The position numbers and the translations under genes are program-made. From assembly GCF_023566055.1 (NCBI RefSeq), contig NZ_JALIQP010000005.1, positions 179,051-243,050 on the forward strand: 64,000 bases of DNA. Direction: 5' to 3'. Under the pieces are notes generated by a model that saw nothing but the letters and a program-made list of their open reading frames with translations, made no database searches and was not told the origin of the DNA. This stretch comes from Halosolutus amylolyticus. Its GTDB lineage: Archaea; Halobacteriota; Halobacteria; Halobacteriales; Natrialbaceae. Of this stretch, positions 1-64,000 are shown piece after piece. Positions within the stretch are counted from its first letter, which is position 1; every line of letters starts with the position of its first letter.

Positions 1-1179
1 GGCGTCGACAACGTCCAGAACGAGATCAACCTGGCGCTGATCACCGGGAACGTCGGCCGTCCCGGCACCGGGGTCAACCCGTTGCGCGGCCAGAACAACG
101 TCCAGGGCACCTGTGACGTCGGCGCGATGCCGAACGTCCTGCCGGGCTACCAGCTCGTCGACGACGACGACTCCCGTGCGGCCGTCGAGGAGGTCTGGGG
201 GTTCGACGTGCCCGACGAGCCCGGACTCACGAACGTCGAACTCTCCCACGAGTTCGGCGAGTCGGTCCACGGCCTGTACGTCATGGGCGAGAATCCCGTC
301 ATGTCCGAACCCGACGCCAACCGCGTCGCCGAGCGGATCCAGCAACTCGAGTTCATGGTTGTCCAGGACATCTTCATGACGGAAACCGCGAAGTACGCCG
401 ACGTTATCCTGCCGGCGACGACCTGGGCCGAACGCGATGGGACCGTCACCAACACCGATCGCCGCGTCCAGCGGATGCGGGGCGTCGATAAAGTCCACGA
501 GAACACGAAACACGACCTCGAAATTCTCTCGACGGTGGGAAGCCGCCTGTTCGATGCCGACGACTTCGACTTCGAGGACCCCGAGGCCGTCTTCGAGGAA
601 CTCCGGCGGGTCTGTCCGATCTACCACGGGATGACCTACGACGCGCTGGGCGAGGAAGGACTGCACTGGCCCTGCTACGAACCGGGCGACGAGGGCGATC
701 CGTACCTCTACGAGGAGGAGTTCGACACCGAGAGCGGCCTGGGACACATCGAGGGCGTCAGCCACCAGCCCCCGAAGGAGACGCCCGACGACGAGTACCC
801 GCTGATCCTGACGACCGCGCGCCTCGAGGAACACTACAACACGGGGACGATGAGCCGCCGATCGCCGACGCTGAACCGCCAGACGCCCGAGAACTTCGTC
901 GACGTCCATCCCAACGACGCCGAGCGGTACGGCATCGAGGACGGCGAGGACGTCGTCCTCAAATCTCGCCGGGGCGAGATCACGGTTCAGGCCCAGGTCA
1001 CCGAGGACATCAAGGAGGGATCGGTGTGGACGACGCCGCACTTCGCGGCCGCCTCGGCCAACCGACTCACGAACGACGTGCTCGACGAGCGGGCGAAGAT
1101 CCCCGAGTACAAGGCCGCCGCCGCGGAGATTGAGGTCGGGATCGAATCCGCCGACGCGGAATCGCCGGCAGACGACTGA
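1..1179 (+). CDS. fdhA: Formate dehydrogenase alpha subunit, C-terminal part (5' truncated by window)
   Basis: The last 392 residues of a molybdopterin oxidoreductase of the formate dehydrogenase alpha type; the frame is open from base 1 and the start lies outside the window. Near the left edge PLRGQNNVQGTCDVGAMPN is a hallmark of FdhA, followed by KYADVILPATTWAERDGT in the catalytic domain. The last ~115 residues, with TTARLEEHYNTGTMSRRS, form the molybdopterin-dinucleotide binding barrel. The family oxidises formate to CO2 and passes electrons through Fe-S partners. The Mo-ligand and Fe-S regions would be upstream and cannot be checked. The following gene is not an obvious Fdh partner, so this may be the last gene of its operon. 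Confidence 0.93.
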   Translation, partial: GVDNVQNEINLALITGNVGRPGTGVNPLRGQNNVQGTCDVGAMPNVLPGYQLVDDDDSRAAVEEVWGFDVPDEPGLTNVELSHEFGESVHGLYVMGENPVMSEPDANRVAERIQQLEFMVVQDIFMTETAKYADVILPATTWAERDGTVTNTDRRVQRMRGVDKVHENTKHDLEILSTVGSRLFDADDFDFEDPEAVFEELRRVCPIYHGMTYDALGEEGLHWPCYEPGDEGDPYLYEEEFDTESGLGHIEGVSHQPPKETPDDEYPLILTTARLEEHYNTGTMSRRSPTLNRQTPENFVDVHPNDAERYGIEDGEDVVLKSRRGEITVQAQVTEDIKEGSVWTTPHFAAASANRLTNDVLDERAKIPEYKAAAAEIEVGIESADAESPADD

Positions 1180-1253
1180 CTCGGCGCGGGTCTTCACTCT
1201 CTATCCTACCATTTGGACGATGGTTTTACCCGCTACTGGACACTCAATAAATA

Positions 1254-1259
1254 TTTATA
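1254..1259 (+). promoter_or_regulatory. TATA box of the YIP1-family gene
   Basis: TTTATA within an AT-rich patch (AATAAATATTTATAC). Its centre lies about 26 bp before the ATG at 1282, predicting a leaderless transcript and supporting that start over the upstream in-frame one at 1213. Confidence 0.6.
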
Positions 1260-1281
1260 CCTCCGTTTAACTTCGGGTTAT

Positions 1282-1875
1282 ATGGGATTCGCGAAACAGT
1301 GGAAGGGGGTCAACGGGTACATGATCCGTGATCCGGGAACGTTCTTCACGAAGTACGACGAATCGCGCGGGATCGGCTTTCCGATCGCGTTCATGCTGGT
1401 CTCGTTCGTCGCCGTCATGGTGCCGCTCGCGGTGCTCTCTGCCGCGCTGAACGTCACTACCCCGGGCGACGCGGCGATCGGCCTGGTGGCATTCCTGGCA
1501 CTCGGCGTCGTCTTCTGGGTCCTGGGGCTCGTCGAGGCGCTGCTCGCACACGGCATCGTCTACCTGTTCGGGGCGCGCGGTCTGGCGAAGACGCTCGAGG
1601 CGTACGCGTTCCCGACCGTCGTTCGATACGGCCTGTGGTGGATCCCGATCGTCCAGCTCGTCGGCCTGTACGGGTTCTACCTCCAGATCAAGGGTATGGC
1701 CGAGTTTCACGGCATCTCGACCGGGAAAGCCGCGATCGCCGGCATCCTCGCGTCGATCCTGTACTTCCTCCCGGTCATCGTCGTCCTCGCCGCCGTGATC
1801 GCCGCGTTCGTCCTCGATCTCGGTTCGACGGCCGAACCAGCGCCGGCCGTGCTCCTCGTCGAGCACGTCGCGTAG
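1282..1875 (+). CDS. YIP1-family integral membrane protein
   Basis: A 197-residue protein starting MGFAKQWKGVNGYMIRDPGTF. About five hydrophobic segments fill the region from residue ~33 to the C-terminus (for example IAFMLVSFVAVMVPLAVLSA). The N-terminal soluble stretch with a DPGTFF motif and the central glycine-rich helices match archaeal YIP1-domain proteins, which are small multi-pass proteins of unknown function. The ORF is open back to 1213, but the ATG at 1282 has a well-placed TATA box and removes an unlikely N-terminal extension. It is a single gene with no clear operon partner. Confidence 0.7.
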   Translation: MGFAKQWKGVNGYMIRDPGTFFTKYDESRGIGFPIAFMLVSFVAVMVPLAVLSAALNVTTPGDAAIGLVAFLALGVVFWVLGLVEALLAHGIVYLFGARGLAKTLEAYAFPTVVRYGLWWIPIVQLVGLYGFYLQIKGMAEFHGISTGKAAIAGILASILYFLPVIVVLAAVIAAFVLDLGSTAEPAPAVLLVEHVA

Positions 1876-1996
1876 TCGACGGGGGTCAGGCCCGGCCGGT
1901 GCGGTTCCTGACGGTCAGTTCGTGGGAAAGAGCCGAGAACGCGGCCGAGGGCTGCCGGAGTAGAAACGAGGGTGGCGTCGAACGCGGACCGATGGA

Positions 1997-2389
1997 TCAG
2001 TCACCGGCGACGGCGGGCATCGACTCGGAGTCGGAACTGGCGTCCGGCTGCGTCAGTTCGATCTCGACGTCGCCGGCGTCGCCGACGGAGACGACGACGT
2101 CGTCGAAACAGCGGTGATACTCCGTGGCGTGTTTGCCGGACGTGTTGATCCGGATGCGCTCCTCGACGAGGTTGGCCTCGGTCAGTTTCTCGACTTTTCG
2201 GTAGGCAGTCGAGGTCGGGATGTCACACTGCTCGGCGAGTTCGGTTGCAGTCAGGCTCTCGCCGGTCGTCGCGTCGAGAATCGCACGGCAGCCGTCGTCG
2301 TCCAGTGCGGAGAGAACCGCCTGTGCGTCGACGTCGTCGTCGGTTGGCCAGCCTGGCTGCGTCGTGGGACTGCGTTTCATCGGTGACAT
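1997..2389 (-). CDS. Winged-helix (ArsR-like) transcriptional regulator
   Basis: A 130-residue protein. Residues ~20-90 form a winged helix: SLTATELAEQCDIPTSTAYR is the helix-turn-helix and KVEKLTEANLVEERIRI the wing. The C-terminal ~30 residues (VVVSVGDAGDVEIELTQ) look like a small beta extension. It is divergent from the HTH_10 gene that starts at 2546, so the two may share a control region. An alternative start three codons in (ATG at 2380) is equally possible. The ligand and targets are not evident. Confidence 0.75.
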   Translation of the reverse strand: MSPMKRSPTTQPGWPTDDDVDAQAVLSALDDDGCRAILDATTGESLTATELAEQCDIPTSTAYRKVEKLTEANLVEERIRINTSGKHATEYHRCFDDVVVSVGDAGDVEIELTQPDASSDSESMPAVAGD

Positions 2390-2545
2390 CGGTTTCTACT
2401 CCATAGTACTGGTCCGGGCCCCTCCAATTGAGTCCCACTAAATACAGGGGTCTTTATATGGTGGTGCGGAATTCGGGCGTGTGACAACCGGCGATACCGA
2501 TCGCGGGCGGTGGGTTTAGGGGGCCGGGTCTCCGATGGACGAACA
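2390..2545. promoter_or_regulatory. Divergent promoter region between two HTH regulators
   Basis: 156 bp between divergent genes. On the minus strand ATTTAGT near 2440 can serve the regulator ending at 1997. On the plus strand TTTATAT at 2453-2459 and TTTAG at 2515-2519 are both TATA-like; the second is about 27 bp from the ATG at 2546. No clear operator dyad was seen. Confidence 0.4.
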
Positions 2546-3202
2546 ATGCCGTCGGGAATTCGTGCGGAGATCCGGATCGACGACCCGGACGGGTGTGTCG
2601 TCGCGCAAGCGGCTGCGGAGACCGGCGGAGCGGCACAGTCGGTGACCAAGAGCGTCGACCCGACGGCGCCCGAGCGGATGACCGAGGAGTTCATGCTCGA
2701 GGCCGAGGAGCCGCCGGACGAGTTCGACACCGACGTCGACCTCGTGGAGATCTTCTCCTACGGGTCGCAGTCGGTCTACCGGTTCCAGCGCGACCTCGAA
2801 CGCGGCTGTCCGTGCGAGGCGATCGAACAGCACGACTGTCCCGTCGTCGACGTCCGCGCACAGGGGTCGGCGCTGTACCTCACCTTTCACGCTCCGGACA
2901 TGGAGGGGTTGCAGGCCGTCATCGGGACGCTCCAGGATCGTCACTCGAACCTCGACGTCCAGCGGCTCCTCCAGTCCGAGCAGGACCACGCCGAGCAACA
3001 CCTCGTGTTCGTCGATCGGAGCACGCTGACTAACCGCCAGCTGGAGGTCCTCGAGACGGCCCACGAGATGGGCTACTTCGACCACCCGAAACGGGCGAAC
3101 GCCGGCGAGGTCGCGTCCGAACTCGGGATCACCGGGACGACGTTTACGGAGCATCTGTCAGCCGCCCAGCGGAAGCTCCTCGACGCGATTCTCGACGACT
3201 GA
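2546..3202 (+). CDS. Bacterio-opsin activator-type HTH_10 transcription regulator
   Basis: A 218-residue protein. The C-terminal ~50 residues are a typical HTH_10 domain (LTNRQLEVLETAHEMGYFDH, then a second half with GEVASELGITGTTFTEHLSA). Residues ~20-160 form the haloarchaeal sensor-like region that usually precedes HTH_10, including two nearby cysteines in ERGCPCEAIEQHDC that might bind metal or sense redox (inference). The ATG at 2546 is preferred over the upstream GTG at 2510 because of TTTAG about 27 bp upstream. Target genes are unknown; the divergent winged-helix gene is the nearest candidate partner. Confidence 0.8.
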   Translation: MPSGIRAEIRIDDPDGCVVAQAAAETGGAAQSVTKSVDPTAPERMTEEFMLEAEEPPDEFDTDVDLVEIFSYGSQSVYRFQRDLERGCPCEAIEQHDCPVVDVRAQGSALYLTFHAPDMEGLQAVIGTLQDRHSNLDVQRLLQSEQDHAEQHLVFVDRSTLTNRQLEVLETAHEMGYFDHPKRANAGEVASELGITGTTFTEHLSAAQRKLLDAILDD

Positions 3203-3320
3203 ACCTCCTCCCCTAAGAACGCTTCGGGAACTACTGCCCGGTAGTACCGAACCGCAATCCTATATATACTGGACCTCCAGCGTTACTGTAGGCAACCAAC
3301 GGTCCGTCACCCACCCCGTC

Positions 3321-3470
3321 ATGAGCAGGTACGAGTTTACGTGTCCCGACTGTGGACAAGAGATCGAGGTCAACGAGTCGATGCGTGAGGCGACTCTCTC
3401 TCACGGCTGTCCGGTCTGTGGTGCAAACGTTTCCCCGGCCGACTTCGTCGCAGAACAGCCAACGAACTGA
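3321..3470 (+). CDS. Small zinc-ribbon protein (49 aa)
   Basis: MSRYEFTCPDCGQEIEVNES, followed by a second CPVCG knuckle 22 residues later; the two CxxC pairs define a zinc ribbon. Haloarchaeal genomes carry many such microproteins, usually without assigned function. A TATATATA stretch at 3261-3268 would give a transcript with a leader of roughly 30 nt. It is too short to be found easily by gene callers. Role unknown; it could be a nucleic-acid or protein-binding adaptor. Confidence 0.75.
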   Translation: MSRYEFTCPDCGQEIEVNESMREATLSHGCPVCGANVSPADFVAEQPTN

Positions 3471-3515
3471 TTTCGGTCGGGTCGATTCCGTCGCCGTCGC
3501 CCCTTCAGACTGGCG

Positions 3516-3968
3516 CTACTCCTCCCGATCGACTTCCGTTCGCCGACCCTCGAGCGTCTCCGGGTCGAGTCGATAGAGTTCGATGTTCAGCGTGTCTTTT
3601 CCTTCCGCCCAGATTTCGAACAGCGGCCGCTTCGCGTCGCCGTACTGGGCGATCTGGTCCGGCGTCAGATCGTTCGGCTCGATGCGCGCTAAGGTCCCGG
3701 TCGCGATGACGCTCCGGTAGGTCGATTCGGCCTCGTCGTAGATCACGAGGCGGCTCTGGGGCGTCGACGCGAGGAACTCGCGTTTCTCGCTGTCCGGCGT
3801 CGAGACCAGTCGCATGTAGAAAACCCGGTTTTCCTCGTCGTAGCCGTACGAAATCGGGATCGCGTACGGGTCGTTGTCCCGGGCCAGCGATAGCACCCCG
3901 GTTTCGCGATGACCGAGGAACTCGTCGATTTCCGCATCGGTCATGTCGGCTTCCTTGTCGATAGCCAT
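3516..3968 (-). CDS. Pyridoxamine 5'-phosphate oxidase-like FMN-binding protein
   Basis: A 150-residue split-barrel protein. MTDAEIDEFLGHRETGVLSL followed by DPYAIPISYGYDEENRVFYM is the PNPOx-like FMN-binding barrel, and RLVIYDEAESTYRSVIATG is the typical central strand pair. Family members bind FMN, F420 or heme; this short form is usually annotated only as pyridoxamine oxidase family, and true PNPOx activity should not be assumed. The start at 3968 (MAIDKEADM) was chosen; a second ATG lies eight codons downstream (MTDAEID). Confidence 0.8.
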   Translation of the reverse strand: MAIDKEADMTDAEIDEFLGHRETGVLSLARDNDPYAIPISYGYDEENRVFYMRLVSTPDSEKREFLASTPQSRLVIYDEAESTYRSVIATGTLARIEPNDLTPDQIAQYGDAKRPLFEIWAEGKDTLNIELYRLDPETLEGRRTEVDREE

Positions 3969-4158
3969 CGTCTCGTTGCTTTGCCAAAGGAGAAACACTA
4001 TCTTTAGAGTTGCCATCGTCACCGGCCGGATCCGTCGACCGCTGGCGGCGTTCTACAGGCCCCGACGGAGTCCGGATCGGAACTCCCCTGCCGGTCGCTC
4101 CGTCCTCGCGCCCTCGCCCCTACTGGCTCCCGTCGCTCCCCACTCGCACCTTCTGTCC

Positions 4159-4530
4159 TTACTCGCCCCCGTCGCCGGTCCCGACGAGGACCGGTTCACG
4201 GATCTCGAGGGCCGTCTCGAACTCAGACTCCCGATCGCATCGGCGGCCGACCCGCAACAGCTGTTCCTCGTGTGCCCGGCGGACGGCCGACAGTTCGCGG
4301 CCCTCGAACCCGAGTTCGTCGCCGATCGTCTTCCAGTGGCCGGGGTCGACCAGAAACGCCTCGAACGATTCCCCGTCGTAGACCCGTTCGTACTCGCGAC
4401 GGTACCGATCGCGTTCCCCTGCCAGCAACTCCTGGGTGAGGTCGACGAGGTCGGGGAGCCGGGACCCCGCGACGCTCGCCTTCGCGGCCGTGAGCAGGAG
4501 CACCTGTCCCTCGATCGGTTCGCCCGCCAT
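4159..4530 (-). CDS. Conserved hypothetical protein coupled to a MoaD-related gene
   Basis: A 123-residue soluble protein with no motif I recognise; it is rich in charged residues (AGERDRYRREYERVYDGESF). Its ATG overlaps the stop of the upstream gene (4530-4790) by one base, so the two are very probably translationally coupled and functionally linked. The neighbour resembles the C-terminal domain found with archaeal MoaD proteins, which hints at a sulfur-carrier or molybdenum-cofactor context. This is inference from linkage only. Confidence 0.7.
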   Translation of the reverse strand: MAGEPIEGQVLLLTAAKASVAGSRLPDLVDLTQELLAGERDRYRREYERVYDGESFEAFLVDPGHWKTIGDELGFEGRELSAVRRAHEEQLLRVGRRCDRESEFETALEIREPVLVGTGDGGE

Positions 4531-4790
4531 CAGCCACCCGCACGCATCGCTTTCCGTGCGAAGTCCTCGACGAGCGGGTCCAGCGTCTCGGCCTCGCCCT
4601 CGAAGACGACCGTCACCTCCGTCAGCGTCAGCGAGGGGCCGATCCCGACGCTCTCGGACGAGATCGACGCCGACCAGTCCTCGCCTTCGACCGTGCCGTC
4701 GTCGACGCGCTCGCCACCCAGGTTCGTCAGGTACCGGATCGCGAGGCGCTCGGAGATGCCGCGAAAGGAGCGTTCGATGCGTGTTCCCAT
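4530..4790 (-). CDS. MoaD-related C-terminal (DUF1952-like) small protein
   Basis: An 86-residue protein, MGTRIERSFRGISERLAIRY then YLTNLGGERV and GPSLTLTEVTVVFEGE, ending FARKAMRAGG. From memory this matches haloarchaeal proteins annotated as the MoaD-related C-terminal domain (DUF1952). It is the first gene of a two-gene unit with 4159-4530 (one-base overlap). A SAMP/MoaD-like gene lies 440 bp away on the same strand, which supports a link to ubiquitin-like sulfur carriers. Family assignment is moderate. Confidence 0.6.
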   Translation of the reverse strand: MGTRIERSFRGISERLAIRYLTNLGGERVDDGTVEGEDWSASISSESVGIGPSLTLTEVTVVFEGEAETLDPLVEDFARKAMRAGG

Positions 4791-4880
4791 GCCGTCCCGT
4801 TGGTCCCCTGGCGGGTTAAAGACGCCCGTCGGCCGATCGTCTTTGGTTCTTCGAACCGGGAATCGTCCCGTTGAATCCCG

Positions 4881-5090
4881 CTACTGGCCGTACAGCACCA
4901 GTACGGTCCCGACGATCGCAACGACGAGTCCGGCCCAGCCCGCAACGGCGACGGTGACCCAGATCGCGACCAGGAGACAGCCGAATCCCAGGAGTAGACA
5001 CGCCCACTCGACCCTCGATCGGGTCTCGCTCCGGCCGAGCAGGGTCTCGACCAGTCCGTCGAGGACGAGACGAAGCACCGTTTCGAGCAT
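4881..5090 (-). CDS. Small two-helix membrane protein (69 aa)
   Basis: MLETVLRLVLDGLVETLLGR, a charged turn, then WACLLLGFGCLLVAIWVTVA and GWAGLVVAIVGTVLVLYGQ: an amphipathic N-terminus followed by two transmembrane helices. No family recognised. It sits alone on the minus strand between the MoaD-related pair and the SAMP-like gene. The start ATG is the only one available. Confidence 0.6.
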   Translation of the reverse strand: MLETVLRLVLDGLVETLLGRSETRSRVEWACLLLGFGCLLVAIWVTVAVAGWAGLVVAIVGTVLVLYGQ

Positions 5091-5231
5091 ACCGACACGT
5101 ATCAGCCAGGCATAACAAACGTTCCGGTGGAAAGGGGAGCGATCAACGACGCTGTGGCAATAGGCCTGGTACGGCGACGCCGTAGCGGTGGAGCCGGCAC
5201 CACGACGCCGTAGGAGTAGGCCGGTGACCGA

Positions 5232-5522
5232 CTACGCCGCGCCGCCAGCGACCGGCGGGAACACCGACACGACGTCGCCCTCGTCCAGCACCGTCGCCGG
5301 GCCCGCCATGTGGACCACGTTGCGCCCGTTCTTGAGCACGCTCAACTGTGGCCGGATCGCGTCGCCGTCCTCCGTCAACAGTCGCCCCTCGAGGCCCTCG
5401 TACTCGTCCTCGAGGGCCTCGAGAACGTCTCCGACGGTCGCGTCGTCCGCGACCGTCCGACTGTGTTCTTTGGTACCGACGGCCTCGCGAAAGGTGGCGA
5501 AAAATCGAAGTTCGATCTCCAT
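5232..5522 (-). CDS. SAMP1/MoaD-like ubiquitin-fold modifier with GGAA tail
   Basis: A 96-residue beta-grasp protein starting MEIELRFFATFREAVG. The C-terminal region LSVLKNGRNVVHM and LDEGDVVSVFPPVAGGAA matches the MoaD/SAMP1 family. Such proteins are adenylylated at a terminal Gly-Gly and then act as sulfur carriers (molybdopterin, tRNA thiolation) or as protein modifiers. Here the di-glycine is followed by two extra alanines before the stop, so a precursor form needing C-terminal trimming is predicted. The nearby MoaD-related gene, FdhA, MOSC and MogA fit a molybdenum-cofactor context. Confidence 0.85.
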   Translation of the reverse strand: MEIELRFFATFREAVGTKEHSRTVADDATVGDVLEALEDEYEGLEGRLLTEDGDAIRPQLSVLKNGRNVVHMAGPATVLDEGDVVSVFPPVAGGAA

Positions 5523-5618
5523 ATCGGATCCTTGCCCCGTGACGACATAAACGTAGGTCCGAAAGCGGATCGCGATCGAGGGGTGGACCAGCAGGACGAC
5601 GCCTTCCCGATCGACTCG

Positions 5619-5697
5619 TACGGGCTACTGGACGTCATTTCCAGTGCAACCGCAGGGTGGTCGCGGTTGCACTGGTACATCGGTACGGCAGATCGTA
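5619..5697 (-). repeat. TGA-associated palindromic element, copy A (degenerate)
   Basis: 79 bp copy of the TACGG...CCGTA family, of the GCAACCGC-core type (stem AGTGCAACCGC / GCGGTTGCACT). It begins right after the TGA stop (5698-5700, minus strand) of the gene at 5698-6048. The far end has CGA where other copies repeat TGA. Its arms are the most diverged of the seven, suggesting an old insertion. Confidence 0.75.
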
Positions 5698-6048
5698 TCA
5701 GGTCGCCGACGCCGCGGGCGCGGAGGTGTACGTGACAGCGTCGACGTCCGCGTTCTCGAGCGCGTCGTCGATCGCGCTCGCGCCGACCTCGGATGCCGTG
5801 TCGGCGTCGTCGGCCTCGACAGTGACGGTCACGGTGAACGCGACCGTGATCGTGTACGGGTCGAACGGGGCGGTCGGGTGTTCGTACACCTCGGCGTTCT
5901 CGATCGTCCAGTCGGCGATCCGTCCCTCGGATTCGAGCGATTCGAGATTTGCAGTCAGTTCGGCGGTAGCGGCGTCACAGGCGGTCGTGTCGGTTCCCTC
6001 GTGGAGCGTCACGAGCGTCGTCCCGTCGCGGGCGACGGCGTATTCCAT
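5698..6048 (-). CDS. Conserved hypothetical protein, 116 aa
   Basis: MEYAVARDGTTLVTLHEGTD, then a strand-rich region with alternating T/V (PYTITVAFTVTVTVEADDAD) and a C-terminus ENADVDAVTYTSAPAASAT. No transmembrane segment and no recognised family; the pattern suggests a small alpha/beta fold. The start at 6048 was chosen; an in-frame start five codons upstream is possible. Its stop codon is the TGA bordering palindromic element copy A. Confidence 0.6.
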   Translation of the reverse strand: MEYAVARDGTTLVTLHEGTDTTACDAATAELTANLESLESEGRIADWTIENAEVYEHPTAPFDPYTITVAFTVTVTVEADDADTASEVGASAIDDALENADVDAVTYTSAPAASAT

Positions 6049-6156
6049 GTCCCTCTCTACCAAGTCCGGGGATTTGAACGCTTGGGCTGGGATTGCGGCC
6101 GCTTCGTGTCTCCAGCTTGGCCCCCTCCCGATCGTCCCGTTTCGGTTCGGCCGCGA

Positions 6157-6858
6157 TCAGGCTCGCTCTCGCCACCGCTGGCTCCGTGAGGCGACCACGT
6201 CCAGCCCCGGACTGTAGTAGGTGACCGGCTCCGAATCCGGTTGCCGGAAGCCGTTGGCCGTCAACAGGGTGTTCGTCTCGACGTCGGCGGCTGCCGGGTA
6301 GAGCGTCCACGGACCGTGATCGACCTCGGAATACCGGAGGATACCGTCGGAGGCCTCCGTGTAGAACCGGTATCGCTCGACGAGGTATCGTGCGAGCGGA
6401 TCCTCGGGTGCCGAGAACGGGTCGCCGGTCGGCCAGTACGTGGCGTCGTAGTGGGCGGGACGCGCCCCAGGATGGCGTCGGCGACTCGAGAACTGCACCC
6501 GGCCGTCGTGCCAGTCGAGCGAGATGCGAGCGTAGTAGTACGGCAGGTGGTGGAACAGGCGCGCGCCGGTCACGCTCGCCAGTCCCTGCGCGTCCAGACT
6601 GAAGAAGTAAACCCCGGGTTCGCCGTCACAGGTGACGTACGTTCGCAAATTGAGTTCGGGCAGTGGGATGCCCGCCCGGGCTGGAACTCCCCGCGGCCGA
6701 ACGGCCACGTTCGTGAACGGAACCACCGAGAGCCAGCCGCTCCCGTCGTGTTCGTCGACGTCGAGCGCGTCGGGGAGGTGTGCGTCGATCACGCTCGCGT
6801 CGACCGGCCAGTTCTCGAACAGCAGGTGCCGCCAGCCCATCTCCAGCGGGAGGACCAT
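6157..6858 (-). CDS. DUF2071 (YqjF-like) family protein
   Basis: A 233-residue protein. MGWRHLLFENWPVDASVIDA and HLPDALDVDEHDGSGWLSVVPF at the N-terminus, ELNLRTYVTCDGEPGVYFFS in the middle and TYWPTGDPFSAPEDPLARYL near the end follow the DUF2071 pattern, a family related to the acetoacetate decarboxylase fold with no assigned reaction. It lies 94 bp downstream of the glycosyltransferase gene on the same strand and could be co-transcribed. Confidence 0.8.
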   Translation of the reverse strand: MVLPLEMGWRHLLFENWPVDASVIDAHLPDALDVDEHDGSGWLSVVPFTNVAVRPRGVPARAGIPLPELNLRTYVTCDGEPGVYFFSLDAQGLASVTGARLFHHLPYYYARISLDWHDGRVQFSSRRRHPGARPAHYDATYWPTGDPFSAPEDPLARYLVERYRFYTEASDGILRYSEVDHGPWTLYPAAADVETNTLLTANGFRQPDSEPVTYYSPGLDVVASRSQRWRERA

Positions 6859-6952
6859 AGCGACGACATGTCGGCCAGCGTAAAAAACGTGGTTCCTCTC
6901 GCTTCGCACTCGTCCCGGACGATCGACGGTGTCGGCCGATCGACTCGCCGTC

Positions 6953-8062
6953 TCACGGGTCCAGCGCGTCGTAGACCGTCGCCAGCTGTTTGAGGGAGTG
7001 TTCGACCGAGAGCATCGCGCGGCGCCGACGACAGAGATCCGAGAGCCGATCGTTCTCCGAGAGTGCCCGGCGGATCGCCCAGCGGAACGCCGCCAGATCG
7101 CCGGGGTCGTACCGGTAGCCGGTCTCGCCATAAATGACGCTGTCGGTGAGCGCGCCCGCGTCGACCGCGACGACCGGCGTTCCGCAGGCAGTCGCCTCGA
7201 GCGCGACCAGCCCCTGGGTCTCGACCGGACTCGGGAAGACGAAGACGTCGAGGGCCGAGTAAAACGCGGGGAGGTCCTCGCGATCGAGAAAGCCGAGGAA
7301 TCGAACGTCGGCGTCGGCGTCCGCGGCGTACGCTTCGAGGTCCTCGCGAGCGGGGCCGTCCCCGGCCAGGACGAACGTGTGGTCGGTTCCGTCGACCGCG
7401 TCGATCGCTTCTTCGATGTTCTTCTCGGGACTGTGCCGGCCGCTGTACCCTAACAGCGGTCCATCGGGAAGGTCGTAACGGTCCCGAAACGCCACCGCGT
7501 CGACAGGCCGGAAGAACTCGGTGTCGATGCCGTTCGAAACGACGCTCACGTCGACGTCGGCCCCGACGTGGTTCCGGAGGTGTCGTCGAGCGAACGAGGT
7601 CGGGGTGACGACGTGGTCGACGCGTTCGAAGAACGATCGCTCGTACGCCCGGCAGACGCGCTGGAGTTCGCCGACGAGCGGGTCGGGAACGTGCTGGTCG
7701 GCCCGATCGCCGAGCAGGGTGTGGTAGGAGGCGACGACCGGAACGTCGTGTTTGCGAGCGAACCGAAGTCCGGCGATGCCGACGGTAAACGGCGTGTGGA
7801 GGTGGACCACGTCGGACGCGGGAACGTCGTCGGGAACCGCCGGGAGGCCGAGCCGGTACTGTGAATACAACGGCGCGGGAACGCTCGGCAGCGCGTACTC
7901 TCCCTCTTCGGGCTCGTAGCCGTCCATCGCCGGGAAGACGACGGCCATCGAGTCCCGGCACCGGGGCCAGCGCTCGCGCCAGAGCGCCACCGTGTAGGAG
8001 ACGCCGTTGATCGTCGGCAGGTAGAGGTCCGTAAAGGCGGTGACGGTCGACGTTCTGGCCAT
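6953..8062 (-). CDS. GT4-family glycosyltransferase
   Basis: A 369-residue GT-B enzyme. The N-terminal acceptor domain has FTDLYLPTINGVSYTVALWR and VVHLHTPFTVGIAGL, typical of MgtA/PimB-like GT4 enzymes. The donor domain has LGYSGRHSPEKNIEEAI and the E-x7-E signature in SPVETQGLVALEATACGTPV. Such enzymes transfer sugars from nucleotide-sugars to lipid or glycan acceptors at the cytoplasmic membrane face; the substrate cannot be predicted. The start at 8062 (MARTSTVTAF) was preferred over in-frame starts at 8083 and 8116. Palindromic element copy B lies upstream. Confidence 0.88.
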   Translation of the reverse strand: MARTSTVTAFTDLYLPTINGVSYTVALWRERWPRCRDSMAVVFPAMDGYEPEEGEYALPSVPAPLYSQYRLGLPAVPDDVPASDVVHLHTPFTVGIAGLRFARKHDVPVVASYHTLLGDRADQHVPDPLVGELQRVCRAYERSFFERVDHVVTPTSFARRHLRNHVGADVDVSVVSNGIDTEFFRPVDAVAFRDRYDLPDGPLLGYSGRHSPEKNIEEAIDAVDGTDHTFVLAGDGPAREDLEAYAADADADVRFLGFLDREDLPAFYSALDVFVFPSPVETQGLVALEATACGTPVVAVDAGALTDSVIYGETGYRYDPGDLAAFRWAIRRALSENDRLSDLCRRRRAMLSVEHSLKQLATVYDALDP

Positions 8063-8153
8063 CGATCGACGTTCCAACGGCATCCCCCAAACCGGTTCCG
8101 GAACCGACACGTCCACCGCGGAAGGGGACGTCTGCGGTGAAACCCCTGGGTCA

Positions 8154-8233
8154 TACGGATTGCTGTACCGATGTCCCGGCGCAACCGCGATCCGGGCGGC
8201 GGTTGCGCCGGAACTGACTTCCAGTAAACCGTA
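8154..8233 (-). repeat. TGA-associated palindromic element, copy B
   Basis: 80 bp, core stem CCGGCGCAACCGC / GCGGTTGCGCCGG. Flanked by TCA at 8151-8153 and 8234-8236; the latter is the TGA stop of the minus-strand gene at 8234-8719, so the element is bracketed by a direct 3-bp repeat read as TGA in the sense of the gene. Confidence 0.88.
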
Positions 8234-8719
8234 TCAGTCGATCCGGAACGTCACGTCGTGGGTCGACAGCAGCGATCGCATCCGCTCGACGCCGCCCGTC
8301 GTGTCCCAGCCGTCGCCCCGGTAGTGTTTGAGCGGGTGCCGGAGCCACGAGTACTCGCGGTGAGCGAACACATCGATCGCGTCGGGCCCGTTCTCGAACA
8401 GCGCGACGTGGAGTTGCCACGTCGCGAGCGGCCGTTTCCGCCGGACCCAGCTTCCGGCCGAGAGCCGGCCGTCGCGATGGACCTTCAGCGACGCGATCGG
8501 TTCCGGTTCGAACGCCATCTCATCGAGGTCCGTCCGGAACTCGCGGAGTCCGTACTGGACGGTACCGACGTACTCGTCGGGATGCTGTACACACTGTGCG
8601 AACCCGCCGAGCGGTTCCTTGATGCGGTGGAGGGTCGGGAGCACGCGACGGCGGACGCGCGTCGTCAGGTCGACCGCGTTCGGGCGGTCGTCGTCGGGTC
8701 GATCGCTTCTCGTCGCCAC
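8234..8719 (-). CDS. Conserved hypothetical protein, 161 aa
   Basis: Soluble protein with TLHRIKEPLGGFAQCVQHPD, KRPLATWQLHVALFENGPDA and EYSWLRHPLKHYRGDGWD. The aromatic/His-rich C-terminal half looks like a conserved domain, but I do not recognise it. The GTG at 8719 (VATRSDRPDDDRPN) was chosen because the ORF upstream of it becomes arginine-rich and overlaps the next gene; no suitable ATG exists at the N-terminus. The gene ends at the TGA bordering element copy B. Confidence 0.55.
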   Translation of the reverse strand: MATRSDRPDDDRPNAVDLTTRVRRRVLPTLHRIKEPLGGFAQCVQHPDEYVGTVQYGLREFRTDLDEMAFEPEPIASLKVHRDGRLSAGSWVRRKRPLATWQLHVALFENGPDAIDVFAHREYSWLRHPLKHYRGDGWDTTGGVERMRSLLSTHDVTFRID

Positions 8720-8778
8720 AGGAGAGCGTACCGCGAACGGGTGCAAAACCGTTGTGCTTCCGGTCGCGCAGGTCCGTG

Positions 8779-9165
8779 TCACAGATCCTGCAATCGGATT
8801 CCGTCCTCGACCAGGCGCTGGTTTCGCTCCCGCTCGAGGTGCTCGGCGAGGTCTTCGTGCTCGTAGAGCTGTGCGATCACGTCGGCGTACAGCGTCCGCC
8901 ACGCGATCGCGTAGATCGGCGACTGGCCCCACGCGCGCAGTTCCGGCACGAGGTCGTCGTAGGTCTCGTGGCGGTCCTCGAACCGATCGATCGCGTCGAG
9001 GACGATCCCGGCCGCCTCGCGCTCGTCGTCGGCGTCCGCGATCGCCTCGTTCAGGCGCCGTTCCCAGCCCGCGACGGCCTCCTGCATGTCCGCGGCCGCG
9101 GCAGCGTCGTCGTCCGGCAGGCGATCGAGCAACGGCTGTGGCACGCCGAGTGAAATTTCGTCCAT
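8779..9165 (-). CDS. Conserved hypothetical protein, 128 aa
   Basis: A helical, acidic protein beginning MDEISLGVPQPLLDRLPDDD, with VAGWERRLNEAIADADDE and DLAEHLERERNQRLVEDGIR. No transmembrane helix and no recognised family. It is co-directional with the hypothetical gene at 8234-8719 (59 bp gap), so the two may be co-transcribed. Confidence 0.6.
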   Translation of the reverse strand: MDEISLGVPQPLLDRLPDDDAAAAADMQEAVAGWERRLNEAIADADDEREAAGIVLDAIDRFEDRHETYDDLVPELRAWGQSPIYAIAWRTLYADVIAQLYEHEDLAEHLERERNQRLVEDGIRLQDL

Positions 9166-9226
9166 GGAGTGGTGTAGCGGGGCCACCCGCAAGAAACTAC
9201 GGCTCTCGGGCCCCGCGTCGACCGGG

Positions 9227-10084
9227 CTACGGCCACGTCGCCAGCAGGACCTCGTCGACGAACTCCTCGTCGATCAGGTACTGTTCCTCGCGCCGGCCCT
9301 CGCGGTCCCACCCGTTGGCCTCGAGGAACGCGATCGCCTCCTCGTTCGTCGCGGGGATGTTCTGGTAGATCTTCCGGTACCCAGCGTCGTCGGCCCACTC
9401 GAGGCCGTCCTCGAGAAGCGTCGAGCCGATCTCGTTCCGCCGGACGTCGGGTCGCACGCCGACCGTCACCTCGGCCGTGTGTCGCAACGACGGGAGTTCG
9501 GGCGCGTTGACGTGGAGCCAGCCGACGATATCCGCCGCGTCGGTCGCGTCCGCTCCGGTTTCCGAGTCGGCGTCACCCTTCTCCTCGCCCTCCTCGTCCG
9601 GTTCGAACGCGGCGACGAAGAACATCCGCGATCGTTCGTCGTTCGCCCGGATCAGCGCCGACTCGCGCTCGAGTTGTGCCGCGACGTTCTCCGCGACGAT
9701 GTACGTCCCGTCGGTCGCCACCGTCCGCATCGTCTCGACCACACCCGGGCGATCCTCCTCGCGTGCCGGACGAACCGTGACGGTTCCCTCGTCGAGTTCG
9801 AGTTCGGTCGGACTCCCCGCGACGGCGATCCGGAGTTTGCCGTTCGTCTCGACCAGGTCGCCTCGCTCTTTGAGTTCCTCGATACACGACCGGAGTTCGT
9901 CCGGCGAGAGCGGTTTCTCCTCGGTGTAGGTGGCCGATCGGGCCGGTTTGGAGTGACAGCGCCCCGTCTCGACGCGGATCGATCGGGCCAGTTCGTCGGG
10001 CGTGACCGCCCCGTGTCGCTCGACGTACTCGTAGATCGTCCGCTGGACGGGATCGTCGAACGACAGCGTGGAGTGGACGCTCAT
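9227..10084 (-). CDS. GNAT N-acetyltransferase with N-terminal winged helix
   Basis: A 285-residue two-domain protein. Residues ~1-95 resemble a winged helix (DPVQRTIYEYVERHGAVTPD, LRSCIEELKERGDLVETNGK). Residues ~105-275 are a GNAT domain: VTVRPAREEDRPGVVETMR, the acetyl-CoA loop VGVRPDVRRNEIGSTLLEDG and the C-terminal ATNEEAIAFLEANGWDREGR. A low-complexity acidic insert (DEEGEEKGDADSETGADATD) interrupts the GNAT fold. It probably acetylates a protein or small-molecule amine; the substrate is unknown. It borders the 1.5 kb non-coding region. Confidence 0.85.
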   Translation of the reverse strand: MSVHSTLSFDDPVQRTIYEYVERHGAVTPDELARSIRVETGRCHSKPARSATYTEEKPLSPDELRSCIEELKERGDLVETNGKLRIAVAGSPTELELDEGTVTVRPAREEDRPGVVETMRTVATDGTYIVAENVAAQLERESALIRANDERSRMFFVAAFEPDEEGEEKGDADSETGADATDAADIVGWLHVNAPELPSLRHTAEVTVGVRPDVRRNEIGSTLLEDGLEWADDAGYRKIYQNIPATNEEAIAFLEANGWDREGRREEQYLIDEEFVDEVLLATWP

Positions 10085-10294
10085 ACGGCCACCGGCACCG
10101 ACCGTCGTCATTATTATGCTTCCCCTATCCACCGGTGTCGATCGCGCGCGGCTTCGAATCGCCTCGTTGCCGATCGACTCGGAACCGTTTCGACTCGCCG
10201 ACGTGGCCGTCACGTCCCGCCAATCCCTCGTTAGGCCGATCGCTTCTCGGCTCGATCCGATTTCGTTCCGATTCGTCTCCGATCGACGGCATTT

Positions 10295-10315
10295 GATATC
10301 GCAGTATATGATTTA
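10295..10315 (+). repeat. Left arm of long-range inverted repeat
   Basis: GATATCGCAGTATATGATTT plus A. It matches the reverse complement of 11367-11387 at 19 of 21 positions; the two arms are about 1.05 kb apart inside the non-coding region next to orc1/cdc6. Confidence 0.7.
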
Positions 10316-11366
10316 TTGGGCGATTCGGGCGGCTCGATCCGGGGGCGAACACCGATCGTCCCCCGTTGCGGTCGACTCACAGCGTCACGTTCGCTTCACT
10401 CCCAGCGAATCGCTCGGTCGGCGACCGATCGTCCGGTCCACGCGGACCCGACGGTCGGTGCCGGAGACCGCGGCGGTTCGCGCTGGTCGAGACGACTCGA
10501 TCGTCTCTGGGTACTCGATTCGGTGCCGATCCGGCATCGGGGCCCATAGATCGCTCCGGCAGGCGTCGGGCCTCACCCGAACCTAAGGGCTGGCCGTGGT
10601 CAGTCAGTGCTCGTCGCGGCTCGCTTTCCCCCGCTTCCTCGTCGCCGGGCCCGTCGGTTGGCGGACCGCCACCACGGTCAGCGGCACGATCGCCGACGGT
10701 GGGGCGGATTCGATCGCGCTCTCTTCGGACCCGACGAATCCCGTTCGATCGGGCCCGCCACTGTCCCGGACCGAACGGGCCTGAATTCGACCCCTGGTGT
10801 GGAGCAGGGTTTCGACGGCCGGAACCAGGGGTTCGTGGCCGCCGTTCACCCATCGTCGATCCGTTTTCTCGCACCCATCGACTGGACCGCGGGCCGATTC
10901 GCGGCGGACGTCGTTGTACCCGGAAACGAGGAACCGATCGGGGCGAGTGGGAGAATTTCGGATGCCGGACGACGGCTGTCGTTCGAACGGGCCGTCGACT
11001 GTGGTGATCGCTCGCGGTGCGGACGTCGCCACCCGAGGCTGGTGCTGGGCGGCGAGACTCCTGCGCGCGGACGTACCTGACTCCCGTCGATCGCAGGGAT
11101 CGAGTCGCTTGGGATCTGGTCGGGGATCGAATCGACGTCGATCGCCCAGCGTCTCGCCGGACGACCGGGGCGACACCCGGGTGCCCGCGTTGACGCACGG
11201 CCCGTCGATCGCGGGACTATCGCGGATCGAACGTGGTCGCGATCGAATCGATCCCCCGGATGTGTCGCCTCCGGGCCATTGGGGAAACAGGGAGTCGCCG
11301 ATAAACCGCCGAACTGCGTGACCGAGTACGACATCGGTGGGGTCCAGGACGGTCACTCACAAGTAG

Positions 11367-11387
11367 TAAACCACATACTGCGATATC
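11367..11387 (-). repeat. Right arm of long-range inverted repeat
   Basis: Reads GATATCGCAGTATGTGGTTT plus A on the minus strand; partner of 10295-10315. It lies 236 bp before the orc1/cdc6 start codon. Confidence 0.7.
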
Positions 11388-11592
11388 GAATTGACGTCGT
11401 TTCCCCAGGCATGGGCGTCGCCGTTCCGGCGCGAGACGATCGCTCGCCTTCGATTCGAGCGTCGTCGGCTCGCGTGGCGTCGTCGGCTGTGCGACTCACC
11501 GATCGGCGGCCCGGGCGAGACCGCTCCGTCCCCGCCCCGTCGAGCCCGGATCGAGTCCGACTTTCGGAAGTTTCGGAAACGGCCCGCCGTGG

Positions 11593-11598
11593 CTTAAG
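11593..11598 (+). promoter_or_regulatory. TATA-like box of orc1/cdc6
   Basis: CTTAAG lies about 27 bp before the GTG at 11623, supporting a leaderless transcript starting at this GTG. Confidence 0.5.
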
Positions 11599-11622
11599 GG
11601 GATCCAGCCGAAACAGACAGTC

Positions 11623-12717
11623 GTGATCGTCGACGGCCGCGTCCTGCGAGAGGACTTCGTTCCCAGCGAGGTGGTCCACCGACACGACGAGGTGAACCTC
11701 CTCTCGGAGAGCCTGGAGCCGCTGCTGTACGATCGGCGCCCGGATCCGGCGTTCCTGTTCGGACCGACCGGCGTCGGCAAGACCTGTATCGCCCGGTACA
11801 CGCTCTCGCAACTGCGCGAACAGGAGCCGTCAGTCGCGGTCGCCTACGTCAACTGCTGGCAGGAGTACACCCGGTTTCGGGTGCTCTACAGTCTGCTCGA
11901 GTCGATCGATCGGACGGTCGGCGTCCACCGATCGACGCCGAAGGACGAACTGTTCGGACGGCTGGCCGACGCCGACGACCGCCCGATCGTCGCGATCTTG
12001 GACGAGGTCGACCAGCTAGAGGAGACGGCCGCGCTCTACGACCTCCACCGGCTGGGCCACGTCTCGCTCGTGTTGATCGCCAACCGCGAGGAGGAACTGT
12101 TCGCGAGCTTCGACGATCGGGTCCGGTCGCGGCTGCGGGCCGGGACCCGGGTGCAGTTCGACCGCTACGGCACCGACGAACTCGTCGCGATCCTCGCGGA
12201 GCGGGCGAGCCAGGGGCTCGAACCGGGATCGATCACCGAAGATCAGTTGCGGACGATCGCCGACGCGGCCTCCGGCGACGCGCGGGTCGGCATCGGTATC
12301 CTCCGATCGGCGGCCCGGCGGGCGGATCGTAACGGGGACGAGTCGATTACGGACGAGGTGGTCGCGGCAGCGATTCCGGACGCCCAGTCTGCGATCCGTC
12401 GCAAGACGGTGGAGGGGCTGATCGAACACCAGCGCGTCCTCTACGACGTGATCGCCGAGGCGGGCGAGATCGAACCCGGCGACCTCTACGCCGAGTACGA
12501 GCGACGGGTCGCGGACCCGAAGACGAAACGGACCCTGCGCAACTACCTGACGAAGATGGTCCACTACGACCTGATCGAGGCCGAGGGAAAGCGCCGCGGT
12601 CGGACCTACCAGCCGGTCGGAGACGATGACGATGACGATGACGAAGACGGGGAAGAGGGAGGAGAGAAGGCAGGTGATCCGGGCGCAGATGGGGCTGACG
12701 GGATCGATCGCGACTGA
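11623..12717 (+). CDS. orc: Orc1/Cdc6-family replication initiator
   Basis: A 364-residue AAA+ protein. Walker A GPTGVGKT at residues 47-54, Walker B ILDEVD at about 125-130, then the sensor region (VSLVLIANREEELF, SFDDRVRSRL). The C-terminal ~100 residues are the winged helix (LIEHQRVLYDVIAEAGEIEP, RTLRNYLTKMVHYDLIEAEG). A strongly acidic tail (GDDDDDDDEDGEEGGEKAG) is extra to the family. Archaeal Orc1/Cdc6 proteins bind origin boxes, often beside their own gene; the preceding 1.5 kb non-coding region is the natural candidate. GTG start supported by a TATA-like box. Its TGA stop borders palindromic element copy C. Confidence 0.92.
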   Translation: MIVDGRVLREDFVPSEVVHRHDEVNLLSESLEPLLYDRRPDPAFLFGPTGVGKTCIARYTLSQLREQEPSVAVAYVNCWQEYTRFRVLYSLLESIDRTVGVHRSTPKDELFGRLADADDRPIVAILDEVDQLEETAALYDLHRLGHVSLVLIANREEELFASFDDRVRSRLRAGTRVQFDRYGTDELVAILAERASQGLEPGSITEDQLRTIADAASGDARVGIGILRSAARRADRNGDESITDEVVAAAIPDAQSAIRRKTVEGLIEHQRVLYDVIAEAGEIEPGDLYAEYERRVADPKTKRTLRNYLTKMVHYDLIEAEGKRRGRTYQPVGDDDDDDDEDGEEGGEKAGDPGADGADGIDRD

Positions 12718-12797
12718 TACGGTTTACTGTAAGTCAGTTCCGGCGCGACTGCGATCCGGGCGGCGGTTGCGCCGGTACATCGGTACAGCAATCCGTA
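12718..12797 (+). repeat. TGA-associated palindromic element, copy C
   Basis: 80 bp between TGA at 12715-12717 (the orc1/cdc6 stop codon) and TGA at 12798-12800. Core CCGGCGCGACTGC / GCGGTTGCGCCGG. Relative to copy E it is inserted in the opposite orientation with respect to the gene. Confidence 0.9.
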
Positions 12798-12976
12798 TGA
12801 GCCCCGATCGCCGGTCCACGCGCGGTCGCGGTCGGACGGCTAACGGCTATTTTCGGAAGAGGTTCCAGACGACGGACTCGAGGACTCTGACGACCATTTA
12901 CGCGCCTCTCTGGTGACTATCGGAAATCGGAAACGGCCGTCCGACGCTTATGGGGCGGCCTCGCGATCGATCGCGT

Positions 12977-13627
12977 ATGCACGAGTTCGACCTCGATCCG
13001 GGGCTGACGCTCCTGCGGACGGAGTCGCCCCGATCGACGATCGTCCACCGACTGGCCTGTGATCGACTGGCTGACGCCGACGGGCCGGCGTACTGGATCG
13101 ACGCGCGAAACGCCGCGGCGACGCACGTCCTGTACGACTGCGTCCCCCGGCCGCGAATGCTGGACGACCTGCGGGTTGCGCGGGCGTTTACCGCCTACCA
13201 GCACCACTCGCTGGTTCGGGCCGTCACGCGGCGGGCGAGACCCGACACCGACCTGCTCGTCGCACCGAACGTCGCCGCCCTCTACCGGGACGACGACGTG
13301 GCCGAGTGGGAGCGCGACCTGCTCGCCGCGAGCCTGGAGACGCTGTCCGAACTGGGACGGGTGCTCGAGTGTCCCGTCCTCGTCACGAGCGCGAGCGACG
13401 CCGACGCGAAGCGGATCACCGATCGCGCCACGACGACGATCGACTGCGTCCGCACGCGCGAAGGGATCCGCCTCGAGTCCGCGGACGGCGATCGGCTGAC
13501 CGAGGGCTACTGGCACGGGGAGTACTGGCAGACGACGATCCCCTACTGGGTCGATCTCTGCGGCGCCGTCGACGCGCTCGATCCCGTCGCCGCCCACGAT
13601 CGGGGGCTGCTGGAGGTGACGGCCTGA
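12977..13627 (+). CDS. RecA/RadA-like protein lacking a Walker A motif
   Basis: A 216-residue protein. AYWIDARNAAATHVLYDCVP followed by RVARAFTAYQHHSLVRAVTR resembles the core of RadA/RecA-family ATPases, and TDLLVAPNVAALY and VLECPVLVTSASDADAKRI match later strands. However, the N-terminal part has no P-loop (no GxxxxGKT), so ATP hydrolysis is unlikely. Its stop overlaps the next start by one base and the third gene is a B-family polymerase, so it is probably an accessory factor of that polymerase. The fold assignment is by eye. The ATG at 12977 was chosen over an in-frame start at 12950. Confidence 0.65.
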   Translation: MHEFDLDPGLTLLRTESPRSTIVHRLACDRLADADGPAYWIDARNAAATHVLYDCVPRPRMLDDLRVARAFTAYQHHSLVRAVTRRARPDTDLLVAPNVAALYRDDDVAEWERDLLAASLETLSELGRVLECPVLVTSASDADAKRITDRATTTIDCVRTREGIRLESADGDRLTEGYWHGEYWQTTIPYWVDLCGAVDALDPVAAHDRGLLEVTA

Positions 13628-13917
13628 TGGGGCGAACGAACCCAACCTACCGCGACGCCGTCCGCCGACTCGAAGCCGACTGGGAGCCGATGCGGCGGGC
13701 GCTTCGCCGGGAGTACCAGTCGGACTTCGATCGGCTCTTCGACCGGGCGCGATCGGTCGCCGACGCGGCGGGCCACGCGAACCCGCGGGACCCCGAGCGG
13801 GCCCTGTTGCTGTCGATCCTGCTCGCCCACGAGACCGAACTGCGCCGCCTCCGGGCGGAACTGGAGTCCGATGCGGGAACGGGCGAGCGCGATCCCGCTC
13901 CGTTGACGGACGAATGA
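13627..13917 (+). CDS. Small helical protein of the PolB operon (96 aa)
   Basis: MGRTNPTYRDAVRRLEADWE, REYQSDFDRLFDRARSVADA and LLLSILLAHETELRRLRAEL: predicted all-helical, with alternating charged residues suited to protein-protein contact. It overlaps the RecA-like gene by one base and the polymerase gene by four bases, so all three are translationally coupled. No family name known to me; likely a bridging or regulatory subunit (inference). Confidence 0.75.
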   Translation: MGRTNPTYRDAVRRLEADWEPMRRALRREYQSDFDRLFDRARSVADAAGHANPRDPERALLLSILLAHETELRRLRAELESDAGTGERDPAPLTDE

Positions 13918-16163
13918 GCCCGTACACCTTCGAGTTCGAGGACGGCGTCGTCCGCGAGTGGCGACTGACCGAGTCCGGAGCCGAACCCACGACGGACGCG
14001 GACTACGCGCCGTCGCTGTTCGTCGACGGGCCGGCGGACGCGCTCGCGGACCTGCAGGACCGACTCGCGTCGGACCCGAAAGTCGCCGCGACGGAGCGCG
14101 AGCGGTGGGCGACCGACCTCCACGAGGCCCACGTCGATGATCGCTCTCGGGTCCTGCGCGTCGACCTCGATCGGGTCGGCGAGGTGCGGACGCTCGCCCG
14201 CGAGATCCGGGGCGTCCACGAGCGCGAGACGCACGCGCCCGGCACGTTTCGCCTCTACGATGTCGACCTCGCGCCCGGCTTTCGCTACTGTCTCGATCGA
14301 GAGATCGATCCGACGCCAGCCCGCGATCTGCGGACGATGCGACTCGACCTGCCGGAACCCGCGCTGGCCGACGGCGACGTCTCGGGGCTGGAGATCGACG
14401 GCGAACCGATCGGCGCTGGCGGTGACGCCGACGACGCCAGCGACGACCCCGCGAGGGTGCTCGGCGCGCTCGGGGACGCCCTCGATCGGCGGGATCCGGA
14501 CGTGCTCGTCTTGAGTCACGCCGACCTGGTCCCGCTGCTCGCGGAGCGGGCGTCGGACCTGGGGATCGAGGGGTTTCGGCTGGGTCGACGCCCGGGCTGG
14601 ACCCGCCTCGCGAGCGAGAACACGTACGAGAGCTACGGCCGGGTGGGCCACTCGCCGGCCCGGTATCGGGTCCCGGGTCGGGCGATCGTCGATACCTCGA
14701 ACAGCTTCCTCTGGCACCAGTCGGGACTCGATGGGATCCGCTATATGGTCGGCCGAACGGGGCGACCCCTACAGGAGGCTGCGTGGGGGAGCATCGGCAC
14801 CCTGCTGACCTCGCGGCAGATCCGGCTGGCGCACACCGAACGAGGTGTGCTCGCCCCCTGGAACAAGTGGGAGCCCGAGCGATTCGCGGACGTCGCGACG
14901 CTCCACGCGGCCGATCGGGGTGGGTTCACGTTCGCACCCGAGGTCGGCTTCCACGAGACGGTCCACGAGATCGACTTCGCGTCGCTGTACCCGCGGATCA
15001 TCCGCGAGCACAACGTGAGCCCGGAGACGGTCGACTGTCGCTGTGAGTGCGACTCCCGATCGGTGCCGGAACTGGGCTACGAGATCTGCGAGCGCGACGG
15101 CTTTCTCCCGGCGGTTCTCGACCCCTTACTCGACGATCGGGCGGCGATCAAACGGGCGTTGCGCGAGGACCCGCCGGAGGCGACGGCCGATCGGCTCCGG
15201 GCGGAGTCGGGGGCGATCAAGTGGGTGCTCGTCTCCTGCTTCGGCTATCAGGGGTATCGCAACGCCAAGTACGGCCGGATCGAGTGTCACGAGGCGATCA
15301 ACGCCTACGCTCGCGAGATCGCCCTCACGGCGAAGGCGCGACTCGAGGACGCCGGCTGGCGGATCGTCCACGGCATCGTCGACAGCCTCTGGGTGACGCC
15401 GCGGATCGACGATCCGGAGCCGATCGAGTCCGTCACCGCCGACGTCTCCGACGCGGTGGGGATCCCGCTCGAGCACGACGGCCGCTACGAGTGGGTCTGT
15501 TTCGTCCCGTTGCGCGACTCGATCGCCGGCGACGCGAGCGCGACTCGGCCGGGTGCCGGGTCGACGAGCGGGGCGAACCCGGGCCCCCGGTCCCGGGGCG
15601 GCGTCGCGTCCGGTCCCGCGGGCGCGCTCACGAAGTACTTCGGCAAGCGCGAGGGCGGCGAGTACCGGTTTCGCGGCATTGAGGTCCGCCAGCGGAGCAC
15701 CCCGGAGTTCGTCGCGGCGAGCCAGCGGGCGTTCGTCGAGACGCTCGATCGCGAGCGCGATCCCGAGGCGGTCTGCGACGTACTCGGGCGCCGACTGGGC
15801 GAACTCCGGCGCGGTGCGGTCGACCCCGCCGCCCTCGAGATCACGAACCGCGTCTCGAAGTCGCTCGAGGCGTACCGCCAGCGGACCCGGGCCGTCGCGG
15901 CGCTAGAGCGGTACGATCGCCACGGGATCGATCGCCGGCCCGACCAGTCAGTTCGCTACGTCGTCGTCGACGACGACGCCCGCGGCCCCGAGCGGGTTCG
16001 CCTGCCGTTCGAGGGGCCCTCGACGTACGATTCCGACTACTACGCCGCGCTCCTGGGTCGGGCCTGCGAGAGCGTCGTCTCGCCGCTGGGCTGGGATCGG
16101 GCCCGGATCCGGGACTACCTGCGCGACGGTGAGCCGGTCCGGCTGTCGAGCTTCGTGGAGTGA
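13914..16163 (+). CDS. Divergent family B DNA polymerase (PolB2-like) with altered catalytic motifs
   Basis: A 749-residue protein. Motif A is intact (DFASLYP, residues 354-360). Motif B begins at K436 (KWVLVSCFGYQGY) but has V where family B usually has N and F where it has Y. Motif C, normally YGDTDS, reads HGIVDS (486-491), so one of the two catalytic aspartates is replaced by Ile. In the N-terminal region the expected exonuclease DxE is not found (LRTMRLDLPEPALADG). Proofreading is therefore predicted absent and polymerisation weak or absent. A Gly/Ser/Arg-rich linker near residues 545-570 looks disordered. Last gene of a three-gene coupled operon downstream of orc1/cdc6. Confidence 0.82.
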   Translation: MSPYTFEFEDGVVREWRLTESGAEPTTDADYAPSLFVDGPADALADLQDRLASDPKVAATERERWATDLHEAHVDDRSRVLRVDLDRVGEVRTLAREIRGVHERETHAPGTFRLYDVDLAPGFRYCLDREIDPTPARDLRTMRLDLPEPALADGDVSGLEIDGEPIGAGGDADDASDDPARVLGALGDALDRRDPDVLVLSHADLVPLLAERASDLGIEGFRLGRRPGWTRLASENTYESYGRVGHSPARYRVPGRAIVDTSNSFLWHQSGLDGIRYMVGRTGRPLQEAAWGSIGTLLTSRQIRLAHTERGVLAPWNKWEPERFADVATLHAADRGGFTFAPEVGFHETVHEIDFASLYPRIIREHNVSPETVDCRCECDSRSVPELGYEICERDGFLPAVLDPLLDDRAAIKRALREDPPEATADRLRAESGAIKWVLVSCFGYQGYRNAKYGRIECHEAINAYAREIALTAKARLEDAGWRIVHGIVDSLWVTPRIDDPEPIESVTADVSDAVGIPLEHDGRYEWVCFVPLRDSIAGDASATRPGAGSTSGANPGPRSRGGVASGPAGALTKYFGKREGGEYRFRGIEVRQRSTPEFVAASQRAFVETLDRERDPEAVCDVLGRRLGELRRGAVDPAALEITNRVSKSLEAYRQRTRAVAALERYDRHGIDRRPDQSVRYVVVDDDARGPERVRLPFEGPSTYDSDYYAALLGRACESVVSPLGWDRARIRDYLRDGEPVRLSSFVE

Positions 16164-16583
16164 TCGCGACCCCGAACGGTCCCGACGCCCAAACCGTCCG
16201 TTCCGGCGAACAGTCGGCTGTCTCGGCTGGTTTGAGCACTACATTTATACTCATCAACCGGCTTTTGCATACCAACTGCTTATGACAGGGGCCAATCGGC
16301 CTGCGAGTCGTCTTCGCTTACGGGTCCGCCAGCGGATCGCATCGAACGCGGCCGGTACCCCCTCGAGTGGGCCGTCGCAGCCGATCGGAACGCGAGTACG
16401 GACACTGAGGGGGAGGCCGCACGTATATCCGTATTCGCAGCGAAGGATGGGACAACGCAGGGGGGCCACCATTCGCGAGCAGGCACTCGACATCGAGCCC
16501 GATCGGACGGACGATCGCTTCCAGGCATCTGTCTGTCGCCGCGGGTCGACGTTCTCCGTGAGCGTCCCGACACCTATTGACAT
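16164..16583. promoter_or_regulatory. Intergenic region with two TATA-like boxes upstream of the response regulators
   Basis: 420 bp with no convincing gene (one open frame from 16281 is arginine-rich and overlaps the next start). ATTTATAC near 16241-16250 and GTATATC near 16422-16428 are possible promoters; either would give the response-regulator mRNA a long leader (about 130-310 nt). Confidence 0.4.
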
Positions 16584-17042
16584 ATGACTGACCCAGATTC
16601 GTTTCGGCCGGAGCCAGCACAGATACTGTTAGTCGAAGACAACCCGGGTGACGTCCGACTGACGAAGGAAGCGTTCAAGCGGGGCCGGATCGAGAACGAC
16701 CTCCACACCGTCTCGGACGGCACAGAGGCGCTCGCCTTCCTCGAACAGCGCGGCGAGTACGCGGACGCACCGCGACCGGATCTCGTCCTCCTCGACCTCA
16801 ACCTTCCCCGGACGGACGGGGAAGAGGTTCTCGAGGAACTCAAGGGGGATCCGGAGCTTCGATCGATCCCCGTGATCGTCCTGACGAGTTCGCGGGCCGA
16901 GGAGGACGTCGTCAGGTCCTACGAACTGCACGCGAACGCCTACCTCACGAAACCCGTCGACCCCGACGAGTTCATCGAGACCGTCCGTGCGTTCGAGAAG
17001 TTCTGGTTTTCGGTGGTCAGGCTGCCACCGGAGGGGAACTAA
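16584..17042 (+). CDS. Single-domain response regulator
   Basis: A 152-residue receiver domain. [20 protein letters not shown] carries the acidic pocket, [20 protein letters not shown] the phospho-acceptor Asp, [12 protein letters not shown] the T/S switch and [12 protein letters not shown] the conserved Lys. It has no output domain, and belongs to the Rcp1-like phytochrome-type receiver group common in haloarchaea. A two-base gap separates it from the next receiver-containing gene, so the two are an operon; no histidine kinase is encoded in the window. Confidence 0.93.
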
Positions 17043-17044
17043 TC

Positions 17045-18748
17045 ATGAGCGAGACCGACGCACAGACGGAGTGGGACTGGGAGCGAGAAGGCCCCCTCGA
17101 GGAAGCCGGCACGCTCCAGCTCCTGTTGATCGAGGACAACCCGGGCGACGCACGGCTCATCCAGGAGATGCTCCGGGACTCCGACGAACTCTCGCGGCGC
17201 GTCAACCCGGACGAGTCGGAGAGCCAGACCCCCGACGTCGTCAGGGAGAACCGCCTCGAGGACGGTCTCGACGCCCTCGCGTCGGAACCCACGGACCTCG
17301 TCTTGCTGGACCTGAACCTCCCCGACAGCACCGGACTCGAGACCCTCGAGACGGTCAGCGAGGCGAGCGACGAGACGCCGGTCGTCGTGTTGACCGGCCT
17401 GCGGGACCAGGAGGTCGGCGTTCAGGCGATTCAGCGGGGGGCCCAGGACTTCCTCGTCAAGGACGAGGTGACGAGCGAACTGCTCGTCCGGACGATCCAC
17501 CACGCGATCGAACGGGCCAGACAGGACCGCGAGCGCCGCCGCCAGCGCGAGCAACTCGAGGCGCTGAACCGCCTCAACCGGATCGGTCACGACATCACGC
17601 ACGCAGTGATCACGACCGAGACGCGGGCGGAACTCGAAGAGGAGGTCTGCGATCGGCTGGTCGAGTCCGACGGCTACCGGTTCGCCTGGATCGGGAGCGT
17701 CGATCCGGGGAACAGCGACGTCGTTCCGAAGGCGGCGGCGGGCGTCGAAGAGGGGTATCTCGACGAGATCGAGGTCACCACCGACGAGGACGAACCGACC
17801 GGACAGGGGCCGGCGGGAACGGCGACCCGGACCGGATCGGTCCAGGTCGTGAACGATGCGAAGACCGATGCCGAATTCGAGCCGTGGCGCGAACCGGCGC
17901 GCGAACGCGGCTACCGCTCCTCGGCGGCGATCCCGATAGTCCACGAGGACCTCGTCTACGGCGTGCTCGGCGTCTACTCGTCGTCGCCGCGCGCCTTTAC
18001 GGGCCCGGAGACGACGATCCTCGCGCGGATCGGCGACGTGATCGCTCACGCGATCACCGCCATCGAGCGCCGCGACGCGCTGGTCAGCGACGCCGTCATC
18101 GAACTCGAGTTCCGGGTCGGGGAGATGGCGGAGGAACTGGTCGAACTCTCGGCGACCGAGGAGTGCACGATCGAGTTCGAACAGCTGGTCCAGGGCGACG
18201 AGACGTTGCTGGCGTACGGTTCGGCGCGGGACGTCTCGGAGGAGGCGTTTCGCGACACGGTCGACGAGACGGACGGGATCAGCGACCTCCGGGTGCTCGC
18301 GTCCCGGCGGGACGCCTTCGAGTTCGAACTCGTCGCGCCGGCCGCCGTCTCGCTGTTCGAGACGATCGCGACCCACGGCGGCCGCGTCGCCTCGGCGACG
18401 ATCGCCGACGGCGAGTTCCGGTTCGTCGTCGAACTCCCGCGGGGTCGTGACACCAGGCAGATGATCGAACTGATCAGGGACCAGCACGCCGACATCACCT
18501 ACCTCGCACAGCGGACCACCGAACGGAGCGATCGCGGCGAGACCGGGTCCGCGTCGGTCCTCGAGGAGAAACTCACCGAGAAACAGCGGGCGGCGATCGA
18601 GACGGCCTACTTCGCGGGCTACTTCGACTGGCCCCGCGAGAGTACGGGCGAGGAGATCGCCGAACGGCTCGGGATCTCCCCCGCGACCTTCAACCAGCAT
18701 CTCCGGACGGCCGAGCGGAAGTTCTTCGACTCCGTCTTCGGGGAGTGA
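17045..18748 (+). CDS. Receiver-GAF-HTH_10 transcription regulator (bacterio-opsin activator family)
   Basis: A 567-residue multi-domain regulator. Receiver domain ~residues 20-155 ([51 protein letters not shown]), a short coiled linker (ARQDRERRRQREQLEALNRL), a GAF-type sensor ~185-345 (ERGYRSSAAIPIVHEDLVYG), the bacterio-opsin activator regulatory region and a C-terminal HTH_10 (LTEKQRAAIETAYFAGYFDW, GEEIAERLGISPATFNQHLR). It probably converts phosphorylation and a small-molecule or redox signal into transcription. Co-transcribed with the single-domain regulator upstream. Confidence 0.9.
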   Translation: MSETDAQTEWDWEREGPLEEAGTLQLLLIEDNPGDARLIQEMLRDSDELSRRVNPDESESQTPDVVRENRLEDGLDALASEPTDLVLLDLNLPDSTGLETLETVSEASDETPVVVLTGLRDQEVGVQAIQRGAQDFLVKDEVTSELLVRTIHHAIERARQDRERRRQREQLEALNRLNRIGHDITHAVITTETRAELEEEVCDRLVESDGYRFAWIGSVDPGNSDVVPKAAAGVEEGYLDEIEVTTDEDEPTGQGPAGTATRTGSVQVVNDAKTDAEFEPWREPARERGYRSSAAIPIVHEDLVYGVLGVYSSSPRAFTGPETTILARIGDVIAHAITAIERRDALVSDAVIELEFRVGEMAEELVELSATEECTIEFEQLVQGDETLLAYGSARDVSEEAFRDTVDETDGISDLRVLASRRDAFEFELVAPAAVSLFETIATHGGRVASATIADGEFRFVVELPRGRDTRQMIELIRDQHADITYLAQRTTERSDRGETGSASVLEEKLTEKQRAAIETAYFAGYFDWPRESTGEEIAERLGISPATFNQHLRTAERKFFDSVFGE

Positions 18749-18811
18749 CCGCGATCGTTGATAATGGCTGTGTTCGGGAGATTCTCTGCGTCCACCGAGA
18801 TTGATGCGACC

Positions 18812-19066
18812 ACCACGAAAGCCCCTGCCACCATCTGGTCGAGGGCCTCGCTGCGCGTCTCACTTCGTTCGGTGCTTGCGTCGGCCGTCTCCCCGGATGG
18901 TGGCAGTCCCTTTCATTCCTACCCGCAGTGCTACCCTGATCAACCGGTTCGGGTGGGAATGAAAGGGGCTGACGCGGTCGATCCCTCCCGGGCGACGTAA
19001 GGACCGGAGCGAAGCGAGGACCGCAACGAGCCCCGGAGGGTCGAGCGTGTCAGGGGCTTTCGTGGT
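18812..19066. repeat. 255 bp nested palindromic element
   Basis: Outer arms ACCACGAAAGCCCCTG (18812-18827) and CAGGGGCTTTCGTGGT (19051-19066) are perfect inverted repeats. Inside, TGCCACCATCTGG (from 18826) pairs with CCGGATGGTGGCA (to 18905), and CCCTTTCATTCCTACCC (18908-18924) pairs with GGGTGGGAATGAAAGGG (18951-18967) with one mismatch. No coding potential. It looks like a non-autonomous repeat or a structured RNA; it lies next to a decayed CBS-domain gene. Confidence 0.7.
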
Positions 19067-19165
19067 GACCGTACTCCCGTCCACCGTATTCCTGTCTAAT
19101 CCGATCCCGATCGGAGTAGTCGTTCGAAAGCACCAGGTTGGAGCGTTCGCCCGTGGAAGGTGGTG

Positions 19166-19434
19166 ATGTCCACGTCTGTCGGTGAACTCGGTCCGAAGAA
19201 CGTCGGCACGGCCAGTCGACACACCGACCTGCCCGGACTGACGGTGACCTTCGAGAACGAGGGGCCGGCGCGATCGTCATCGTGGAGGACGACGAACCCG
19301 TCGGAATGGTGACGGACCGCGACGCAGCCCTCGCGATCCACCGGCACGACGACGTGACTGCCGTCACCGCCGTCGACGTCATGACCGAGGATCCGGCGAC
19401 GATCGAGGCGCAGTCATCGGAGTACAGCCCCTGA
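19166..19434 (+). pseudogene. CBS-domain protein pseudogene (frameshifted)
   Basis: Frame 1 from the ATG at 19166 reads MSTSVGELGPKNVGTASRHT, a plausible CBS-domain start, up to a stop just after 19300. A shift near 19265 opens the rest of the domain: AIVIVEDDEPVGMVTDRDAA, then HDDVTAVTAVDVMTEDPATI, ending at a TGA at 19432. The intact family has two CBS motifs of ~55 residues; here the second motif is cut short. It is therefore a decayed fragment of a nucleotide-sensing CBS protein, next to the palindromic element at 18812-19066. Confidence 0.75.
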
Positions 19435-19524
19435 CGGCGGTGGGTATCCGGTTCGATCGGGTACAATTTTCGACGGATCCGATGGCCGAAATACCGACGT
19501 GGCTCGATCGCGTTCGATCGCAAC

Positions 19525-19644
19525 GTGAGCGACGGCGACGAATCGGCTGACGAGCGATCCCGACGCGAGTGTGAACTCTGCGGTGCGTCGGTTCCGGCGG
19601 CGAGCTATCACGAGCACTTGCTCAAGGAGTGTTCAGGTCGGTAA
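19525..19644 (+). CDS. Small zinc-finger protein (39 aa)
   Basis: GTG start, VSDGDESADERSRRECELCG then ASVPAASYHEHLLKECSGR. Cys-x2-Cys, His-x2-His and a late Cys give a plausible C2H2-like zinc finger. It is too short for routine calling. No clear promoter and no neighbour in an operon, so whether it is expressed is uncertain; it could also be a remnant associated with the decayed region upstream. Confidence 0.45.
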   Translation: MSDGDESADERSRRECELCGASVPAASYHEHLLKECSGR

Positions 19645-19677
19645 CGTCGCGAAAGAATCGTGGGGTAGGGTCCGCGC

Positions 19678-20277
19678 TCAGGCTCCGCGCGGTTCGGTCG
19701 CGGGCTGGTCCGCCTCGTCGACTGGCCGACCGGCGTAGGCGACGACCGCCATCGAGATGCCGGTCATGAAGAGGCTGATGCCGACGAGCAGTCCGATCGC
19801 CCAGGCCGCACTGGCCGGGAAGCCGGCCCAGAGGAGGCCCGCGAGGACGATCGAGATGACGCCGCTGACGGCGACTGCCGCGCGTCCGGGCTGGTCGGCC
19901 ATCCGTGCCGCCATCACCAGTTCCGCGACGCCGTCGACCAGCAGGTACGCGACGAGCAGGAGCGTCAGCGTTACCAGCGCGACGACCGGGTTGACGAGCA
20001 GAGCGAGACCGGCGATCACCGAGACGACGGCGAGGGTCACCTGCCAGAGCGATCCCTTCCAGCCGCGTGCGGTGAACGCGTGCGCGCCGTGGACGAGACC
20101 GCTCAGGACGAGCAGGCCGCCGAGAACGAGCGCGATCGAGATTCCCGCGACGAACGGGAGGGCGATCGCGAGGAGGCCGATCAATCCGACGACGCCGCCG
20201 GCGATCGCGAGCGTGCGCCACCCTTTCTCTACGGTGTATTCCGCGGCCGAGTCGCTGTCCGTTGTTACTGAGTTCAT
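19678..20277 (-). CDS. HdeD/DUF308-family membrane protein
   Basis: A 199-residue protein with six predicted transmembrane helices, for example LAIAGGVVGLIGLLAIALPF, ISIALVLGGLLVLSGLVHGA, VTLTLLLVAYLLVDGVAELV and AWAIGLLVGISLFMTGISMA. The pattern and length match HdeD-type (DUF308) proteins, linked to acid resistance in bacteria but of unknown role in haloarchaea. The ATG at 20277 (MNSVTTDSDSA) was preferred over a GTG five codons upstream. Confidence 0.85.
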   Translation of the reverse strand: MNSVTTDSDSAAEYTVEKGWRTLAIAGGVVGLIGLLAIALPFVAGISIALVLGGLLVLSGLVHGAHAFTARGWKGSLWQVTLAVVSVIAGLALLVNPVVALVTLTLLLVAYLLVDGVAELVMAARMADQPGRAAVAVSGVISIVLAGLLWAGFPASAAWAIGLLVGISLFMTGISMAVVAYAGRPVDEADQPATEPRGA

Positions 20278-20484
20278 TGTAGTCACCGTCACTAACTACG
20301 TCGTGTGTGAAGATAAACACGTATTCACGGTTTGCCGGTCTATCCCGAGTCCGGACCGGTCCGCGATCGGGACGAAGACCGAAGCGGTCCGCGATCGGGA
20401 CGGCGGCAGGCACGCGCGATCGCCGTTCGTCCCGATCGCGGTTGCGACGCTTCTGTGGGGCGTCAGCGTGTGCGGTCCGGCGGA

Positions 20485-22242
20485 CTACTTCTCCTCGACG
20501 TGGCGAATCTCGCAGGCGATCCCGCGCGTGCTCTCTCGCATCTCGCGGCCGAACATCTCGGCGCGGCCGACGCCGAACGCCTTCGGCCCCTCGACGACGA
20601 CCTCGTCGCCCACGCGGATGTCCTCGTCGGCGTCGACGACGCCGGGCGCGAGGACGCTCCCGTGGGGAACGAAGCCGTCGATCTCGACGCGCTTCGTGGG
20701 AGCGTCGCTGTCGACCCACCGCTTCGCACCCTCGAGCGTAAAGGAGAGGGTGCCGTACTGGGGCACCATCGTCGCGAGCTGGGTGTCCTCGCGATCGCGA
20801 ACCTGGATCTTCGGGTAGCGGCTGGTGGTCTGGATGTCCTCGAAGAGGTCGTCGCCCGCGCCGTCACCGAGCAGGTAGTCCGCGATCGCGCGGACGGTGT
20901 TGTGTTCGCGGTCGCGCTTGGAGTACTTCAGTTCGCCCGCGAGCGCCTCGGAGAGGTTCGAGATCGACTCGTCGTCGGTGGGGTGGCCGCCCTCGGGAAC
21001 GGTGTAGGTGATCTCGAGATCCAGGTCGTCTTCGACCCGTTCGACGATGTCGCGGTAGCCCTCGTCGGGGACGTGGGCGACGATCGACGGGTACTCGTTG
21101 CGCTGGAGGTACCGCTGGAGGACCTCGCTCACGAACCGCTTCTCGTCTTCGGACCAGCGCCCCGTGACCACGGTGTCGTAGTGCTGAGCGGGGTAGGTCG
21201 TCTCGAGTTCTTGCGGGACGACGCCGATCGGGCTGGTCATCGAGACGAGGTGGCCGCGCCACTGGATCGCGTCGTGGAACTGGCGGTGGCTCTGGGACTC
21301 GCTGTAGGGTTTCGTCGCCGAACACGGGACCAGCACGAGCGGGTTGTCGAACCGGTTGTGATAGCGGGTGGTGACGCGATCGGCGAACCGCTGGATCTCG
21401 ACCCGTCGGAGGGTATCCCCGGTCGCGGCGTCGATCTGCGCGTCGCGCAGGATCGGCGTCCGCTCTTCGAGGTAGCCCCACTGGGCGTCCAGTTCCCGCA
21501 TCGCGGCGGTGAGCCACTGGTCGTGGCGGGCCTGGCCCTCCACGTAGTCGCGAAGCCGGCCGTCACGGATGCGGCGGCGGACGATCCCCAGTTCCGCCCG
21601 GAGGGTGTTGACGTTGTGCTCGACGCAGTCCTCGCGAGTGAACTCCTCGCGGGGCGTCTGGCAGGCCGGGCAGGAACAGGGCAACTCCTCAAGATCCTCG
21701 AGGAAGTACGCCTCGTCGGTCGTGAGGTACCGGCCCTCGGTGCCCTTCACGGCGGCCGCAGTCTCGTCGAACAGGTCGACGCCGGCGTAGGCGAGCAGGG
21801 CGACGTTCCGCGGCGTCGCGACGCCCGAGAAGTAGAGGGCGGTGTCGGTGGGGATTGCCTCGCGGACGGTCACGACGGCCTCGACGAGCGCCGCGCCGTG
21901 GCCCGTCACGGACTGGACGTCCGAGAGCGCGTAGGCGTCGGTGCCGCAGTCGTCGGCGCCCTCGCTCGAGACGACGGCGACGCTCGGGTAGTCGACGTCC
22001 GGATAGTCGACGGCGAAGGATTCCTGTACCTCCGCGGCGGTGCCGCCGGGGAACGCCCGGTGGGGCAGGACGGTCAGCGCCGACTCGTCGCCCTCGGGAA
22101 GCTCGCGATCGGCCGCCCAGAGCGACCCCGCGTCCTCGAGAACGTCGTCGACGAGCGCGGGCGTCGGCCGGGACGACTCGAGGCGAAGTTCGCCCACGCG
22201 CGCGGCCCCGTCGCGTGCGTGTACTTCGAAGTACTCGGTCAT
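20485..22242 (-). CDS. arcS: Archaeosine synthase ArcS (tRNA-ribosyltransferase family)
   Basis: A 585-residue protein. It modifies the preQ0 base at position 15 of tRNA to archaeosine, acting after TgtA. Seen: a TGT-like N-terminal domain with the zinc-site cysteines CSCPACQTP, the ArcS signature PCSATKPYSESQSHRQFHDA and a C-terminal PUA RNA-binding domain (ASEVVVEGPKAFGVGRAEMF region). The start at 22242 (MTEYFEVHARDGAARVGELR) was preferred over the upstream extension to 22329. tgtA lies 6.2 kb away on the same strand with the nos genes between them. Confidence 0.93.
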   Translation of the reverse strand: MTEYFEVHARDGAARVGELRLESSRPTPALVDDVLEDAGSLWAADRELPEGDESALTVLPHRAFPGGTAAEVQESFAVDYPDVDYPSVAVVSSEGADDCGTDAYALSDVQSVTGHGAALVEAVVTVREAIPTDTALYFSGVATPRNVALLAYAGVDLFDETAAAVKGTEGRYLTTDEAYFLEDLEELPCSCPACQTPREEFTREDCVEHNVNTLRAELGIVRRRIRDGRLRDYVEGQARHDQWLTAAMRELDAQWGYLEERTPILRDAQIDAATGDTLRRVEIQRFADRVTTRYHNRFDNPLVLVPCSATKPYSESQSHRQFHDAIQWRGHLVSMTSPIGVVPQELETTYPAQHYDTVVTGRWSEDEKRFVSEVLQRYLQRNEYPSIVAHVPDEGYRDIVERVEDDLDLEITYTVPEGGHPTDDESISNLSEALAGELKYSKRDREHNTVRAIADYLLGDGAGDDLFEDIQTTSRYPKIQVRDREDTQLATMVPQYGTLSFTLEGAKRWVDSDAPTKRVEIDGFVPHGSVLAPGVVDADEDIRVGDEVVVEGPKAFGVGRAEMFGREMRESTRGIACEIRHVEEK

Positions 22243-22357
22243 ACCCGATATGACCGCGGCGCGCGAAAGAGGTTGTCGATAGCGAGCGATCGACCGGGAA
22301 GTGCCGGCGTCCGTCGTCCGAGTCGACACCGCACCGACGGCGTCCCGGCGGCGGGCG

Positions 22358-22591
22358 CTACTCGCCGGTCACGGCGATCCCGTCGCCGGTCACGACGACG
22401 CGAAGGCCCTCGTACCGGAATCGAACGACGCAGTCGCCCGCGTGGGACACCAGCGCGTCGAGCGCGTCGACGTCGATGACGTCGTGTAACGGCTTCAGGT
22501 CGATCGGCGGTCGGTTCGTGTACGCGGCGACGACGCGAATTACGGCGTGGCTGGCCGGTTCGTCCGTCTCGAGTGTTGCGTCTTCCCCCAC
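22358..22591 (-). CDS. HalOD1 output-domain protein
   Basis: A 77-residue protein: SHAVIRVVAAYTNRPPIDLK, PLHDVIDVDALDALVSHAGD, then VVRFRYEGLRVVVTGDGIAV. This is the complete halobacterial output domain 1 (HalOD1), a small haloarchaeal signalling domain often found alone or fused to receivers. The GTG at 22591 is supported by a TATA-like box (minus strand, 22621-22627) about 30 bp upstream. Partner unknown. Confidence 0.85.
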   Translation of the reverse strand: MGEDATLETDEPASHAVIRVVAAYTNRPPIDLKPLHDVIDVDALDALVSHAGDCVVRFRYEGLRVVVTGDGIAVTGE

Positions 22592-22716
22592 TGCTACACA
22601 CCCACAAGTGGCTTTGAGTAACTTATAGATGGTCTTCAGTCAACCAGAAAGCACTATACACAACCGATACATTACTATCGGGGCATACAACGTGTACAGG
22701 CAACGCACGTATAGGC

Positions 22717-23001
22717 GTGACAGACCAGAAGTCCTGTATGCGCTGTCACGCCCAGTGGATGTCGATCGTCGACGAGCGCATTCTGGAGTTCCTGGCCGAG
22801 AACGGGGCACGACAGCCGAGCCAGATCGCAGACGAACTCGCGGAGCAGGGGATGGTGTACAACCCGAAATACGTCGGTCGACGGTGTCGCGAACTCGCGG
22901 ATCGCGGACTGATCGACAACTTCGGCAACGGCATCTACGCCTCGAGCGAGAAAGGGGAACGGTATCTCGAGGGAGAGATTCGTCTCGCGGATGGCGCGTA
23001 G
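22717..23001 (+). CDS. PhiH1 repressor-like winged-helix protein
   Basis: A 94-residue protein: CMRCHAQWMSIVDERILEFL, then RQPSQIADELAEQGMVYNPK, YVGRRCRELADRGLIDNFGN and GIYASSEKGERYLEGEI. This follows the PhiH1 repressor-like winged-helix pattern, used by haloarchaeal viruses and widespread as chromosomal regulators. The GTG at 22717 gives the full domain; ATGs at 22738 and 22759 are alternatives. It is divergent from the HalOD1 gene. Confidence 0.82.
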   Translation: MTDQKSCMRCHAQWMSIVDERILEFLAENGARQPSQIADELAEQGMVYNPKYVGRRCRELADRGLIDNFGNGIYASSEKGERYLEGEIRLADGA

Positions 23002-23086
23002 CGATCGACCACCCACCCCGTCCGGGATGAGCGGTTGCGGCGGACGAATGCGGACCGGCCGCGCCCGATCGAGTCGTCGACGTCGA

Positions 23087-23491
23087 TCAGCCGCCCCGTT
23101 CCGATCGCCGTATCGCCGGCCAGATCGCGACGAGCACGTAACAGAGCCCGAGCAGTCGGGTTGCGGGGCGGACCCACGGTTTCGGCCGGATCTCGTCGGC
23201 GTTCTGGTAGGCCGTTCGGATCGCGGCGTCGAGGACTGGATCCGGGAGCACGAGCGCCGGGAGTCCGACCGTCCCGAACAGCGGTCGCAGACCGGGCCAC
23301 GCCTGGTCCCACTTCCAGGCGAGCCACAGCGCGATGAGCCCCTCTATCCGGGCCATCGGGAGCGTCCACGCCCGTAGTCGGGCCGACTCTGGGTTTTCGA
23401 ACGCGAGCCGTTCGGCGCGGGAGACGATCCGGTCGGGAACGGCGATCTCGATGACGGCGAAGACTGCGAGTGCGAGGAGCGATCGTCGCAT
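23087..23491 (-). CDS. Haloarchaeal membrane protein of unknown function, 134 aa
   Basis: MRRSLLALAVFAVIEIAVPD is an N-terminal hydrophobic segment; GLIALWLAWKWDQAWPGL and ATRLLGLCYVLVAIWPAIRR add further membrane segments. Conserved-looking DRIVSRAERLAFENPESARL lies between. No family function known to me. The ATG at 23491 was chosen over a GTG two codons upstream. Confidence 0.65.
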   Translation of the reverse strand: MRRSLLALAVFAVIEIAVPDRIVSRAERLAFENPESARLRAWTLPMARIEGLIALWLAWKWDQAWPGLRPLFGTVGLPALVLPDPVLDAAIRTAYQNADEIRPKPWVRPATRLLGLCYVLVAIWPAIRRSERGG

Positions 23492-23563
23492 ACGCACCCG
23501 ACACCGCCCGTGGTGAAAATACTGACCGCCTACCCGGGTCGTCGGGGACGACCGCCCGAGTCG

Positions 23564-23923
23564 TCAGGCCCGATCGACGAACGTCGCCGTCGCGGAGGTG
23601 TGGCCGCGGTTAAACGAGAGGATCTTGGCCCGGATCACGTCTGTCTCGGCGAGTCCGCCGGGCAGGTCCTCGACGAAGACGACGAACCCCTCGACCTTGC
23701 AGACGGCCTGGCGTTCGCCGGAGTGGTGGGTGGTGAACTCCTCGATCGCGACCGTCCGGACGTCGCCGATCTCGACCGGCGGATCGCGTTCCTGGGCCTC
23801 CCGGTGGCGCTCCCAGGACTCCCGCTGCTCGCTGGAGCGGCCGCCGCGGAACCGTCTGATCAGCCACGACGCGAACAGCACCGTCGCGAGCACGCCGAGC
23901 GCGATCGCCGTTGCCCAGATCAT
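23564..23923 (-). CDS. Membrane-anchored TRAM-domain protein
   Basis: A 119-residue protein: a single N-terminal transmembrane helix (MIWATAIALGVLATVLFASW) and a basic stretch, then a TRAM domain with DPPVEIGDVRTVAIEEFTTH, AVCKVEGFVVFVEDLPGG and AKILSFNRGHTSATATFVDR. TRAM domains bind RNA; free-standing archaeal TRAM proteins act as RNA chaperones. The membrane anchor suggests RNA binding at the membrane (inference). Confidence 0.85.
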   Translation of the reverse strand: MIWATAIALGVLATVLFASWLIRRFRGGRSSEQRESWERHREAQERDPPVEIGDVRTVAIEEFTTHHSGERQAVCKVEGFVVFVEDLPGGLAETDVIRAKILSFNRGHTSATATFVDRA

Positions 23924-24020
23924 ACGGGGAGTGTTCGGGGCCTCGTCTTTGTCTTTCTGGTGTCGGCGCGTCGTTCGACCGCCGAACCGACCGCCCGTTC
24001 GGGAATTGGACCAGATCAGG

Positions 24021-24026
24021 TATACT
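24021..24026 (+). promoter_or_regulatory. TATA-like box of nosL
   Basis: TATACT about 25 bp before the ATG at 24048, predicting a leaderless nosL transcript and fixing the start within a much longer open frame. Confidence 0.55.
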
Positions 24027-24047
24027 CCGCTAGTTCCAAGATCCGAT

Positions 24048-24644
24048 ATGGACGAACGAACCGCATCGTTCGGTACCGATCGAAGACCGACCCGACGAAC
24101 CGTGCTGGGCGGACTCGGGGCCGGCGCGCTCGGAGCGGTCGCCGGCTGCCTCGGCGGGGACGAGACGGACGACGCGCCCGACCCGATCAGCATCGACGAT
24201 GAACAGGGGTGTGACAACTGCACGATGGTCATCGGGAACTATCCCGGCCCGGCCGGGCAGGCACACTACGAGGACCCGACGGAAGTGCTCGACGACGACG
24301 AGGACCGCCCGGCCCAGTTCTGTAGTTCGCTGTGTACGTACGCGTTCACCCTCGACCAGGACGTCGATCCCACGGTCAGCTACCTGACGGACTACTCGAC
24401 GGTCGAGTACGGCATCGAGGAGGGCGACGAGGGCCCCGTGATCTCCCGTCACCTCGAGGCCGACGGGTTCGGGGACCGGTCGGACCTGACGCTGATCGCC
24501 GACAGCGACGTGGGCGGTGCCATGGGGGCCTCGCTCGTGCCGTTCAGCGACGAGGACGACGCCGCGGCGTTCCAGGAGGAACACGGCGGCGACAGCTACG
24601 CGGATGACGAGGTCACGCAGGAACTCATCATGTCGCTGATGTAA
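24048..24644 (+). CDS. nosL: NosL-family copper-binding lipoprotein
   Basis: A 198-residue protein with a Tat lipoprotein signal (twin Arg at 16-17, RRTVLGGLGAGALGAVAGC, lipidated Cys at ~34). The mature part has CDNCTMVIGNYPGPAGQAHY and QFCSSLCTYAFTLDQ, the Cys/Met sites expected for Cu(I) binding by NosL. NosL delivers copper to nitrous-oxide reductase in denitrifiers. It is convergent with nosY-nosF-nosD, and no nosZ is present, so the copper client here is uncertain. Confidence 0.88.
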   Translation: MDERTASFGTDRRPTRRTVLGGLGAGALGAVAGCLGGDETDDAPDPISIDDEQGCDNCTMVIGNYPGPAGQAHYEDPTEVLDDDEDRPAQFCSSLCTYAFTLDQDVDPTVSYLTDYSTVEYGIEEGDEGPVISRHLEADGFGDRSDLTLIADSDVGGAMGASLVPFSDEDDAAAFQEEHGGDSYADDEVTQELIMSLM

Positions 24645-24747
24645 GCGGCCCACAGTAGGCATCGCGATCGAACAGCGGCGATCGACGGTGGTATCGCCGA
24701 CCGGGATCGAAGTCAGAACACGAGACGATCGCTCTTTTGTCGGGCCC

Positions 24748-25644
24748 TCACCGGTTCAGCGCCCACGCCGCGAATCCGAGCGAACCGATCGTCCAGGCGG
24801 CGAGGCTCGCCAGGCTCGCGATCGGCGAGGCGACCGCCGGCCCGGTCCCTGCCGCGACGACGATCGCGCTCTCGAAGACCAGTCCACGATAGGCGCTGAG
24901 CGGGCTGAGCGCCAGCGAGTAGACGAGTTCCGCGTCGCCGATCGCGCCGGCCGACACCCCGAACGCGATCGCCAGGTCGAAGCCGACCAGCAGGACGACG
25001 AGCGCGACGACCGCCAGCGCGAGCGCGCTGCGGGTGCCGCTGACCGCCGCCGAGATCGCGATCGCGACGGCGAGCACCGCCAGCGCGAACAGGACCGTCA
25101 GGACGACGAACCGGGCGAACAGGATCGGGGAGTCGGCCCCCGAGTGGGACGCGTAGACCGACAGCGCGTCGTCCTCGAACCGAACCACCGCGGCGGCGAC
25201 GACCGCCAGCGGGAGGACGATCGTCGCGAGGAGGCCGATCGCCCGCCCGGCGTAGACGCCGAGGACGATCTCGCGGTGGGAGACGGGGTAGGTCTCCAGC
25301 ACGTCGAGTTCGCCGCGTTGCTCGTCGCCGAGGATGGCGCGATAGCCGTAGGCGACGGCGACCACCGGCACGAGCAACTCCAGGGGCGTGAGCAGGTCGA
25401 CCAGCGTCGGGACGTAGCCGGCCCGGACGCTCCCGCCGACCCAGGCGATCCCCAGCAGGACGGCGGCGAACGCCAGTCCGAGCACGAAGAACGTCCGGGT
25501 CCGGAGGACCGTCCGGAGTTCCCGACCGACGATCGTCGCGAGACGGCGTTTCGGGTCGGGTGCGGCCGGCCGTGAGCGATCCGTCTCGCTCGCGTCCTCC
25601 CGGCCGGCCGTCCGGGGTTCGGTGGCCTGTAGCTCGCCGCTCAT
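24748..25644 (-). CDS. nosY: NosY-type ABC transporter permease
   Basis: A 298-residue protein. After a hydrophilic N-terminus come six helices, with LEVLETYPVSHREIVLGVY-like loop (ELDVLETYPVSHREIVLGVY), a signature of NosY/ABC-2 permeases in which the QRGELDVL loop contacts the ATPase. It pairs with the ATPase gene upstream: a four-base overlap shows translational coupling. It forms the membrane part of the NosDFY complex that helps copper-site maturation. Confidence 0.88.
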   Translation of the reverse strand: MSGELQATEPRTAGREDASETDRSRPAAPDPKRRLATIVGRELRTVLRTRTFFVLGLAFAAVLLGIAWVGGSVRAGYVPTLVDLLTPLELLVPVVAVAYGYRAILGDEQRGELDVLETYPVSHREIVLGVYAGRAIGLLATIVLPLAVVAAAVVRFEDDALSVYASHSGADSPILFARFVVLTVLFALAVLAVAIAISAAVSGTRSALALAVVALVVLLVGFDLAIAFGVSAGAIGDAELVYSLALSPLSAYRGLVFESAIVVAAGTGPAVASPIASLASLAAWTIGSLGFAAWALNR

Positions 25645-26378
25645 GCGTGTCCCCCCTGTACCCGGACGGTATCGAGATCGCCGCCGATCGCGGTCTCGTA
25701 GACCGCCCACAGCGAGTCGGCGTCGAGTTCGTCTCGCAGTTGCGCGGTCGAGCCCCGCCGTACGATCCGGCCGTCGGAGAGGATCAGCACGCGATCGGCG
25801 ACCCGTTCGACGAGTTCCAGGTCGTGAGAACTCAGCAGGACCGCGATCCCGTCGTCGGCGAGTTCCGCCGCGACGTCGAACACGTGCATGCTCATCCCCG
25901 GATCCAGCCCGCTGCCGGGTTCGTCGAGGACGACGACGGGCGGGTCGCCGATCGTCGCCTGTGCGATGCCGAGGAGACGGGTCATCCCGCCAGAGAGGGC
26001 CTCGACCGGTCGATCGGCCGCGTCGGCGAGTCCGACCCGATCGAGGTGCGTCATCGCGGCGGTTTCGTCGCCCCCCACGAGCGACGCGTAGAATTCGAGC
26101 GTCTCGAGGCACGTGAACCCGGGCCGGAAGGCGGGGTGCTGGGGCAGGTAGCCGATCCGTCGGGCCGTCTCGGGGCCGTGGTACGCGATCTTGCCCGCCG
26201 TCGGCTCGTGGAGGCCGGCGAGCGATCGGATCAGCGTCGTCTTGCCGGAGCCGTTCGGGCCGATCAGGGCCGTCACGGCCCCGCGGCGGAGAGTCGCGGA
26301 GACGTTCTCCAGGACGGAGATCGTCCCGTAGTCGTGGTCGATGTCGGTCGCCTCGAGTATCGGTAGCGTGTCAGTCAT
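25641..26378 (-). CDS. nosF: NosF-type ABC transporter ATPase
   Basis: A 245-residue ATPase. Walker A GPNGSGKTTLIRSLAG, Q-loop YLPQHPAFRPGF, signature LSGGMTRLLGIAQATIG, Walker B VVVLDEPGSGLDP and switch His in LSSHDLELVERVADRVLIL. It energises the NosY permease and, in characterised systems, conformational change of NosD. It overlaps nosY by four bases and nosD by eight bases, so the three genes form one coupled operon. Confidence 0.93.
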   Translation of the reverse strand: MTDTLPILEATDIDHDYGTISVLENVSATLRRGAVTALIGPNGSGKTTLIRSLAGLHEPTAGKIAYHGPETARRIGYLPQHPAFRPGFTCLETLEFYASLVGGDETAAMTHLDRVGLADAADRPVEALSGGMTRLLGIAQATIGDPPVVVLDEPGSGLDPGMSMHVFDVAAELADDGIAVLLSSHDLELVERVADRVLILSDGRIVRRGSTAQLRDELDADSLWAVYETAIGGDLDTVRVQGGHA

Positions 26379-28305
26379 GGATCGTCCGTGTCGTCTCGTA
26401 GCACGTCCAGGCGTGCTCGGCCCACTCGGTGCGCTCGAGCAGGTCCGGGTTGTTCGGTTCGCAGGTCGGTGCCTGGTCGACGATACTGCCGGTTCGCATC
26501 CCGGGAACCGAGCCCTCGAGTCCGGCGAGGGCCCTGAGCGCGGGTGCCCGGACGAGCGTCGGCGTCCCGTCAGTCCGGTGCAAGCGCCGATCGATGGCGT
26601 CGGTGGGGGAGTACGACATGTCGGCCCGGTCCCCGTCGGCGACGGTGGCACTGCCCTGCCAGTAGTTTCCGGCGTCGCCGTCGCTCCAGACCCGGAGCGG
26701 CCCCGACCTCGCGTCGGCGTGTGCGTCGTTCCCGACGAAGTCGTTCCCGACGACGCGGTTCGTCGGGAGCATGGCGGAGACCTCCGCGCCCACGTCGTTG
26801 CCGGCGATCACGTTGTTCTCGTAGATCGACGCGGTCGAGCCGACGAGAAGGCCGAGTTCGGAGTCGGCGACGAGGTTCGATGCGACGTAGGTATCGCTCC
26901 CGCCGACACTGAGGGCGATCGCCGCGTCCCGGACCGTGTTCCCGACGACCGCGTTTCCAACGGGTCCGGTCATGATGTACAGCCCGGCGTTCTCCTGGCC
27001 GCGAAGCTCGTTGTCCGCGATCAGGGCGTCGTTCGTGTGCATCAGGTGGACGCCGATCTGGTTCCCCTCGACCGCGTTCGAGCGAACGACGGCGGTCGGG
27101 GAGCGAAACAGGTAGATACCGTTCCGAGCGCCCATGACCGTCGAGTCCTCGACGACGACCGGCGAGTGGTACAGCAACATGCCGGCGAGCCCGTCGGACG
27201 GGTCCTCGGGCCCGACTACCGTGACGTTCCGGATGACGGCGTCCGTGCTCTCGTACGTGATGATCCCGCTCGCCGGGGTGTCGATGCGGACGTCCTCGAT
27301 CAGGAGTTCCTCGGCGGTGTAGGCCCCGATCCCGGCGTCGGTGCCGGCGTAGTACTTCGTGAAGGTGGCGTCCCAGGCCTCGTCGTCCATCTCGACGGGG
27401 AGTTCCTCGCCGCCTTTCGTCCGGTTTCCGACGCCTTCGATATCGAGCCCCTGGATCGCGGCCCGATCGGTCGTGACGGTGATCACCGTGCCGTTGCCGT
27501 CGCCGCGGATCGTCGCGTTCCTCTCGCCGGCGAGCGTGATCGGGCGATCGATCTCGATCGTCTCCGCGTAGACCCCCTCGGGGACGACGACGGTGGTGTT
27601 CGCCGGCGCCTCGTCGATCGCCCCCTGGACGGTGGCCGCGTCCTCGCCGACGACGACGGACGTGGGTCGCTCCGCGAGCCGTTCGGCCGCGTCGACCCGC
27701 TCGTCCGCCAGGTCGCGCCGATCGTCGACGCGGTCGCGGGCGACGGTCGCGTCGTCGCTCTCGAAGGGGACCTCGAGCAGCGAGTCCCACGCGTGGAGCG
27801 TGCCGCCGTGGGTCTCGGCGAACGCCGCCGCCTCCTCGCGATCGGCGAACGAGACGACGGTGTCCCCGGCGGGCGTTCGTGCATCGCTGTCGACGACGTA
27901 CCACGCCTCCTCGGCCGCGATCCAGCCGGGGGATCGATCGGTGACCGGGTACCCCTCGTCGGTCAGTTCGATCCCGGTTCCGCCGTAGTCGGAGACGTAC
28001 ACCGCCAGCGGGTGGCCGAACCGCTGTTCGTGGTCCGGCCCGCGCTGGTTCTCGACGAACGTTTCGACGCCGTAGTAGCCGACGACGTACTGGTACTGCG
28101 AGTAGAACACCTGTGCGCGGGGGAGTGCGACGTCGTCGCCGAGCGCGTACTCGGCCTCGAGCGTGAGGCCGACCGGCACCGTGTCGTCGAACGCGACGGG
28201 ATCGGGCGTCGTCGACCCGACGTCGACGGCGAACAGCCCGGCACCGGCCAGCACGAGGACGACGAGAAGCCCCAGAAATATCGTAGTACGAGAGCGGACG
28301 GGCAC
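26371..28305 (-). CDS. nosD: NosD-type periplasmic beta-helix protein with NosL-like N-terminal domain
   Basis: A 644-residue protein. An N-terminal signal/anchor (TTIFLGLLVVLVLAGAGLFA) is followed by a ~170-residue NosL-like domain (QVFYSQYQYVVGYYGVETFV, VVSFADREEAAAFAETHGGT). Residues ~215-580 form a right-handed beta-helix of NosD/CASH repeats (for example GARNGIYLFRSPTAVVRSNA, NQIGVHLMHTNDALIADNEL). The C-terminal ~60 residues contain two Cys. The GTG start at 28305 is supported by a TATA-like box 26 bp upstream. It docks copper donors onto client proteins with NosF/NosY; the built-in NosL-like domain suggests a copper chaperone fused to the scaffold. Confidence 0.87.
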   Translation of the reverse strand: MPVRSRTTIFLGLLVVLVLAGAGLFAVDVGSTTPDPVAFDDTVPVGLTLEAEYALGDDVALPRAQVFYSQYQYVVGYYGVETFVENQRGPDHEQRFGHPLAVYVSDYGGTGIELTDEGYPVTDRSPGWIAAEEAWYVVDSDARTPAGDTVVSFADREEAAAFAETHGGTLHAWDSLLEVPFESDDATVARDRVDDRRDLADERVDAAERLAERPTSVVVGEDAATVQGAIDEAPANTTVVVPEGVYAETIEIDRPITLAGERNATIRGDGNGTVITVTTDRAAIQGLDIEGVGNRTKGGEELPVEMDDEAWDATFTKYYAGTDAGIGAYTAEELLIEDVRIDTPASGIITYESTDAVIRNVTVVGPEDPSDGLAGMLLYHSPVVVEDSTVMGARNGIYLFRSPTAVVRSNAVEGNQIGVHLMHTNDALIADNELRGQENAGLYIMTGPVGNAVVGNTVRDAAIALSVGGSDTYVASNLVADSELGLLVGSTASIYENNVIAGNDVGAEVSAMLPTNRVVGNDFVGNDAHADARSGPLRVWSDGDAGNYWQGSATVADGDRADMSYSPTDAIDRRLHRTDGTPTLVRAPALRALAGLEGSVPGMRTGSIVDQAPTCEPNNPDLLERTEWAEHAWTCYETTRTIHD

Positions 28306-28326
28306 GTCCGACGGTTGGTCCCTTCG

Positions 28327-28335
28327 AAAAATATA
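28327..28335 (-). promoter_or_regulatory. TATA box of nosD-nosF-nosY operon
   Basis: TATATTTTT on the minus strand, centred about 26 bp before the GTG at 28305; predicts a leaderless mRNA and supports that start. Confidence 0.6.
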
Positions 28336-28446
28336 CCATCTGGTTCACACCTCGAACGAACCTGTGCCTGCCGCCACACGTCTCGGCGACCTGTATCTGT
28401 CCCACACGTCGCGGGTCTGCGGGATGTGTACAGTTGCCGCGCCGAT

Positions 28447-29928
28447 TCAGGCGCGGTCGTCCGCCAGGTCGATCAGCGCGACGCCGTCCGGGACGCGATC
28501 GAGCACGTCCGCGGGCCACCCCCGGTGAGCGAGCGCGAACTCGCTTTCCGGGTTCGCGTCGACGAGTCGTGCGACCCCATCCGCCGCGGCCGCGAGGGCC
28601 GATCGATCGGTTCGGTCCGGGACCTCGGCGGTGAGCGGGTAGCTCTTCGAGAGCGCCCGCGGGAAGGGGCCGAACGGTGGCTCGACGCGCCACGAGTCGT
28701 CGAACCCGCTCCCGTCGGCCGATCGTCCTTCCGTGAGCAACAGCGAGTCGGGGACGGCCAGTCGATCGAGGCGCTGGTGGTGCCGGAGCACTTCGGGCCG
28801 GCGAGCGCTCTCGTGGGAGGTGTAGAAGAACGAGCCTTTCGAGACGGGGTCGGTGCGCTCTAGCTGGGCCGCGTGATCGAGCAGGGCGCGGTAGCCGTCG
28901 AGCATGGCGGGATGAGCGCGAGCGCGCTGTTCGACGAGTTCGAGGAGGTTCCCCGCGCGGATGGCCTCCTTGATCCGGCGGATCTCCGCGAAGGTGGCGT
29001 GGAGGTTGTGTGCGGCCAGTTCCTCCTCGCGCTCCCGGTCGGGCAGCGCCCGGAGGTCGTCGGGAGAGTGTTCGAGACAGACCGGACAGGAGCACGGGAG
29101 GTACTCCAGGTCGTCGAGATGGCGAGTGCCGCGCACGGTGAGGTAGCGATCGTCGCGGGCGTACAGGGCGTATGCGGCGGAATCGAAGAGGTCACAGCCC
29201 ATCGCGACGGCGAGTGCGAACATCATCGGGTGGCCGGCACCGAAGAGGTGGACCGGCGCATCTGCGCCCAGTCCCCGTTTTGCGCCGGCGACGACGTCGA
29301 CCATGTCGTCGTACCGGTAGTCGTTCATCAGCGGCACGACGGCACCGACGGGGAAGACGTCGAGATCGGTTGCGTCGGCCTCCCGGCCGGCCCGCTCCCG
29401 GAGGTCCGGGTAGGTCGATCCCTGGACGGGAGCGTTGACGAGCATCTCGCCCGTGTCGACGTCTTCCGCGATCTCGAGGCGCTCCTGGGTGGTATCGAGT
29501 TCCCGTTCGGCCTGCTCGCGGGAGACGTCCGGCGGCGTCGGGATGTCGACCGGCGTTCCGATGTCCGAGCCGATCGCGTGCTGGAACTCGAGGATCTCCT
29601 CGGTGGTGACGTCGATCTCGCCGTATTCGGAAAGCTGGAACGAGCCAGAGTCGGTCATGATCGCGCCGGGGAAATCGAGCAGATCGTGCAGGCCGTCCTC
29701 GAGGGCCCGTTCGCGAACGTCGTCGGTGCCGTAGATGATGTAGGAGTTCGTGATGAGGATCTCGGCACCGAACTCCTCGGCGAGTCGGCGGGGGCTGATC
29801 GTGTCCAGATTCGGATTGATCACCGGCAGGAGGGCGGGGGTCTCGACGGTGACGTCGGCACGCGGCACCGTGAGGTCGCCGATTCGGCCGCCTGCGTCCG
29901 TCTCCCGGAGTTCGAAGCACTCGCGCAT
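28447..29928 (-). CDS. tgtA: tRNA-guanine(15) transglycosylase TgtA
   Basis: A 493-residue archaeal TGT that swaps guanine-15 of tRNA for preQ0, the first step to archaeosine. Motifs: [20 protein letters not shown], the catalytic-Asp region [20 protein letters not shown], the substrate loop [20 protein letters not shown] and the zinc site [17 protein letters not shown]. It lacks an obvious PUA domain, as in the haloarchaeal short form. The start [19 protein letters not shown] at 29928 has a TATA-like GACTTACG upstream. arcS lies downstream beyond the nos genes. Confidence 0.94.
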
Positions 29929-30232
29929 CGCTCGTCCGTTGGGCCGTCTGACGTAAGTCATGACGGTTTTCGTCCCGGCGATCGGTCGCCCCGGACGTGG
30001 TGCCGGTAACGTCTCGTTCCCCCGCGGCGGGGATAGTCGGGTAGCGGGTGCAAGCACAACGCCCATCGATCGCAACTCGGGGCGGCCGTCGGGGCTCTCC
30101 GGTGCCGTCACGCGATCGACCGCGAGGCCCGGCGATCGGAGACCGTTACACGTGCCAAACCGATCGTTTCGCCGAGACGAGGGTGTAACAGTCACCCCGT
30201 TTTAGCCGGGACACCACCGTAGGCCGGAGCGC
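29929..30232. other. Intergenic region between divergent tgtA and the acidic protein gene
   Basis: 304 bp without a credible gene. The tgtA promoter lies near 29950-29957; TTTTAGCC at 30210-30217 is a weak TATA-like box for the plus-strand gene. No repeats noticed. Confidence 0.4.
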
Positions 30233-31567
30233 ATGGTTTCACGAGCGCAGACGATCGGCGTCGTTTTCGTGGCCCTGATGGTCGCACTCTCGGGGGGTCC
30301 CGCCCTCGCCGGTGCGACGACATCGACCGCGACCGACGACGCCGGAGACGTGAGCGTAACACTCGAGAACGTCCAGGTCGGCACACTGGAACTCGATACC
30401 GTCACCGTCGAGAACGCGACGATCGAAGAATTGGACGTCGAGACTCTCCAGATCGGGAACGAAGCGGAACTCCAGGAGGCACTCAACGAAACGGACGACG
30501 AGCCGGCGGAGAACGGGGCTGACGACGAGAACACGACCGACGACGCGGGCAACGCGACCGGCGAAGACGTGACGATCTCCGACATCGAGATCGAATCGCT
30601 CGAACTCGAGGACGTCTCGATCGAGGACCTCGAACTCGACGGCGAGGAGACGGACGGTACGACCGAAGCGGACGAGGACGACGCTACCGCCGAAGAAAAC
30701 GGTAACGTCAGTGACGACAACGCCACCGCCCAAGAAGACGAGAACGCCACTGCCGAAGCGGACGACAACGCCACCACCCAAGAAGACAACGCCACCGCTG
30801 AAGCGGACGAGAACGCCACCCAAGAGAACGGGGAAGCAGATGGCCAGGACCTGATCGACGAGGACGCCGACGAACTCACCGTCCAGAACCTCACCATCGA
30901 GACGATGGACGCCGAGGAACTGTCCATCGCCGAGTTGACCGTCGAGGAAGACAGTGGCATCCTCGATCGGATCGGCGACTTCTTCGAGGGGATCCTCGGT
31001 GGTGACGACGAGGACGGCGAGCAGGAGGACAACGAGTCCGCCGAAGAAGACGGAAACGAAACGCAGGAACAACAACTCGACGAACTCACGATCGAGCAGT
31101 TCGACGTCGACCAGATCGCGATCGACACGATGACGATCCAGACGCTCGAAGAGGCGGATACCGAAACGGGACAGCAGGACGAGACCGCAAACGCGGACGA
31201 GGACGAGAACGTGACAGCCGAGCAGGAGGGAGCCGACAACGCGACCACGGAGACGGTCTCACAGGCATCCGTCTCGTCGTTCACGATCGGGAACGCGGAC
31301 GCCGAGACGGTGACGCTCGGCGACGCGTCCGAACTGGAAGACCAACTCGCCGATGACGGTGGCGAGACCGCGGACAACGAGACGGACGAAGCCGCGGACA
31401 ACGAAACGGACGAGGCCGCGGACAACGAAACGGACGAGCCAGCGGAGGACGGGGCTGACAACGAGACGGACGAGGAGGCCGCGGATAACAAGACGGACGA
31501 GACTGCAGACAACGAAACTGACGACGAGAGCGGGGACAACGAGTCGAACGAGAGCGCTGGCGGCTAA
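30233..31567 (+). CDS. Secreted, highly acidic repeat protein with many N-glycosylation sequons
   Basis: A 444-residue protein. A Sec-type signal peptide (TIGVVFVALMVALSGGPALA) is followed by four to five short strand-rich repeats of the type LTVQNLTIETMDAEELSIAE, DELTIEQFDVDQIAIDTMTI and VTISDIEIESLELEDVSIED, which look like beta-solenoid turns. They are separated by D/E/N/T-rich linkers with about two dozen N-x-T/S sequons, including a tandem DNETDEAA repeat near residues 380-400. No C-terminal membrane anchor is visible. Probably an exported, glycosylated surface or extracellular protein; no family recognised. Confidence 0.75.
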   Translation: MVSRAQTIGVVFVALMVALSGGPALAGATTSTATDDAGDVSVTLENVQVGTLELDTVTVENATIEELDVETLQIGNEAELQEALNETDDEPAENGADDENTTDDAGNATGEDVTISDIEIESLELEDVSIEDLELDGEETDGTTEADEDDATAEENGNVSDDNATAQEDENATAEADDNATTQEDNATAEADENATQENGEADGQDLIDEDADELTVQNLTIETMDAEELSIAELTVEEDSGILDRIGDFFEGILGGDDEDGEQEDNESAEEDGNETQEQQLDELTIEQFDVDQIAIDTMTIQTLEEADTETGQQDETANADEDENVTAEQEGADNATTETVSQASVSSFTIGNADAETVTLGDASELEDQLADDGGETADNETDEAADNETDEAADNETDEPAEDGADNETDEEAADNKTDETADNETDDESGDNESNESAGG

Positions 31568-31638
31568 CCGGAGGAGAGGACGACGCCAGGACGATCGATC
31601 GGCCCGCGGGACGATCGGCAACCGCTCCCGGCGGAGGC

Positions 31639-32190
31639 TCACCCGTCGCCGAACAGGTGATAGTAGGAGACGCCGAGAACCGCCCGGCCGTCGCGAATCG
31701 TCCCCTTGCGCACCGCCTCGAGCAACTCCTCGAACGGCATCGTCGAGACTCGGATGCTTTCGTTGTGATCCAGTCGCTGCTCGGCGGTCGGGCGACAGCC
31801 GTGCGCGACGAAGAAGTGCAGAACGACGTCGGCGATGCCGTTCGCCGGTTCGACCGTGGTCAGCGGTTCGAGCCGATCGGCTTCGTAACCGGTTTCCTCG
31901 GCGAGTTCGCGGCGGGCGGCGGCCTCGAGGTCGTCGTCGTCGGGTTCGGTGCCGCCGACGGGGAGGCCGTGGCTGACGCGGTCGACGGCCTGTCGCCACT
32001 CCTCGATACAGACGACGTCGCCGTCGGGGGTAAACGGGAGGACGCAGACGCTGGCCGGTTCCGAGAGGTAGTCGAAGTCGGTTTCAGTTCCATCGGGCAG
32101 GCGAACGGACTCGTTAACCACGTCGAACCCCGGACAGGTGTAGGCTACCCGTCGATCGAGCGTCTCCCAGGCGAGCGGATCTCTCGACAT
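31639..32190 (-). CDS. NUDIX hydrolase (ADP-ribose pyrophosphatase type)
   Basis: A 183-residue protein. The Nudix box GLPVGGTEPDDDDLEAAARR continues into ELAEETGYEADRLEPLTTVE (G-x5-E-x7-REx2EExGx family pattern). N-terminal VRLPDGTETDFDYLSEPASV and VVCIEEWRQAVDRVSHGLPV match NudF-like ADP-ribose pyrophosphatases that hydrolyse ADP-ribose to AMP and ribose-5-phosphate. The ATG at 32190 (MSRDPLAWETLDRRVAY) was chosen over a start nine codons upstream. Confidence 0.88.
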   Translation of the reverse strand: MSRDPLAWETLDRRVAYTCPGFDVVNESVRLPDGTETDFDYLSEPASVCVLPFTPDGDVVCIEEWRQAVDRVSHGLPVGGTEPDDDDLEAAARRELAEETGYEADRLEPLTTVEPANGIADVVLHFFVAHGCRPTAEQRLDHNESIRVSTMPFEELLEAVRKGTIRDGRAVLGVSYYHLFGDG

Positions 32191-32368
32191 ACCGGCCGGT
32201 ACGGCGGTCGCGGTCAAAAACGCCGCGTCACGCTCGCCGGCGTCGCAGGTCGTGGCCGGCAGCCGTCGTTCGCGCTCCGCCGTGGTGCGTTTGGGTGAGG
32301 GTGCAGGACCGTACCATCTCTATAACAAAACCACGGATCGGTGAAGGTTCGTTTTCAGAGGGTGATCC

Positions 32369-32644
32369 ATGGATCAGCTAACCGGATTCCAGCGTGACTT
32401 GCTGTACGTCATCGCGGGCAAGGACCGACCGTCAGGCCAGGAGATTCTCGACGACATCAACCACTACATCGACCAGCCGGTCACCCACGGCCGGCTGTAT
32501 CCGAATCTCGACACCCTCGTCGAGAAGGAACTCGTCGAGAAAGGCCAACTCGATCGGCGGACGAACTACTACGCACTGACCCCGAAAGGGCGACGTGAAC
32601 TGCAACGACGCCAGGAGTGGGTCGACCAGTACGTCGACGTCTAG
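32369..32644 (+). CDS. PadR-family transcriptional regulator
   Basis: A 91-residue winged helix: LTGFQRDLLYVIAGKDRPSG, QEILDDINHYIDQPVTHGRL, YPNLDTLVEKELVEKGQLDR and TNYYALTPKGRRELQRRQEW. This is the compact PadR form common in haloarchaea. A TATA-like CTATAACA at 32320-32327 would give a leader of ~20 nt. The target is unknown; PadR proteins often regulate neighbouring or stress genes. Confidence 0.92.
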   Translation: MDQLTGFQRDLLYVIAGKDRPSGQEILDDINHYIDQPVTHGRLYPNLDTLVEKELVEKGQLDRRTNYYALTPKGRRELQRRQEWVDQYVDV

Positions 32645-32708
32645 ACTCCGGCGATCTTTTCTCTCGCGGCTCCGGGGGATCGAATACCGGGGCGGTGGCC
32701 CGCCCGAC

Positions 32709-33437
32709 TCACTGCTCGTCGAACGAGACCCGCGAGAGATCGGCTTCGAGGTCGTCGACGTGGTCGTTGAAGGCGTCGACGAACGCCGGGACGTCGTCCG
32801 CGAGTCGCCGCACGTCCGGTGCCGAGGCCGGTCCGTACTGGGAGAGCAAATAGGTGCCGTCGCTGCCGCCGACCCGCAGGTACGAGGCGACGTCGCCCTC
32901 CCACTTTAGCTCCCAGCGCCGGCCCGACACCGTCGTCGCGTAGGTTCCGTACTCCCCGTCGTAGCGGTGGAGTTCGCACGCCATCGCGTTCGCCACGTCT
33001 CGGATCCGTTCGACGATCCGATCGCGCTCGGCCACCAGTTCCGCCGTCGACGCGATCGGTGGGAACTCGTCGGGCGTCTCCGCGAGCAGGCCGTCGAACG
33101 AGTCGATGTGATCGTTGAACGCGTCGACGAACGCCTCGTAGTCGGCCATCGCGGTCTCCAGTGGGCCGGGTTCCGGCGGCTGTTTGCTCGAGACGACGTA
33201 GGTCTCGGCCCCCGAGTTCGGCTCGAAGCGGAGGTACTGGACGTCGCCCGCCTCGTACTTGAGCGTCCAGGTGCCGCCGTCGGTGTCGAACGTCTCCTGC
33301 CCGTAATCGCCGCCCTGCAGGACGGCCAGTTCGCGCGCCATCTGTCCCGCGTGGGTCCGGACGCGGGCCGCCAGTTCGTCCCGCCGCGTTGCGACGGCGG
33401 CCGCGTCTTCGATCTCCGCGTCGAGTCCGTCGGTCAT
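32709..33437 (-). CDS. Protein with two tandem copies of an unknown ~100-residue domain
   Basis: A 242-residue soluble protein. The halves are homologous: TWTLKYEAGDVQYLRFEPNS ... YEAFVDAFNDHIDSFDGLL matches RWELKWEGDVASYLRVGGSD ... VPAFVDAFNDHVDDLEADL. Each copy has a helix, a strand-rich core with W-x-L-K-[WY] and a helical end. I recognise no family. The start at 33437 (MTDGLDAEIED) was preferred to a much longer upstream extension that is arginine-rich. Confidence 0.7.
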   Translation of the reverse strand: MTDGLDAEIEDAAAVATRRDELAARVRTHAGQMARELAVLQGGDYGQETFDTDGGTWTLKYEAGDVQYLRFEPNSGAETYVVSSKQPPEPGPLETAMADYEAFVDAFNDHIDSFDGLLAETPDEFPPIASTAELVAERDRIVERIRDVANAMACELHRYDGEYGTYATTVSGRRWELKWEGDVASYLRVGGSDGTYLLSQYGPASAPDVRRLADDVPAFVDAFNDHVDDLEADLSRVSFDEQ

Positions 33438-33715
33438 CGGTGGAGGGACGTCCCCGTGACCAGTAACAGTTGTGCCTCGACCGCGCTGACGTGGGGCGAT
33501 CGGCCGACCCCCGAACTGACGCGGTCCGGCCACCGTCGATCGCGGCAGTGGCACCCCCGTTCGGTGTGCGATGCCTGTCGTACGGTCGTCTGACTGACTT
33601 TCAAGCCTCGCCGCGTTGGCATCGATCGTATGGCACAGCACGAACGACTTCGGGGATGCCGGCCGGCACGTCTCGGTACGCGGTCGCGGGCGACGGGACG
33701 GGGCCCGGTCGACAG

Positions 33716-33871
33716 ATGACCGATCCACACCGATTCGGGCGCTTGGTCCACCCCCACGCTCGAACGATCGTCCCGTTCCTCGTCGCGCTGGCGATCACGA
33801 TCGTCGGAGTGGTCGTCTACCTGGGACTCGTGGGCGTCTTCCTCGAAATCCTCCCGGAACTGGTGGGGTAG
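33716..33871 (+). CDS. Single-span small membrane protein (51 aa)
   Basis: MTDPHRFGRLVHPHARTIVP then FLVALAITIVGVVVYLGLVG and VFLEILPELVG: a basic N-terminus and one transmembrane helix. An in-frame ATG at 33656 would add 20 residues of unlikely sequence. No family recognised; expression is not assured. Confidence 0.5.
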   Translation: MTDPHRFGRLVHPHARTIVPFLVALAITIVGVVVYLGLVGVFLEILPELVG

Positions 33872-33988
33872 CCGAGGCGGGCCGACCGGGAGCCGAACCC
33901 GACACGGCGTTCAGCGACCGGTCACACCCACGGCGGCGTGAGTACCACAAAAATTACTACGATCTGGTCCAGACCCGGTTCCCAGTCA

Positions 33989-34315
33989 ATGACCGATCGA
34001 CCCCCGTCGCCGTCGACACCGCCCTCCACCCCATCGATCGCCGCCGAGACCGCCGCCGACGCCGAAACCGACCGCCGAATCGTCGCGACGACCCCGCAAC
34101 TCGTCGACGTGATCGAGTCCGCACTCGACTGTCGCCTCGACGAGCGCGTCGTCGCCGACCTCCTCGTTGAACTCGACCGCCACGACTACGTCGAGTGGGT
34201 GACCGTCACCCAGTCCGGGGCCGTCGCCTGGGATCTCACCGAGACGCCCGAGCGACTCGCCGACGCGATCGCCGCGGCGGTCGCCGATCGGGTCACGGCG
34301 TGGCTCGAGGAGTGA
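33989..34315 (+). CDS. Hypothetical protein, 108 aa
   Basis: A Pro/Ser/Thr-rich N-terminus (MTDRPPSPSTPPSTPSIAAE), then a domain with RIVATTPQLVDVIESALDCR, VVADLLVELDRHDYVEWVTV and WDLTETPERLADAIAAAVAD. The second part could be a small winged-helix-like fold (helix-helix-helix-strand-strand), but this is a guess. It stands alone. Confidence 0.5.
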   Translation: MTDRPPSPSTPPSTPSIAAETAADAETDRRIVATTPQLVDVIESALDCRLDERVVADLLVELDRHDYVEWVTVTQSGAVAWDLTETPERLADAIAAAVADRVTAWLEE

Positions 34316-34811
34316 GGACGCCGCGGGGGATCGCGATCGACGTGCCGATCGGGTCCCTCGCGCGGCCCCGCCGGTTTCGATTCGCTCGCTCGTTGCGGAC
34401 CCGGGACTGACGGGTACCGCAGTCCGGTTCGGTACGACCGTGTCTGTTCGATAACTTCTTTCGATCGGTTTCGCCCGTGATGCACGTCAACCAATAGCGT
34501 GGGATTGAAGAGTAGGGTCAGCGAATCGAAACGTGGGCTGGAGGAACCACCATCACCACCTACCGCTCCGGCCCGACTGCGAACTTGTACAGATACATGT
34601 ATAATGGTTCTGCCTGATTACACGTTACCCGGAAGACCCGGCCCCTACTCAGGGACGTCGTTCGATCGCATGGGCCGGCGCAGATTCGAACTCGCCGAGA
34701 CGTGCTCACTGCGTTGCGCGCGCCTCGTCTGCTCGAATCTTTGCGGCTACATTTCTGCCCGCTCACGAACACGACTCGCTTCGCTCGTCGGTTAAAGTTC
34801 GCGGGCAGAAA
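34316..34811. other. Non-coding region next to tRNA-Pro with integration scar
   Basis: About 500 bp with no gene. It holds a TACATGTATAATGG patch (34597-34610), a 23 bp duplicate of the tRNA-Pro 3' end (34670-34692) and an inverted pair TTTCTGCCCGC (from 34753) / GCGGGCAGAAA (to 34811). Composition is lower in G+C than the flanks. Probably the remnant of an integrated element. Confidence 0.5.
34670..34692 (-). repeat. Duplicated 3' end of tRNA-Pro (putative att site)
   Basis: 23 bp identical to 34811-34833: the T-loop, 3' T-stem and 3' acceptor strand of the tRNA (GTTCGAATCTGCGCCGGCCC core on the minus strand) plus the discriminator base and one flanking base. The rest of a tRNA is missing, so it is not a gene. 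Such duplications arise when tyrosine integrases insert at tRNA 3' ends. Confidence 0.7.
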
Positions 34812-34884
34812 TGGGCCGGCGCAGATTCGAACTGCGGTTACGGCCACCCGAAGGCCGAAGGATACCAAGCTACCCCACCGGCCC
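34812..34884 (-). tRNA. tRNA-Pro (anticodon CGG)
   Basis: A 73 nt cloverleaf on the minus strand. Acceptor GGGCCGG / CCGGCCC with discriminator A, D-stem GGGT / ATCC, anticodon stem CGGCC / GGCCG around loop TTCGGGT (anticodon CGG, T at position 33), T-arm CGCAG-TTCGAAT-CTGCG. No CCA is encoded, as usual in haloarchaea. Its 3' end is duplicated 141 bp away, suggesting past use as an integration target. Confidence 0.95.
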
Positions 34885-34961
34885 GCATTCGAACTGTGAG
34901 CGTCGGATCGTTTAACGCTTCCGAAAGCTGCTGTCGGACCGCCCGATCGCGATTCCGGTCC

Positions 34962-35558
34962 TCAAAACTCCGCGTACCCGGCGGTATCCAGGTAGTGGTG
35001 GGCCACGGTAATCGCCTGGTCGGCGTGCAACAGTTCGGGACCCAGTCGGAGCCGTCGATCGACCCGCTCCTCCAGCGTGGCCGCCTCCGCGTCGGTGAAA
35101 TCCCGGTGGTCGGACAGCACGAAGATCGGATCGGACAACTCGTCGACGTCGGCGATCGCCTCGCCGTCCTCGTGGAGCTGGACGATCGGCCCCTCGCTCG
35201 CGAGGTCGTCGAGCGTAGCCTCGAAGCCGCGGCGATAGACCTCGATGCCGGGGCTGGGTTCGGCCGGGAGCGCGCCGATCGCCTCGTCGCGGTGCTCCAG
35301 TGCCGTGCGCACCAGCGCCGCGGTGGAGCGCTCGTCGGGGTTCAGCCGCCGCAGTTCGCTCCCGTCGAAACTGATCGTGAGTTCGTCCTGCACGACGAGA
35401 TGGGTGCGGACGTCCTCGCGGATCCCGTGGGAGGTGACGAACGAGGCGGTGATCGATCGGCAGAGGGCGTCGAGCCGTCCGGCGCCGCCGGCGAGGTCGT
35501 CGAGCGAGAAGTCGGGCTCCGTGGGGACGTCGTGGGCGATGAGTACGAACTGGCGCAT
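34962..35558 (-). CDS. trmY: tRNA (pseudouridine(54)-N1)-methyltransferase TrmY
   Basis: A 198-residue SPOUT methyltransferase. MRQFVLIAHDVPTEPDFSLD, RLDALCRSITASFVTSHGIR, LTISFDGSELRRLNPDERST and the knot region LSDPIFVLSDHRDFTDAEAA are the TrmY signature. It methylates N1 of pseudouridine-54 in tRNA using SAM, giving N1-methylpseudouridine in place of T54. Pus10, which makes the pseudouridine-54 substrate, is encoded 3.4 kb away at 38923. Confidence 0.92.
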   Translation of the reverse strand: MRQFVLIAHDVPTEPDFSLDDLAGGAGRLDALCRSITASFVTSHGIREDVRTHLVVQDELTISFDGSELRRLNPDERSTAALVRTALEHRDEAIGALPAEPSPGIEVYRRGFEATLDDLASEGPIVQLHEDGEAIADVDELSDPIFVLSDHRDFTDAEAATLEERVDRRLRLGPELLHADQAITVAHHYLDTAGYAEF

Positions 35559-35664
35559 AGCGAGGGAAGGTCGACCGCGGGCAAAGGGGCCACGGTTTTC
35601 CGCGGGGCGATGGCCGTGCGGGAGCGAGTCGACGACCCGTCCGTCCCGGGGCTGGCCGATCGGC

Positions 35665-36225
35665 TCAGGACCGGACCCGGGTTTCGAGTCGCTCGATCGA
35701 CGACCACAGGCGTTCGAGACCGGGCCGGCCGTCGCGATACCAGACCAGCGCGGCGACGACGAACAGGCCCAGCTGGAACACCTCGTACGGCCCCATCGCG
35801 TAGTAGTGGAGGATGGCGTCGAGGAGGCCGCCGACGGGGTCCTCCGGGGGCTGGTCGACGAGGGGCCACGCGAGGTACGCGACCCCGGCGAGATCCCCGG
35901 CGAACACCGATGGCGGAACGTCCGTAAAGAGGTGCGTGACGTATCCCAGGGCGAACGCGACGCCGACCTCACGCCGATCGAGGTGGATCGCGACCGCTGT
36001 TATCGCGGGAACGAACAACGCGGCGACCAGCAGCGAGTGGGTGAACGTCCGGCCGCCGGGCAGGATGCCGACCGACCACGCGAGGGGTTTGTCGACCAGG
36101 TCGGGAAACTGGGTGCCGACGGCGAGGGCGAGGAGGGGCCACGCACGCGGCGGTCGATCGAACCGGAACCTCGTGCTGGCGGTATACAGGAGGTACGCGA
36201 CGGCGAGGTGTCCCCAGGGCCACAT
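35665..36225 (-). CDS. Membrane-bound metal-dependent hydrolase (YdjM-like) family protein
   Basis: A 186-residue membrane protein: MWPWGHLAVAYLLYTASTRF, GTQFPDLVDKPLAWSVGILP, GGRTFTHSLLVAALFVPAIT, YVTHLFTDVPPSVFAGDLAG and FQLGLFVVAALVWYRDGRPG. Conserved His and Asp residues (GH, PDLxDKP, FTHS, THLxTD) are those of the YdjM/DUF457 family of predicted inner-membrane metal-dependent hydrolases. Substrate unknown. ATG at 36225 chosen; an in-frame start lies five codons upstream. Confidence 0.85.
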   Translation of the reverse strand: MWPWGHLAVAYLLYTASTRFRFDRPPRAWPLLALAVGTQFPDLVDKPLAWSVGILPGGRTFTHSLLVAALFVPAITAVAIHLDRREVGVAFALGYVTHLFTDVPPSVFAGDLAGVAYLAWPLVDQPPEDPVGGLLDAILHYYAMGPYEVFQLGLFVVAALVWYRDGRPGLERLWSSIERLETRVRS

Positions 36226-36352
36226 CCTGCGGGGCTTCACCCGTCGGGAAAATAGCCCTGTCGACTCGCACCGGTCGTCGCGGGCGACTGTCCGACTCGC
36301 ATTGCATAGGCAGGGCCAACGGTTTCGCCGCTCTTGGGTATGGAATGGCTAC

Positions 36353-36526
36353 ATGGCGAAATCACAGTCCTCGCAGTCCGGCGGGCAGGAAGCGCAGTTG
36401 CTGTCGATGCTCGCGAGCCGGTCGTGCCCCCACTGTCCGGACGGCGAACTCGAGCAGGGAGTCTACAAGGACAACCGGGCGATCGTCTGTGACACGTGCG
36501 AGACGCCCCGCGTACAGCTCTGGTAG
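36353..36526 (+). CDS. Small zinc-finger protein, HVO_A0556-like (57 aa)
   Basis: MAKSQSSQSGGQEAQLLSML, then CPHCPDGELEQGVYKDNRAI and VCDTCETPRVQLW. Two CxxC knuckles in a zinc ribbon with a terminal W; from memory it matches the HVO_A0556 family of haloarchaeal zinc-finger microproteins. Convergent with another zinc-finger microprotein (36535-36693). Function unknown; possibly a nucleic-acid-binding adaptor. Confidence 0.8.
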   Translation: MAKSQSSQSGGQEAQLLSMLASRSCPHCPDGELEQGVYKDNRAIVCDTCETPRVQLW

Positions 36527-36534
36527 CGCCCGCG

Positions 36535-36693
36535 CTACAGTTCGAGTGCCCCGATCCAGGCGTCCTCGCCGTGGACGGCACACCACGATCGATGGTTCTC
36601 CGAGCACCGTGCGTCCATCGTGTACCCGCACTCACACCAGTGCTGGGCGTCTCCCGGGACCGGTCGACGGCAGAGTGGGCAGCGAGCGTTCAT
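36535..36693 (-). CDS. Small zinc-finger protein (52 aa)
   Basis: MNARCPLCRRPVPGDAQHWC and ECGYTMDARCSENHRSWC: CPLC and CECG knuckles plus extra Cys/His that could complete one or two zinc sites. No name known. The start is the ATG at 36693; upstream in-frame extension is unlikely. It ends eight bases from the convergent zinc-finger gene. Confidence 0.7.
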   Translation of the reverse strand: MNARCPLCRRPVPGDAQHWCECGYTMDARCSENHRSWCAVHGEDAWIGALEL

Positions 36694-36866
36694 GTGTGAC
36701 CACACCACGTGGGTGTACGTAGCCCTTTTCTCGGATGTGAAACACTGTCTAGGGAGTCGATACCCGATCGGGGTCGAGAGGACTCGGTTGGGGCCCACGG
36801 GCGTCAGCAGTGGACCGGCGATCGGACGTCAGGGAGGGGCCGGCAATCGAGCGCGCAGGCCCGCGA

Positions 36867-37055
36867 TCACCGCGTTCGGGAGCCGTCGTACTCGTGACCG
36901 ATGACGAGTGCGAGGGCGTGGAGGGCGAGCAGGCCGACGAACAGCGAGAGCCGACTCATGGAGTCGATCCCGGCGAGGATCACGGGGACGTAGGCGACGG
37001 GCAGGAGAGTCCCGATCCAGAAGCCGGCGGCCGTGACGGGGTGTTCCACTGCCAT
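36867..37055 (-). CDS. Small two-helix membrane protein (62 aa)
   Basis: MAVEHPVTAAGFWIGTLLPV, AYVPVILAGIDSMSRLSLFV, GLLALHALALVIGHEYDGSR. Two transmembrane helices; conserved-looking in haloarchaea but not assigned. It starts four bases after the stop of the gene at 37060-37254 on the same strand, so the two are very likely co-transcribed. Confidence 0.65.
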   Translation of the reverse strand: MAVEHPVTAAGFWIGTLLPVAYVPVILAGIDSMSRLSLFVGLLALHALALVIGHEYDGSRTR

Positions 37056-37059
37056 GGGC

Positions 37060-37254
37060 CTAGCGCATCGTGGTGAGATCGACGAACGAGTCGTCGTGGG
37101 CCACGATCCAGTTGGTCATCTGGTCGAGGTCGCTCGACTCGTGGGGAAAGATGGCACACTCGTCGGGGGCGTCCTCGTTCTCGATCGTGACGTGATCGAG
37201 GTCGGTCGTCGGTTCGGTCGGCCGTCGGGGCTCGATGTCGGAGTCGGTCGTCAT
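37060..37254 (-). CDS. Small DUF7511-like protein (64 aa)
   Basis: LDHVTIENEDAPDECAIFPH then DLDQMTNWIVAHDDSFVDLT. From memory this resembles a haloarchaeal short family now called DUF7511 (pattern ...CxIxP...WxxAxxxxFVDLxxMR). The single Cys is embedded in a conserved CAIFP segment. First gene of a likely two-gene unit with the small membrane protein downstream. Confidence 0.6.
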   Translation of the reverse strand: MTTDSDIEPRRPTEPTTDLDHVTIENEDAPDECAIFPHESSDLDQMTNWIVAHDDSFVDLTTMR

Positions 37255-37618
37255 GTGAGGCCAGGCGGCGATGGGGTTGCGCCGACTGGTCCTATCCGGT
37301 ACCAACCTATTGTTATCGACTCGCTAAACCCCGCGAGCGATCCGGAACGACTGATTTCCGCCCGTTCCGGGACGGCAACGTCGCGATACGTGACCGTCAC
37401 GAATTCCGACGGGTACGAGGCCGTTACGGGTGGACGAGTGCCGAGACCGGTGGTGTCAATCAGGGTACTGACTCCATTCAACGGACTGTTTACCGGGCGT
37501 TCTCGGTCGCCTGTGCGTCCGGTCCCGATCGGTCGCCGCTGTCCCGTCTCATCCGGTCGATCGGGGACTCCGCTGGTGCGACATCCGGTCGATCGGGGAC
37601 GTCGCCGGAACAGCGGCC
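37255..37618. other. Intergenic region with a 19 bp direct repeat
   Basis: 364 bp without a gene. A 19 bp direct repeat, CATCCGGTCGATCGGGGAC, occurs at 37550-37568 and 37582-37600. An AT-rich patch near 37305-37325 (CTATTGTTATCG) probably holds the promoter of the minus-strand pair that starts at 37254. Confidence 0.5.
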
Positions 37619-38731
37619 CTACACCTCGGGCCGCGCCCCGAGCGTCAACTCCGTCGATCGATCGGCGCCGTCGCGCCAGTAGTCGACGGTAATCGTGTCG
37701 CCGGGACTGGTCTCGAGTGCGAGGAACGTCGACAGCGCGTGCCGATCCGGGATCGGTTCGCCGTCTAGCGCGCGGACGACGTCGCCGCCGACCGGGATGA
37801 GTTCGCCGCGGTGCTCGACGGCCCCGTCGCTTCCCCGGAGGCCGGCCGCCGCGGCGGCTTCGCCCGCGAAGACGTCGGTGAGGATGACGCCGGTCGCCTC
37901 CGAGAGGTCGTTCTCTTCGGCGACGAGTCGATCGACCGTCCGGAGCCCGATTCCCATGTAGGGGTGGTCGTACGATCCGTCCTCGATGAGCGACGGCACG
38001 ACGCGACTCGTCAGGGATGCCGAGATGGCGAAGCCGATGTTCTCCCCGCTGGTCGCGTTGACGACGCCGATCACGTCGCCGTCCAGATCGACGAGCGGGC
38101 CGCCGCTGTTGCCGGGATTGACGGCCGCGTCGGTCTGGACCACGTCGGAGAAGGAGAACTGTCGGCCGGGCGGACTCAGCGTCCGTTCGACGCCGCTGAC
38201 GATCCCCGTCGACATCGACCCCTCGAGTCCGTAGGGGTTGCCGATCGCGGCGACCTGCTGGCCGACGACGGGGCGATCGTCGGCGAGCGAGAGCGGCGTC
38301 GCGGCGTCGGGGACGTGGTCGGCCTCGAGAACCGCGAGGTCGCTGTAGTAGTCGGTCCCGACGAGTCGCGTGCTCGTCCAGTCGCCGTTGATGTACTGGA
38401 GGTCGGCGTCCTCGGCCCCGGCGACGACGTGCTGGTTGGTGACGACGTGACTGTCGTCGACGACGAAGCCGGACCCCTGTCCACGCCCCTCTTCCCCGGT
38501 GACCGGATCGTTGACGCCGAAGGCCCGAACCTGGGTGACCGAGTCGATCAGCGTCTCGTAGACCTCGGTGTAAACGGAGCCGTCGGCGAGGTTCCCCCGA
38601 TCGATCTCGTGCGACGAGGTGCCCTCGATCGAGTTGTCCGCCCGGGGCTCGGTACAGCCGGCGACGGCACCGGCAAGCCCAGCACCCGCCGCGGAGAGCA
38701 GTCTGCGCCGACTCAATCGCGTCTCGTCCAT
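37619..38731 (-). CDS. HtrA/DegP-like serine protease, Tat lipoprotein
   Basis: A 370-residue S1C protease. Twin-Arg lipoprotein signal RRRLLSAAGAGLAGAVAGC (Cys 26). Catalytic triad His101 (VTNQHVVAG), Asp131 (YYSDLAVLE) and Ser209 (NPGNSGGPLVD). A C-terminal PDZ domain from ~residue 270 (YMGIGLRTVDRLVAEENDLS, GDVVRALDGEPIPDRHAL). It is probably a membrane-anchored quality-control protease facing the cell exterior. A TATA box at 38754-38758 (minus) lies ~25 bp before the ATG, implying a leaderless mRNA. Confidence 0.93.
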   Translation of the reverse strand: MDETRLSRRRLLSAAGAGLAGAVAGCTEPRADNSIEGTSSHEIDRGNLADGSVYTEVYETLIDSVTQVRAFGVNDPVTGEEGRGQGSGFVVDDSHVVTNQHVVAGAEDADLQYINGDWTSTRLVGTDYYSDLAVLEADHVPDAATPLSLADDRPVVGQQVAAIGNPYGLEGSMSTGIVSGVERTLSPPGRQFSFSDVVQTDAAVNPGNSGGPLVDLDGDVIGVVNATSGENIGFAISASLTSRVVPSLIEDGSYDHPYMGIGLRTVDRLVAEENDLSEATGVILTDVFAGEAAAAAGLRGSDGAVEHRGELIPVGGDVVRALDGEPIPDRHALSTFLALETSPGDTITVDYWRDGADRSTELTLGARPEV

Positions 38732-38753
38732 GTCCGCCGGCTAGGACCCCACC

Positions 38754-38758
38754 TATAT
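38754..38758 (-). promoter_or_regulatory. TATA box of the HtrA gene
   Basis: CATATAGG on the minus strand about 25 bp before the ATG at 38731. Confidence 0.55.
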
Positions 38759-38922
38759 GAACCTCGTGGGGACTGTCCGGTCGATCGAGCACTCGACGAT
38801 CGTGGTTGTCGGACGGCCGTCGACTGCCGCGCTGGCCGACTGCCGCGTTGGTCGGCCGGCTGTCGACCCCCGCGCTGATCCGAAGGGAAAACGTGTTACC
38901 CGCGGCCGCCCGAGTCACGGCC

Positions 38923-40299
38923 ATGCTTACCGACGACGCCCGTGCGCTGCTGGCGACGGGGCCGGTCTGTGACTCCTGTCTGGGCCGCCCCTTCGCCGAG
39001 CGGAGTTTCGGGCTGACAAACGTCGAGCGCGGCCGGGCGCTGCGAACGACGGTCGCGATGGAAGACGACGCGGACTTCGACCCCGTCGTCCCCGAGGAGT
39101 GCTGGGTCTGCGAGGGCTACTGTGGCACCTTCGACGCGATCGCCGAGACGATCGTCGACACGCTCGACGGCATCGAGTTCGACACCTACCAGGTGGGGTC
39201 ACAGGTGCCGCCATTGATCGAGGAGAACGAGCGCCTCCTCCGGGAGGACGCCGACCTCGATCCGGAGGCCGGCGAGTCGATCAAGCGCGAGGTGAACCGC
39301 GAGGTCGGCCGTCGCGTCGGCGCGGCGACGGGTGCCGAGGTCGGGTTCGAACGCCCGGACGTGCTCGCGGTCGTCGACCTCGAGGGGTTCGATCCGTTCG
39401 CCGTCCTCGACGGGGACGACGTGACGAGCCACGCGATCGATCTGCAGGTCAACCCGGCGTTCGTCTACGGCCGGTATCGGAAACTCGAGCGGGACATCCC
39501 GCAGACGGAGTGGCCCTGCCGGGAGTGTGGCGGCAGCGGCGTCCAGCTGGGCGACGACGGCGAAGTGGACTGCGAGTACTGCGGCGGCTCTGGGTACATG
39601 TACGATACCAGCGTCGAGCAGGTCGTCCGGCCGCACGTCGTCGACGCGATGGACGGCGACGAGGGCACCTTCCACGGCGCGGGCCGCGAGGACGTCGACG
39701 CCCGGATGCTCGGCGAGGGCCGGCCGTTCGTCCTCGAGGTCAAACGCCCGCGCAAACGCGATCCCGATCCGGCCGAACTCGAACGTGAAATCAACGAGGC
39801 CACCGAGGGGAGCGTCGAGGTCGAGGGGCTCCGACTGGCGACCTACGAGATGGTCGAGCGCGTCAAGGAACACGACGCGAGCAAGCGCTACCGCGCGGAC
39901 GTCGAATTCGCCGACCCGATCGACGAGGAGGCGTTCGACGGCGCACTCGAGACGCTCGACGGGGCCACGGTCGAGCAGTACACGCCCCAGCGGGTCGATC
40001 ACCGACGGGCGAACCTGACCCGCGAACGGATCGTCCACGCGATCGAGGGCGACCTCCGCGCGCCGACCGAAGCCGAGGTGCGGGTCCACGGCGAGGGCGG
40101 CCTCTACATCAAGGAACTGATCAGCAGCGACGACGGCCGGACCGAGCCGAGTCTGGCCGGCCTCCTCGACACGGACGCCGAGGTGACGGCGCTCGACGTC
40201 ACCGGCGTCGAGGGCGAGGACGAACCGTTCGAACTCGAGGCGTACTTCCGAGACGAGCCGCGTGCCGAAACCGAGGACGCCGTCGAAGCGACCGACTGA
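38923..40299 (+). CDS. pus10: tRNA pseudouridine(54/55) synthase Pus10
   Basis: A 458-residue archaeal Pus10. N-terminal zinc site: CDSCLGRPFAERSFGLTNVE and CWVCEGYCGTFDAIAETI; THUMP-like region in the middle with a second CRECGGSG / CEYCGGSGYMYD pair; catalytic domain with FHGAGREDVDARMLGEGRPF carrying the conserved Asp, then RPRKRDPDPAELEREINEA. It makes pseudouridine at 54 and/or 55 of tRNA; TrmY (34962-35558) then methylates pseudouridine-54. Its TGA stop borders palindromic element copy D. Confidence 0.94.
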   Translation: MLTDDARALLATGPVCDSCLGRPFAERSFGLTNVERGRALRTTVAMEDDADFDPVVPEECWVCEGYCGTFDAIAETIVDTLDGIEFDTYQVGSQVPPLIEENERLLREDADLDPEAGESIKREVNREVGRRVGAATGAEVGFERPDVLAVVDLEGFDPFAVLDGDDVTSHAIDLQVNPAFVYGRYRKLERDIPQTEWPCRECGGSGVQLGDDGEVDCEYCGGSGYMYDTSVEQVVRPHVVDAMDGDEGTFHGAGREDVDARMLGEGRPFVLEVKRPRKRDPDPAELEREINEATEGSVEVEGLRLATYEMVERVKEHDASKRYRADVEFADPIDEEAFDGALETLDGATVEQYTPQRVDHRRANLTRERIVHAIEGDLRAPTEAEVRVHGEGGLYIKELISSDDGRTEPSLAGLLDTDAEVTALDVTGVEGEDEPFELEAYFRDEPRAETEDAVEATD

Positions 40300-40378
40300 T
40301 ACGGATTGCTGTAACTATGTACCGCCGATCACCAGGACGGGATCGACGATCGGCGGTACCTGACTACAGCAATCCGTA
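40300..40378 (+). repeat. TGA-associated palindromic element, copy D
   Basis: 79 bp between TGA at 40297-40299 (pus10 stop) and TGA at 40379-40381. Outer arms TACGGATTGCTGTA / TACAGCAATCCGTA are perfect; the core stem is GTACCGCCGATC / GATCGGCGGTAC, different from copies A, B, C and E but the same as copy F. Confidence 0.92.
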
Positions 40379-40435
40379 TGAGTCCCCGACGGCGAGTCAC
40401 AACGACTTTTGTGCCGTCCAACGAGGGATCGACAC

Positions 40436-41122
40436 ATGCCATTCAGCGTCGACGAAGCGGGGAAGGGGCCGGCGATCGGGTCGATGTTCGCGGCCGCGAT
40501 CTGGCTCGAGAACCCCGACGCGCTCCCGGACGGGATCGCCGACTCGAAGCGACTCGCGCCCGATCGACGAGAGGAACTGGCCGCCACGCTCCGCGCGGAC
40601 GATCGGGTCCGCGTCGGCGTCGCCGAGATCACGACCGATCGGATCGACGACCCAGCGACGGACATGAACTCCCTGACGGTGCGAGCCCACGCCGACGCGA
40701 TCGAGACGGCCGTCCCCGACGATCACGGCTCCAGCGCCGACGTCCCGTCCGGTCTCTGTGACGCCTGCGACACCGACGCCGATCGGTTCGCGGGCCGTGT
40801 GACCGACGCCTGTGCGGTCCCGGTCGACGTCGACGCGAGACACGGCGCGGACGACGACTCTCGACTCGTCGGCGCGGCCAGCATCGTCGCCAAGGTCGAA
40901 CGCGACGCCCACGTCGCCCGACTGGCCGAGCAGTACGGCCCGATCGGGAGCGGCTACCCGAGCGATCCGACCACCCGCGAGTTCCTCGAGCGCTACGTCG
41001 CCGACCACGGCGAGTTGCCGCCCGTCGCCCGCGCGTCGTGGTCGACCTGCGAGGACGTCCTCGCCGACGCGGAACAGACGGGTCTCGGGCAGTTCTCGAG
41101 CGCGTCGTCGATCGATCCGTAG
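40436..41122 (+). CDS. rnhB: Ribonuclease HII
   Basis: A 228-residue RNase HII that cleaves RNA in RNA-DNA hybrids. Motif I is FSVDEAGKGPAIGSM (Asp and Glu of the DEAG motif), followed by IADSKRLAPDRREELAATL; the other catalytic Asp residues are expected in VDVDARHGADDDSRLV, with AASIVAKVERDAHV and the C-terminal GSGYPSDPTTREFLERYV. A TATA-like ACTTTTG at 40405-40411 predicts a leaderless start at the ATG. It is separated from pus10 by palindromic element copy D. Confidence 0.94.
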   Translation: MPFSVDEAGKGPAIGSMFAAAIWLENPDALPDGIADSKRLAPDRREELAATLRADDRVRVGVAEITTDRIDDPATDMNSLTVRAHADAIETAVPDDHGSSADVPSGLCDACDTDADRFAGRVTDACAVPVDVDARHGADDDSRLVGAASIVAKVERDAHVARLAEQYGPIGSGYPSDPTTREFLERYVADHGELPPVARASWSTCEDVLADAEQTGLGQFSSASSIDP

Positions 41123-41128
41123 GGACGG

Positions 41129-41136
41129 ATTTAAGC
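41129..41136 (+). promoter_or_regulatory. TATA-like box of the antiporter gene
   Basis: ATTTAAGC centred ~27 bp upstream of the ATG at 41160; seven bases after the rnhB stop, indicating separate transcription from rnhB. Confidence 0.5.
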
Positions 41137-41159
41137 GCGCGTTTCTCAGAGTGTCTGTC

Positions 41160-42164
41160 ATGATCGACGTCCTCGTCCTCCTCGGGCTGGCGACGGGTGC
41201 CACGCTCGTCGTCTGGAAGGGAAGCACGTGGCTCGAGGAGGCGGCGAACACGCTCGCGGCCGGGTACGGGGCTCCGCGGGTCGTCCAGGGTGCGGTCATC
41301 GCGGCCGTCGGATCGAGCATGCCCGAACTGGTGAGCGTACTCGTCGCGACGCTGTTGCACAATGAGTTCGAACTCGGCGTCGGCGCGATCGTCGGCTCGG
41401 CGGTGTTCAACCTGCTGGTGATCCCTGGCGTGGCCGCGCTGGTCGGGGGGACGATGGACACGAACCGCGACCTGGTGTACAAGGAGGCGCTGTTCTACAT
41501 GCTCGCGGTCGCGGGCCTCCTGCTGACGTTCTCGCTTGCGGTGATCTACTACCCGCTCTCGGGCGGTGGGCTCGAAGGGACGGTGACGCGCCCGCTGGCG
41601 CTGTTCCCGCTCGGGTTGTACGTGCTCTACCTGTTCACGCAGTACCTCGATCTCACCGAGAGCGGCCAGGAACCGGCTGACGTGGCCCTGCTCCGGACGT
41701 GGGGCTGGTTCGTCCTCGGCCTGGCGTTCATCGTCGTCGGCGTCGAGGGCCTCGTCCGGGCCGCGATCGGCCTCGGCGAGGCGTTCGGCACCCCCGCGTT
41801 CCTCTGGGGGATGGTCGTCGTCGCCGCCGGGTCGAGCATCCCCGACGCGTTCGTCAGTGTGGCCGCCGCCCGCGGCGGTCGGGCGACCGTCAGCCTCGCG
41901 AACGTCCTCGGGAGCAACATCTTCGACCTGCTGGTCGCGGTCCCGCTCGGGGTCCTCGTGGCCGGCTCCCTGACGATCACGTTCCCCCACATCGTGCCGA
42001 TGATGGCGTTCCTGATCCTCGCGACGATCGTCTTCTTCACCGTCATGCGAACGAACATGCTCCTCTCCGAGCGCGAGGCCTGGACGTTGCTCGTGCTGTA
42101 CGGCCTGTTCGTCGGCTGGATCATCCTCGAGAGCGTCGGGATAACGTCGGTCGTTCCGAACTGA
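41160..42164 (+). CDS. Calcium/sodium antiporter family (CaCA) membrane protein
   Basis: A 334-residue protein with ten or eleven transmembrane helices and an internal duplication. Alpha-1 repeat: VIAAVGSSMPELVSVLVATL and GAIVGSAVFNLLVIPG; alpha-2 repeat: VVAAGSSIPDAFVSVAAARG and SLANVLGSNIFDLLVAVPLG. These are the cation-binding GSS-x-PE/D motifs of the CaCA family, which exchange Ca2+ (or other cations) for Na+ or H+. Ion choice cannot be told from sequence. Confidence 0.93.
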   Translation: MIDVLVLLGLATGATLVVWKGSTWLEEAANTLAAGYGAPRVVQGAVIAAVGSSMPELVSVLVATLLHNEFELGVGAIVGSAVFNLLVIPGVAALVGGTMDTNRDLVYKEALFYMLAVAGLLLTFSLAVIYYPLSGGGLEGTVTRPLALFPLGLYVLYLFTQYLDLTESGQEPADVALLRTWGWFVLGLAFIVVGVEGLVRAAIGLGEAFGTPAFLWGMVVVAAGSSIPDAFVSVAAARGGRATVSLANVLGSNIFDLLVAVPLGVLVAGSLTITFPHIVPMMAFLILATIVFFTVMRTNMLLSEREAWTLLVLYGLFVGWIILESVGITSVVPN

Positions 42165-42260
42165 GTCGCGTCTGGGCCCGGAATCGAATCCGGACGGCGT
42201 CCCGGGCGGTAGCAATCGCAGGCTGAGTCCTCTTGCTGGTCGCGGCGATCGGTTGGGACG

Positions 42261-42365
42261 ATGCCGATCTGTACGCAGTGTAAAACCCCGGTCTCGATCG
42301 ATTTCGCGCGCGTCTACGGTGACGACGGGACCGTCGACTGGTGTCCGCGGTGTCGAACCGAGTGA
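42261..42365 (+). CDS. Minimal zinc-ribbon microprotein (34 aa)
   Basis: MPICTQCKTPVSIDFARVYG then DDGTVDWCPRCRTE: two CxxC pairs separated by ~22 residues, close to the smallest possible zinc ribbon. It ends 17 bp before the stop of the convergent secD gene. Too short for routine calling; supported by the clean Cys pattern and acidic composition. Confidence 0.6.
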   Translation: MPICTQCKTPVSIDFARVYGDDGTVDWCPRCRTE

Positions 42366-42382
42366 GCGGCGAAAATGGGCGG

Positions 42383-44005
42383 TCAGCGATCGGTCAGGAG
42401 GTGTTCCAGGATGTCACCGTAGGCCGGTCGAGTGACGAGCACCCCGACGAGGACGCCGAGGATCGTGACGATCGCAAAGCCCTGGAGGTCGCCGAGGCTG
42501 AGCACGGCCAGGGGCGACATGGCGATGATCGTCGTCGCCGCGGCGGCGCCGATGACCCAGAACGCCTTGCGGAAGCGCGACTCGAACACCCGCCGCGAAC
42601 TGACGTCGCCCTCGTCCATCACCTCGTCGGCGATGATGACGAGGTCGTCCACCCCCGTCCCGACGACGGCGATGAACCCCGCGATGTGGGAGAGATCCAG
42701 CGGCATGCGTATCAGCGCGACGAACCCGAGCAGGATCACCACCTCCGACAGGGCGGTGAGGATCATCGGCGCGGCGACCCGGGCGTTCGTGTACCGCAGG
42801 TAGACCACGCCGCTGACCGTCAGCACCGAGAGCAGGCCGATGAACAGCGAGTAGATCTTGTAGTCGTCGGCCAGCGCGGGGGTGATCGAGAACACCTCTC
42901 CCTTCTCGAAGTCCAGCGGCGCGGGCAGACTGCCCGCGCGGAGGTTGACTGACAGCGAGTAGGCGTCTTCCTGGGACGGGACGATCATCCGGAACGATGG
43001 ATCGTTCTCGAACGTGCCGTCCTGCATTCCCCGTGCGAGGTCGCCCCCCATACTGTGGGCGTCGACGGGTTCGCCGTCGACCTCGGTGACCAGGCACCAC
43101 CGATCGCCCTCGTGGTCGAAGTCGAACTCGCCGGCCTGTCGGTCGTGAATCTGACACTGGCCGACGCCTTCGCCGGTGAAGCCGTACTCATTCATCTTCG
43201 ACTGGTACTCCGAGGCGGCCTCGTCGGTGAGCGTGACGGAGACGTAGTGCTGGTCCCGCTGCTCGTCGTACGACGCGAAACCGATCGACTCGAAGTCGTC
43301 CCGTTCGAGGACGGTCTCGTTGACCTGCGTCCCGTTCTCGGGGTAGTACGCGACGACCGTCACGACGCCCCGCTCGGTGAGCAGTTCCCGCAGTTCCTGT
43401 TCGTTCATGTCGTCGCCCCGATCGGGGACCTCGACGACGATCTGTGGTGTGGTGCCGGAACGTTCCGAGACGTCGCCGCCCGACAGTCCGGCCTCGTTGA
43501 TCTTCGAATCGATCGCCTGAACCGTGTCGTCGCGCGTCGACTGCGTGACGCCGTCCCGGACCTCGCCGTGGTCGGCCGCGCTGTCAGCGCTGTCGAGCGC
43601 GCCAGCAAGATCGTCGGTGGAGACGTTCTTCACGAACACCTCGGCGGTGTAGCTGCCGTCGTCGGCGCGTTCGACGCGGACGTCCGTCGCCTCGACGTCG
43701 AGTTCCGCGGCCACGTCGCTCTCGAGCGTGCCCGGATCGGCAGAGTCGGTCAGTTCGACGTTTTCGGCGGTCACGCCGACGACGGGCGCGCTGATCCGGG
43801 TCCCGCCGTCGAGTCCCAGTCCGTAGACGAGGTTCGTCAAGCCGCCGTCGTCGGCCTGTACGCTCTCGTTCGCCGCCTGCTCGTCCGCGGTACTCTGTTC
43901 GGCGAAGACGCCGCCGGGGACGAACAGCGCGAACAGTGCGAACGCCACGAAGACGAGCAACAGCAGGACGCGCCAGTTCGAGACGATCGTGTCCTTGACG
44001 TTCAT
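42383..44005 (-). CDS. secD: Protein-export membrane protein SecD
   Basis: A 540-residue archaeal SecD. One N-terminal helix (VLLLLVFVAFALFALFVPGG), the extracellular P1 region with GLGLDGGTRISAPVV (SecD D1 motif), then five C-terminal helices with FIAVVGTGVDDLVIIADEVM, the D4/D5 motif of RND-type SecD. With SecF it uses the ion gradient to assist late steps of Sec export. The gene overlaps secF by four bases (secF first), forming the secFD operon in archaeal order. Confidence 0.95.
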   Translation of the reverse strand: MNVKDTIVSNWRVLLLLVFVAFALFALFVPGGVFAEQSTADEQAANESVQADDGGLTNLVYGLGLDGGTRISAPVVGVTAENVELTDSADPGTLESDVAAELDVEATDVRVERADDGSYTAEVFVKNVSTDDLAGALDSADSAADHGEVRDGVTQSTRDDTVQAIDSKINEAGLSGGDVSERSGTTPQIVVEVPDRGDDMNEQELRELLTERGVVTVVAYYPENGTQVNETVLERDDFESIGFASYDEQRDQHYVSVTLTDEAASEYQSKMNEYGFTGEGVGQCQIHDRQAGEFDFDHEGDRWCLVTEVDGEPVDAHSMGGDLARGMQDGTFENDPSFRMIVPSQEDAYSLSVNLRAGSLPAPLDFEKGEVFSITPALADDYKIYSLFIGLLSVLTVSGVVYLRYTNARVAAPMILTALSEVVILLGFVALIRMPLDLSHIAGFIAVVGTGVDDLVIIADEVMDEGDVSSRRVFESRFRKAFWVIGAAAATTIIAMSPLAVLSLGDLQGFAIVTILGVLVGVLVTRPAYGDILEHLLTDR

Positions 44006-44877
44006 CGTCGCACCCCCTCGAACTTGTACCAGCGAAGGAGACTCAGGTTGAGCATGTAGGTGTTCATCAGGTCGGCCGCGAGTCCGACGAAGAGGATGAT
44101 CCCGATCGACGCGAGCAGCCCGATCCCGAGCGCGTACGAGACGACCGCCATGACGAGCATCGCCGCCATCGACGTCACCGTCATCACGACGCCGGTCCGC
44201 ATCGCCCGGTGGGTGCTCTCGTAGAAGTCACCGCTCCGTCGGAGGATGTGGTTGTTCAGCAGGATGTCCGAGTCGACGGAGTACCCGATCAGCAACAGGA
44301 GTCCGGCGACGGTACCGAGCGTGAGTTCGATCCCGACGAGATTCATGAACGCCAGCGGGATCACGAGATCCGAGAACGCCGAGAGGACGATCGCGATCGA
44401 GGGGACGAACGTCCTGAACAGCAAGAACGCGAGCACGCTCATTCCGACGAACGCGATCGCGACCCCGAACAGCGCCGTCGTCCTGAGCTGGTCCCCGAAG
44501 CTCTCGGAGACGCCCGACAGCGACTGGACCACGTCGTCGCCTGAGTCCGTCGGTTCGAGGTTCTCTTCGGCCTGCGATCGTAACGCGCCCTGGTCGGTTT
44601 CGGTGAACTGGACGATGTACCGATCGTCCGCCGTTTGCTGGACGGACGACGGGTCCTCGTCGAACGCGGCCGGAATCTCGCTTCCCGGCGTCGACGTCTC
44701 GACGGTCATCTCGGTGCCGCCGGCGAACTCGATCCCGTAGTTGGCCGGTGCACCGGTGAACAGGTACCAGCCGCCGATCACGGCGATCGCGACGAACAGC
44801 ACAGCGAGCGGCACCGCCGCGAGTTGCCGGTTACTGTACCGGGTGTAGTCGATCTCCGGTACGTCGAAATACCCCAT
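44002..44877 (-). CDS. secF: Protein-export membrane protein SecF
   Basis: A 291-residue SecF. MGYFDVPEIDYTRYSNRQLA, a first helix, GIEFAGGTEMTVET (F-type GIDFxGG motif), an extracellular acidic domain, then five helices with LIGYSVDSDILLNNHILRRS (motif F4) and HRAMRTGVVMTVTSMAAML. First gene of the secFD operon; the four-base overlap with secD indicates coupling. Partner of SecYEG at the cytoplasmic membrane. Confidence 0.95.
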   Translation of the reverse strand: MGYFDVPEIDYTRYSNRQLAAVPLAVLFVAIAVIGGWYLFTGAPANYGIEFAGGTEMTVETSTPGSEIPAAFDEDPSSVQQTADDRYIVQFTETDQGALRSQAEENLEPTDSGDDVVQSLSGVSESFGDQLRTTALFGVAIAFVGMSVLAFLLFRTFVPSIAIVLSAFSDLVIPLAFMNLVGIELTLGTVAGLLLLIGYSVDSDILLNNHILRRSGDFYESTHRAMRTGVVMTVTSMAAMLVMAVVSYALGIGLLASIGIILFVGLAADLMNTYMLNLSLLRWYKFEGVRR

Positions 44878-44993
44878 ATACCCGTCCACTGTTGGTCGGC
44901 CCGTGTAAGCCTTCTCAATTTCTGTGACATCCACGAAGACTACTACGGCCGAACCGCGACGCCCTGAAGCCCCTCGAGTACGTAGGCAGAAAC

Positions 44994-45389
44994 ATGACGT
45001 CGAAACCAGGGTCAGCGTCCGAATCGCCGAAACCGGACTCCGAGGGCGACCTCGCCGACGAACCGTCGGACGCACCCCCCCGCGCCGATCGGATCGTGAT
45101 CTCGTACCCGTCGGATCTCTCGGACTGGGGCCGGTTCCAGGTCGAGAAACCGTCGTTCCGGGCGTTCCTCAGGAAAACTCGGGAGCAGGCCCGGGCGGGC
45201 GACGTCTGGGAGGAGTTCGTCGGCGTCGGCTGCTGTGGCAACACGCTCGACGTGCCGTTGCGCGTCGAACGGGTCGACGGCGGCGAGCGCGTCGACGCGG
45301 ACACCGAGATCAGCTACGAGGTCCGCGAGGCCTGCGGGATCGAGGGCGGCTGGCAGGTCCAGAGCGCGGGGAGTCCGGATCAGGGCTGA
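44994..45389 (+). CDS. Conserved hypothetical protein, 131 aa
   Basis: A disordered acidic N-terminus (SASESPKPDSEGDLADEPSD) followed by a compact domain: RIVISYPSDLSDWGRFQVEK, FRAFLRKTREQARAGDVWEE, FVGVGCCGNTLDVPLRVERV and ISYEVREACGIEGGWQVQSA. The CCGN segment and late Cys could bind a metal or form a disulfide. No family name known. It is divergent from secFD and convergent with the DUF5812-like gene. Confidence 0.65.
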   Translation: MTSKPGSASESPKPDSEGDLADEPSDAPPRADRIVISYPSDLSDWGRFQVEKPSFRAFLRKTREQARAGDVWEEFVGVGCCGNTLDVPLRVERVDGGERVDADTEISYEVREACGIEGGWQVQSAGSPDQG

Positions 45390-45432
45390 CCGCTTCCCGC
45401 CCCGATCGCTCGTCTCGAACCGCTCACCGAAC

Positions 45433-45906
45433 TCAATCCGGCAGGTACCGCACGCTCACCACGCCGTCGTCGATCGATCGGCGCACCTCGACGCGAACCG
45501 CCTCGAGCCGTGCCGCGCGTGCGATCGTCTCCTCGTCGTCGAGGACGTCCTGGGCGGCGGCCTCCACCTCATCGTCCGGGAGACGGAGGACGTGAATCTC
45601 CCCGGTTCCGGCCCGCTCTTCGGTGACGAGGTCGCCGACGTCGGCCTCGTCCGCGAGGGACTTCTCCCGTGTCGTCGGCTCCATGTCGCTATCGACCAGG
45701 TCGATCGATCGCCGGTCCTCGACCTCGACCACTTGCCACGTGACCTCCAGCGGCGGATCCGGCGCGACGGTTCCCTCGAGGACGTCGTGAACGTCGAGGC
45801 CGGGATTCGTCGCGAGCGTGTGCACCTGTGCGGTCTCGACGTCGCGGACCACGGCCGACTCCGACTCGGCGTGGGTGACGACGAACGTGCCCGTCTTTTC
45901 GCTCAT
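45433..45906 (-). CDS. DUF5812-like protein
   Basis: A 157-residue acidic protein beginning MSEKTGTFVVTHAESESAVV, with RDVETAQVHTLATNPGLDVH and DVLEGTVAPDPPLEVTWQVV, matching from memory the haloarchaeal DUF5812 family. Its C-terminal half (EVEAAAQDVLDDEETIARAA, SIDDGVVSVRYLPD) is also conserved-looking. The N-terminal part resembles a small OB-like barrel. No role assigned. Convergent with the hypothetical gene upstream; the next gene on the same strand is a MOSC protein. Confidence 0.7.
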   Translation of the reverse strand: MSEKTGTFVVTHAESESAVVRDVETAQVHTLATNPGLDVHDVLEGTVAPDPPLEVTWQVVEVEDRRSIDLVDSDMEPTTREKSLADEADVGDLVTEERAGTGEIHVLRLPDDEVEAAAQDVLDDEETIARAARLEAVRVEVRRSIDDGVVSVRYLPD

Positions 45907-45980
45907 GGGTGGCGGTAGGTGGTTCCCCGTTTTCCGGGTTTCGGCTTCCGGATCCCGGTCCTGTACCCGCCCCGGTCTCC

Positions 45981-46454
45981 TCAAAACTCGACGCCGTCGC
46001 CGATCGAGATCGTCCCCGAGTCGACGACGTTCGCGTTCAGCCCGCCGCGGTGGACCAGTGCGGCGACCGCGCCGTCCGTTTCGGCGAGCGACTCCATGTA
46101 GCTGCAGGGTTCACAGAGCCGGACGCCGACGAGCGTCGCGTCCCCGACCCGGAACTCCCGATCGACCAGGTGATTCAGCGGAACGTCCCGCGTCAGGACG
46201 TTCCGTCGCGTTTCGCGCGGCCGAAGCTCCGTCCCGTCGTCGCGGGCCGCCGCGTCGAGCGCTTCCCGTTCGACGAGCGTGACGTCGGTCGCCTCCGGCA
46301 GGTCCTCACGGCGGTCGTACAGCCCCTGCTCGCGGAAGTACCGATCGCCGCGGAGTCCACGACCGGCGACCGCTTCGACGGAATCGCGTTCCCGCATCGG
46401 CTCGCCCGAATCCGGCGCAACGTAGATCCCCTCGACGGTTCCTCGAGCGTCCAT
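45981..46454 (-). CDS. MOSC-domain protein
   Basis: A 157-residue MOSC (molybdenum cofactor sulfurase C-terminal) domain: GTVEGIYVAPDSGEPMRERD, GRGLRGDRYFREQGLY, DVTLVEREALDAAARDDGTE, LRPRETRRNVLTRDVPLNHL and LVGVRLCEPCSYMESLAE. MOSC proteins bind molybdopterin or handle sulfur for Mo enzymes; the conserved Cys in LCEPC would be the sulfur carrier or ligand. It fits the molybdenum theme of the window (FdhA, MogA, MoaD-like). Confidence 0.88.
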   Translation of the reverse strand: MDARGTVEGIYVAPDSGEPMRERDSVEAVAGRGLRGDRYFREQGLYDRREDLPEATDVTLVEREALDAAARDDGTELRPRETRRNVLTRDVPLNHLVDREFRVGDATLVGVRLCEPCSYMESLAETDGAVAALVHRGGLNANVVDSGTISIGDGVEF

Positions 46455-46544
46455 GGTAGTGAGTTGGTCGAGCGGGGCAAAACCCTTTGGAGACGCCGGA
46501 CGGGGTCTCGAGGCCCGCGGACGATCGATCGCGTGACGGAACGC

Positions 46545-46551
46545 CTTTACA
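46545..46551 (+). promoter_or_regulatory. TATA-like box of pgi
   Basis: CTTTACA centred about 26 bp before the pgi ATG at 46574; predicts a leaderless mRNA. Confidence 0.5.
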
Positions 46552-46573
46552 CCCGGCCGTCGCCCGCACAGGT

Positions 46574-47869
46574 ATGGACGTCGACATCGGAAACGCGCTC
46601 GCGTCGGTCGCCTCACCGGGCGTCTCCCGGGAGGCCCTCGATCGGCTGGACGAGCAGGTCGCGGACGCACACGAACGGATCGAGCAGGGGATGGCGAACG
46701 CGGATCACGGCTACGAGGCGCTCAACCTCCCGGAGCGGACCGACCCGGACGCGATCCGCGCGACCGTCGACCCCCTCACCGACGCCGGCGCGCTGGTCAC
46801 GATCGGCATCGGCGGGAGTTCGCTCGGGGCGGCGACGATCGTCGACGCGCTCAGTTCCGACACCGAGACCGTCTTCCTCGACAACGTCGACCCCGAGTGG
46901 GTCACCGCGCACCTCGATCGACTCCCGCTCGAGGACACGGCGATCAACGTGGTCTCTCGATCGGGAACGACGGCGGAGACGCTCGCGAACTTCCTCGTCG
47001 CCCGCGAGGCGTTCGAGTCGGCCGGCGTCGACTGGACCGAGCGAACGATCGTGACGACCGGCGAGTCGGGGCCGCTTCGCGACCTCGCCGATCGGCACGA
47101 CCTGCCGTCGCTGAAGGTTCCGGACGGCGTTCCCGGCCGGTTTTCGGCACTCTCGGCGGTCGGGATGGTCGCCGCGGCGGTCTGCGACCACGATCTCGAT
47201 GCCCTGCTCGAGGGGGCCGCCGCCGAGGCCGAGACGCTCACCGGGTCGCTCTACGAGTGTCCCGCCTACGCCTACGGCGCGACGACCTACGCGCTCGACG
47301 CTCGCGGGGCCGGGATGAACGCGATGGTGCCCTACGCCGAGTCGCTCGAGACCTACTCGGAGTGGTTCGCCCAGCTGTGGGCCGAGAGCCTCGGGAAGGA
47401 CGACCTCGGCCAGACGCCGCTTCGCGCACTCGGCGTGACGGACCAGCACTCGCAACTCCAGCTCTACCGCGCGGGCCCGCGAGACAAGGTCGTCACGTTC
47501 GTCAGACCCACCGAAACCGCGGACCGATCGATCCCCGAAACCGAGGTCGACGACCTCGCCTACCTCGGCGACGCCTCGCTCGGCGACCTCCTCGCGGCGG
47601 AGTTCGAGGCGACCGAGGCGAGCCTCGCCGCCGCCGGCCGGCCGAACGTCCGCGTCGAGATCGATCGGGTCGACGAGTACGAACTCGGCGGCCTGCTGTA
47701 CGGGATGGAAGCCGCGTGCGTGCTCGCGGGCGAACTCTACGGCGTGAACACGTTCGAACAGCCGGCCGTCGAGTGGGCGAAGAAGGCCACGCGAGGGCTG
47801 CTCGGCGGGGGCGAGTTCGCGGAAGCCGACGCGGTCGCCGAGAAGACGGAACTCCGGGTCGAGCAGTGA
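46574..47869 (+). CDS. pgi: Glucose-6-phosphate isomerase
   Basis: A 431-residue PGI-superfamily enzyme converting glucose-6-phosphate and fructose-6-phosphate. Sugar-phosphate sites: LVTIGIGGSSLGAATIVDAL and INVVSRSGTTAETLANFLVA; PGRFSALSAVGMVAAAVC and the second PGI signature region NAMVPYAESLETYSEWFAQL; then LGVTDQHSQLQLYRAGPRDK with the catalytic His, and C-terminal GVNTFEQPAVEWAKKATRGL. It is the bacterial/eukaryotic-type PGI found in haloarchaea, not the cupin type. Single gene. Confidence 0.96.
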   Translation: MDVDIGNALASVASPGVSREALDRLDEQVADAHERIEQGMANADHGYEALNLPERTDPDAIRATVDPLTDAGALVTIGIGGSSLGAATIVDALSSDTETVFLDNVDPEWVTAHLDRLPLEDTAINVVSRSGTTAETLANFLVAREAFESAGVDWTERTIVTTGESGPLRDLADRHDLPSLKVPDGVPGRFSALSAVGMVAAAVCDHDLDALLEGAAAEAETLTGSLYECPAYAYGATTYALDARGAGMNAMVPYAESLETYSEWFAQLWAESLGKDDLGQTPLRALGVTDQHSQLQLYRAGPRDKVVTFVRPTETADRSIPETEVDDLAYLGDASLGDLLAAEFEATEASLAAAGRPNVRVEIDRVDEYELGGLLYGMEAACVLAGELYGVNTFEQPAVEWAKKATRGLLGGGEFAEADAVAEKTELRVEQ

Positions 47870-47950
47870 CCGGTGACGATCGGGCGAGCGGATCGGCGGT
47901 CGAACACCGATCCCAAAAAATCCATAGTTCGATCCGGTGATGGGTTCGCT

Positions 47951-48178
47951 ATGGGTTACAACACTGGACTCGACTACGCGCGCTGGACGAAGCGCGGACT
48001 CGGCCTCGGCGTCGCGATGTTCGTGCTCGGGGCCGCGATCGCGGGACTTGGCACGCAGCTGTTCGGCTCGCTCCCCGAGTGGGAACTCACCCTCGCCGTC
48101 GACATGATGGTGCTCGGCATCGCAACCGGCTTCGTCGCCGTCTTCGGGTTCGGCGTCGTGCTCCCGCTGATCGAGTGA
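47951..48178 (+). CDS. Small two-helix membrane protein, DUF7860-like (75 aa)
   Basis: MGYNTGLDYARWTKRGLGLG, VAMFVLGAAIAGLGTQLFGS, then LAVDMMVLGIATGFVAVFGF and GVVLPLIE. The MGYNTGLDYARWTKRG start is a strongly conserved haloarchaeal signature (from memory DUF7860). Two transmembrane helices. Function unknown; placed between pgi and the CPBP protease. Confidence 0.75.
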   Translation: MGYNTGLDYARWTKRGLGLGVAMFVLGAAIAGLGTQLFGSLPEWELTLAVDMMVLGIATGFVAVFGFGVVLPLIE

Positions 48179-48304
48179 GCGGCCACCGGACCGAAGCCCG
48201 TGGTCTCTCACTCGGAACCGAACCCGGTAGCCTCGCGGCGGCGATCGGAAGTGACTCCGGTAGCGTTGCGGAGGCCATATGTGGATACGCACGAACGGTG
48301 TACT

Positions 48305-49429
48305 ATGAACGAAACCGCACGGGCCGACGACGCCGGCCCGTACGCTTCCGGGGCCGCACCCGCCGTCGGGACCGTTCTCGCCGCCGTGACGGTCGCCGCG
48401 ATGGCCGTCCCCGTTCGCCGCGGCGTCGACGATCCCATCGTCTGGACCGGTGCCGCCTTCGCGCTGGCGGCGGTCCTCGCCTTTCTCGGCAGTCGACACG
48501 GTCGGATCGATCGCCAGCTCGCCGGCTCGATCGCGGCCGCGTCGAGTTTCGCCGTCGTCTTGCTCTCGGGCTACGCGCTGAACCAGGGCGTGTCCGTTCC
48601 GGTGACGCTCCCGGCGATCGGGTGGTCGATCTCGCTGTTGTTCACGGCCTTCCTCACGGCGGGGGTCGCCACGGGGATCGGCGTCGCCGACTACTTCGGG
48701 ATCGGCGGCCGGGGGCTCAAGGCCCGCGGGCTCCAGGTCACGCTGTTGCTCGTCGTCGGTCTCTCGGGGCTGATCGCGGCGCAGGTCGCGACGATCCTGC
48801 TCGCGCTCCCCGTCTTCGCCGTCGTCGAACCACCCCTCTCACAGCTTCAGGCCGTCGTACTCAGCCAGTTCGGCATGGCGTTCGGAACGGCCGCCGTCGC
48901 GGTCGGCTACCTCGCGGTCCGCCAGTTCGATCGGTCGTACATCGACCTGAAACTGCCGACGAAGCGTGATGCCGCCTGGACGATCGGTGGAGTCCTCGTT
49001 CTGTTCGGTGTGCTGTTTTCGATCTCGCTCCTGTTCCAGTCGACGGGAGTCGAGAGCGCCGACCACTCGACGGCCCAGCAGGCCCAGGAGAACCCCGAGA
49101 TCATGCTGGTGCTGGTCCCCGCCGCGATCCTGATCATCGGGCCCTTCGAGGAACTGCTCTACCGGAACGTTATCCAGAAATCGCTGTACGAGAGCTTCTC
49201 GCGCGTCGGAGCGGTCGTCGTCGCCAGCGTGATCTTCGCGTTCGTCCACGTGCTGGCCTACGGCACCGCCGGCCCGGGACAGATCATCGCCAGCCTGACC
49301 GTGATCTTCGGGCTCTCGATCGTCCTGGGGACGATCTACGAACGCACCGAAAATCTCCTCGTGCCGGCGCTCGTCCACGGCGTGTACAACGCGATCCTAT
49401 TCGCGAACCTGTACTTCACCTACGCCTGA
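48305..49429 (+). CDS. CPBP-family intramembrane glutamic endopeptidase
   Basis: A 374-residue multi-pass protein. The catalytic CPBP (Abi/Rce1) motifs are in the C-terminal third: GPFEELLYRNVIQKSLYESF (paired Glu, then Arg), VIFAFVHVLAYG and LVHGVYNAILFANLYF. Eight or more membrane helices. Relatives cleave prenylated or other membrane substrates, or act in bacteriocin self-immunity; the substrate here is unknown. Its TGA stop borders palindromic element copy E. Confidence 0.92.
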   Translation: MNETARADDAGPYASGAAPAVGTVLAAVTVAAMAVPVRRGVDDPIVWTGAAFALAAVLAFLGSRHGRIDRQLAGSIAAASSFAVVLLSGYALNQGVSVPVTLPAIGWSISLLFTAFLTAGVATGIGVADYFGIGGRGLKARGLQVTLLLVVGLSGLIAAQVATILLALPVFAVVEPPLSQLQAVVLSQFGMAFGTAAVAVGYLAVRQFDRSYIDLKLPTKRDAAWTIGGVLVLFGVLFSISLLFQSTGVESADHSTAQQAQENPEIMLVLVPAAILIIGPFEELLYRNVIQKSLYESFSRVGAVVVASVIFAFVHVLAYGTAGPGQIIASLTVIFGLSIVLGTIYERTENLLVPALVHGVYNAILFANLYFTYA

Positions 49430-49509
49430 TACGGATTGCTGTACCGATTTACCGGCGCAACCGCCGCCCGGATCGCGGTTGCGCCGGAACTGACTTACAG
49501 TAAACCGTA
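49430..49509 (+). repeat. TGA-associated palindromic element, copy E
   Basis: 80 bp between TGA at 49427-49429 (CPBP stop) and TGA at 49510-49512. Left end TACGGATTGCTGTA, right end TACAGTAAACCGTA, core CCGGCGCAACCGC / GCGGTTGCGCCGG. Best-preserved member of the GCAACCGC-core subfamily. Confidence 0.92.
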
Positions 49510-49640
49510 TGAGTATCGCTTCTGCTTGCCCATCGTTTCCGCCCGTCGTTCACCGGGGACTCACGATCTCCTGGGACTGTCGGTTACCCGCGACCGGCTC
49601 CCCGTGCCGTGGTTGCTGACGATGGTGTCAGAACGAGAGT

Positions 49641-49726
49641 CTATAGTAGCCACTGAAAGTCAATGCACACCCGATCTCAGGCCGGCGTTGCGATCAGTGT
49701 GTAACTCGTTTCAGTGGCTACTATAG
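49641..49726 (-). repeat. Second-family palindrome, copy 1
   Basis: 86 bp with perfect 18 bp ends CTATAGTAGCCACTGAAA / TTTCAGTGGCTACTATAG. It ends three bases after the NOB1 stop codon. Its interior, read on the minus strand, matches the copy at 60049-60132 closely, so both copies have the same orientation relative to the gene they follow. Confidence 0.85.
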
Positions 49727-49729
49727 TTC

Positions 49730-50188
49730 CTACGACGGATTCTTCCGGGCGAGCTGTGAGCCACAGATCGGGCACCGATCCTTCTCCTCGTCGAACTCCC
49801 GTCCACAGCCCTGGCACTGGTAGCGCCACTGGCGCTGTTCGTCGATTCCCTCGCGGGCGATCACCTGGACGTCGACGTTCAGTTTCTCGGCGACGTTTTG
49901 CATCGCGTAGTCGTCGGTGACGAGCGTCCCGTCGAGTTCGAAACTGGCCGCGACGAGTCGAACGTCAGTTTCCGAGAGGACCCCGAAATCGCCGGATTCC
50001 CTCGCCGCGCGCTGGACCTTCTCCGTGGTGTCCTCGTTCGGGATGTGGATGTGCATCCCCGAACCTTCCATCGCGTCGTAGCGATAGGCGCTCTCGTCTT
50101 CGAGTTCCTCGCGGACGAGCGGGATAGTTGCAGTCTGTTCTGTCGTGTGAAAGTCGTGAATAAAAGCCGAGGAGTCGAGAACGTACAT
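49730..50188 (-). CDS. NOB1-family endonuclease (PIN domain plus zinc ribbon)
   Basis: A 152-residue NOB1. PIN domain: MYVLDSSAFIHDFHTTEQTA, TIPLVREELEDESAYRYDAM and LSETDVRLVAASFELDGTLV, TDDYAMQNVAEKLNV, with the conserved acidic residues. C-terminal zinc ribbon YQCQGCGREFDEEKDRCPICGS (as CQGC and CPIC). NOB1 trims the 3' end of 16S rRNA during small-subunit maturation. It is four bases downstream of a PRC-barrel gene, a pairing common in archaea. Confidence 0.93.
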   Translation of the reverse strand: MYVLDSSAFIHDFHTTEQTATIPLVREELEDESAYRYDAMEGSGMHIHIPNEDTTEKVQRAARESGDFGVLSETDVRLVAASFELDGTLVTDDYAMQNVAEKLNVDVQVIAREGIDEQRQWRYQCQGCGREFDEEKDRCPICGSQLARKNPS

Positions 50189-50192
50189 ACCG

Positions 50193-50438
50193 TTAGCGCT
50201 GGACGACAATGTAGTCTTTCACCGCCTGGACGCGGCCGACGGGGACTAGGAAGCGGCCGGTGTCGTCGAGGTCGAAGTCGACGTTCCGGGGGGACAGTTC
50301 GTCGTCCGGTTCGATGACGAGGTCGTGGAGTTTCCCCGATTTGAGGTCCATCGTGATGTTGTAGAGCATTCCCAGTTCAGTTCCGTCCGATCCCATGACG
50401 GACTTCCCCGAGAGGTTTTCAGCGAGTATATCGCTCAT
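50193..50438 (-). CDS. PRC-barrel domain protein
   Basis: An 81-residue PRC-barrel: ILAENLSGKSVMGSDGTELG, MLYNITMDLKSGKLHDLVIE, then FLVPVGRVQAVKDYIVVQR. Archaeal stand-alone PRC-barrels are linked to RNA processing through genome context; one has been implicated in cell division control (CdpB-type), so two roles are open. A TATA-like TTTTTAAT (minus, 50463-50470) lies ~28 bp before the ATG. First gene of an operon with NOB1, divergent from the aIF5B gene. Confidence 0.9.
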   Translation of the reverse strand: MSDILAENLSGKSVMGSDGTELGMLYNITMDLKSGKLHDLVIEPDDELSPRNVDFDLDDTGRFLVPVGRVQAVKDYIVVQR

Positions 50439-50462
50439 GCATACCCGTATTTACTAATCGGT

Positions 50463-50470
50463 ATTAAAAA
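50463..50470 (-). promoter_or_regulatory. TATA box of the PRC-barrel/NOB1 operon
   Basis: TTTTTAAT on the minus strand, ~28 bp from the ATG at 50438. Confidence 0.5.
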
Positions 50471-50706
50471 CCATGGGGTCGCTGCGAGGCGCTGTCACGT
50501 TCCCGACGCTATCGACGACTCGTGCCGGTCGCTCTCACCGTTCGTCTCCGGGTTCCGTCCGATCGTCGGTGATTCCCGGATCGGGATCCCGTCGGACGGC
50601 CAGCCAGCACCGATCGGCCGCGAGCACCCGCCGGACAGCACGGATGACGATGGGTTTAACTACCGCTCCGCCGACGCGTTAGACAAGACCTTCTCGGGTG
50701 GTCACC

Positions 50707-52506
50707 ATGTCTGATTCGGATACACACGACCCCACATCTCTGCGAACCCCGATCGTCGCTGTCCTCGGACACGTCGATCACGGCAAGACGAGTCTCCTCG
50801 ACAAGATCCGCGGTTCCGCGGTGATCGAGGGCGAAGCAGGTGCGATTACCCAGCACATCGGCGCGACGGCGGTCCCGCTGGACGTCGTCTCCTCGATCGC
50901 GGGCGAACTCGTCGATCCCGACGACTTCGACCTCCCGGGACTGCTGTTCATCGACACGCCGGGACACCACTCCTTTACGACGCTTCGCTCCCGCGGGGGC
51001 GCGCTCGCGGACATCGCGATCCTCGTCGTCGACGTCAACGACGGGTTCCAGCCCCAGACGCTCGAGGCGCTCGACATCCTCCGACGGTCGGAGACGCCGT
51101 TTATCGTCGCGGCGAACAAGATCGACACCGTTCCGGGGTGGAACGAAAACGAGAACTCCCCGATCAACGACACGTACGAGTCCCAGTCCGATCGGGTCAC
51201 GTCGCGACTCGACGAGAAACTCTACGAGATCATCGGCAACCTTTCCGACGAGGGATTCTCGGCCGACCTGTACTGGCGCGTCCAGAACTTCCAGCGCAAC
51301 GTCGGCGTCGTTCCCGTCTCGGCGATGACCGGCGAGGGCGTCCCCGACCTGCTGGCCGTGATGATGGGGCTCTCCCAGCGCTACATGAAAGAGGAGATGG
51401 AGATCGACGTCGCCGGCCCCGGCGTCGGCACCGTCCTCGAGGTCAAAGAGGAGAAGGGCTTCGGGAAGACGATCGACATCGTCCTCTACGACGGGACGAT
51501 CCGGGCCGACGACACGATCGTCGTCGGCGGCCAGAACGATCCGATCGTCACCGAGGTCCGGGCCCTGCTCCAGCCCCGGCCGCTCGCGGAGATCCGGACC
51601 GAGAGTCGGTTCGAGAAAGTCGACGAGGTCTCGGCGGCCGCCGGGATCAAGGTCGCCGCGCCGGAACTCGGCGACGCGATGGCCGGCGCACCCGTCCGCG
51701 TCGTCCGCGATCGCGACCTCGACGACGTCATCGACGAGGTCGAGGCCGAACTCGCGGACATCGCGGTCGACACCGAAGAGCAGGGCGTCGTCGTCAAGGC
51801 CGACACGCTCGGCAGTCTGGAGGCGATGGCCGACGCCCTGGAGGACGCGGAGGTCCCGATCGTCCGCGCCGAAGTGGGCGACGTCGCACCCCGTGACGTC
51901 TCCGTGGCCTCGACGGCGGAGGATCCGAAACAGCAGGTCATTCTCGGGTTCAACGTCGACGTGCTGTCCGACGCCGATCGGCGCGCCGGGGTCGACGACG
52001 TGACGATCTTCACGGACGAGGTCATCTACCAGTTGATCGAGGAGTACGAGGAGTACGTCGAGGAGATCGAACGCGCCCAGCAGGACACCATCCTCGAGAA
52101 CATCGTCCGGCCCGCCCGGTTCCGGATCCTGCCGGATCACACCTTCCGCCAGAACGACCCCGCGGTCGTCGGCGTCGAGGTGAACTCGGGGACCGTCCAG
52201 AACAACACGAACGTCGTGAAATTCGAGGGCAACGAACCCGAACGCGTCGGCCAGATCAAGGGCATCCAGGAACAGGGCGAGGACGTCGACGAGGCCCGCG
52301 CCGGCAACCGCGTCTCGGTCGCGATCGACGGCCCCACCGTCGGCCGCCAGATCGAGGAGGACGACGAACTCTGGACCGAGATCCCCGAGAAACACGCGAA
52401 GATCCTCGAACAGGAACTCGCGAGCGAGATCCCCGGCGACGAACTCGAGGCGCTGAACATGTACCTCGACAAACAGCGGAGTCGCGACCCGTTCTGGGGC
52501 AAGTGA
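50707..52506 (+). CDS. infB: Translation initiation factor aIF5B (IF-2 homologue)
   Basis: A 599-residue GTPase. G1 VLGHVDHGKTSLLDKIRG (residues ~19-36), G3 FIDTPGHHSFTTLRSRGG, G4 VAANKIDTVPGW; then domains II-IV, with DVAPRDVSVASTAEDPKQQV and FRILPDHTFRQNDPAVVGVE. It promotes ribosomal subunit joining and initiator-tRNA positioning. The ATG at 50707 was preferred to a GTG three codons upstream. A TATA-like GTTTAAC at 50654-50660 gives a short leader. Divergent from PRC-barrel/NOB1, a ribosome-biogenesis neighbourhood. Confidence 0.96.
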   Translation: MSDSDTHDPTSLRTPIVAVLGHVDHGKTSLLDKIRGSAVIEGEAGAITQHIGATAVPLDVVSSIAGELVDPDDFDLPGLLFIDTPGHHSFTTLRSRGGALADIAILVVDVNDGFQPQTLEALDILRRSETPFIVAANKIDTVPGWNENENSPINDTYESQSDRVTSRLDEKLYEIIGNLSDEGFSADLYWRVQNFQRNVGVVPVSAMTGEGVPDLLAVMMGLSQRYMKEEMEIDVAGPGVGTVLEVKEEKGFGKTIDIVLYDGTIRADDTIVVGGQNDPIVTEVRALLQPRPLAEIRTESRFEKVDEVSAAAGIKVAAPELGDAMAGAPVRVVRDRDLDDVIDEVEAELADIAVDTEEQGVVVKADTLGSLEAMADALEDAEVPIVRAEVGDVAPRDVSVASTAEDPKQQVILGFNVDVLSDADRRAGVDDVTIFTDEVIYQLIEEYEEYVEEIERAQQDTILENIVRPARFRILPDHTFRQNDPAVVGVEVNSGTVQNNTNVVKFEGNEPERVGQIKGIQEQGEDVDEARAGNRVSVAIDGPTVGRQIEEDDELWTEIPEKHAKILEQELASEIPGDELEALNMYLDKQRSRDPFWGK

Positions 52507-52586
52507 CCGATCGGTCGTCGATCGCACCGTCGCAGTAGCGTTTCTCATCGCCGCGCGTCGAATCGCCCGGGACGATGCTTCTTTCA

Positions 52587-52664
52587 TACGGACTGCTGTA
52601 GTCAAGTACCGCCGATCGCCGACCCGTTCTGGTGATCGGCGGTACATAGTTACAGCAATCCGTA
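52587..52664 (-). repeat. TGA-associated palindromic element, copy F
   Basis: 78 bp flanked by TCA at 52584-52586 and 52665-52667; the latter is the TGA stop of the minus-strand gene at 52665-53573. Core GTACCGCCGATC / GATCGGCGGTAC, same subfamily and same orientation relative to the gene as copy D. Confidence 0.92.
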
Positions 52665-53573
52665 TCAGTCGGCCGTCTCGACGGCCCGCGAGCCGTGGGT
52701 CTCCGCACGGCTCCGAACCCGGTCGATCGCCTCCCGGACCGAGTCGGGATCGTCGATCGCCGATCGATCGCAGCGGAGATTCAGCCAGCGACGCTCGAGG
52801 ACGAGTTCCGCGTCGGTCAGCCGAACATCCTCGACGTCCGCCCACGGGACGAATTTCTTCGCGTGGGCCCGATCGATCACGAGTCCGGCCTCGTGGGCGC
52901 GGATCTCCGGCGGGTTCCACCGATCGCTCGGATCGAAACTGTTCCACGTTCCGCCCCAGTTGAACCGGATCGAGAGGAGCATGACGAGGCCGTACATCGA
53001 CCAGACGAGTCCTCGCGCGTTCCCGTACCACGCGCCGAGAACGCCGGCGAGGATCAGCAGTGTCGTGAACGCGGTAACGACGGATTCGCCGGACCCGAAC
53101 CCGACCCGGTGGTACGACCAGGTCGCCGCCGGTTCGTCGGCGGCGACCGCGGTGACGTACCGGTTCCGGGCCATCCGATCGACGCCGTAGGCGGCGACGC
53201 CGGTCAGGAGGACCAGCACGATCGCGACGACGGCGAAGCGCTCGGTGACGACGGACGGTGCGAAACCGTAGCCGAGCAACGTCCCGGCGAACGCCGCCGG
53301 CGGGACGTAACAGGCGAGGCGACGCCAGCGGCTCCCCCCGATCCGTTCGGGGAGGCCGTGGGCCCGGCTGGCGACGATGTGGCCGACGATCGCCACGGCG
53401 GTGACCGTACTCGGGAGGACGCCCAGAAGCGTCGCGGTCGTCGCACCGGCGACCAGGCCAGCGATCGCCACGATCCCGGTGACGACGAGGCCGAGGTAGA
53501 ACCCGAAGCCGGCCTGGAAGCCGACGTCTGGTTCGCCGACCGCGACGGAAGCGGATCGGTCGTGAGTTGCCAC
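52665..53573 (-). CDS. Membrane protein with C-terminal PH-like domain, unknown function
   Basis: A 302-residue protein. Six or so hydrophobic segments in residues ~20-215 (FYLGLVVTGIVAIAGLVAGA, FAVVAIVLVLLTGVAAYGVD, TAFTTLLILAGVLGAWYGNA), then a soluble C-terminal domain with IRAHEAGLVIDRAHAKKFVP, WADVEDVRLTDAELVLERRW and LRCDRSAIDDPDSVREAIDR, whose alternating pattern resembles bacterial PH (bPH) domains. The GTG at 53573 is the only start consistent with the TATA box at 53599-53608. Its stop borders element copy F. Confidence 0.7.
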   Translation of the reverse strand: MATHDRSASVAVGEPDVGFQAGFGFYLGLVVTGIVAIAGLVAGATTATLLGVLPSTVTAVAIVGHIVASRAHGLPERIGGSRWRRLACYVPPAAFAGTLLGYGFAPSVVTERFAVVAIVLVLLTGVAAYGVDRMARNRYVTAVAADEPAATWSYHRVGFGSGESVVTAFTTLLILAGVLGAWYGNARGLVWSMYGLVMLLSIRFNWGGTWNSFDPSDRWNPPEIRAHEAGLVIDRAHAKKFVPWADVEDVRLTDAELVLERRWLNLRCDRSAIDDPDSVREAIDRVRSRAETHGSRAVETAD

Positions 53574-53598
53574 GCTGTTCTCGACTTCGATGCTGGCG

Positions 53599-53608
53599 TA
53601 TAAAATAA
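53599..53608 (-). promoter_or_regulatory. TATA box of the PH-like membrane protein gene
   Basis: TTATTTTATA on the minus strand, ~30 bp before the GTG at 53573; decides the start codon, since no ATG is available. Confidence 0.6.
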
Positions 53609-53746
53609 CCCCGGTCCTGTTACTCGATTGTTACTCGATCGGCCGGGACTGCACAGCCGTTCGTTCGGGTCGTGCGGCCGATAGAGTCGGACGAGCACGC
53701 ACCTGCCCCGTCCAGAATTAACCGCCTGCTCGTGGTAGCCCCGCCC

Positions 53747-54100
53747 ATGCTCGTACAGTTCCGGCAGTACAAACACGAGGAGGTCCAGTTCGACGACAAC
53801 CGGACGACCGGCGAGTCCCAGACCGAAGACACAGTGAACCCGGAGTCCGAGGAGTACTTCGACAAAGACTTCGACGAGTTCGACGTCGAGACGTGGGAGA
53901 CCGTCGAGTACGAGGGCGACCCGGTCCAGCGCCGCTCCGTCACGATCGACGGGGTCACCGCCGTCTCCGTTCCGAAGGAGTCGATCGCGGAGGGAGACTC
54001 GGATCTTCCCGGACGGACGATCCAGATCCGGATGGAGGGCGGTATCGAGGAGTTCGATCGGGCCGCGATCGTCGAGGTGCAGGACGAGAATCCCGGGTAG
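53747..54100 (+). CDS. Conserved hypothetical acidic protein, 117 aa
   Basis: MLVQFRQYKHEEVQFDDNRT, a Glu/Asp-rich linker (EDTVNPESEEYFDKDFDEFD), then VQRRSVTIDGVTAVSVPKES and GRTIQIRMEGGIEEFDRAAI, suggesting a small strand-rich domain. No family recognised. The ATG at 53747 was chosen over an in-frame upstream start. It precedes pyrG by 133 bp on the same strand. Confidence 0.6.
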   Translation: MLVQFRQYKHEEVQFDDNRTTGESQTEDTVNPESEEYFDKDFDEFDVETWETVEYEGDPVQRRSVTIDGVTAVSVPKESIAEGDSDLPGRTIQIRMEGGIEEFDRAAIVEVQDENPG

Positions 54101-54233
54101 CCGGCGGGCGAATCGATCGCCGGAACGGCGACGCCGCACGTCGGCTCGAACCTGTCACAGGCGAGAATGACAGCGTTTCCCGGTGGCGATCCGGTCCCGA
54201 AATCGTTTTCAACTCGTCACTCGGACAGTCGGT

Positions 54234-55907
54234 ATGCCGACGGAATCGGACACTCATTATGACCCCTCACTGGGGAACAAGTTCATCTTCGTCACCGGCG
54301 GCGTGATGTCCGGACTCGGGAAGGGGATCACGGCCGCGAGCACCGGCCGTCTGCTCAAGAACGCCGGGTTCGACGTCACCGCCGTCAAGATCGACCCGTA
54401 CCTGAACGTAGATGCGGGGACGATGAACCCCTACCAGCACGGGGAAGTCTACGTCCTTGAGGACGGGGGCGAGGTCGACCTCGACCTGGGGAACTACGAG
54501 CGGTTCCTCGACGTCGACATGACCTCGGATCACAATATCACCACCGGGAAGACCTACCAGCACGTCATCGAGAAGGAACGTGCCGGCGACTACCTGGGGA
54601 AGACGGTCCAGATCATCCCGCACATCACCGACGACATCAAGCGCCGCATCCGCGAGGCCGCCGAGGGGACCGACGTCTGTATCGTCGAGGTCGGCGGCAC
54701 CGTGGGCGACATCGAGGGGATGCCCTACCTCGAGGCCCTGCGCCAGTTCGCCCACGAGGAACCCGAGGAGAACGTCCTGTTCGTCCACGTCACGCTCGTT
54801 CCCTACTCGAAGAACGGCGAACAGAAGACCAAACCCACCCAGCACAGCGTCAAGGAGGTCCGATCGATCGGCCTCCAGCCCGACGTGATAGTCGGCCGCT
54901 GCGAGGACCGACTCGATCCAGAGACGAAGGAGAAGATCGCACTGTTCTGTGACATTCCTACCGAAGCGGTCTTCTCGAACCCTGACGTCGAGGACGTCTA
55001 TCACGTCCCGCTGATGGTCGAGGACGAGGGACTCGACCAGTACGTCCTCGAACGGTTCGGACTCGCAGACGAGGCACTCCCCGGTGGCGAGCGGACGAAC
55101 GACTGGCGCGAAATCGTCACGACCGAAAAGAACGGGTCGGTCGACGTCGCGCTGGTCGGCAAGTACGACCTGGAGGACGCCTACATGTCGATCCACGAGT
55201 CGCTGAAACACGCCGGCTTCGAGTGCGGGGTCGACGTGAACACCCACTGGGTCTCCGCCGGCGAGATGGCCGAGGGCCACGACGGCCAGCTCGACGACGT
55301 CGACGGCGTCATCGTCCCCGGCGGCTTCGGGATGCGCGGCTCGGAGGGCAAGATCGAGGCTGTCCGCTACGCCCGCGAGAACGACGTGCCCTTCCTCGGA
55401 CTCTGTCTCGGCTTCCAGATGGCCGTCGTCGAGTACGCCCGGAACGTACTGGGACTCGAAGACGCCCACTCGGCGGAGATGGACGAGGAGACGCCCCACC
55501 CGGTCATCGATATCCTGCCGGAACAGTACGAGGTCGAGGACATGGGCGGCACGATGCGGCTGGGCGAGCACACGACCGTGATCGAGCCGGAGACGCTCGC
55601 GTACGACCTCTACGGCGACACGTCCTGCTCGGAGCGCCACCGCCACCGCTACGAGGTCAACCCCGAGTACTTCGATCAGTTCAAGGAGGTACCGCTCGTC
55701 TTCTCCGGTACCGCCGGCAACCGGATGGAGATCCTCGAACTCGAAACCCACCCGTACTTCCTCGGGACGCAGTTCCACCCCGAGTACACGTCCCGGCCGG
55801 GCCAGCCGAGCCCGCCGTTTCTCGGGCTCGTCGAGGCCGTTCTCGAGCAGACCGACGAATCGGCAGCCGACGCCGACACCGATGCGGAAACGGAGGTAAC
55901 CCACTGA
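54234..55907 (+). CDS. pyrG: CTP synthase
   Basis: A 557-residue enzyme making CTP from UTP, glutamine and ATP. Synthetase domain: [20 protein letters not shown] (P-loop), [60 protein letters not shown]. Glutaminase domain: [20 protein letters not shown], the nucleophile Cys in [18 protein letters not shown], and C-terminal His/Glu in [20 protein letters not shown]. Its TGA overlaps the guaA-B start by one base, so the two nucleotide genes are coupled. Confidence 0.97.
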
Positions 55908-56824
55908 TGGTAGACACGGACACGTTCGTCCCGGACGCAGTTGCAGAGATCGAAGACGAAATCGGCGACGCGAGCGCCGTCATCGCCCTTTCGGGCGGGG
56001 TCGACTCCTCGGTCGCCGCGGCGCTCGCCTACGAGGCGATCGGCGATCGACTCACCCCGGTCTACGTCGACACCGGCCTGATGCGGAAAGGCGAGACCGT
56101 ACAGATCCGCGAGACGTTCGACTACATGGAGTCGCTGCGGATCGTCGACGCGAAAGATCGGTTCCTCGACGCACTCGCGGGCGTGACCGACCCCGAGGAG
56201 AAACGCGAGGTCATCGGCGAGCAGTTCATCCGCGAGTTCGAGCGCGAGGCCACGGACGCGGGCGCCGACTACCTCGTCCAGGGGACGATCTACCCCGATC
56301 GGATCGAGAGCGAGGGCGGGATCAAGTCCCACCACAACGTGGGCGGACTCCCCGACGTCGTCGACTTCGAGGGCATCGTCGAACCCGTCCGCGACCTCTA
56401 CAAGGACGAGGTTCGAGAGGTCGCACGCCACCTCGGACTGGACGAAATCGTCGCCGAGCGGATGCCGTTCCCCGGCCCGGGGCTCGCGGTGCGCGTGATC
56501 GGCGAGGTCACCGAGGAGAAACTCGAGGTCGCTCGCCACGCCTGCCACGTCGTCGAGGAGGAACTCGAGGAGTACGAGCCCTGGCAGGCCCTCGCGGCCG
56601 TGATCGGCAAGGCGACGGGCGTCAAGGGTGACAACCGCGTCCACGGCTGGGTCGTCTCCGTCCGCTCGGTCGACTCCCGGGACGGGATGACCGCCCGCGC
56701 CCAGGAGATCGACTGGCAGACGCTCCAGCGGATCCAGTCGCGGATCACCGGCCAGAACGAGAACGTCGCCCGCGTCGTCTACGACGTAACCCACAAACCG
56801 CCCGCGACGATCGAGTACGAATGA
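55907..56824 (+). CDS. guaA: GMP synthase subunit B (ATP-pyrophosphatase)
   Basis: A 305-residue stand-alone synthetase subunit of archaeal split GMP synthase. PP-loop [20 protein letters not shown]; then [49 protein letters not shown] and [20 protein letters not shown]; the C-terminal dimerisation domain ends [16 protein letters not shown]. It aminates XMP to GMP using ammonia from a separate glutaminase subunit, which is not in this window. Coupled to pyrG upstream (one-base overlap) and to a small gene downstream (four-base overlap). Confidence 0.96.
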
Positions 56825-57147
56825 GCATGGACGCGATCGTCGCCGGTCCGGACGAGGACGGCATCGCGGACGCACTCGAGACCGAAGGCGTCGAGGTGAC
56901 CCGCGTCACCGGCGTCGTCTCGCGGCCCGCACTCGAGGAGGCGGGGATCTGCGATGTCGCCCTGTACGTCCTGACCGACGTCGGGCAGGCGACGACCATC
57001 CCGATCGCACACGACCTGAACGACGACCTGCGAACGGTCACGTACGCGCGGGAGACGATCCCCGAGTTCGTCAAGGGGCAACTCGATCTCGCGATCGACC
57101 CGCAGTTGATGGACGCCACCGTCGTCGCCGAAGAACTGACTGGCTGA
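56821..57147 (+). CDS. Small Rossmann-like protein coupled to guaA-B (DUF7126-like)
   Basis: A 108-residue protein: [60 protein letters not shown] and [20 protein letters not shown]. From memory a haloarchaeal family (DUF7126), sometimes mis-annotated as CTP synthetase because of its place after pyrG/guaA. It resembles a small NAD-binding or receiver-like alpha/beta fold. The four-base overlap with guaA-B points to a role in nucleotide synthesis or its regulation. Confidence 0.8.
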
Positions 57148-57561
57148 CGGCCTGATCCGGATCGGTCGGCCGCCGTCCAGCTGTCAGCTCGACATAAAGT
57201 TAATTTAAAACAATTATAAACACTCACATCTCCGGTATAAACTTTCTCGGACCGGTTTTCGATCGGTTGAATTCGAATTGAATTCGGGAGAATTCGACAT
57301 AAGACTCCGATACCGTCTCCCCCGTTCAAGTGGGTCCCGCCACAAGACTCGCGTGGAGGTCGACGGGCAGACCCCACCGAAGGCACCCACAGCCTTGCCC
57401 CGTGACTTCCAGCAACCCCACCACAGCACCCTTCCCCCACCATTGCCACACCGTTTCCCGTTCGACCTCGCAGGCGTTTGCACCGGCCTGCGACGTCGCG
57501 CGGTTCTGGCACCCGGGGCGTCCCCGCGCCCCGGACGCGTTTTCGTACTCGACAGAGGCGG
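57148..57561. other. Non-coding region: AT-rich patch followed by C-rich block
   Basis: 414 bp between convergent genes. 57190-57312 is very AT-rich for this genome, with several TATA-like boxes (ATTATAAAC near 57209, GGTATAAAC near 57233) and repeated GAATTC. 57315-57480 is strikingly C-rich on the plus strand (CCCCACC, CCCTTCCCCCACC). The only open frame (minus, 57214-57483) is Trp/Gly/Arg-rich and not protein-like for a haloarchaeon. A promoter plus non-coding RNA is possible. Confidence 0.4.
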
Positions 57562-58350
57562 CTATCCGTCCGATCGATCGTGAAGCCGCTGTAACACCGG
57601 AATCTCCTCGCGTCGCTCCCCGTCGAGCAACGTCCAGTCGACGCCCGTCGGCTGGCGCTCGACGGGTGGCCGAAGCGTCCGCTCGGTCGTGACGACCAGC
57701 GTCATCGCGACGTCGTGGTCACCGATCGCGACCGGGTCGTCGATCACCTGTCGCTCGTGGACCGTCGTCGCGACCGGTGTCCCGTCGTCGACCAGCCCGA
57801 GATCCCGGAGAACGGCGTACTCGAGGTCGCTGTAGCCCTCGCCTTTGCCGATCCGGCCGCCGTCCGTCGTCACTGCGACGCTTCCGGAGACGACGAGATC
57901 GATCGGTTCGACGGCCTCGGGGCCGACCTGTTCGCCGTGCGTCGACGATCCCGAGACCGTCGTCGCCGCGTCGTAGTCGTCGAGCGCGTCGGGATCGAGT
58001 TTCAGGAAACACCGCTCGTCCGCGAGTCTGGGGACGGCCATGTAGACCGTCTTGCCGTCCCGCAGGGCCCGCCGGCGGACGGGGAGTTGCGGGGCATCGG
58101 GGTTCGCCTTGATCGTCTCGGCCGCCTCCCACTCTGGCTGGTCTGCCAGCCGATCGGCGGCCCGGTCCGCACCCGCGAAGTTCGGAATGCGGCCGTGCGG
58201 TGGGAAGGGGAACCGGGCGACGCCGCGCTCTTCCAGTTCGTCCCAGATGCGCTGTCGGATCGGCTCCTTCTCGACGGCCCCGGCCGCGTGATCGTCGTCA
58301 CCGCGGTCGTCAGTCCGATCGCCGTCGGCGCGGTCGTCGTCGCCGGCCAT
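57562..58350 (-). CDS. 5-formyltetrahydrofolate cyclo-ligase
   Basis: A 262-residue MTHFS-family protein. KEPIRQRIWDELEERGVARF, PFPPHGRIPNFAGADRAADR, KTVYMAVPRLADERCFLKLD and the substrate loop VAVTTDGGRIGKGEGYSDLE (GKGxGYYD-type motif). It converts 5-formyl-THF to 5,10-methenyl-THF using ATP. An acidic N-terminal extension of ~25 residues is haloarchaeal. Its ATG overlaps the MogA stop by one base, so the two form an operon. A GTG one codon upstream is also possible. Confidence 0.88.
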   Translation of the reverse strand: MAGDDDRADGDRTDDRGDDDHAAGAVEKEPIRQRIWDELEERGVARFPFPPHGRIPNFAGADRAADRLADQPEWEAAETIKANPDAPQLPVRRRALRDGKTVYMAVPRLADERCFLKLDPDALDDYDAATTVSGSSTHGEQVGPEAVEPIDLVVSGSVAVTTDGGRIGKGEGYSDLEYAVLRDLGLVDDGTPVATTVHERQVIDDPVAIGDHDVAMTLVVTTERTLRPPVERQPTGVDWTLLDGERREEIPVLQRLHDRSDG

Positions 58351-58913
58351 CACTCGTCACCGTCCACGTCGGGATCGACCTCGTCGGACGCGTCTGCGGT
58401 GCGGTCCGATCTGGCGAGGTCGACGAGCGCGCCCGCCTCCGGGAGGATGATCTCCTCGATCGCGAGCGCGGCCGCGTCCGGATCGCCGGGGAGACAGAAG
58501 ACGAGGACCTCCCCGGAGACGCCGGCGAGGGTGCGCGCCGAGACGATGCGCGAGCCGACCAGTTCGTACCCGAGCTGCGTGAACAGTTCGTCGAAGGCGG
58601 TGAGTTCCTGTTCGAGCAGGGGTTCGACGGCTTCGAGCGTGACGTCGTCGGGTTCGATACTCGTCGCACCGGCGGTGACCACGAGGTCGACGTCGTCCCG
58701 TTCGATCATCCGCTCGACGATCGACTGGACCTTGTCGTAGTCGGTGCCGACGTGTTCGCGCATGGCGATCTCGTGGCCCTCGGCTTCCAGCCCCGTGACG
58801 ACGGCTTCGCCGACCTCGTCCGACGCGAGGTCGCGATCGGCGGCGATCGTGACGACGCCGACGCAGAACGTGCGCTCGTCGGCGTCGGTGGCGCCCGCGT
58901 TGTGCTCGCTCAT
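58350..58913 (-). CDS. MogA/MoaB-family molybdopterin biosynthesis protein
   Basis: A 187-residue MoCF-biosynthesis domain: FCVGVVTIAADRDLASDEVG, DDVDLVVTAGATSIEPDDVT (TTGGTG-like motif), EQELTAFDELFTQLGYELVG and SRIVSARTLAGVSGEVLVFC, LPGDPDAAALAIEEIILPEA. The family adenylylates molybdopterin before Mo insertion. The usual TGGTG is VTAGATS here, a mild departure. First gene of an operon with the formyl-THF cyclo-ligase; it fits the FdhA, MOSC and MoaD theme. Confidence 0.9.
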   Translation of the reverse strand: MSEHNAGATDADERTFCVGVVTIAADRDLASDEVGEAVVTGLEAEGHEIAMREHVGTDYDKVQSIVERMIERDDVDLVVTAGATSIEPDDVTLEAVEPLLEQELTAFDELFTQLGYELVGSRIVSARTLAGVSGEVLVFCLPGDPDAAALAIEEIILPEAGALVDLARSDRTADASDEVDPDVDGDE

Positions 58914-59009
58914 ACCTCGACGTTCCACCGGGAACGAATAAAACGCATGGCACGCCGACCGGGAGAGCAGCCCAACTGTTATGCCTCCGGTTTCCGTCAG
59001 TCCGCGTGT

Positions 59010-60062
59010 ATGCAAGCGGTCAAGATAACCGAACACGGCGACACGGACGTCATCGAGTACGGCGACTATCCCGATCCCGATGTCGGCCGGGACGAGGTCC
59101 TGGTGGACGTGAAGGCGGGTGCGCTGAACCACCTCGACGTCTGGGTCCGCCGTGGGCTGCCGACCCTCGACCTCGAGATGCCCCACGTCCCGGGTAGCGA
59201 CATGGCGGGCGTCGTCGCGGAAACCGGGCCCGAGGTCACCCAGTTCGAAGAGGGCGATCGGGTCGCGCTCACCGCCGGGGTCAACTGCGGCGAGTGCGAG
59301 TTCTGTCGCCACGGCGATCCGACGCTCTGTGTCAACTTCCACCTGATCGGCGAACACGTCACCGGAGTCCACTCCGAGTACGCCGCCGTCCCCGAGGACA
59401 ACCTGATCCCGGTTCCCGAGGGCGTCGACTGGGTCACCGCGGGGGCCTCGTCGCTCGTCTTCCAGACCGCCTGGCGGATGCTGATCGATCGAGCGGACAT
59501 CGAACCGGGCGAGAAGGTCCTCGTGCTCGGGGCGAGCGGCGGCGTCGGCCACGCCGCCGTCCAGATCGCCGACTACGCCGGCGCGGAGGTGTACGCGACG
59601 GGAAGCACCGACGAAAAGCTCCAGCACGCGCGCGACCTCGGTGCGGACCACGCCGTCAACTACGAGGAGCAGAACTTCGCGAGCTGGGTGCGCGAGGAGA
59701 CCGGCGGCCGCGGCGTCGACGTCGTCGTCGACTACATTGGGGCCGGCACGTGGCGCGATTCGATCAAGAGCCTCGCGAAGGACGGTCGGCTGGTCACCTG
59801 CGGCGGGACCGCCGGACCGAACCCCGAGACGGACATCCCGCGGATCTTCTGGAACCAGCTGCACATCATCGGCTCGACCATGGGGACGCCCGGCCAGGTC
59901 GACGACGTGATGGAACTCGTCTGGGACGGCACCTTCGAACCCGCGATCCGCGAGGTGATGCCGATGAGCGAGACACCCCGGGCCCACGAGATCATCGAGG
60001 GCCGCGAGGGCTTCGGCAAGGTCGTCGTGCGTCCCGATAGCGAACTCGATAGTAGCAACTGA
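59010..60062 (+). CDS. Zinc-type alcohol dehydrogenase / quinone oxidoreductase family
   Basis: A 350-residue MDR enzyme. N-terminal GroES-like domain: VDVKAGALNHLDVWVRRGLP, HVPGSDMAGVVAETGPEVTQ, and the structural zinc loop NCGECEFCRHGDPTLC. Rossmann domain: VLVLGASGGVGHAAVQIADY. NAD(P)H-dependent reductase or dehydrogenase; substrate unknown. A TATA-like CTGTTATG near 58976 predicts a leaderless ATG at 59010. The last residues (DSSN) and the TGA stop lie inside a second-family palindrome (60049-60132), which seems to have replaced the original 3' end. Confidence 0.92.
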   Translation: MQAVKITEHGDTDVIEYGDYPDPDVGRDEVLVDVKAGALNHLDVWVRRGLPTLDLEMPHVPGSDMAGVVAETGPEVTQFEEGDRVALTAGVNCGECEFCRHGDPTLCVNFHLIGEHVTGVHSEYAAVPEDNLIPVPEGVDWVTAGASSLVFQTAWRMLIDRADIEPGEKVLVLGASGGVGHAAVQIADYAGAEVYATGSTDEKLQHARDLGADHAVNYEEQNFASWVREETGGRGVDVVVDYIGAGTWRDSIKSLAKDGRLVTCGGTAGPNPETDIPRIFWNQLHIIGSTMGTPGQVDDVMELVWDGTFEPAIREVMPMSETPRAHEIIEGREGFGKVVVRPDSELDSSN

Positions 60063-60132
60063 AACGATTTACACACTGATCGCAAAGCCGTCCTGCGATC
60101 AGGTGTGCATTGGCTTTCAGTTGCTACTATAG
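60049..60132 (+). repeat. Second-family palindrome, copy 2
   Basis: 84 bp with perfect 16 bp arms ATAGTAGCAACTGAAA / TTTCAGTTGCTACTAT; it contains the stop codon and last three codons of the oxidoreductase gene. Compared with the copy at 49641-49726, the arm difference (GCCAC versus GCAAC) is matched by a compensating change in the opposite arm. Confidence 0.85.
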
Positions 60133-60208
60133 GCCCCGGCCGAACAGGTTCGGCCGCGATCGGTACCGGAACCGTGAGGGCTTTCCTTTCGCGCCCGAAA
60201 CCTCGACC

Positions 60209-60544
60209 GTGACCTCGAGCGACGACGGCGGCTACGTGCACGAACCCGGAGCGTTCGACGAGGACGGGACGCGCCGGGAGTCGACCGACGACGCGCCCGG
60301 GAAGGTCGCTTCGACCGACGACCGGGTCGGCGATCCGCCCCATCCCGAGACGGCCGATCGGGAGTTCGACTGGCGCGGCTGGGCGCTCGTCGCCGTCATC
60401 GGCTTCGCGTTCGTCGTCGCTCCGGTGGCGATCCTCCTGTTCCCGCCCGGTGCCGAGGGCTACCGGTTCGCGCTGCTCATCTTGCCGCTCTTTCCCGCCC
60501 TCCTGCTGGCGCTGACCGCCGTCTGGGCGACGACGCGGCCCTGA
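60209..60544 (+). CDS. Two-helix membrane protein with acidic N-terminus (111 aa)
   Basis: GTG start, VTSSDDGGYVHEPGAFDEDG and an acidic ~50-residue disordered region, then WRGWALVAVIGFAFVVAPVA and RFALLILPLFPALLLALTAV, two transmembrane helices. The frame is open upstream to 60110, but that part lies in the second-family palindrome, so the GTG at 60209 is preferred. No family recognised. Confidence 0.6.
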   Translation: MTSSDDGGYVHEPGAFDEDGTRRESTDDAPGKVASTDDRVGDPPHPETADREFDWRGWALVAVIGFAFVVAPVAILLFPPGAEGYRFALLILPLFPALLLALTAVWATTRP

Positions 60545-60618
60545 CTGCTCACATCCTGGCGCATTCGGCGTCGGCTACTCGCTGCGCGTCGTTGCGGAGT
60601 CGAAAACGATTCCTCTTA

Positions 60619-60696
60619 TACGGATCGTTGTAACGTTTTACCGGTTATCGCCCAACCGGGGCGGCGATCACCGGTAACGAGTCACAACAGACCGTA
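60619..60696 (-). repeat. TGA-associated palindromic element, copy G
   Basis: 78 bp; the element starts immediately after the TGA stop of the minus-strand gene at 60697-61008. The far end reads TAA instead of TGA. Its core stem (TTACCGGTTATCGCC / GGCGATCACCGGTAA) is a third type, not shared with the other copies. Confidence 0.82.
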
Positions 60697-61008
60697 TCAG
60701 TGCTCGGCCTCGAGGAACTCCTCGAGCCGTGTCAGTACGGCCGATCCGTGGACGACGTCCTGCTGGGGTGTCTCGTCTTGGTCGACGTACTCGCCGAGCG
60801 CGTCGTGGAGGCGACGCGCCTGATAGCCGGTGAGCGTCTCCGCACCGGATTCGATCGTCTCGACCAGTTCGAGCGTCCAGTCCGGCGGGGACTCGTCGTC
60901 GTCGAGCGCGTCGTCGACGCGCGTCGACAGGACGTGGTGGACGACCCACTGCTCTTCTCTGGAGAGCGTGACTTCGTGCGTCTCGGTTTCCTGGGGTGTG
61001 GAACTCAT
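60697..61008 (-). CDS. Conserved hypothetical haloarchaeal protein, 103 aa
   Basis: Acidic helical protein: MSSTPQETETHEVTLSREEQ, WVVHHVLSTRVDDALDDDES, WTLELVETIESGAETLTGYQ and ARRLHDALGEYVDQDETPQQ. It looks like a small helical bundle; no name recalled with confidence. An AT-rich patch near 61062-61068 on the minus strand (TTTATTA) would give a leader of ~30 nt. Its stop borders palindromic element copy G. Confidence 0.65.
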   Translation of the reverse strand: MSSTPQETETHEVTLSREEQWVVHHVLSTRVDDALDDDESPPDWTLELVETIESGAETLTGYQARRLHDALGEYVDQDETPQQDVVHGSAVLTRLEEFLEAEH

Positions 61009-61285
61009 TACGTCACACGGACCGATTTGTCGGCCCTCGGGCAACGCTACGAAGGGCGGTGTAATAAACCTTGTTACCAATTGGCATGGTGGCGGCGACG
61101 GCGTCGCGTCTCGGGCCAGTCTGCCGGGCGAGAACGCCGTGCAACCGATCGCGTTCGGAGCCGTCCGGCCAGCCGATCGCGGAGGTCGCCGCAGGTATCG
61201 TCCGATCGACCGATCGCGGACGGTCGTCTCGAAGGCTCGATCGAAAACGGGGCCTTCGGCGGCAGTTCGTGGGTCGCGAGGGATC

Positions 61286-61852
61286 TCAGTCCGATCGGAC
61301 GTCCCGGCGCATCGCGATCTCGAACCACGGGCAGAGCCGAAGCTGGCGGTACCACTCGGGGTTCGAGTGGAGCCGTTCGTAGGGGACCCACATGAGGCCG
61401 GCGACCTCCTCCTCGTCGGGATCGAGCGTCGTGTCCGTCAGCGTAAGCTGGAGAACGGCACAGACCTCGTGTTCGACGCCGGCGTTCTCGAAGTAGCGCT
61501 TGTACTCGAAGCGATCGGTCAGGCGCAGGTCGTCGTACTGGTCGGGCGTGATCCCCAGTTCCTCCTCGAGCCGCTGGCGGGTGGCCTCCTCCTGGCTCTG
61601 GCCCTGGACGGGGTGGGAGGCGACGGTGCCGTCCCAGTACGTGCCCCAGAGGCGCTTTCCGGGAGCCCGCTGGGCGAGCAGGATGTTGTCCTCATCGTCG
61701 AAAACGAGCGAGGTGAACGCCCGATGGCGGATACCGTCGCCCGTGTGGGCCTCGAGACGGTTGACGAGGTCGAGTTCGGTGTCGTCTTCGTCGACGGCGA
61801 TGACGTCCTGAGATGCGTTTTCGTGCGGGAGGTCGTCCTCCTGGGTGCTCAT
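61286..61852 (-). CDS. idi: Isopentenyl-diphosphate isomerase, type 1
   Basis: A 188-residue Nudix-fold enzyme interconverting IPP and DMAPP for isoprenoid lipid synthesis. HTGDGIRHRAFTSLVFDDED, LLAQRAPGKRLWGTYWDGTV, RQRLEEELGITPDQYDD and FENAGVEHEVCAVLQLTLTD match type 1 IDI; the EHEVC segment holds the conserved glutamates. The position of the usual catalytic Cys (VCGHP in bacteria) reads VASHP here, so Ala replaces Cys. Start ATG at 61852. Confidence 0.9.
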   Translation of the reverse strand: MSTQEDDLPHENASQDVIAVDEDDTELDLVNRLEAHTGDGIRHRAFTSLVFDDEDNILLAQRAPGKRLWGTYWDGTVASHPVQGQSQEEATRQRLEEELGITPDQYDDLRLTDRFEYKRYFENAGVEHEVCAVLQLTLTDTTLDPDEEEVAGLMWVPYERLHSNPEWYRQLRLCPWFEIAMRRDVRSD

Positions 61853-61940
61853 ACGCCCACAATTACGGCGGCTCTTGAAACCAGTATCGGCTCGATCGCC
61901 TCGAGCGTGTCGGCGTGGTCGCGATGCCCGCGAGCGGCCG

Positions 61941-62918
61941 TCAGCGATCGCCGTCGTTCGACACTGAGATCGGCCACAGCTCTCCGTCGTCGGGATCCGG
62001 CTGATAGCCGTCACCGACGGCGAACCTGAGCGCCGTCGGCTTCGTCTCGAGGTGTAGCGTTCGGGTCTCGAGCATCTCCCCGTCGAGGCTGTACTCGACC
62101 GCGTCCCGCCGACTGTCGAGGACGAGCGACGGCGTCCGGCGCCGGACGATGTGCGTGCTGTCCGCGCCGAACAGGCCCTCGAGCGCCGCGCCGCCGAGCA
62201 GGTCGGTCGTCGCGGCGTCTTCGACGATCGTGACCTCGAACAGGCCGTCCTCGACGTTTGCCTGCGCTGCGCGGCTCCCGCTGAACCGCCGGCAGTTTCC
62301 GACGAAGACGAACAGGGCCTCGCCCTCCCAGGCCCGTGCCGACTCGCCGTTCGGTCCCGCGGCCGTCTCCAGTCGTAACGGGAGCGAGTCGAACGAGCCG
62401 ATCGTATCCAGCGTGTTCTTGACGTACGCGAGCACGCCCAACTCGGCTTTGCTCTCCGAGGTCGTCTCGCTGCTCGCTTCGGCGGTGACACCCCCCACAC
62501 AGGAGTTGACGAAGAGCCGCTCGTCCGCGGTCCCGACGTCGATCGATCGGCGTCGACCCTCCTCGATCACGGCAAAGGCGTGTTCGATCCCCCGAACGCC
62601 GACGTTCGTCGCGAAGTTGTTGCCCGTCCCGGCAGGGACGACGGCCGCGGTCGTCGTTTCGAGTTCGTCCGCTTCCCCGATCCCGTTGACGACCCCGTTG
62701 AGGGTCCCGTCGCCGCCGGCCGCGGCAACGAGGTCCGCGTCGGGCGCGGCCTCGCGGGCCAGGCGCTTCGCGTCACCGCTCTCCTCGGTCTTTCGGATCT
62801 CGAAGCCATGCTGGACCCCGAGTTCGATCACGTCGTCGACGTGGTCCTCGCTCCCGCTTACGGGATTGAGGACGAGAACGCGATCGCTCGCTCCGTCGGA
62901 TCCCATGCTGCGGTTCAT
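61941..62918 (-). CDS. Diacylglycerol kinase-family lipid kinase
   Basis: A 325-residue DAGK/YegS-type kinase. RVLVLNPVSGSEDHVDDVIE, the nucleotide motif VAAAGGDGTLNGVVNGIGEA, TAAVVPAGTGNNFATNVGVR and, in the C-terminal domain, FVNSCVGGVTAEASSETTSE and VEDGLFEVTIVEDAATTDLL. It phosphorylates a lipid alcohol (diacylglycerol, dialkylglycerol or sphingoid-like) with ATP. Start at 62918 (MNRSMGSDG); an ATG four codons in is also possible. Divergent from the PHP gene. Confidence 0.9.
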   Translation of the reverse strand: MNRSMGSDGASDRVLVLNPVSGSEDHVDDVIELGVQHGFEIRKTEESGDAKRLAREAAPDADLVAAAGGDGTLNGVVNGIGEADELETTTAAVVPAGTGNNFATNVGVRGIEHAFAVIEEGRRRSIDVGTADERLFVNSCVGGVTAEASSETTSESKAELGVLAYVKNTLDTIGSFDSLPLRLETAAGPNGESARAWEGEALFVFVGNCRRFSGSRAAQANVEDGLFEVTIVEDAATTDLLGGAALEGLFGADSTHIVRRRTPSLVLDSRRDAVEYSLDGEMLETRTLHLETKPTALRFAVGDGYQPDPDDGELWPISVSNDGDR

Positions 62919-62960
62919 GCCGGCCGCACGCAAAAGGGCCTCCCCGGCGTTTGCCCCTGT

Positions 62961-63686
62961 ATGTACGCCGTCGACCTCCACACGCACACGCGATTCTTCC
63001 ACGGCCGTCGCACCCTCGGTGACCGGTTCGACCCGCTCGGCGTTCGACTCCTCGCCGCGGCGGCCGAGCGACGCGGCCTCGACGGGATCGCGACGACCAA
63101 CCACGATTACTACACGGCGTTCGACCCCTCTTCGACGCTCGAGACCCTCCCGGGGATCGAGATCACGACCGATCGCGGCCACGTCCTCGTCGTCGGCCCC
63201 GATCCGCCGGCGGCGACGAAGCCGGGGGCACTCTCCCCGGACGAGGCCGTCGCACTCGCTCACGACCGGGACTGCGCCGCGATCGTCGCCCATCCCTTCC
63301 GGAACAGCACGGTGCGGGAACTCGAGGAGGTCCCGTTCGACGCGATCGAGGTCAACGGTAAACACCCGCGCTCGCAGCCGCTCGTCGAGGAACTCGCGGC
63401 CGAGCGGGACCTCCCACTGGTCGGCGGCAGCGACGCTCACTACCCCTTCGAGGTGGGGCGGGCGTACACCGTCGTCGACGCGGACCGGCTCACCCCCGCG
63501 TCGATCGTCGACGCGATCCGCGACGGGAACGTCAGCGCGCGCGTCTCCCGCTCCTCGCTCGATCGGGCCCTGCGCCGGGGATACCGGGCGATCCACCGCC
63601 GCAAGCACGTGATCGACGCGATCGAACGACCGACGCCCGGCGTCGGGGTGCCGCCCGGTGAAAACGAAGCGGGCGGCGGCGAGTGA
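62961..63686 (+). CDS. PHP-domain phosphoesterase
   Basis: A 241-residue PHP protein. Metal-binding motifs: YAVDLHTHTRFFHGRRTLGD, GIATTNHDYYTAFDP, LPGIEITTDRGHVLVVGPD, AAIVAHPFRNSTVRELEEVP, AIEVNGKHPRSQPLVEELAA and LVGGSDAHYPFEVGRAYTVV. These match PHP-family phosphoesterases (histidinol-phosphatase-like, or the 3',5'-nucleoside bisphosphatase group); the substrate is open. GCAAAAGG near 62930 lies about 27 bp upstream, so the ATG is probably leaderless. Confidence 0.9.
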   Translation: MYAVDLHTHTRFFHGRRTLGDRFDPLGVRLLAAAAERRGLDGIATTNHDYYTAFDPSSTLETLPGIEITTDRGHVLVVGPDPPAATKPGALSPDEAVALAHDRDCAAIVAHPFRNSTVRELEEVPFDAIEVNGKHPRSQPLVEELAAERDLPLVGGSDAHYPFEVGRAYTVVDADRLTPASIVDAIRDGNVSARVSRSSLDRALRRGYRAIHRRKHVIDAIERPTPGVGVPPGENEAGGGE

Positions 63687-63809
63687 TGAGGACGCAGCAA
63701 AAACGGGTCTGGCGGGCGAAGATCGTCTCTTACGGAGAATCAAGGAGAAAGCCCCGCCCTTCACAGTAGACGCCGAACCTAATTCACGACACTGCTGGTG
63801 AAGTTGTCT
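63687..63809. other. Probable left end of an insertion sequence
   Basis: Between the PHP stop and the transposase-like gene, G+C drops. It contains AATCAAGGAGAAAGCCCCGC and CCTTCAC, which resembles the common haloarchaeal hairpin sequence at the ends of IS200/IS605-type elements, but only half of the hairpin is present. Terminal repeats could not be defined because the right end is outside the window. Confidence 0.35.
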
Positions 63810-64000
63810 ATGGTCAAGACAACCGAAGCAAAACAGGTCTGTCGTGCCGCATCAACTCTTGTCTACCCAGAACTCGACTTTGACATCAAGTCGTGTGGAA
63901 AGTACACGAGAGAGGACTTTCTCGAAGTCCTCTCTCGGATCGCTTTTGATCAAGAGTTCGCCAATACAGGCGGGAAAACGTACCAGTTAGATCACAAGGA
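63810..64000 (+). CDS. Probable transposase, N-terminal fragment (runs off window)
   Basis: First 63 residues of an open frame: MVKTTEAKQVCRAASTLVYP, ELDFDIKSCGKYTREDFLEV, LSRIAFDQEFANTGGKTYQL. It is much less acidic and lower in G+C (roughly half) than its neighbours, with A/T-ending codons (ACA, GAA, AAA, TTT) rare elsewhere here. This composition and the N-terminal pattern are typical of haloarchaeal transposases, but I cannot assign an IS family from the fragment. Confidence 0.5.
   Translation, partial: MVKTTEAKQVCRAASTLVYPELDFDIKSCGKYTREDFLEVLSRIAFDQEFANTGGKTYQLDHK

Follow-up and report, generated by a model that had tools for sequence, protein, structure and literature searches.

Targeting of safe sites is familiar from Tn7 at glmS, from the Ty elements of yeast, which insert upstream of tRNA genes, and from islands at tRNA ends, and IS1031-group IS5 elements duplicate TNA. 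Among haloarchaea, Haloquadratum walsbyi carries MITEs, PATEs and small mobile repeats (SMRs), and in the cited sections of PMC3119063 none of these elements is described with a stop-codon target. The element analyzed here, from Halosolutus amylolyticus, is like them short, multi-copy, haloarchaeal and without a transposase. It shares with the Haloquadratum MITEs the terminal inverted repeats and the target duplication, which is frequent in that group; however, those MITEs have the ends of known transposons (PMC3119063), and no such counterpart was found here. The same sections describe PATEs without inverted ends or duplications and SMRs without duplications, SMR-A often lying within other mobile elements. 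Identity with PATEs was ruled out by the inverted ends and the duplication of the present element, and identity with SMRs by its 3-bp duplication.

More distant systems share single features. NuwaII, of the PHIS superfamily (PIF/Harbinger, IS5-related), targets C-TNA-G and most likely duplicates 3 bp (PMC4482050, in the passages cited). The likeness is one of target only, with C-TGA-G lying here within GNC-TGA-GNC; the NuwaII elements are eukaryotic and accept any middle base, whereas here the middle is nearly always G or C. GTAG-tagged REP palindromes are bacterial and 20-40 bp long, and in many cases their ends contribute the TAG stop of the neighboring ORF (PMC3733652, in the passages cited). 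They are likewise short, high-copy palindromes beside genes, but their stop comes from the repeat, whereas here it is the host's own TGA, present in element-free relatives and duplicated. A search of openly licensed papers turned up neither this element nor a MITE that targets stop codons, and the term "stop codon" is absent from the main text, in the portion used, of a 2024 review on MITEs in prokaryotes (PMC10969869).

Seven palindromes beside TGA stops

The window, that is, the whole 64-kb stretch of DNA analyzed, was read directly together with the flanks of its elements. This bore out the seven palindromes of 78-80 bp with TACGG...CCGTA ends that had been reported in an initial annotation, except that one end of copy A reads ...GATCGTA (Table 1). 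A TGA, in the sense of the neighboring gene, stands immediately before all seven copies, and the far-side triplets are exactly those given previously. An independent, codon-usage gene caller ended genes precisely at all seven TGAs; for the gene beside copy B the stop was confirmed, while a different start gave 136 aa and not the annotated 161 aa. Pfam supported Cdc6, Pus10, CAAX/Rce1-like and DUF7853 assignments for the genes adjoining copies C, D, E and G, matched the gene beside copy F weakly to a bacterial PH domain and returned no family for the genes beside copies A and B. Rfam gave zero matches within the window. The pattern TACGGN{60,90}CCGTA matched six times in the window (shuffle mean, 1.17; 0/100 shuffles reached six), and TACGGN{60,75}CCGTA matched 157 times in the whole genome compared to 21 matches for a reversed control pattern.

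Table 1. Window positions of the element copies and adjoining features (G001 and G002, genomes of the same genus)
Feature	Position	Strand	Length	Stop codon or basis	Far triplet (gene sense)	Relatives
Element copy A	5619..5697	-	79 bp	TGA 5700-5698 (minus), 116-aa gene	CGA (5616-5618)	G001 and G002 empty, TGA conserved
Element copy B	8154..8233	-	80 bp	TGA 8236-8234 (minus)	TGA	G001 and G002 without recognizable element, TGA conserved
Element copy C	12718..12797	+	80 bp	after TGA 12715-12717, orc1/cdc6-like gene	TGA	ortholog end GATCGCGACTGA in G002, TAG in G001
Element copy D	40300..40378	+	79 bp	after TGA 40297-40299, pus10	TGA	precise empty site with single TGA in G001
Element copy E	49430..49509	+	80 bp	after TGA 49427-49429, CAAX/Rce1-like protease gene	TGA	absent in G001 and G002, TGA conserved
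Element copy F	52587..52664	-	78 bp	TGA 52667-52665 (minus), PH-like protein gene	TGA	
Element copy G	60619..60696	-	78 bp	TGA 60699-60697 (minus), DUF7853 gene	TAA	absent in G001, TGA conserved
Duplicated target, example copy E	TGA stop (upstream) 49427..49429; second TGA (downstream) 49510..49512	+		direct read		
orc1/cdc6-like gene	11623..12717	+		ends at TGA before copy C; gene call and Pfam		
pus10 gene	38848..40299	+		ends at TGA before copy D; gene call and Pfam		
CAAX protease-like (Rce1-like) gene	48305..49429	+		ends at TGA before copy E; gene call and Pfam		

Target duplication, empty sites and spread

The H. amylolyticus genome contains at least 119 copies, and the 119 best-scoring ones were used as the own-genome set. 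All are non-coding and 76-81 bp long. A called stop adjoins 96 of the 119, with TGA in 93 of those 96, and the expectation set beforehand, that most genomic copies lie at TGA stops, thus held (93/119). Identical 3-bp flanks were likewise found for 93/119 copies, in line with the proposed 3-bp duplication at insertion. The flanks of 26 copies are unequal, eight of these lying away from called stops, and a few intact-looking copies (among them C2:196480 and C3:485763) have unequal flanks and no recognizable duplication. Copies with the same duplication also occur at non-stop TGA/TCA sites between genes, both in this and in other genomes. Of the two element ends, L faces the gene in 36 and R in 39 of the 96 copies at stops, with 21 ties. 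Since both orientations are about equal, TGA is not part of either element end, and the idea that an end carries it was ruled out. A tandem-stop backup was also ruled out, as the second TGA falls in varying frames (offsets 0, 1 and 2 in 7, 36 and 76 of the 119 copies). A sister copy of at least 97% identity exists for 75/119 copies, which suggests that the element spread recently in this genome. Identical flanks become rarer with divergence, falling from 64/75 copies with such a sister to 3/11 at 85-90% identity. A comparison of age between non-stop and stop copies gave a Mann-Whitney p of 0.16.

Two genomes of the same genus (G001 and G002) served as relatives, in which nine stop-type sites were readable and four more did not resolve. 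No recognizable element was present at any of the nine readable orthologous gene ends (0/9), which do not include the junction of copy F. For eight of the nine, one or both relatives have TGA at the corresponding position, so that a general lack of TGA at element-free loci, named in the initial annotation as evidence against its reading, was not seen. Empty junctions with exactly one TGA, which the annotation had called for, were found at two of these sites, both in G001: that of copy D, where the two aligned flanks share exactly 3 bp, and C2:200630, where the spacing is -3 and a single TCA is present. A search for the family returned no match in G002, seven in G001 and at least 114 in the own genome; conservation at fixed loci, which would argue for a terminator, was thus not observed.

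An immobile terminator of transcription or mRNA 3′ element, conserved and positioned for its function, would sit directly after stops, as these copies do. Four window copies have predicted folds of about -40 to -44 kcal/mol (z of -3.9 to -8.5), and neighbors are convergent at 46/87 hit stops compared to 132/336 empty stops. However, recognizable copies are missing from the readable orthologous loci of the same genus, and the T-rich run of archaeal intrinsic terminators is absent, the longest T run, counted over each of the 119 copies and 10 downstream bases, being 2 bases in 51 copies and 3 in the other 68. Nor would a terminator be expected to show TGA as a direct repeat, to be matched by empty sites with one TGA or to occur in both orientations. 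With no T run and with absence in relatives, termination as the sole role is largely refuted, and we consider a non-mobile 3′ element very improbable.

In the wider search of related genomes that had been suggested, the family was detected in 106/293 genomes of the order. Its distribution is patchy there and also within one genus, and two genomes (G014 and G015) carry many equal-scoring copies. The direct repeats are kept in two sets of copies from other genomes, with TGA or TCA on both sides of 61/70 and 18/21 copies; called stops adjoin 41/70 and 16/21 copies of these sets, and 29/70 are not at a called stop. Phage records yielded a single short match, to one Gordonia phage represented by two records. 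Patchy carriage combined with near-identical copies points to multi-copy spread. The element has several features of a MITE: it is short and non-coding, with terminal inverted repeats, a constant 3-bp duplication and apparent multi-copy spread.

Target motif and preference for stop codons

The target had been described as the TGA stop codon. The preference for stops was confirmed, but the actual target is a palindromic 9-mer, GNC-TGA-GNC, and non-stop TGA/TCA sites are used as well. With TGA at the center, hit sites differed from unhit TGA stops in C at -1 (89% versus 51%), G at -3 (78% versus 51%), G at +1 (65% versus 36%) and C at +3 (61% versus 34%). For motif scores of 0 to 4, the occupied stops were 0/44, 2/102, 21/157, 43/100 and 21/34, respectively. 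TGA accounts for 442/672 called stops, and GAC is the commonest last codon before it, which places G and C where the motif needs them and explains why the target abounds at gene ends. Elements occupy 87/437 TGA stops, 8/460 nearby non-stop TGAs and 7/1695 other intergenic TGAs. None was found at 8609 TGA/TCA sites in gene interiors or at 54 tight same-strand (tandem) gene junctions, which supports the earlier proposal that insertion would be harmless to the protein.

The excess at stops might result from motif and purifying selection only, with a transposase that sees GNC-TGA-GNC alone and with copies in genes, promoters and operons being lost. The dependence of occupancy on motif score (0/44 to 21/34), the empty gene interiors and tight tandem junctions and the same duplication off stops in other genomes, where 29/70 copies are not at a called stop, all agree with this explanation, and a weight matrix built only from the 15 non-stop hits is enough to predict 57% at stops. 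However, at a motif score of at least 3, 64/134 stops were occupied compared to 3/28 TGAs no more than 60 bp from a gene end (p of 0.0002), although such near-3′ sites should be almost equally harmless. Regression on eight flanking bases left odds ratios of 4.7-6.0 for stop versus near-3′ sites and of 12.6-17.3 for stop versus distant intergenic sites. We give motif and selection alone slightly less than an even chance. Stops are favored, not exclusive targets, and a several-fold preference for them remains beyond the eight neighboring bases tested. The integration machinery may home to stop codons by sensing the gene end beyond the 9-bp motif, for instance via the DNA state where translation or transcription ends; this proposal is tentative and, on balance, probably incorrect.

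The remaining preference could also reflect a mobile element that benefits its host at stops, as a 3′-end stabilizer or gene insulator, with positive selection producing part of the bias. The larger share of convergent neighbors at hit stops and the maintained stem pairing would fit such a benefit. Nevertheless, the copies decay, as seen in the fall of identical flanks from 64/75 to 3/11, and near relatives do without them, and we regard a host benefit as unlikely.

Hairpin, parent search and proposed mechanism

Among 28 aligned copies, four of the five outer pairs of the TACGG/CCGTA terminal inverted repeats are invariant, and the fifth varies in a single case, where pairing is retained as G-U. 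Covariation in the inner hairpin is strong, with both sides changed in 14/23 pairs and 0/500 shuffles as high. Such covariation is not required of an ordinary DDE-type MITE and counts against the reading that we prefer below. The strong hairpin would be explained by single-stranded DNA movement through an HUH (Y1/RAYT-like) enzyme that recognizes it, as proposed for REP/REPIN and for IS200/IS605-derived PATEs, which are common in Haloquadratum (PMC3119063). Yet the cited sections of that paper describe PATEs without the terminal inverted repeats and target duplications found here, and the use of both orientations relative to TGA is unlike an enzyme joining one fixed end to its target. REP/REPIN sequences are characterized by a conserved terminal tetranucleotide on one side and an associated Y1 transposase; the ends here are symmetric (TACGG/CCGTA). 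Movement by an HUH enzyme is improbable.

A transposase with matching terminal repeats, for which the initial annotation had suggested a search, was not found in end scans or in searches for PF01609, PF13359 and PF13586. About 2.57 Mb of loci, overlaps included, contained no autonomous element sharing these ends and this duplication, and unpaired TACGG ends or distant inverted pairs with equal TSA flanks revealed no parent in the loci scanned. Two candidate pairs were rejected: the L071 pair consists of a single copy, interrupted by a different small repeat inserted into it, together with an unconnected 27-bp end fragment, and in the L360 pair (1307 bp apart) the right-hand end is that of another, complete copy. 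TSA-TACGG ends without the usual hairpin interior matched 102 times in 14/41 genomes; 20 of these were traced about 5 kb outwards (one stopped at a contig end), and for none of them did an inverted end with equal flanks lie at a distance fitting a transposon. As in the PHIS class, the 3-bp TNA duplication falls within CTNAG (C-TGA-G preference). A PHIS transposase with these ends was not seen: PF13359 (DDE_Tnp_4) was detected in 0/11 haloarchaeal genomes, none of the 30 PF01609 loci examined, out of 140 matches, was flanked by such ends, and PF13586 gave two matches only, both below the cut-off. The lack of an autonomous copy in these searches, the unequal flanks of 26/119 copies and the lower share at stops elsewhere (41/70) likewise weigh against the preferred reading.

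This reading, to which we assign a probability of roughly 0.78, is a MITE-like, non-autonomous hairpin element of about 80 bp, moved in trans by a transposase with a 3-bp staggered cut at TGA. A transposase supplied from elsewhere would recognize the nearly invariant TACGG...CCGTA ends and, by putative cut-and-paste transposition, insert the element at GNC-TGA-GNC. The staggered cut at TGA followed by gap repair would leave TGA on both sides. At a gene's stop, the upstream TGA copy would still end the protein and the downstream copy would be free to decay, making the insertion presumably neutral to the host. Insertions within genes and at tight operon junctions would be lost by selection. The interpretation of the initial annotation as a small mobile element whose duplication regenerates the stop was right on essentials, and none of the three tests set for it speaks against it.

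The favored site of this family, the TGA stop, is available at most genes and is regenerated by the 3-bp duplication, which lets a genome hold more than 100 copies without visible disruption of genes. The family illustrates how the choice of target, the length of the duplication and a genome composition in which many genes end in GAC-TGA can fit together. The element also accounts for a class of 3′-flanking hairpins across haloarchaea that could pass for terminators. If homing to stops is true, the many TGA stops of the genome would constitute a ready set of safe landing sites, self-repaired by duplication, and should the excess over the motif reflect genuine targeting, the enzyme would allow genes to be tagged behind their stop codons and left unbroken.

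Copies in the window and across the genome

The seven TACGG...CCGTA hairpins of about 80 bp in the window (copies A to G) had been described as inserted at TGA stop codons. Read again from the sequence, each starts directly behind a TGA in the sense of the neighboring gene, and the far triplet is TGA in B to F, CGA in A and TAA in G. A codon-usage-based gene caller, whose training set was the window plus 80 further stretches from this genome, placed the exact end of a called gene at this TGA in 7/7 cases, and Pfam names for the neighbors of five of the seven copies matched the earlier naming or added DUF7853 (copy G). In the 4.59-Mb genome, the pattern TACGGN{60,75}CCGTA gave 157 matches versus 21 for the reversed control pattern. 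The best 150 matches of a flank-free covariance model (R2), built on 28 copies from the window, the same genome and other genomes, fell in 119 distinct places, that is, at least 119 copies. The own-genome counts rest on these best-scoring 119, which lack window copies A and G and include the other five.

A called stop codon exactly adjoined 96 of the 119 copies (93 TGA, 3 TAA); TGA constituted 442/672 of all called stops in the same stretches. None of the 119 lay inside a called gene, and 23 lay away from any called stop. At two of the latter (C1:1077421 and C2:268512; contig and position) a called gene reads into the element, and the CGA ahead of the element looks like a lost stop; at another (C4:387624) a TAA stop lies 1 base ahead of the element's altered end. 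In other genomes, 41/70 copies were found at called stops with a retrained caller (40/70 with the first caller), one of the 29 non-stop copies overlapping a weak gene call, and a second set of one copy per genome gave 16/21. Public annotation of 13 plasmid places, whose gene tables are incomplete, showed an adjoining stop at five (H2, H3, H4, H6, and H8), picked partly because a feature was listed under them, and none at eight: the stop lies about a dozen bases off at H5, a small annotated gene reads into the element at H10, and the rest have no adjoining annotated stop.

Target duplication and empty sites

The proposed 3-bp target-site duplication held across the genome, with identical flanks in 93/119 copies (78/96 at stops and 15/23 elsewhere); at stops, the downstream triplet was unlike the upstream stop in 18/96. 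TGA or TCA stood on both sides in 61/70 copies found by their ends in other genomes and in 18/21 further copies, one per genome. The TGA is not a fixed part of one element end, because the two ends face the gene about equally (L in 36, R in 39, and ties in 21 of the 96). Identical flanks dropped with divergence, from 64/75 (97% identical sister) to 3/11 (85 to 90%), as a duplication of which just one copy is needed should look.

Alignments to orthologous stretches of two same-genus relatives (G001 and G002) covered all seven window sites plus eight more on loci L279 and L285, and no recognizable copy was present at any alignable place among these 15 sites. For copy D, G001 displayed a precise empty junction: the alignments of the two flanks share exactly 3 bp, with CGACTGA and then the downstream sequence. 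G001 also has a precise empty junction for C2:200630 (spacing, -3; one TCA). In the remaining alignments the gene end was conserved and the sequence behind it had diverged. The orthologous gene end was readable at nine stop-type sites (A, B, C, D, E, G, C2:197718, C2:200630, and C1:1263433), and at eight of these one or both relatives have a TGA at the matching position (for C in G002 only, for D in G001 only); at C1:1263433 the G001 ortholog ends in TAG. Junctions at F, C1:1266590, C1:1272057, and C2:204833 were left out as unreadable. G001 is without the element at the places of two non-stop copies, C1:1257234 and C2:196480. It carries its own copy near 4885291-4885375, adjoining the region aligned to L279; this copy may or may not correspond to C1:1272057.

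Hairpin structure, related repeats and distribution

The copies fold as a single long hairpin, with energies of -40 to -44 kcal/mol for four window copies. Among 28 aligned copies, both sides had changed in 14/23 pairs, pairing held in 95.5% of cells, and 0/500 shuffles reached any of five pairing measures; inter-arm template switching could likewise maintain complementary arms, and the covariation is therefore no proof of a folded intermediate. An archaeal oligo-T terminator is argued against by T runs of at most 3, none of the 119 copies having a longer one.

Inner boxes resembling those of the TACGG element occur in a second hairpin family with TATAG/CTATA ends, of which 12 distinct copies were present among the loci examined. 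Seven lie close to the end of a called gene, and in some the stop codon falls within the repeat end. A related hairpin on a Halapricum plasmid (L455) shows the same duplication with different ends.

Coordinates of the element, related repeats and variant copies
Feature	Sequence	Position	Observation
Copy A	window	5619-5697	
Copy B	window	8154-8233	
Copy C	window	12718-12797	
Copy D	window	40300-40378	
Copy E	window	49430-49509	
Copy F	window	52587-52664	
Copy G	window	60619-60696	
TATAG/CTATA hairpin, TAGCCACTGAAAGTCA...TTTCAGTGGCTA	window	49647-49720	
Same family	window	60053-60126	
Same family	locus L279	4273-4346	
Same family	locus L309	2263-2336	
Repeat of ~260 bp	window	about 18805-19067	long inverted arms; many partial matches, both strands, in G002
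Interrupted TACGG copy	locus L071	5032-5213	interrupted by insertion of another small inverted repeat
27-bp end fragment	locus L071	6370	solitary; appears placed behind another gene's TGA stop
137-bp version	locus L067	7320-7456	same ends, enlarged core; TAA on either side, a rare non-TGA duplication
137-bp version	locus L110	6115-6251	same ends, enlarged core
Core-deleted remnant	G014:C11	72303	ends joined within 21 bp; TGA/TCA still outside
Core-deleted remnant	locus L368		ends joined within 34 bp; TGA/TCA still outside
Full-length copy	H. amylolyticus C2	196480-196559	identical to another copy, yet without recognizable 3-bp repeat
Full-length copy	H. amylolyticus C3	485763-485841	identical to another copy, yet without recognizable 3-bp repeat
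Related hairpin	L455	near 1501-1586	ends TAGTGG...CCACTA; TGA on either side

Copies were found in 20/41 genomes and in 106/293 genomes drawn from the order (39/88 genera), H. amylolyticus included in both, and the distribution is patchy, with zero and many copies within one genus. Carriers include Natrarchaeobius, Natrialba, Natronolimnohabitans, Salinadaptatus, Natronorubrum, Natronococcus, and Halobiforma, and, on plasmids, Natrinema, Natrialba magadii, Natribaculum, Halomontanus, and Halomicrobium. The element bears the hallmarks of a MITE, save an identified parent transposon, and does not fit the definitions of PATE or SMR in the consulted part of PMC3119063. Its target resembles the C|TNA|G target given for NuwaII transposons in the portion of PMC4482050 consulted; a PF13359 gene was not found in the 11 genomes searched. 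According to a section of PMC3733652, a stop codon can be provided by the end of a REP, and the element is the reverse case. Excerpts of PMC10544981, PMC10969869, and PMC5678879 provided general background only.

Basis of the preference for stop codons

Bases around hit TGA stops form a palindrome centered on the TGA (GNC-TGA-GNC), with G(-3) in 78 versus 51% of hit and unhit stops, C(-1) in 89 versus 51%, G(+1) in 65 versus 36%, and C(+3) in 61 versus 34%. For occupancy counts, the elements and one flank triplet were removed from the sequence, which left 102/119 copies usable; 17 were dropped since the left triplet was no longer TGA/TCA. Occupied sites comprised 87/437 TGA stops, 8/460 intergenic TGA/TCA that are not stops and lie no more than 60 bp from the 3' end of a gene, 7/1695 other intergenic ones, 0/8609 in gene interiors, and 0/24 at gene edges; the stretches were picked for holding copies, which inflates the absolute rates and should affect the class ratios less. 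In the window alone, 5/48 TGA stops and 0/218 intergenic TGA/TCA scored as occupied, the count missing A and G. Stop hit rates for motif scores of 0 to 4 were 0/44, 2/102, 21/157, 43/100, and 21/34. The commonest last codon, GAC, precedes 89/437 TGA stops, 41 of which bear the element.

At scores of at least 3, 64/134 stops were hit versus 4/106 of all other non-coding sites (P = 1e-15) and 3/28 sites near a 3' end (P = 0.0002). When eight flanking bases were entered in a logistic model, the odds ratio remaining for stops was 4.7 to 6.0 versus near-3' sites and 12.6 to 17.3 versus distant sites. Against a bias beyond the motif, we count a weight matrix from the 15 non-stop hits alone, which predicts 57% at stops (a matrix from all hits predicts 84% and is circular), and the smaller stop share in other genomes. 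Of the hit stops, 41 are at tandem junctions and 46 at convergent ones, and none of the 54 TGA stops whose same-strand neighbor overlaps or lies within 30 bp bears a copy; from these tight junctions, selection is visible in the copy distribution. We are therefore nearly certain that the motif and the loss of harmful copies contribute to the stop bias; true recognition of gene ends may add to it.
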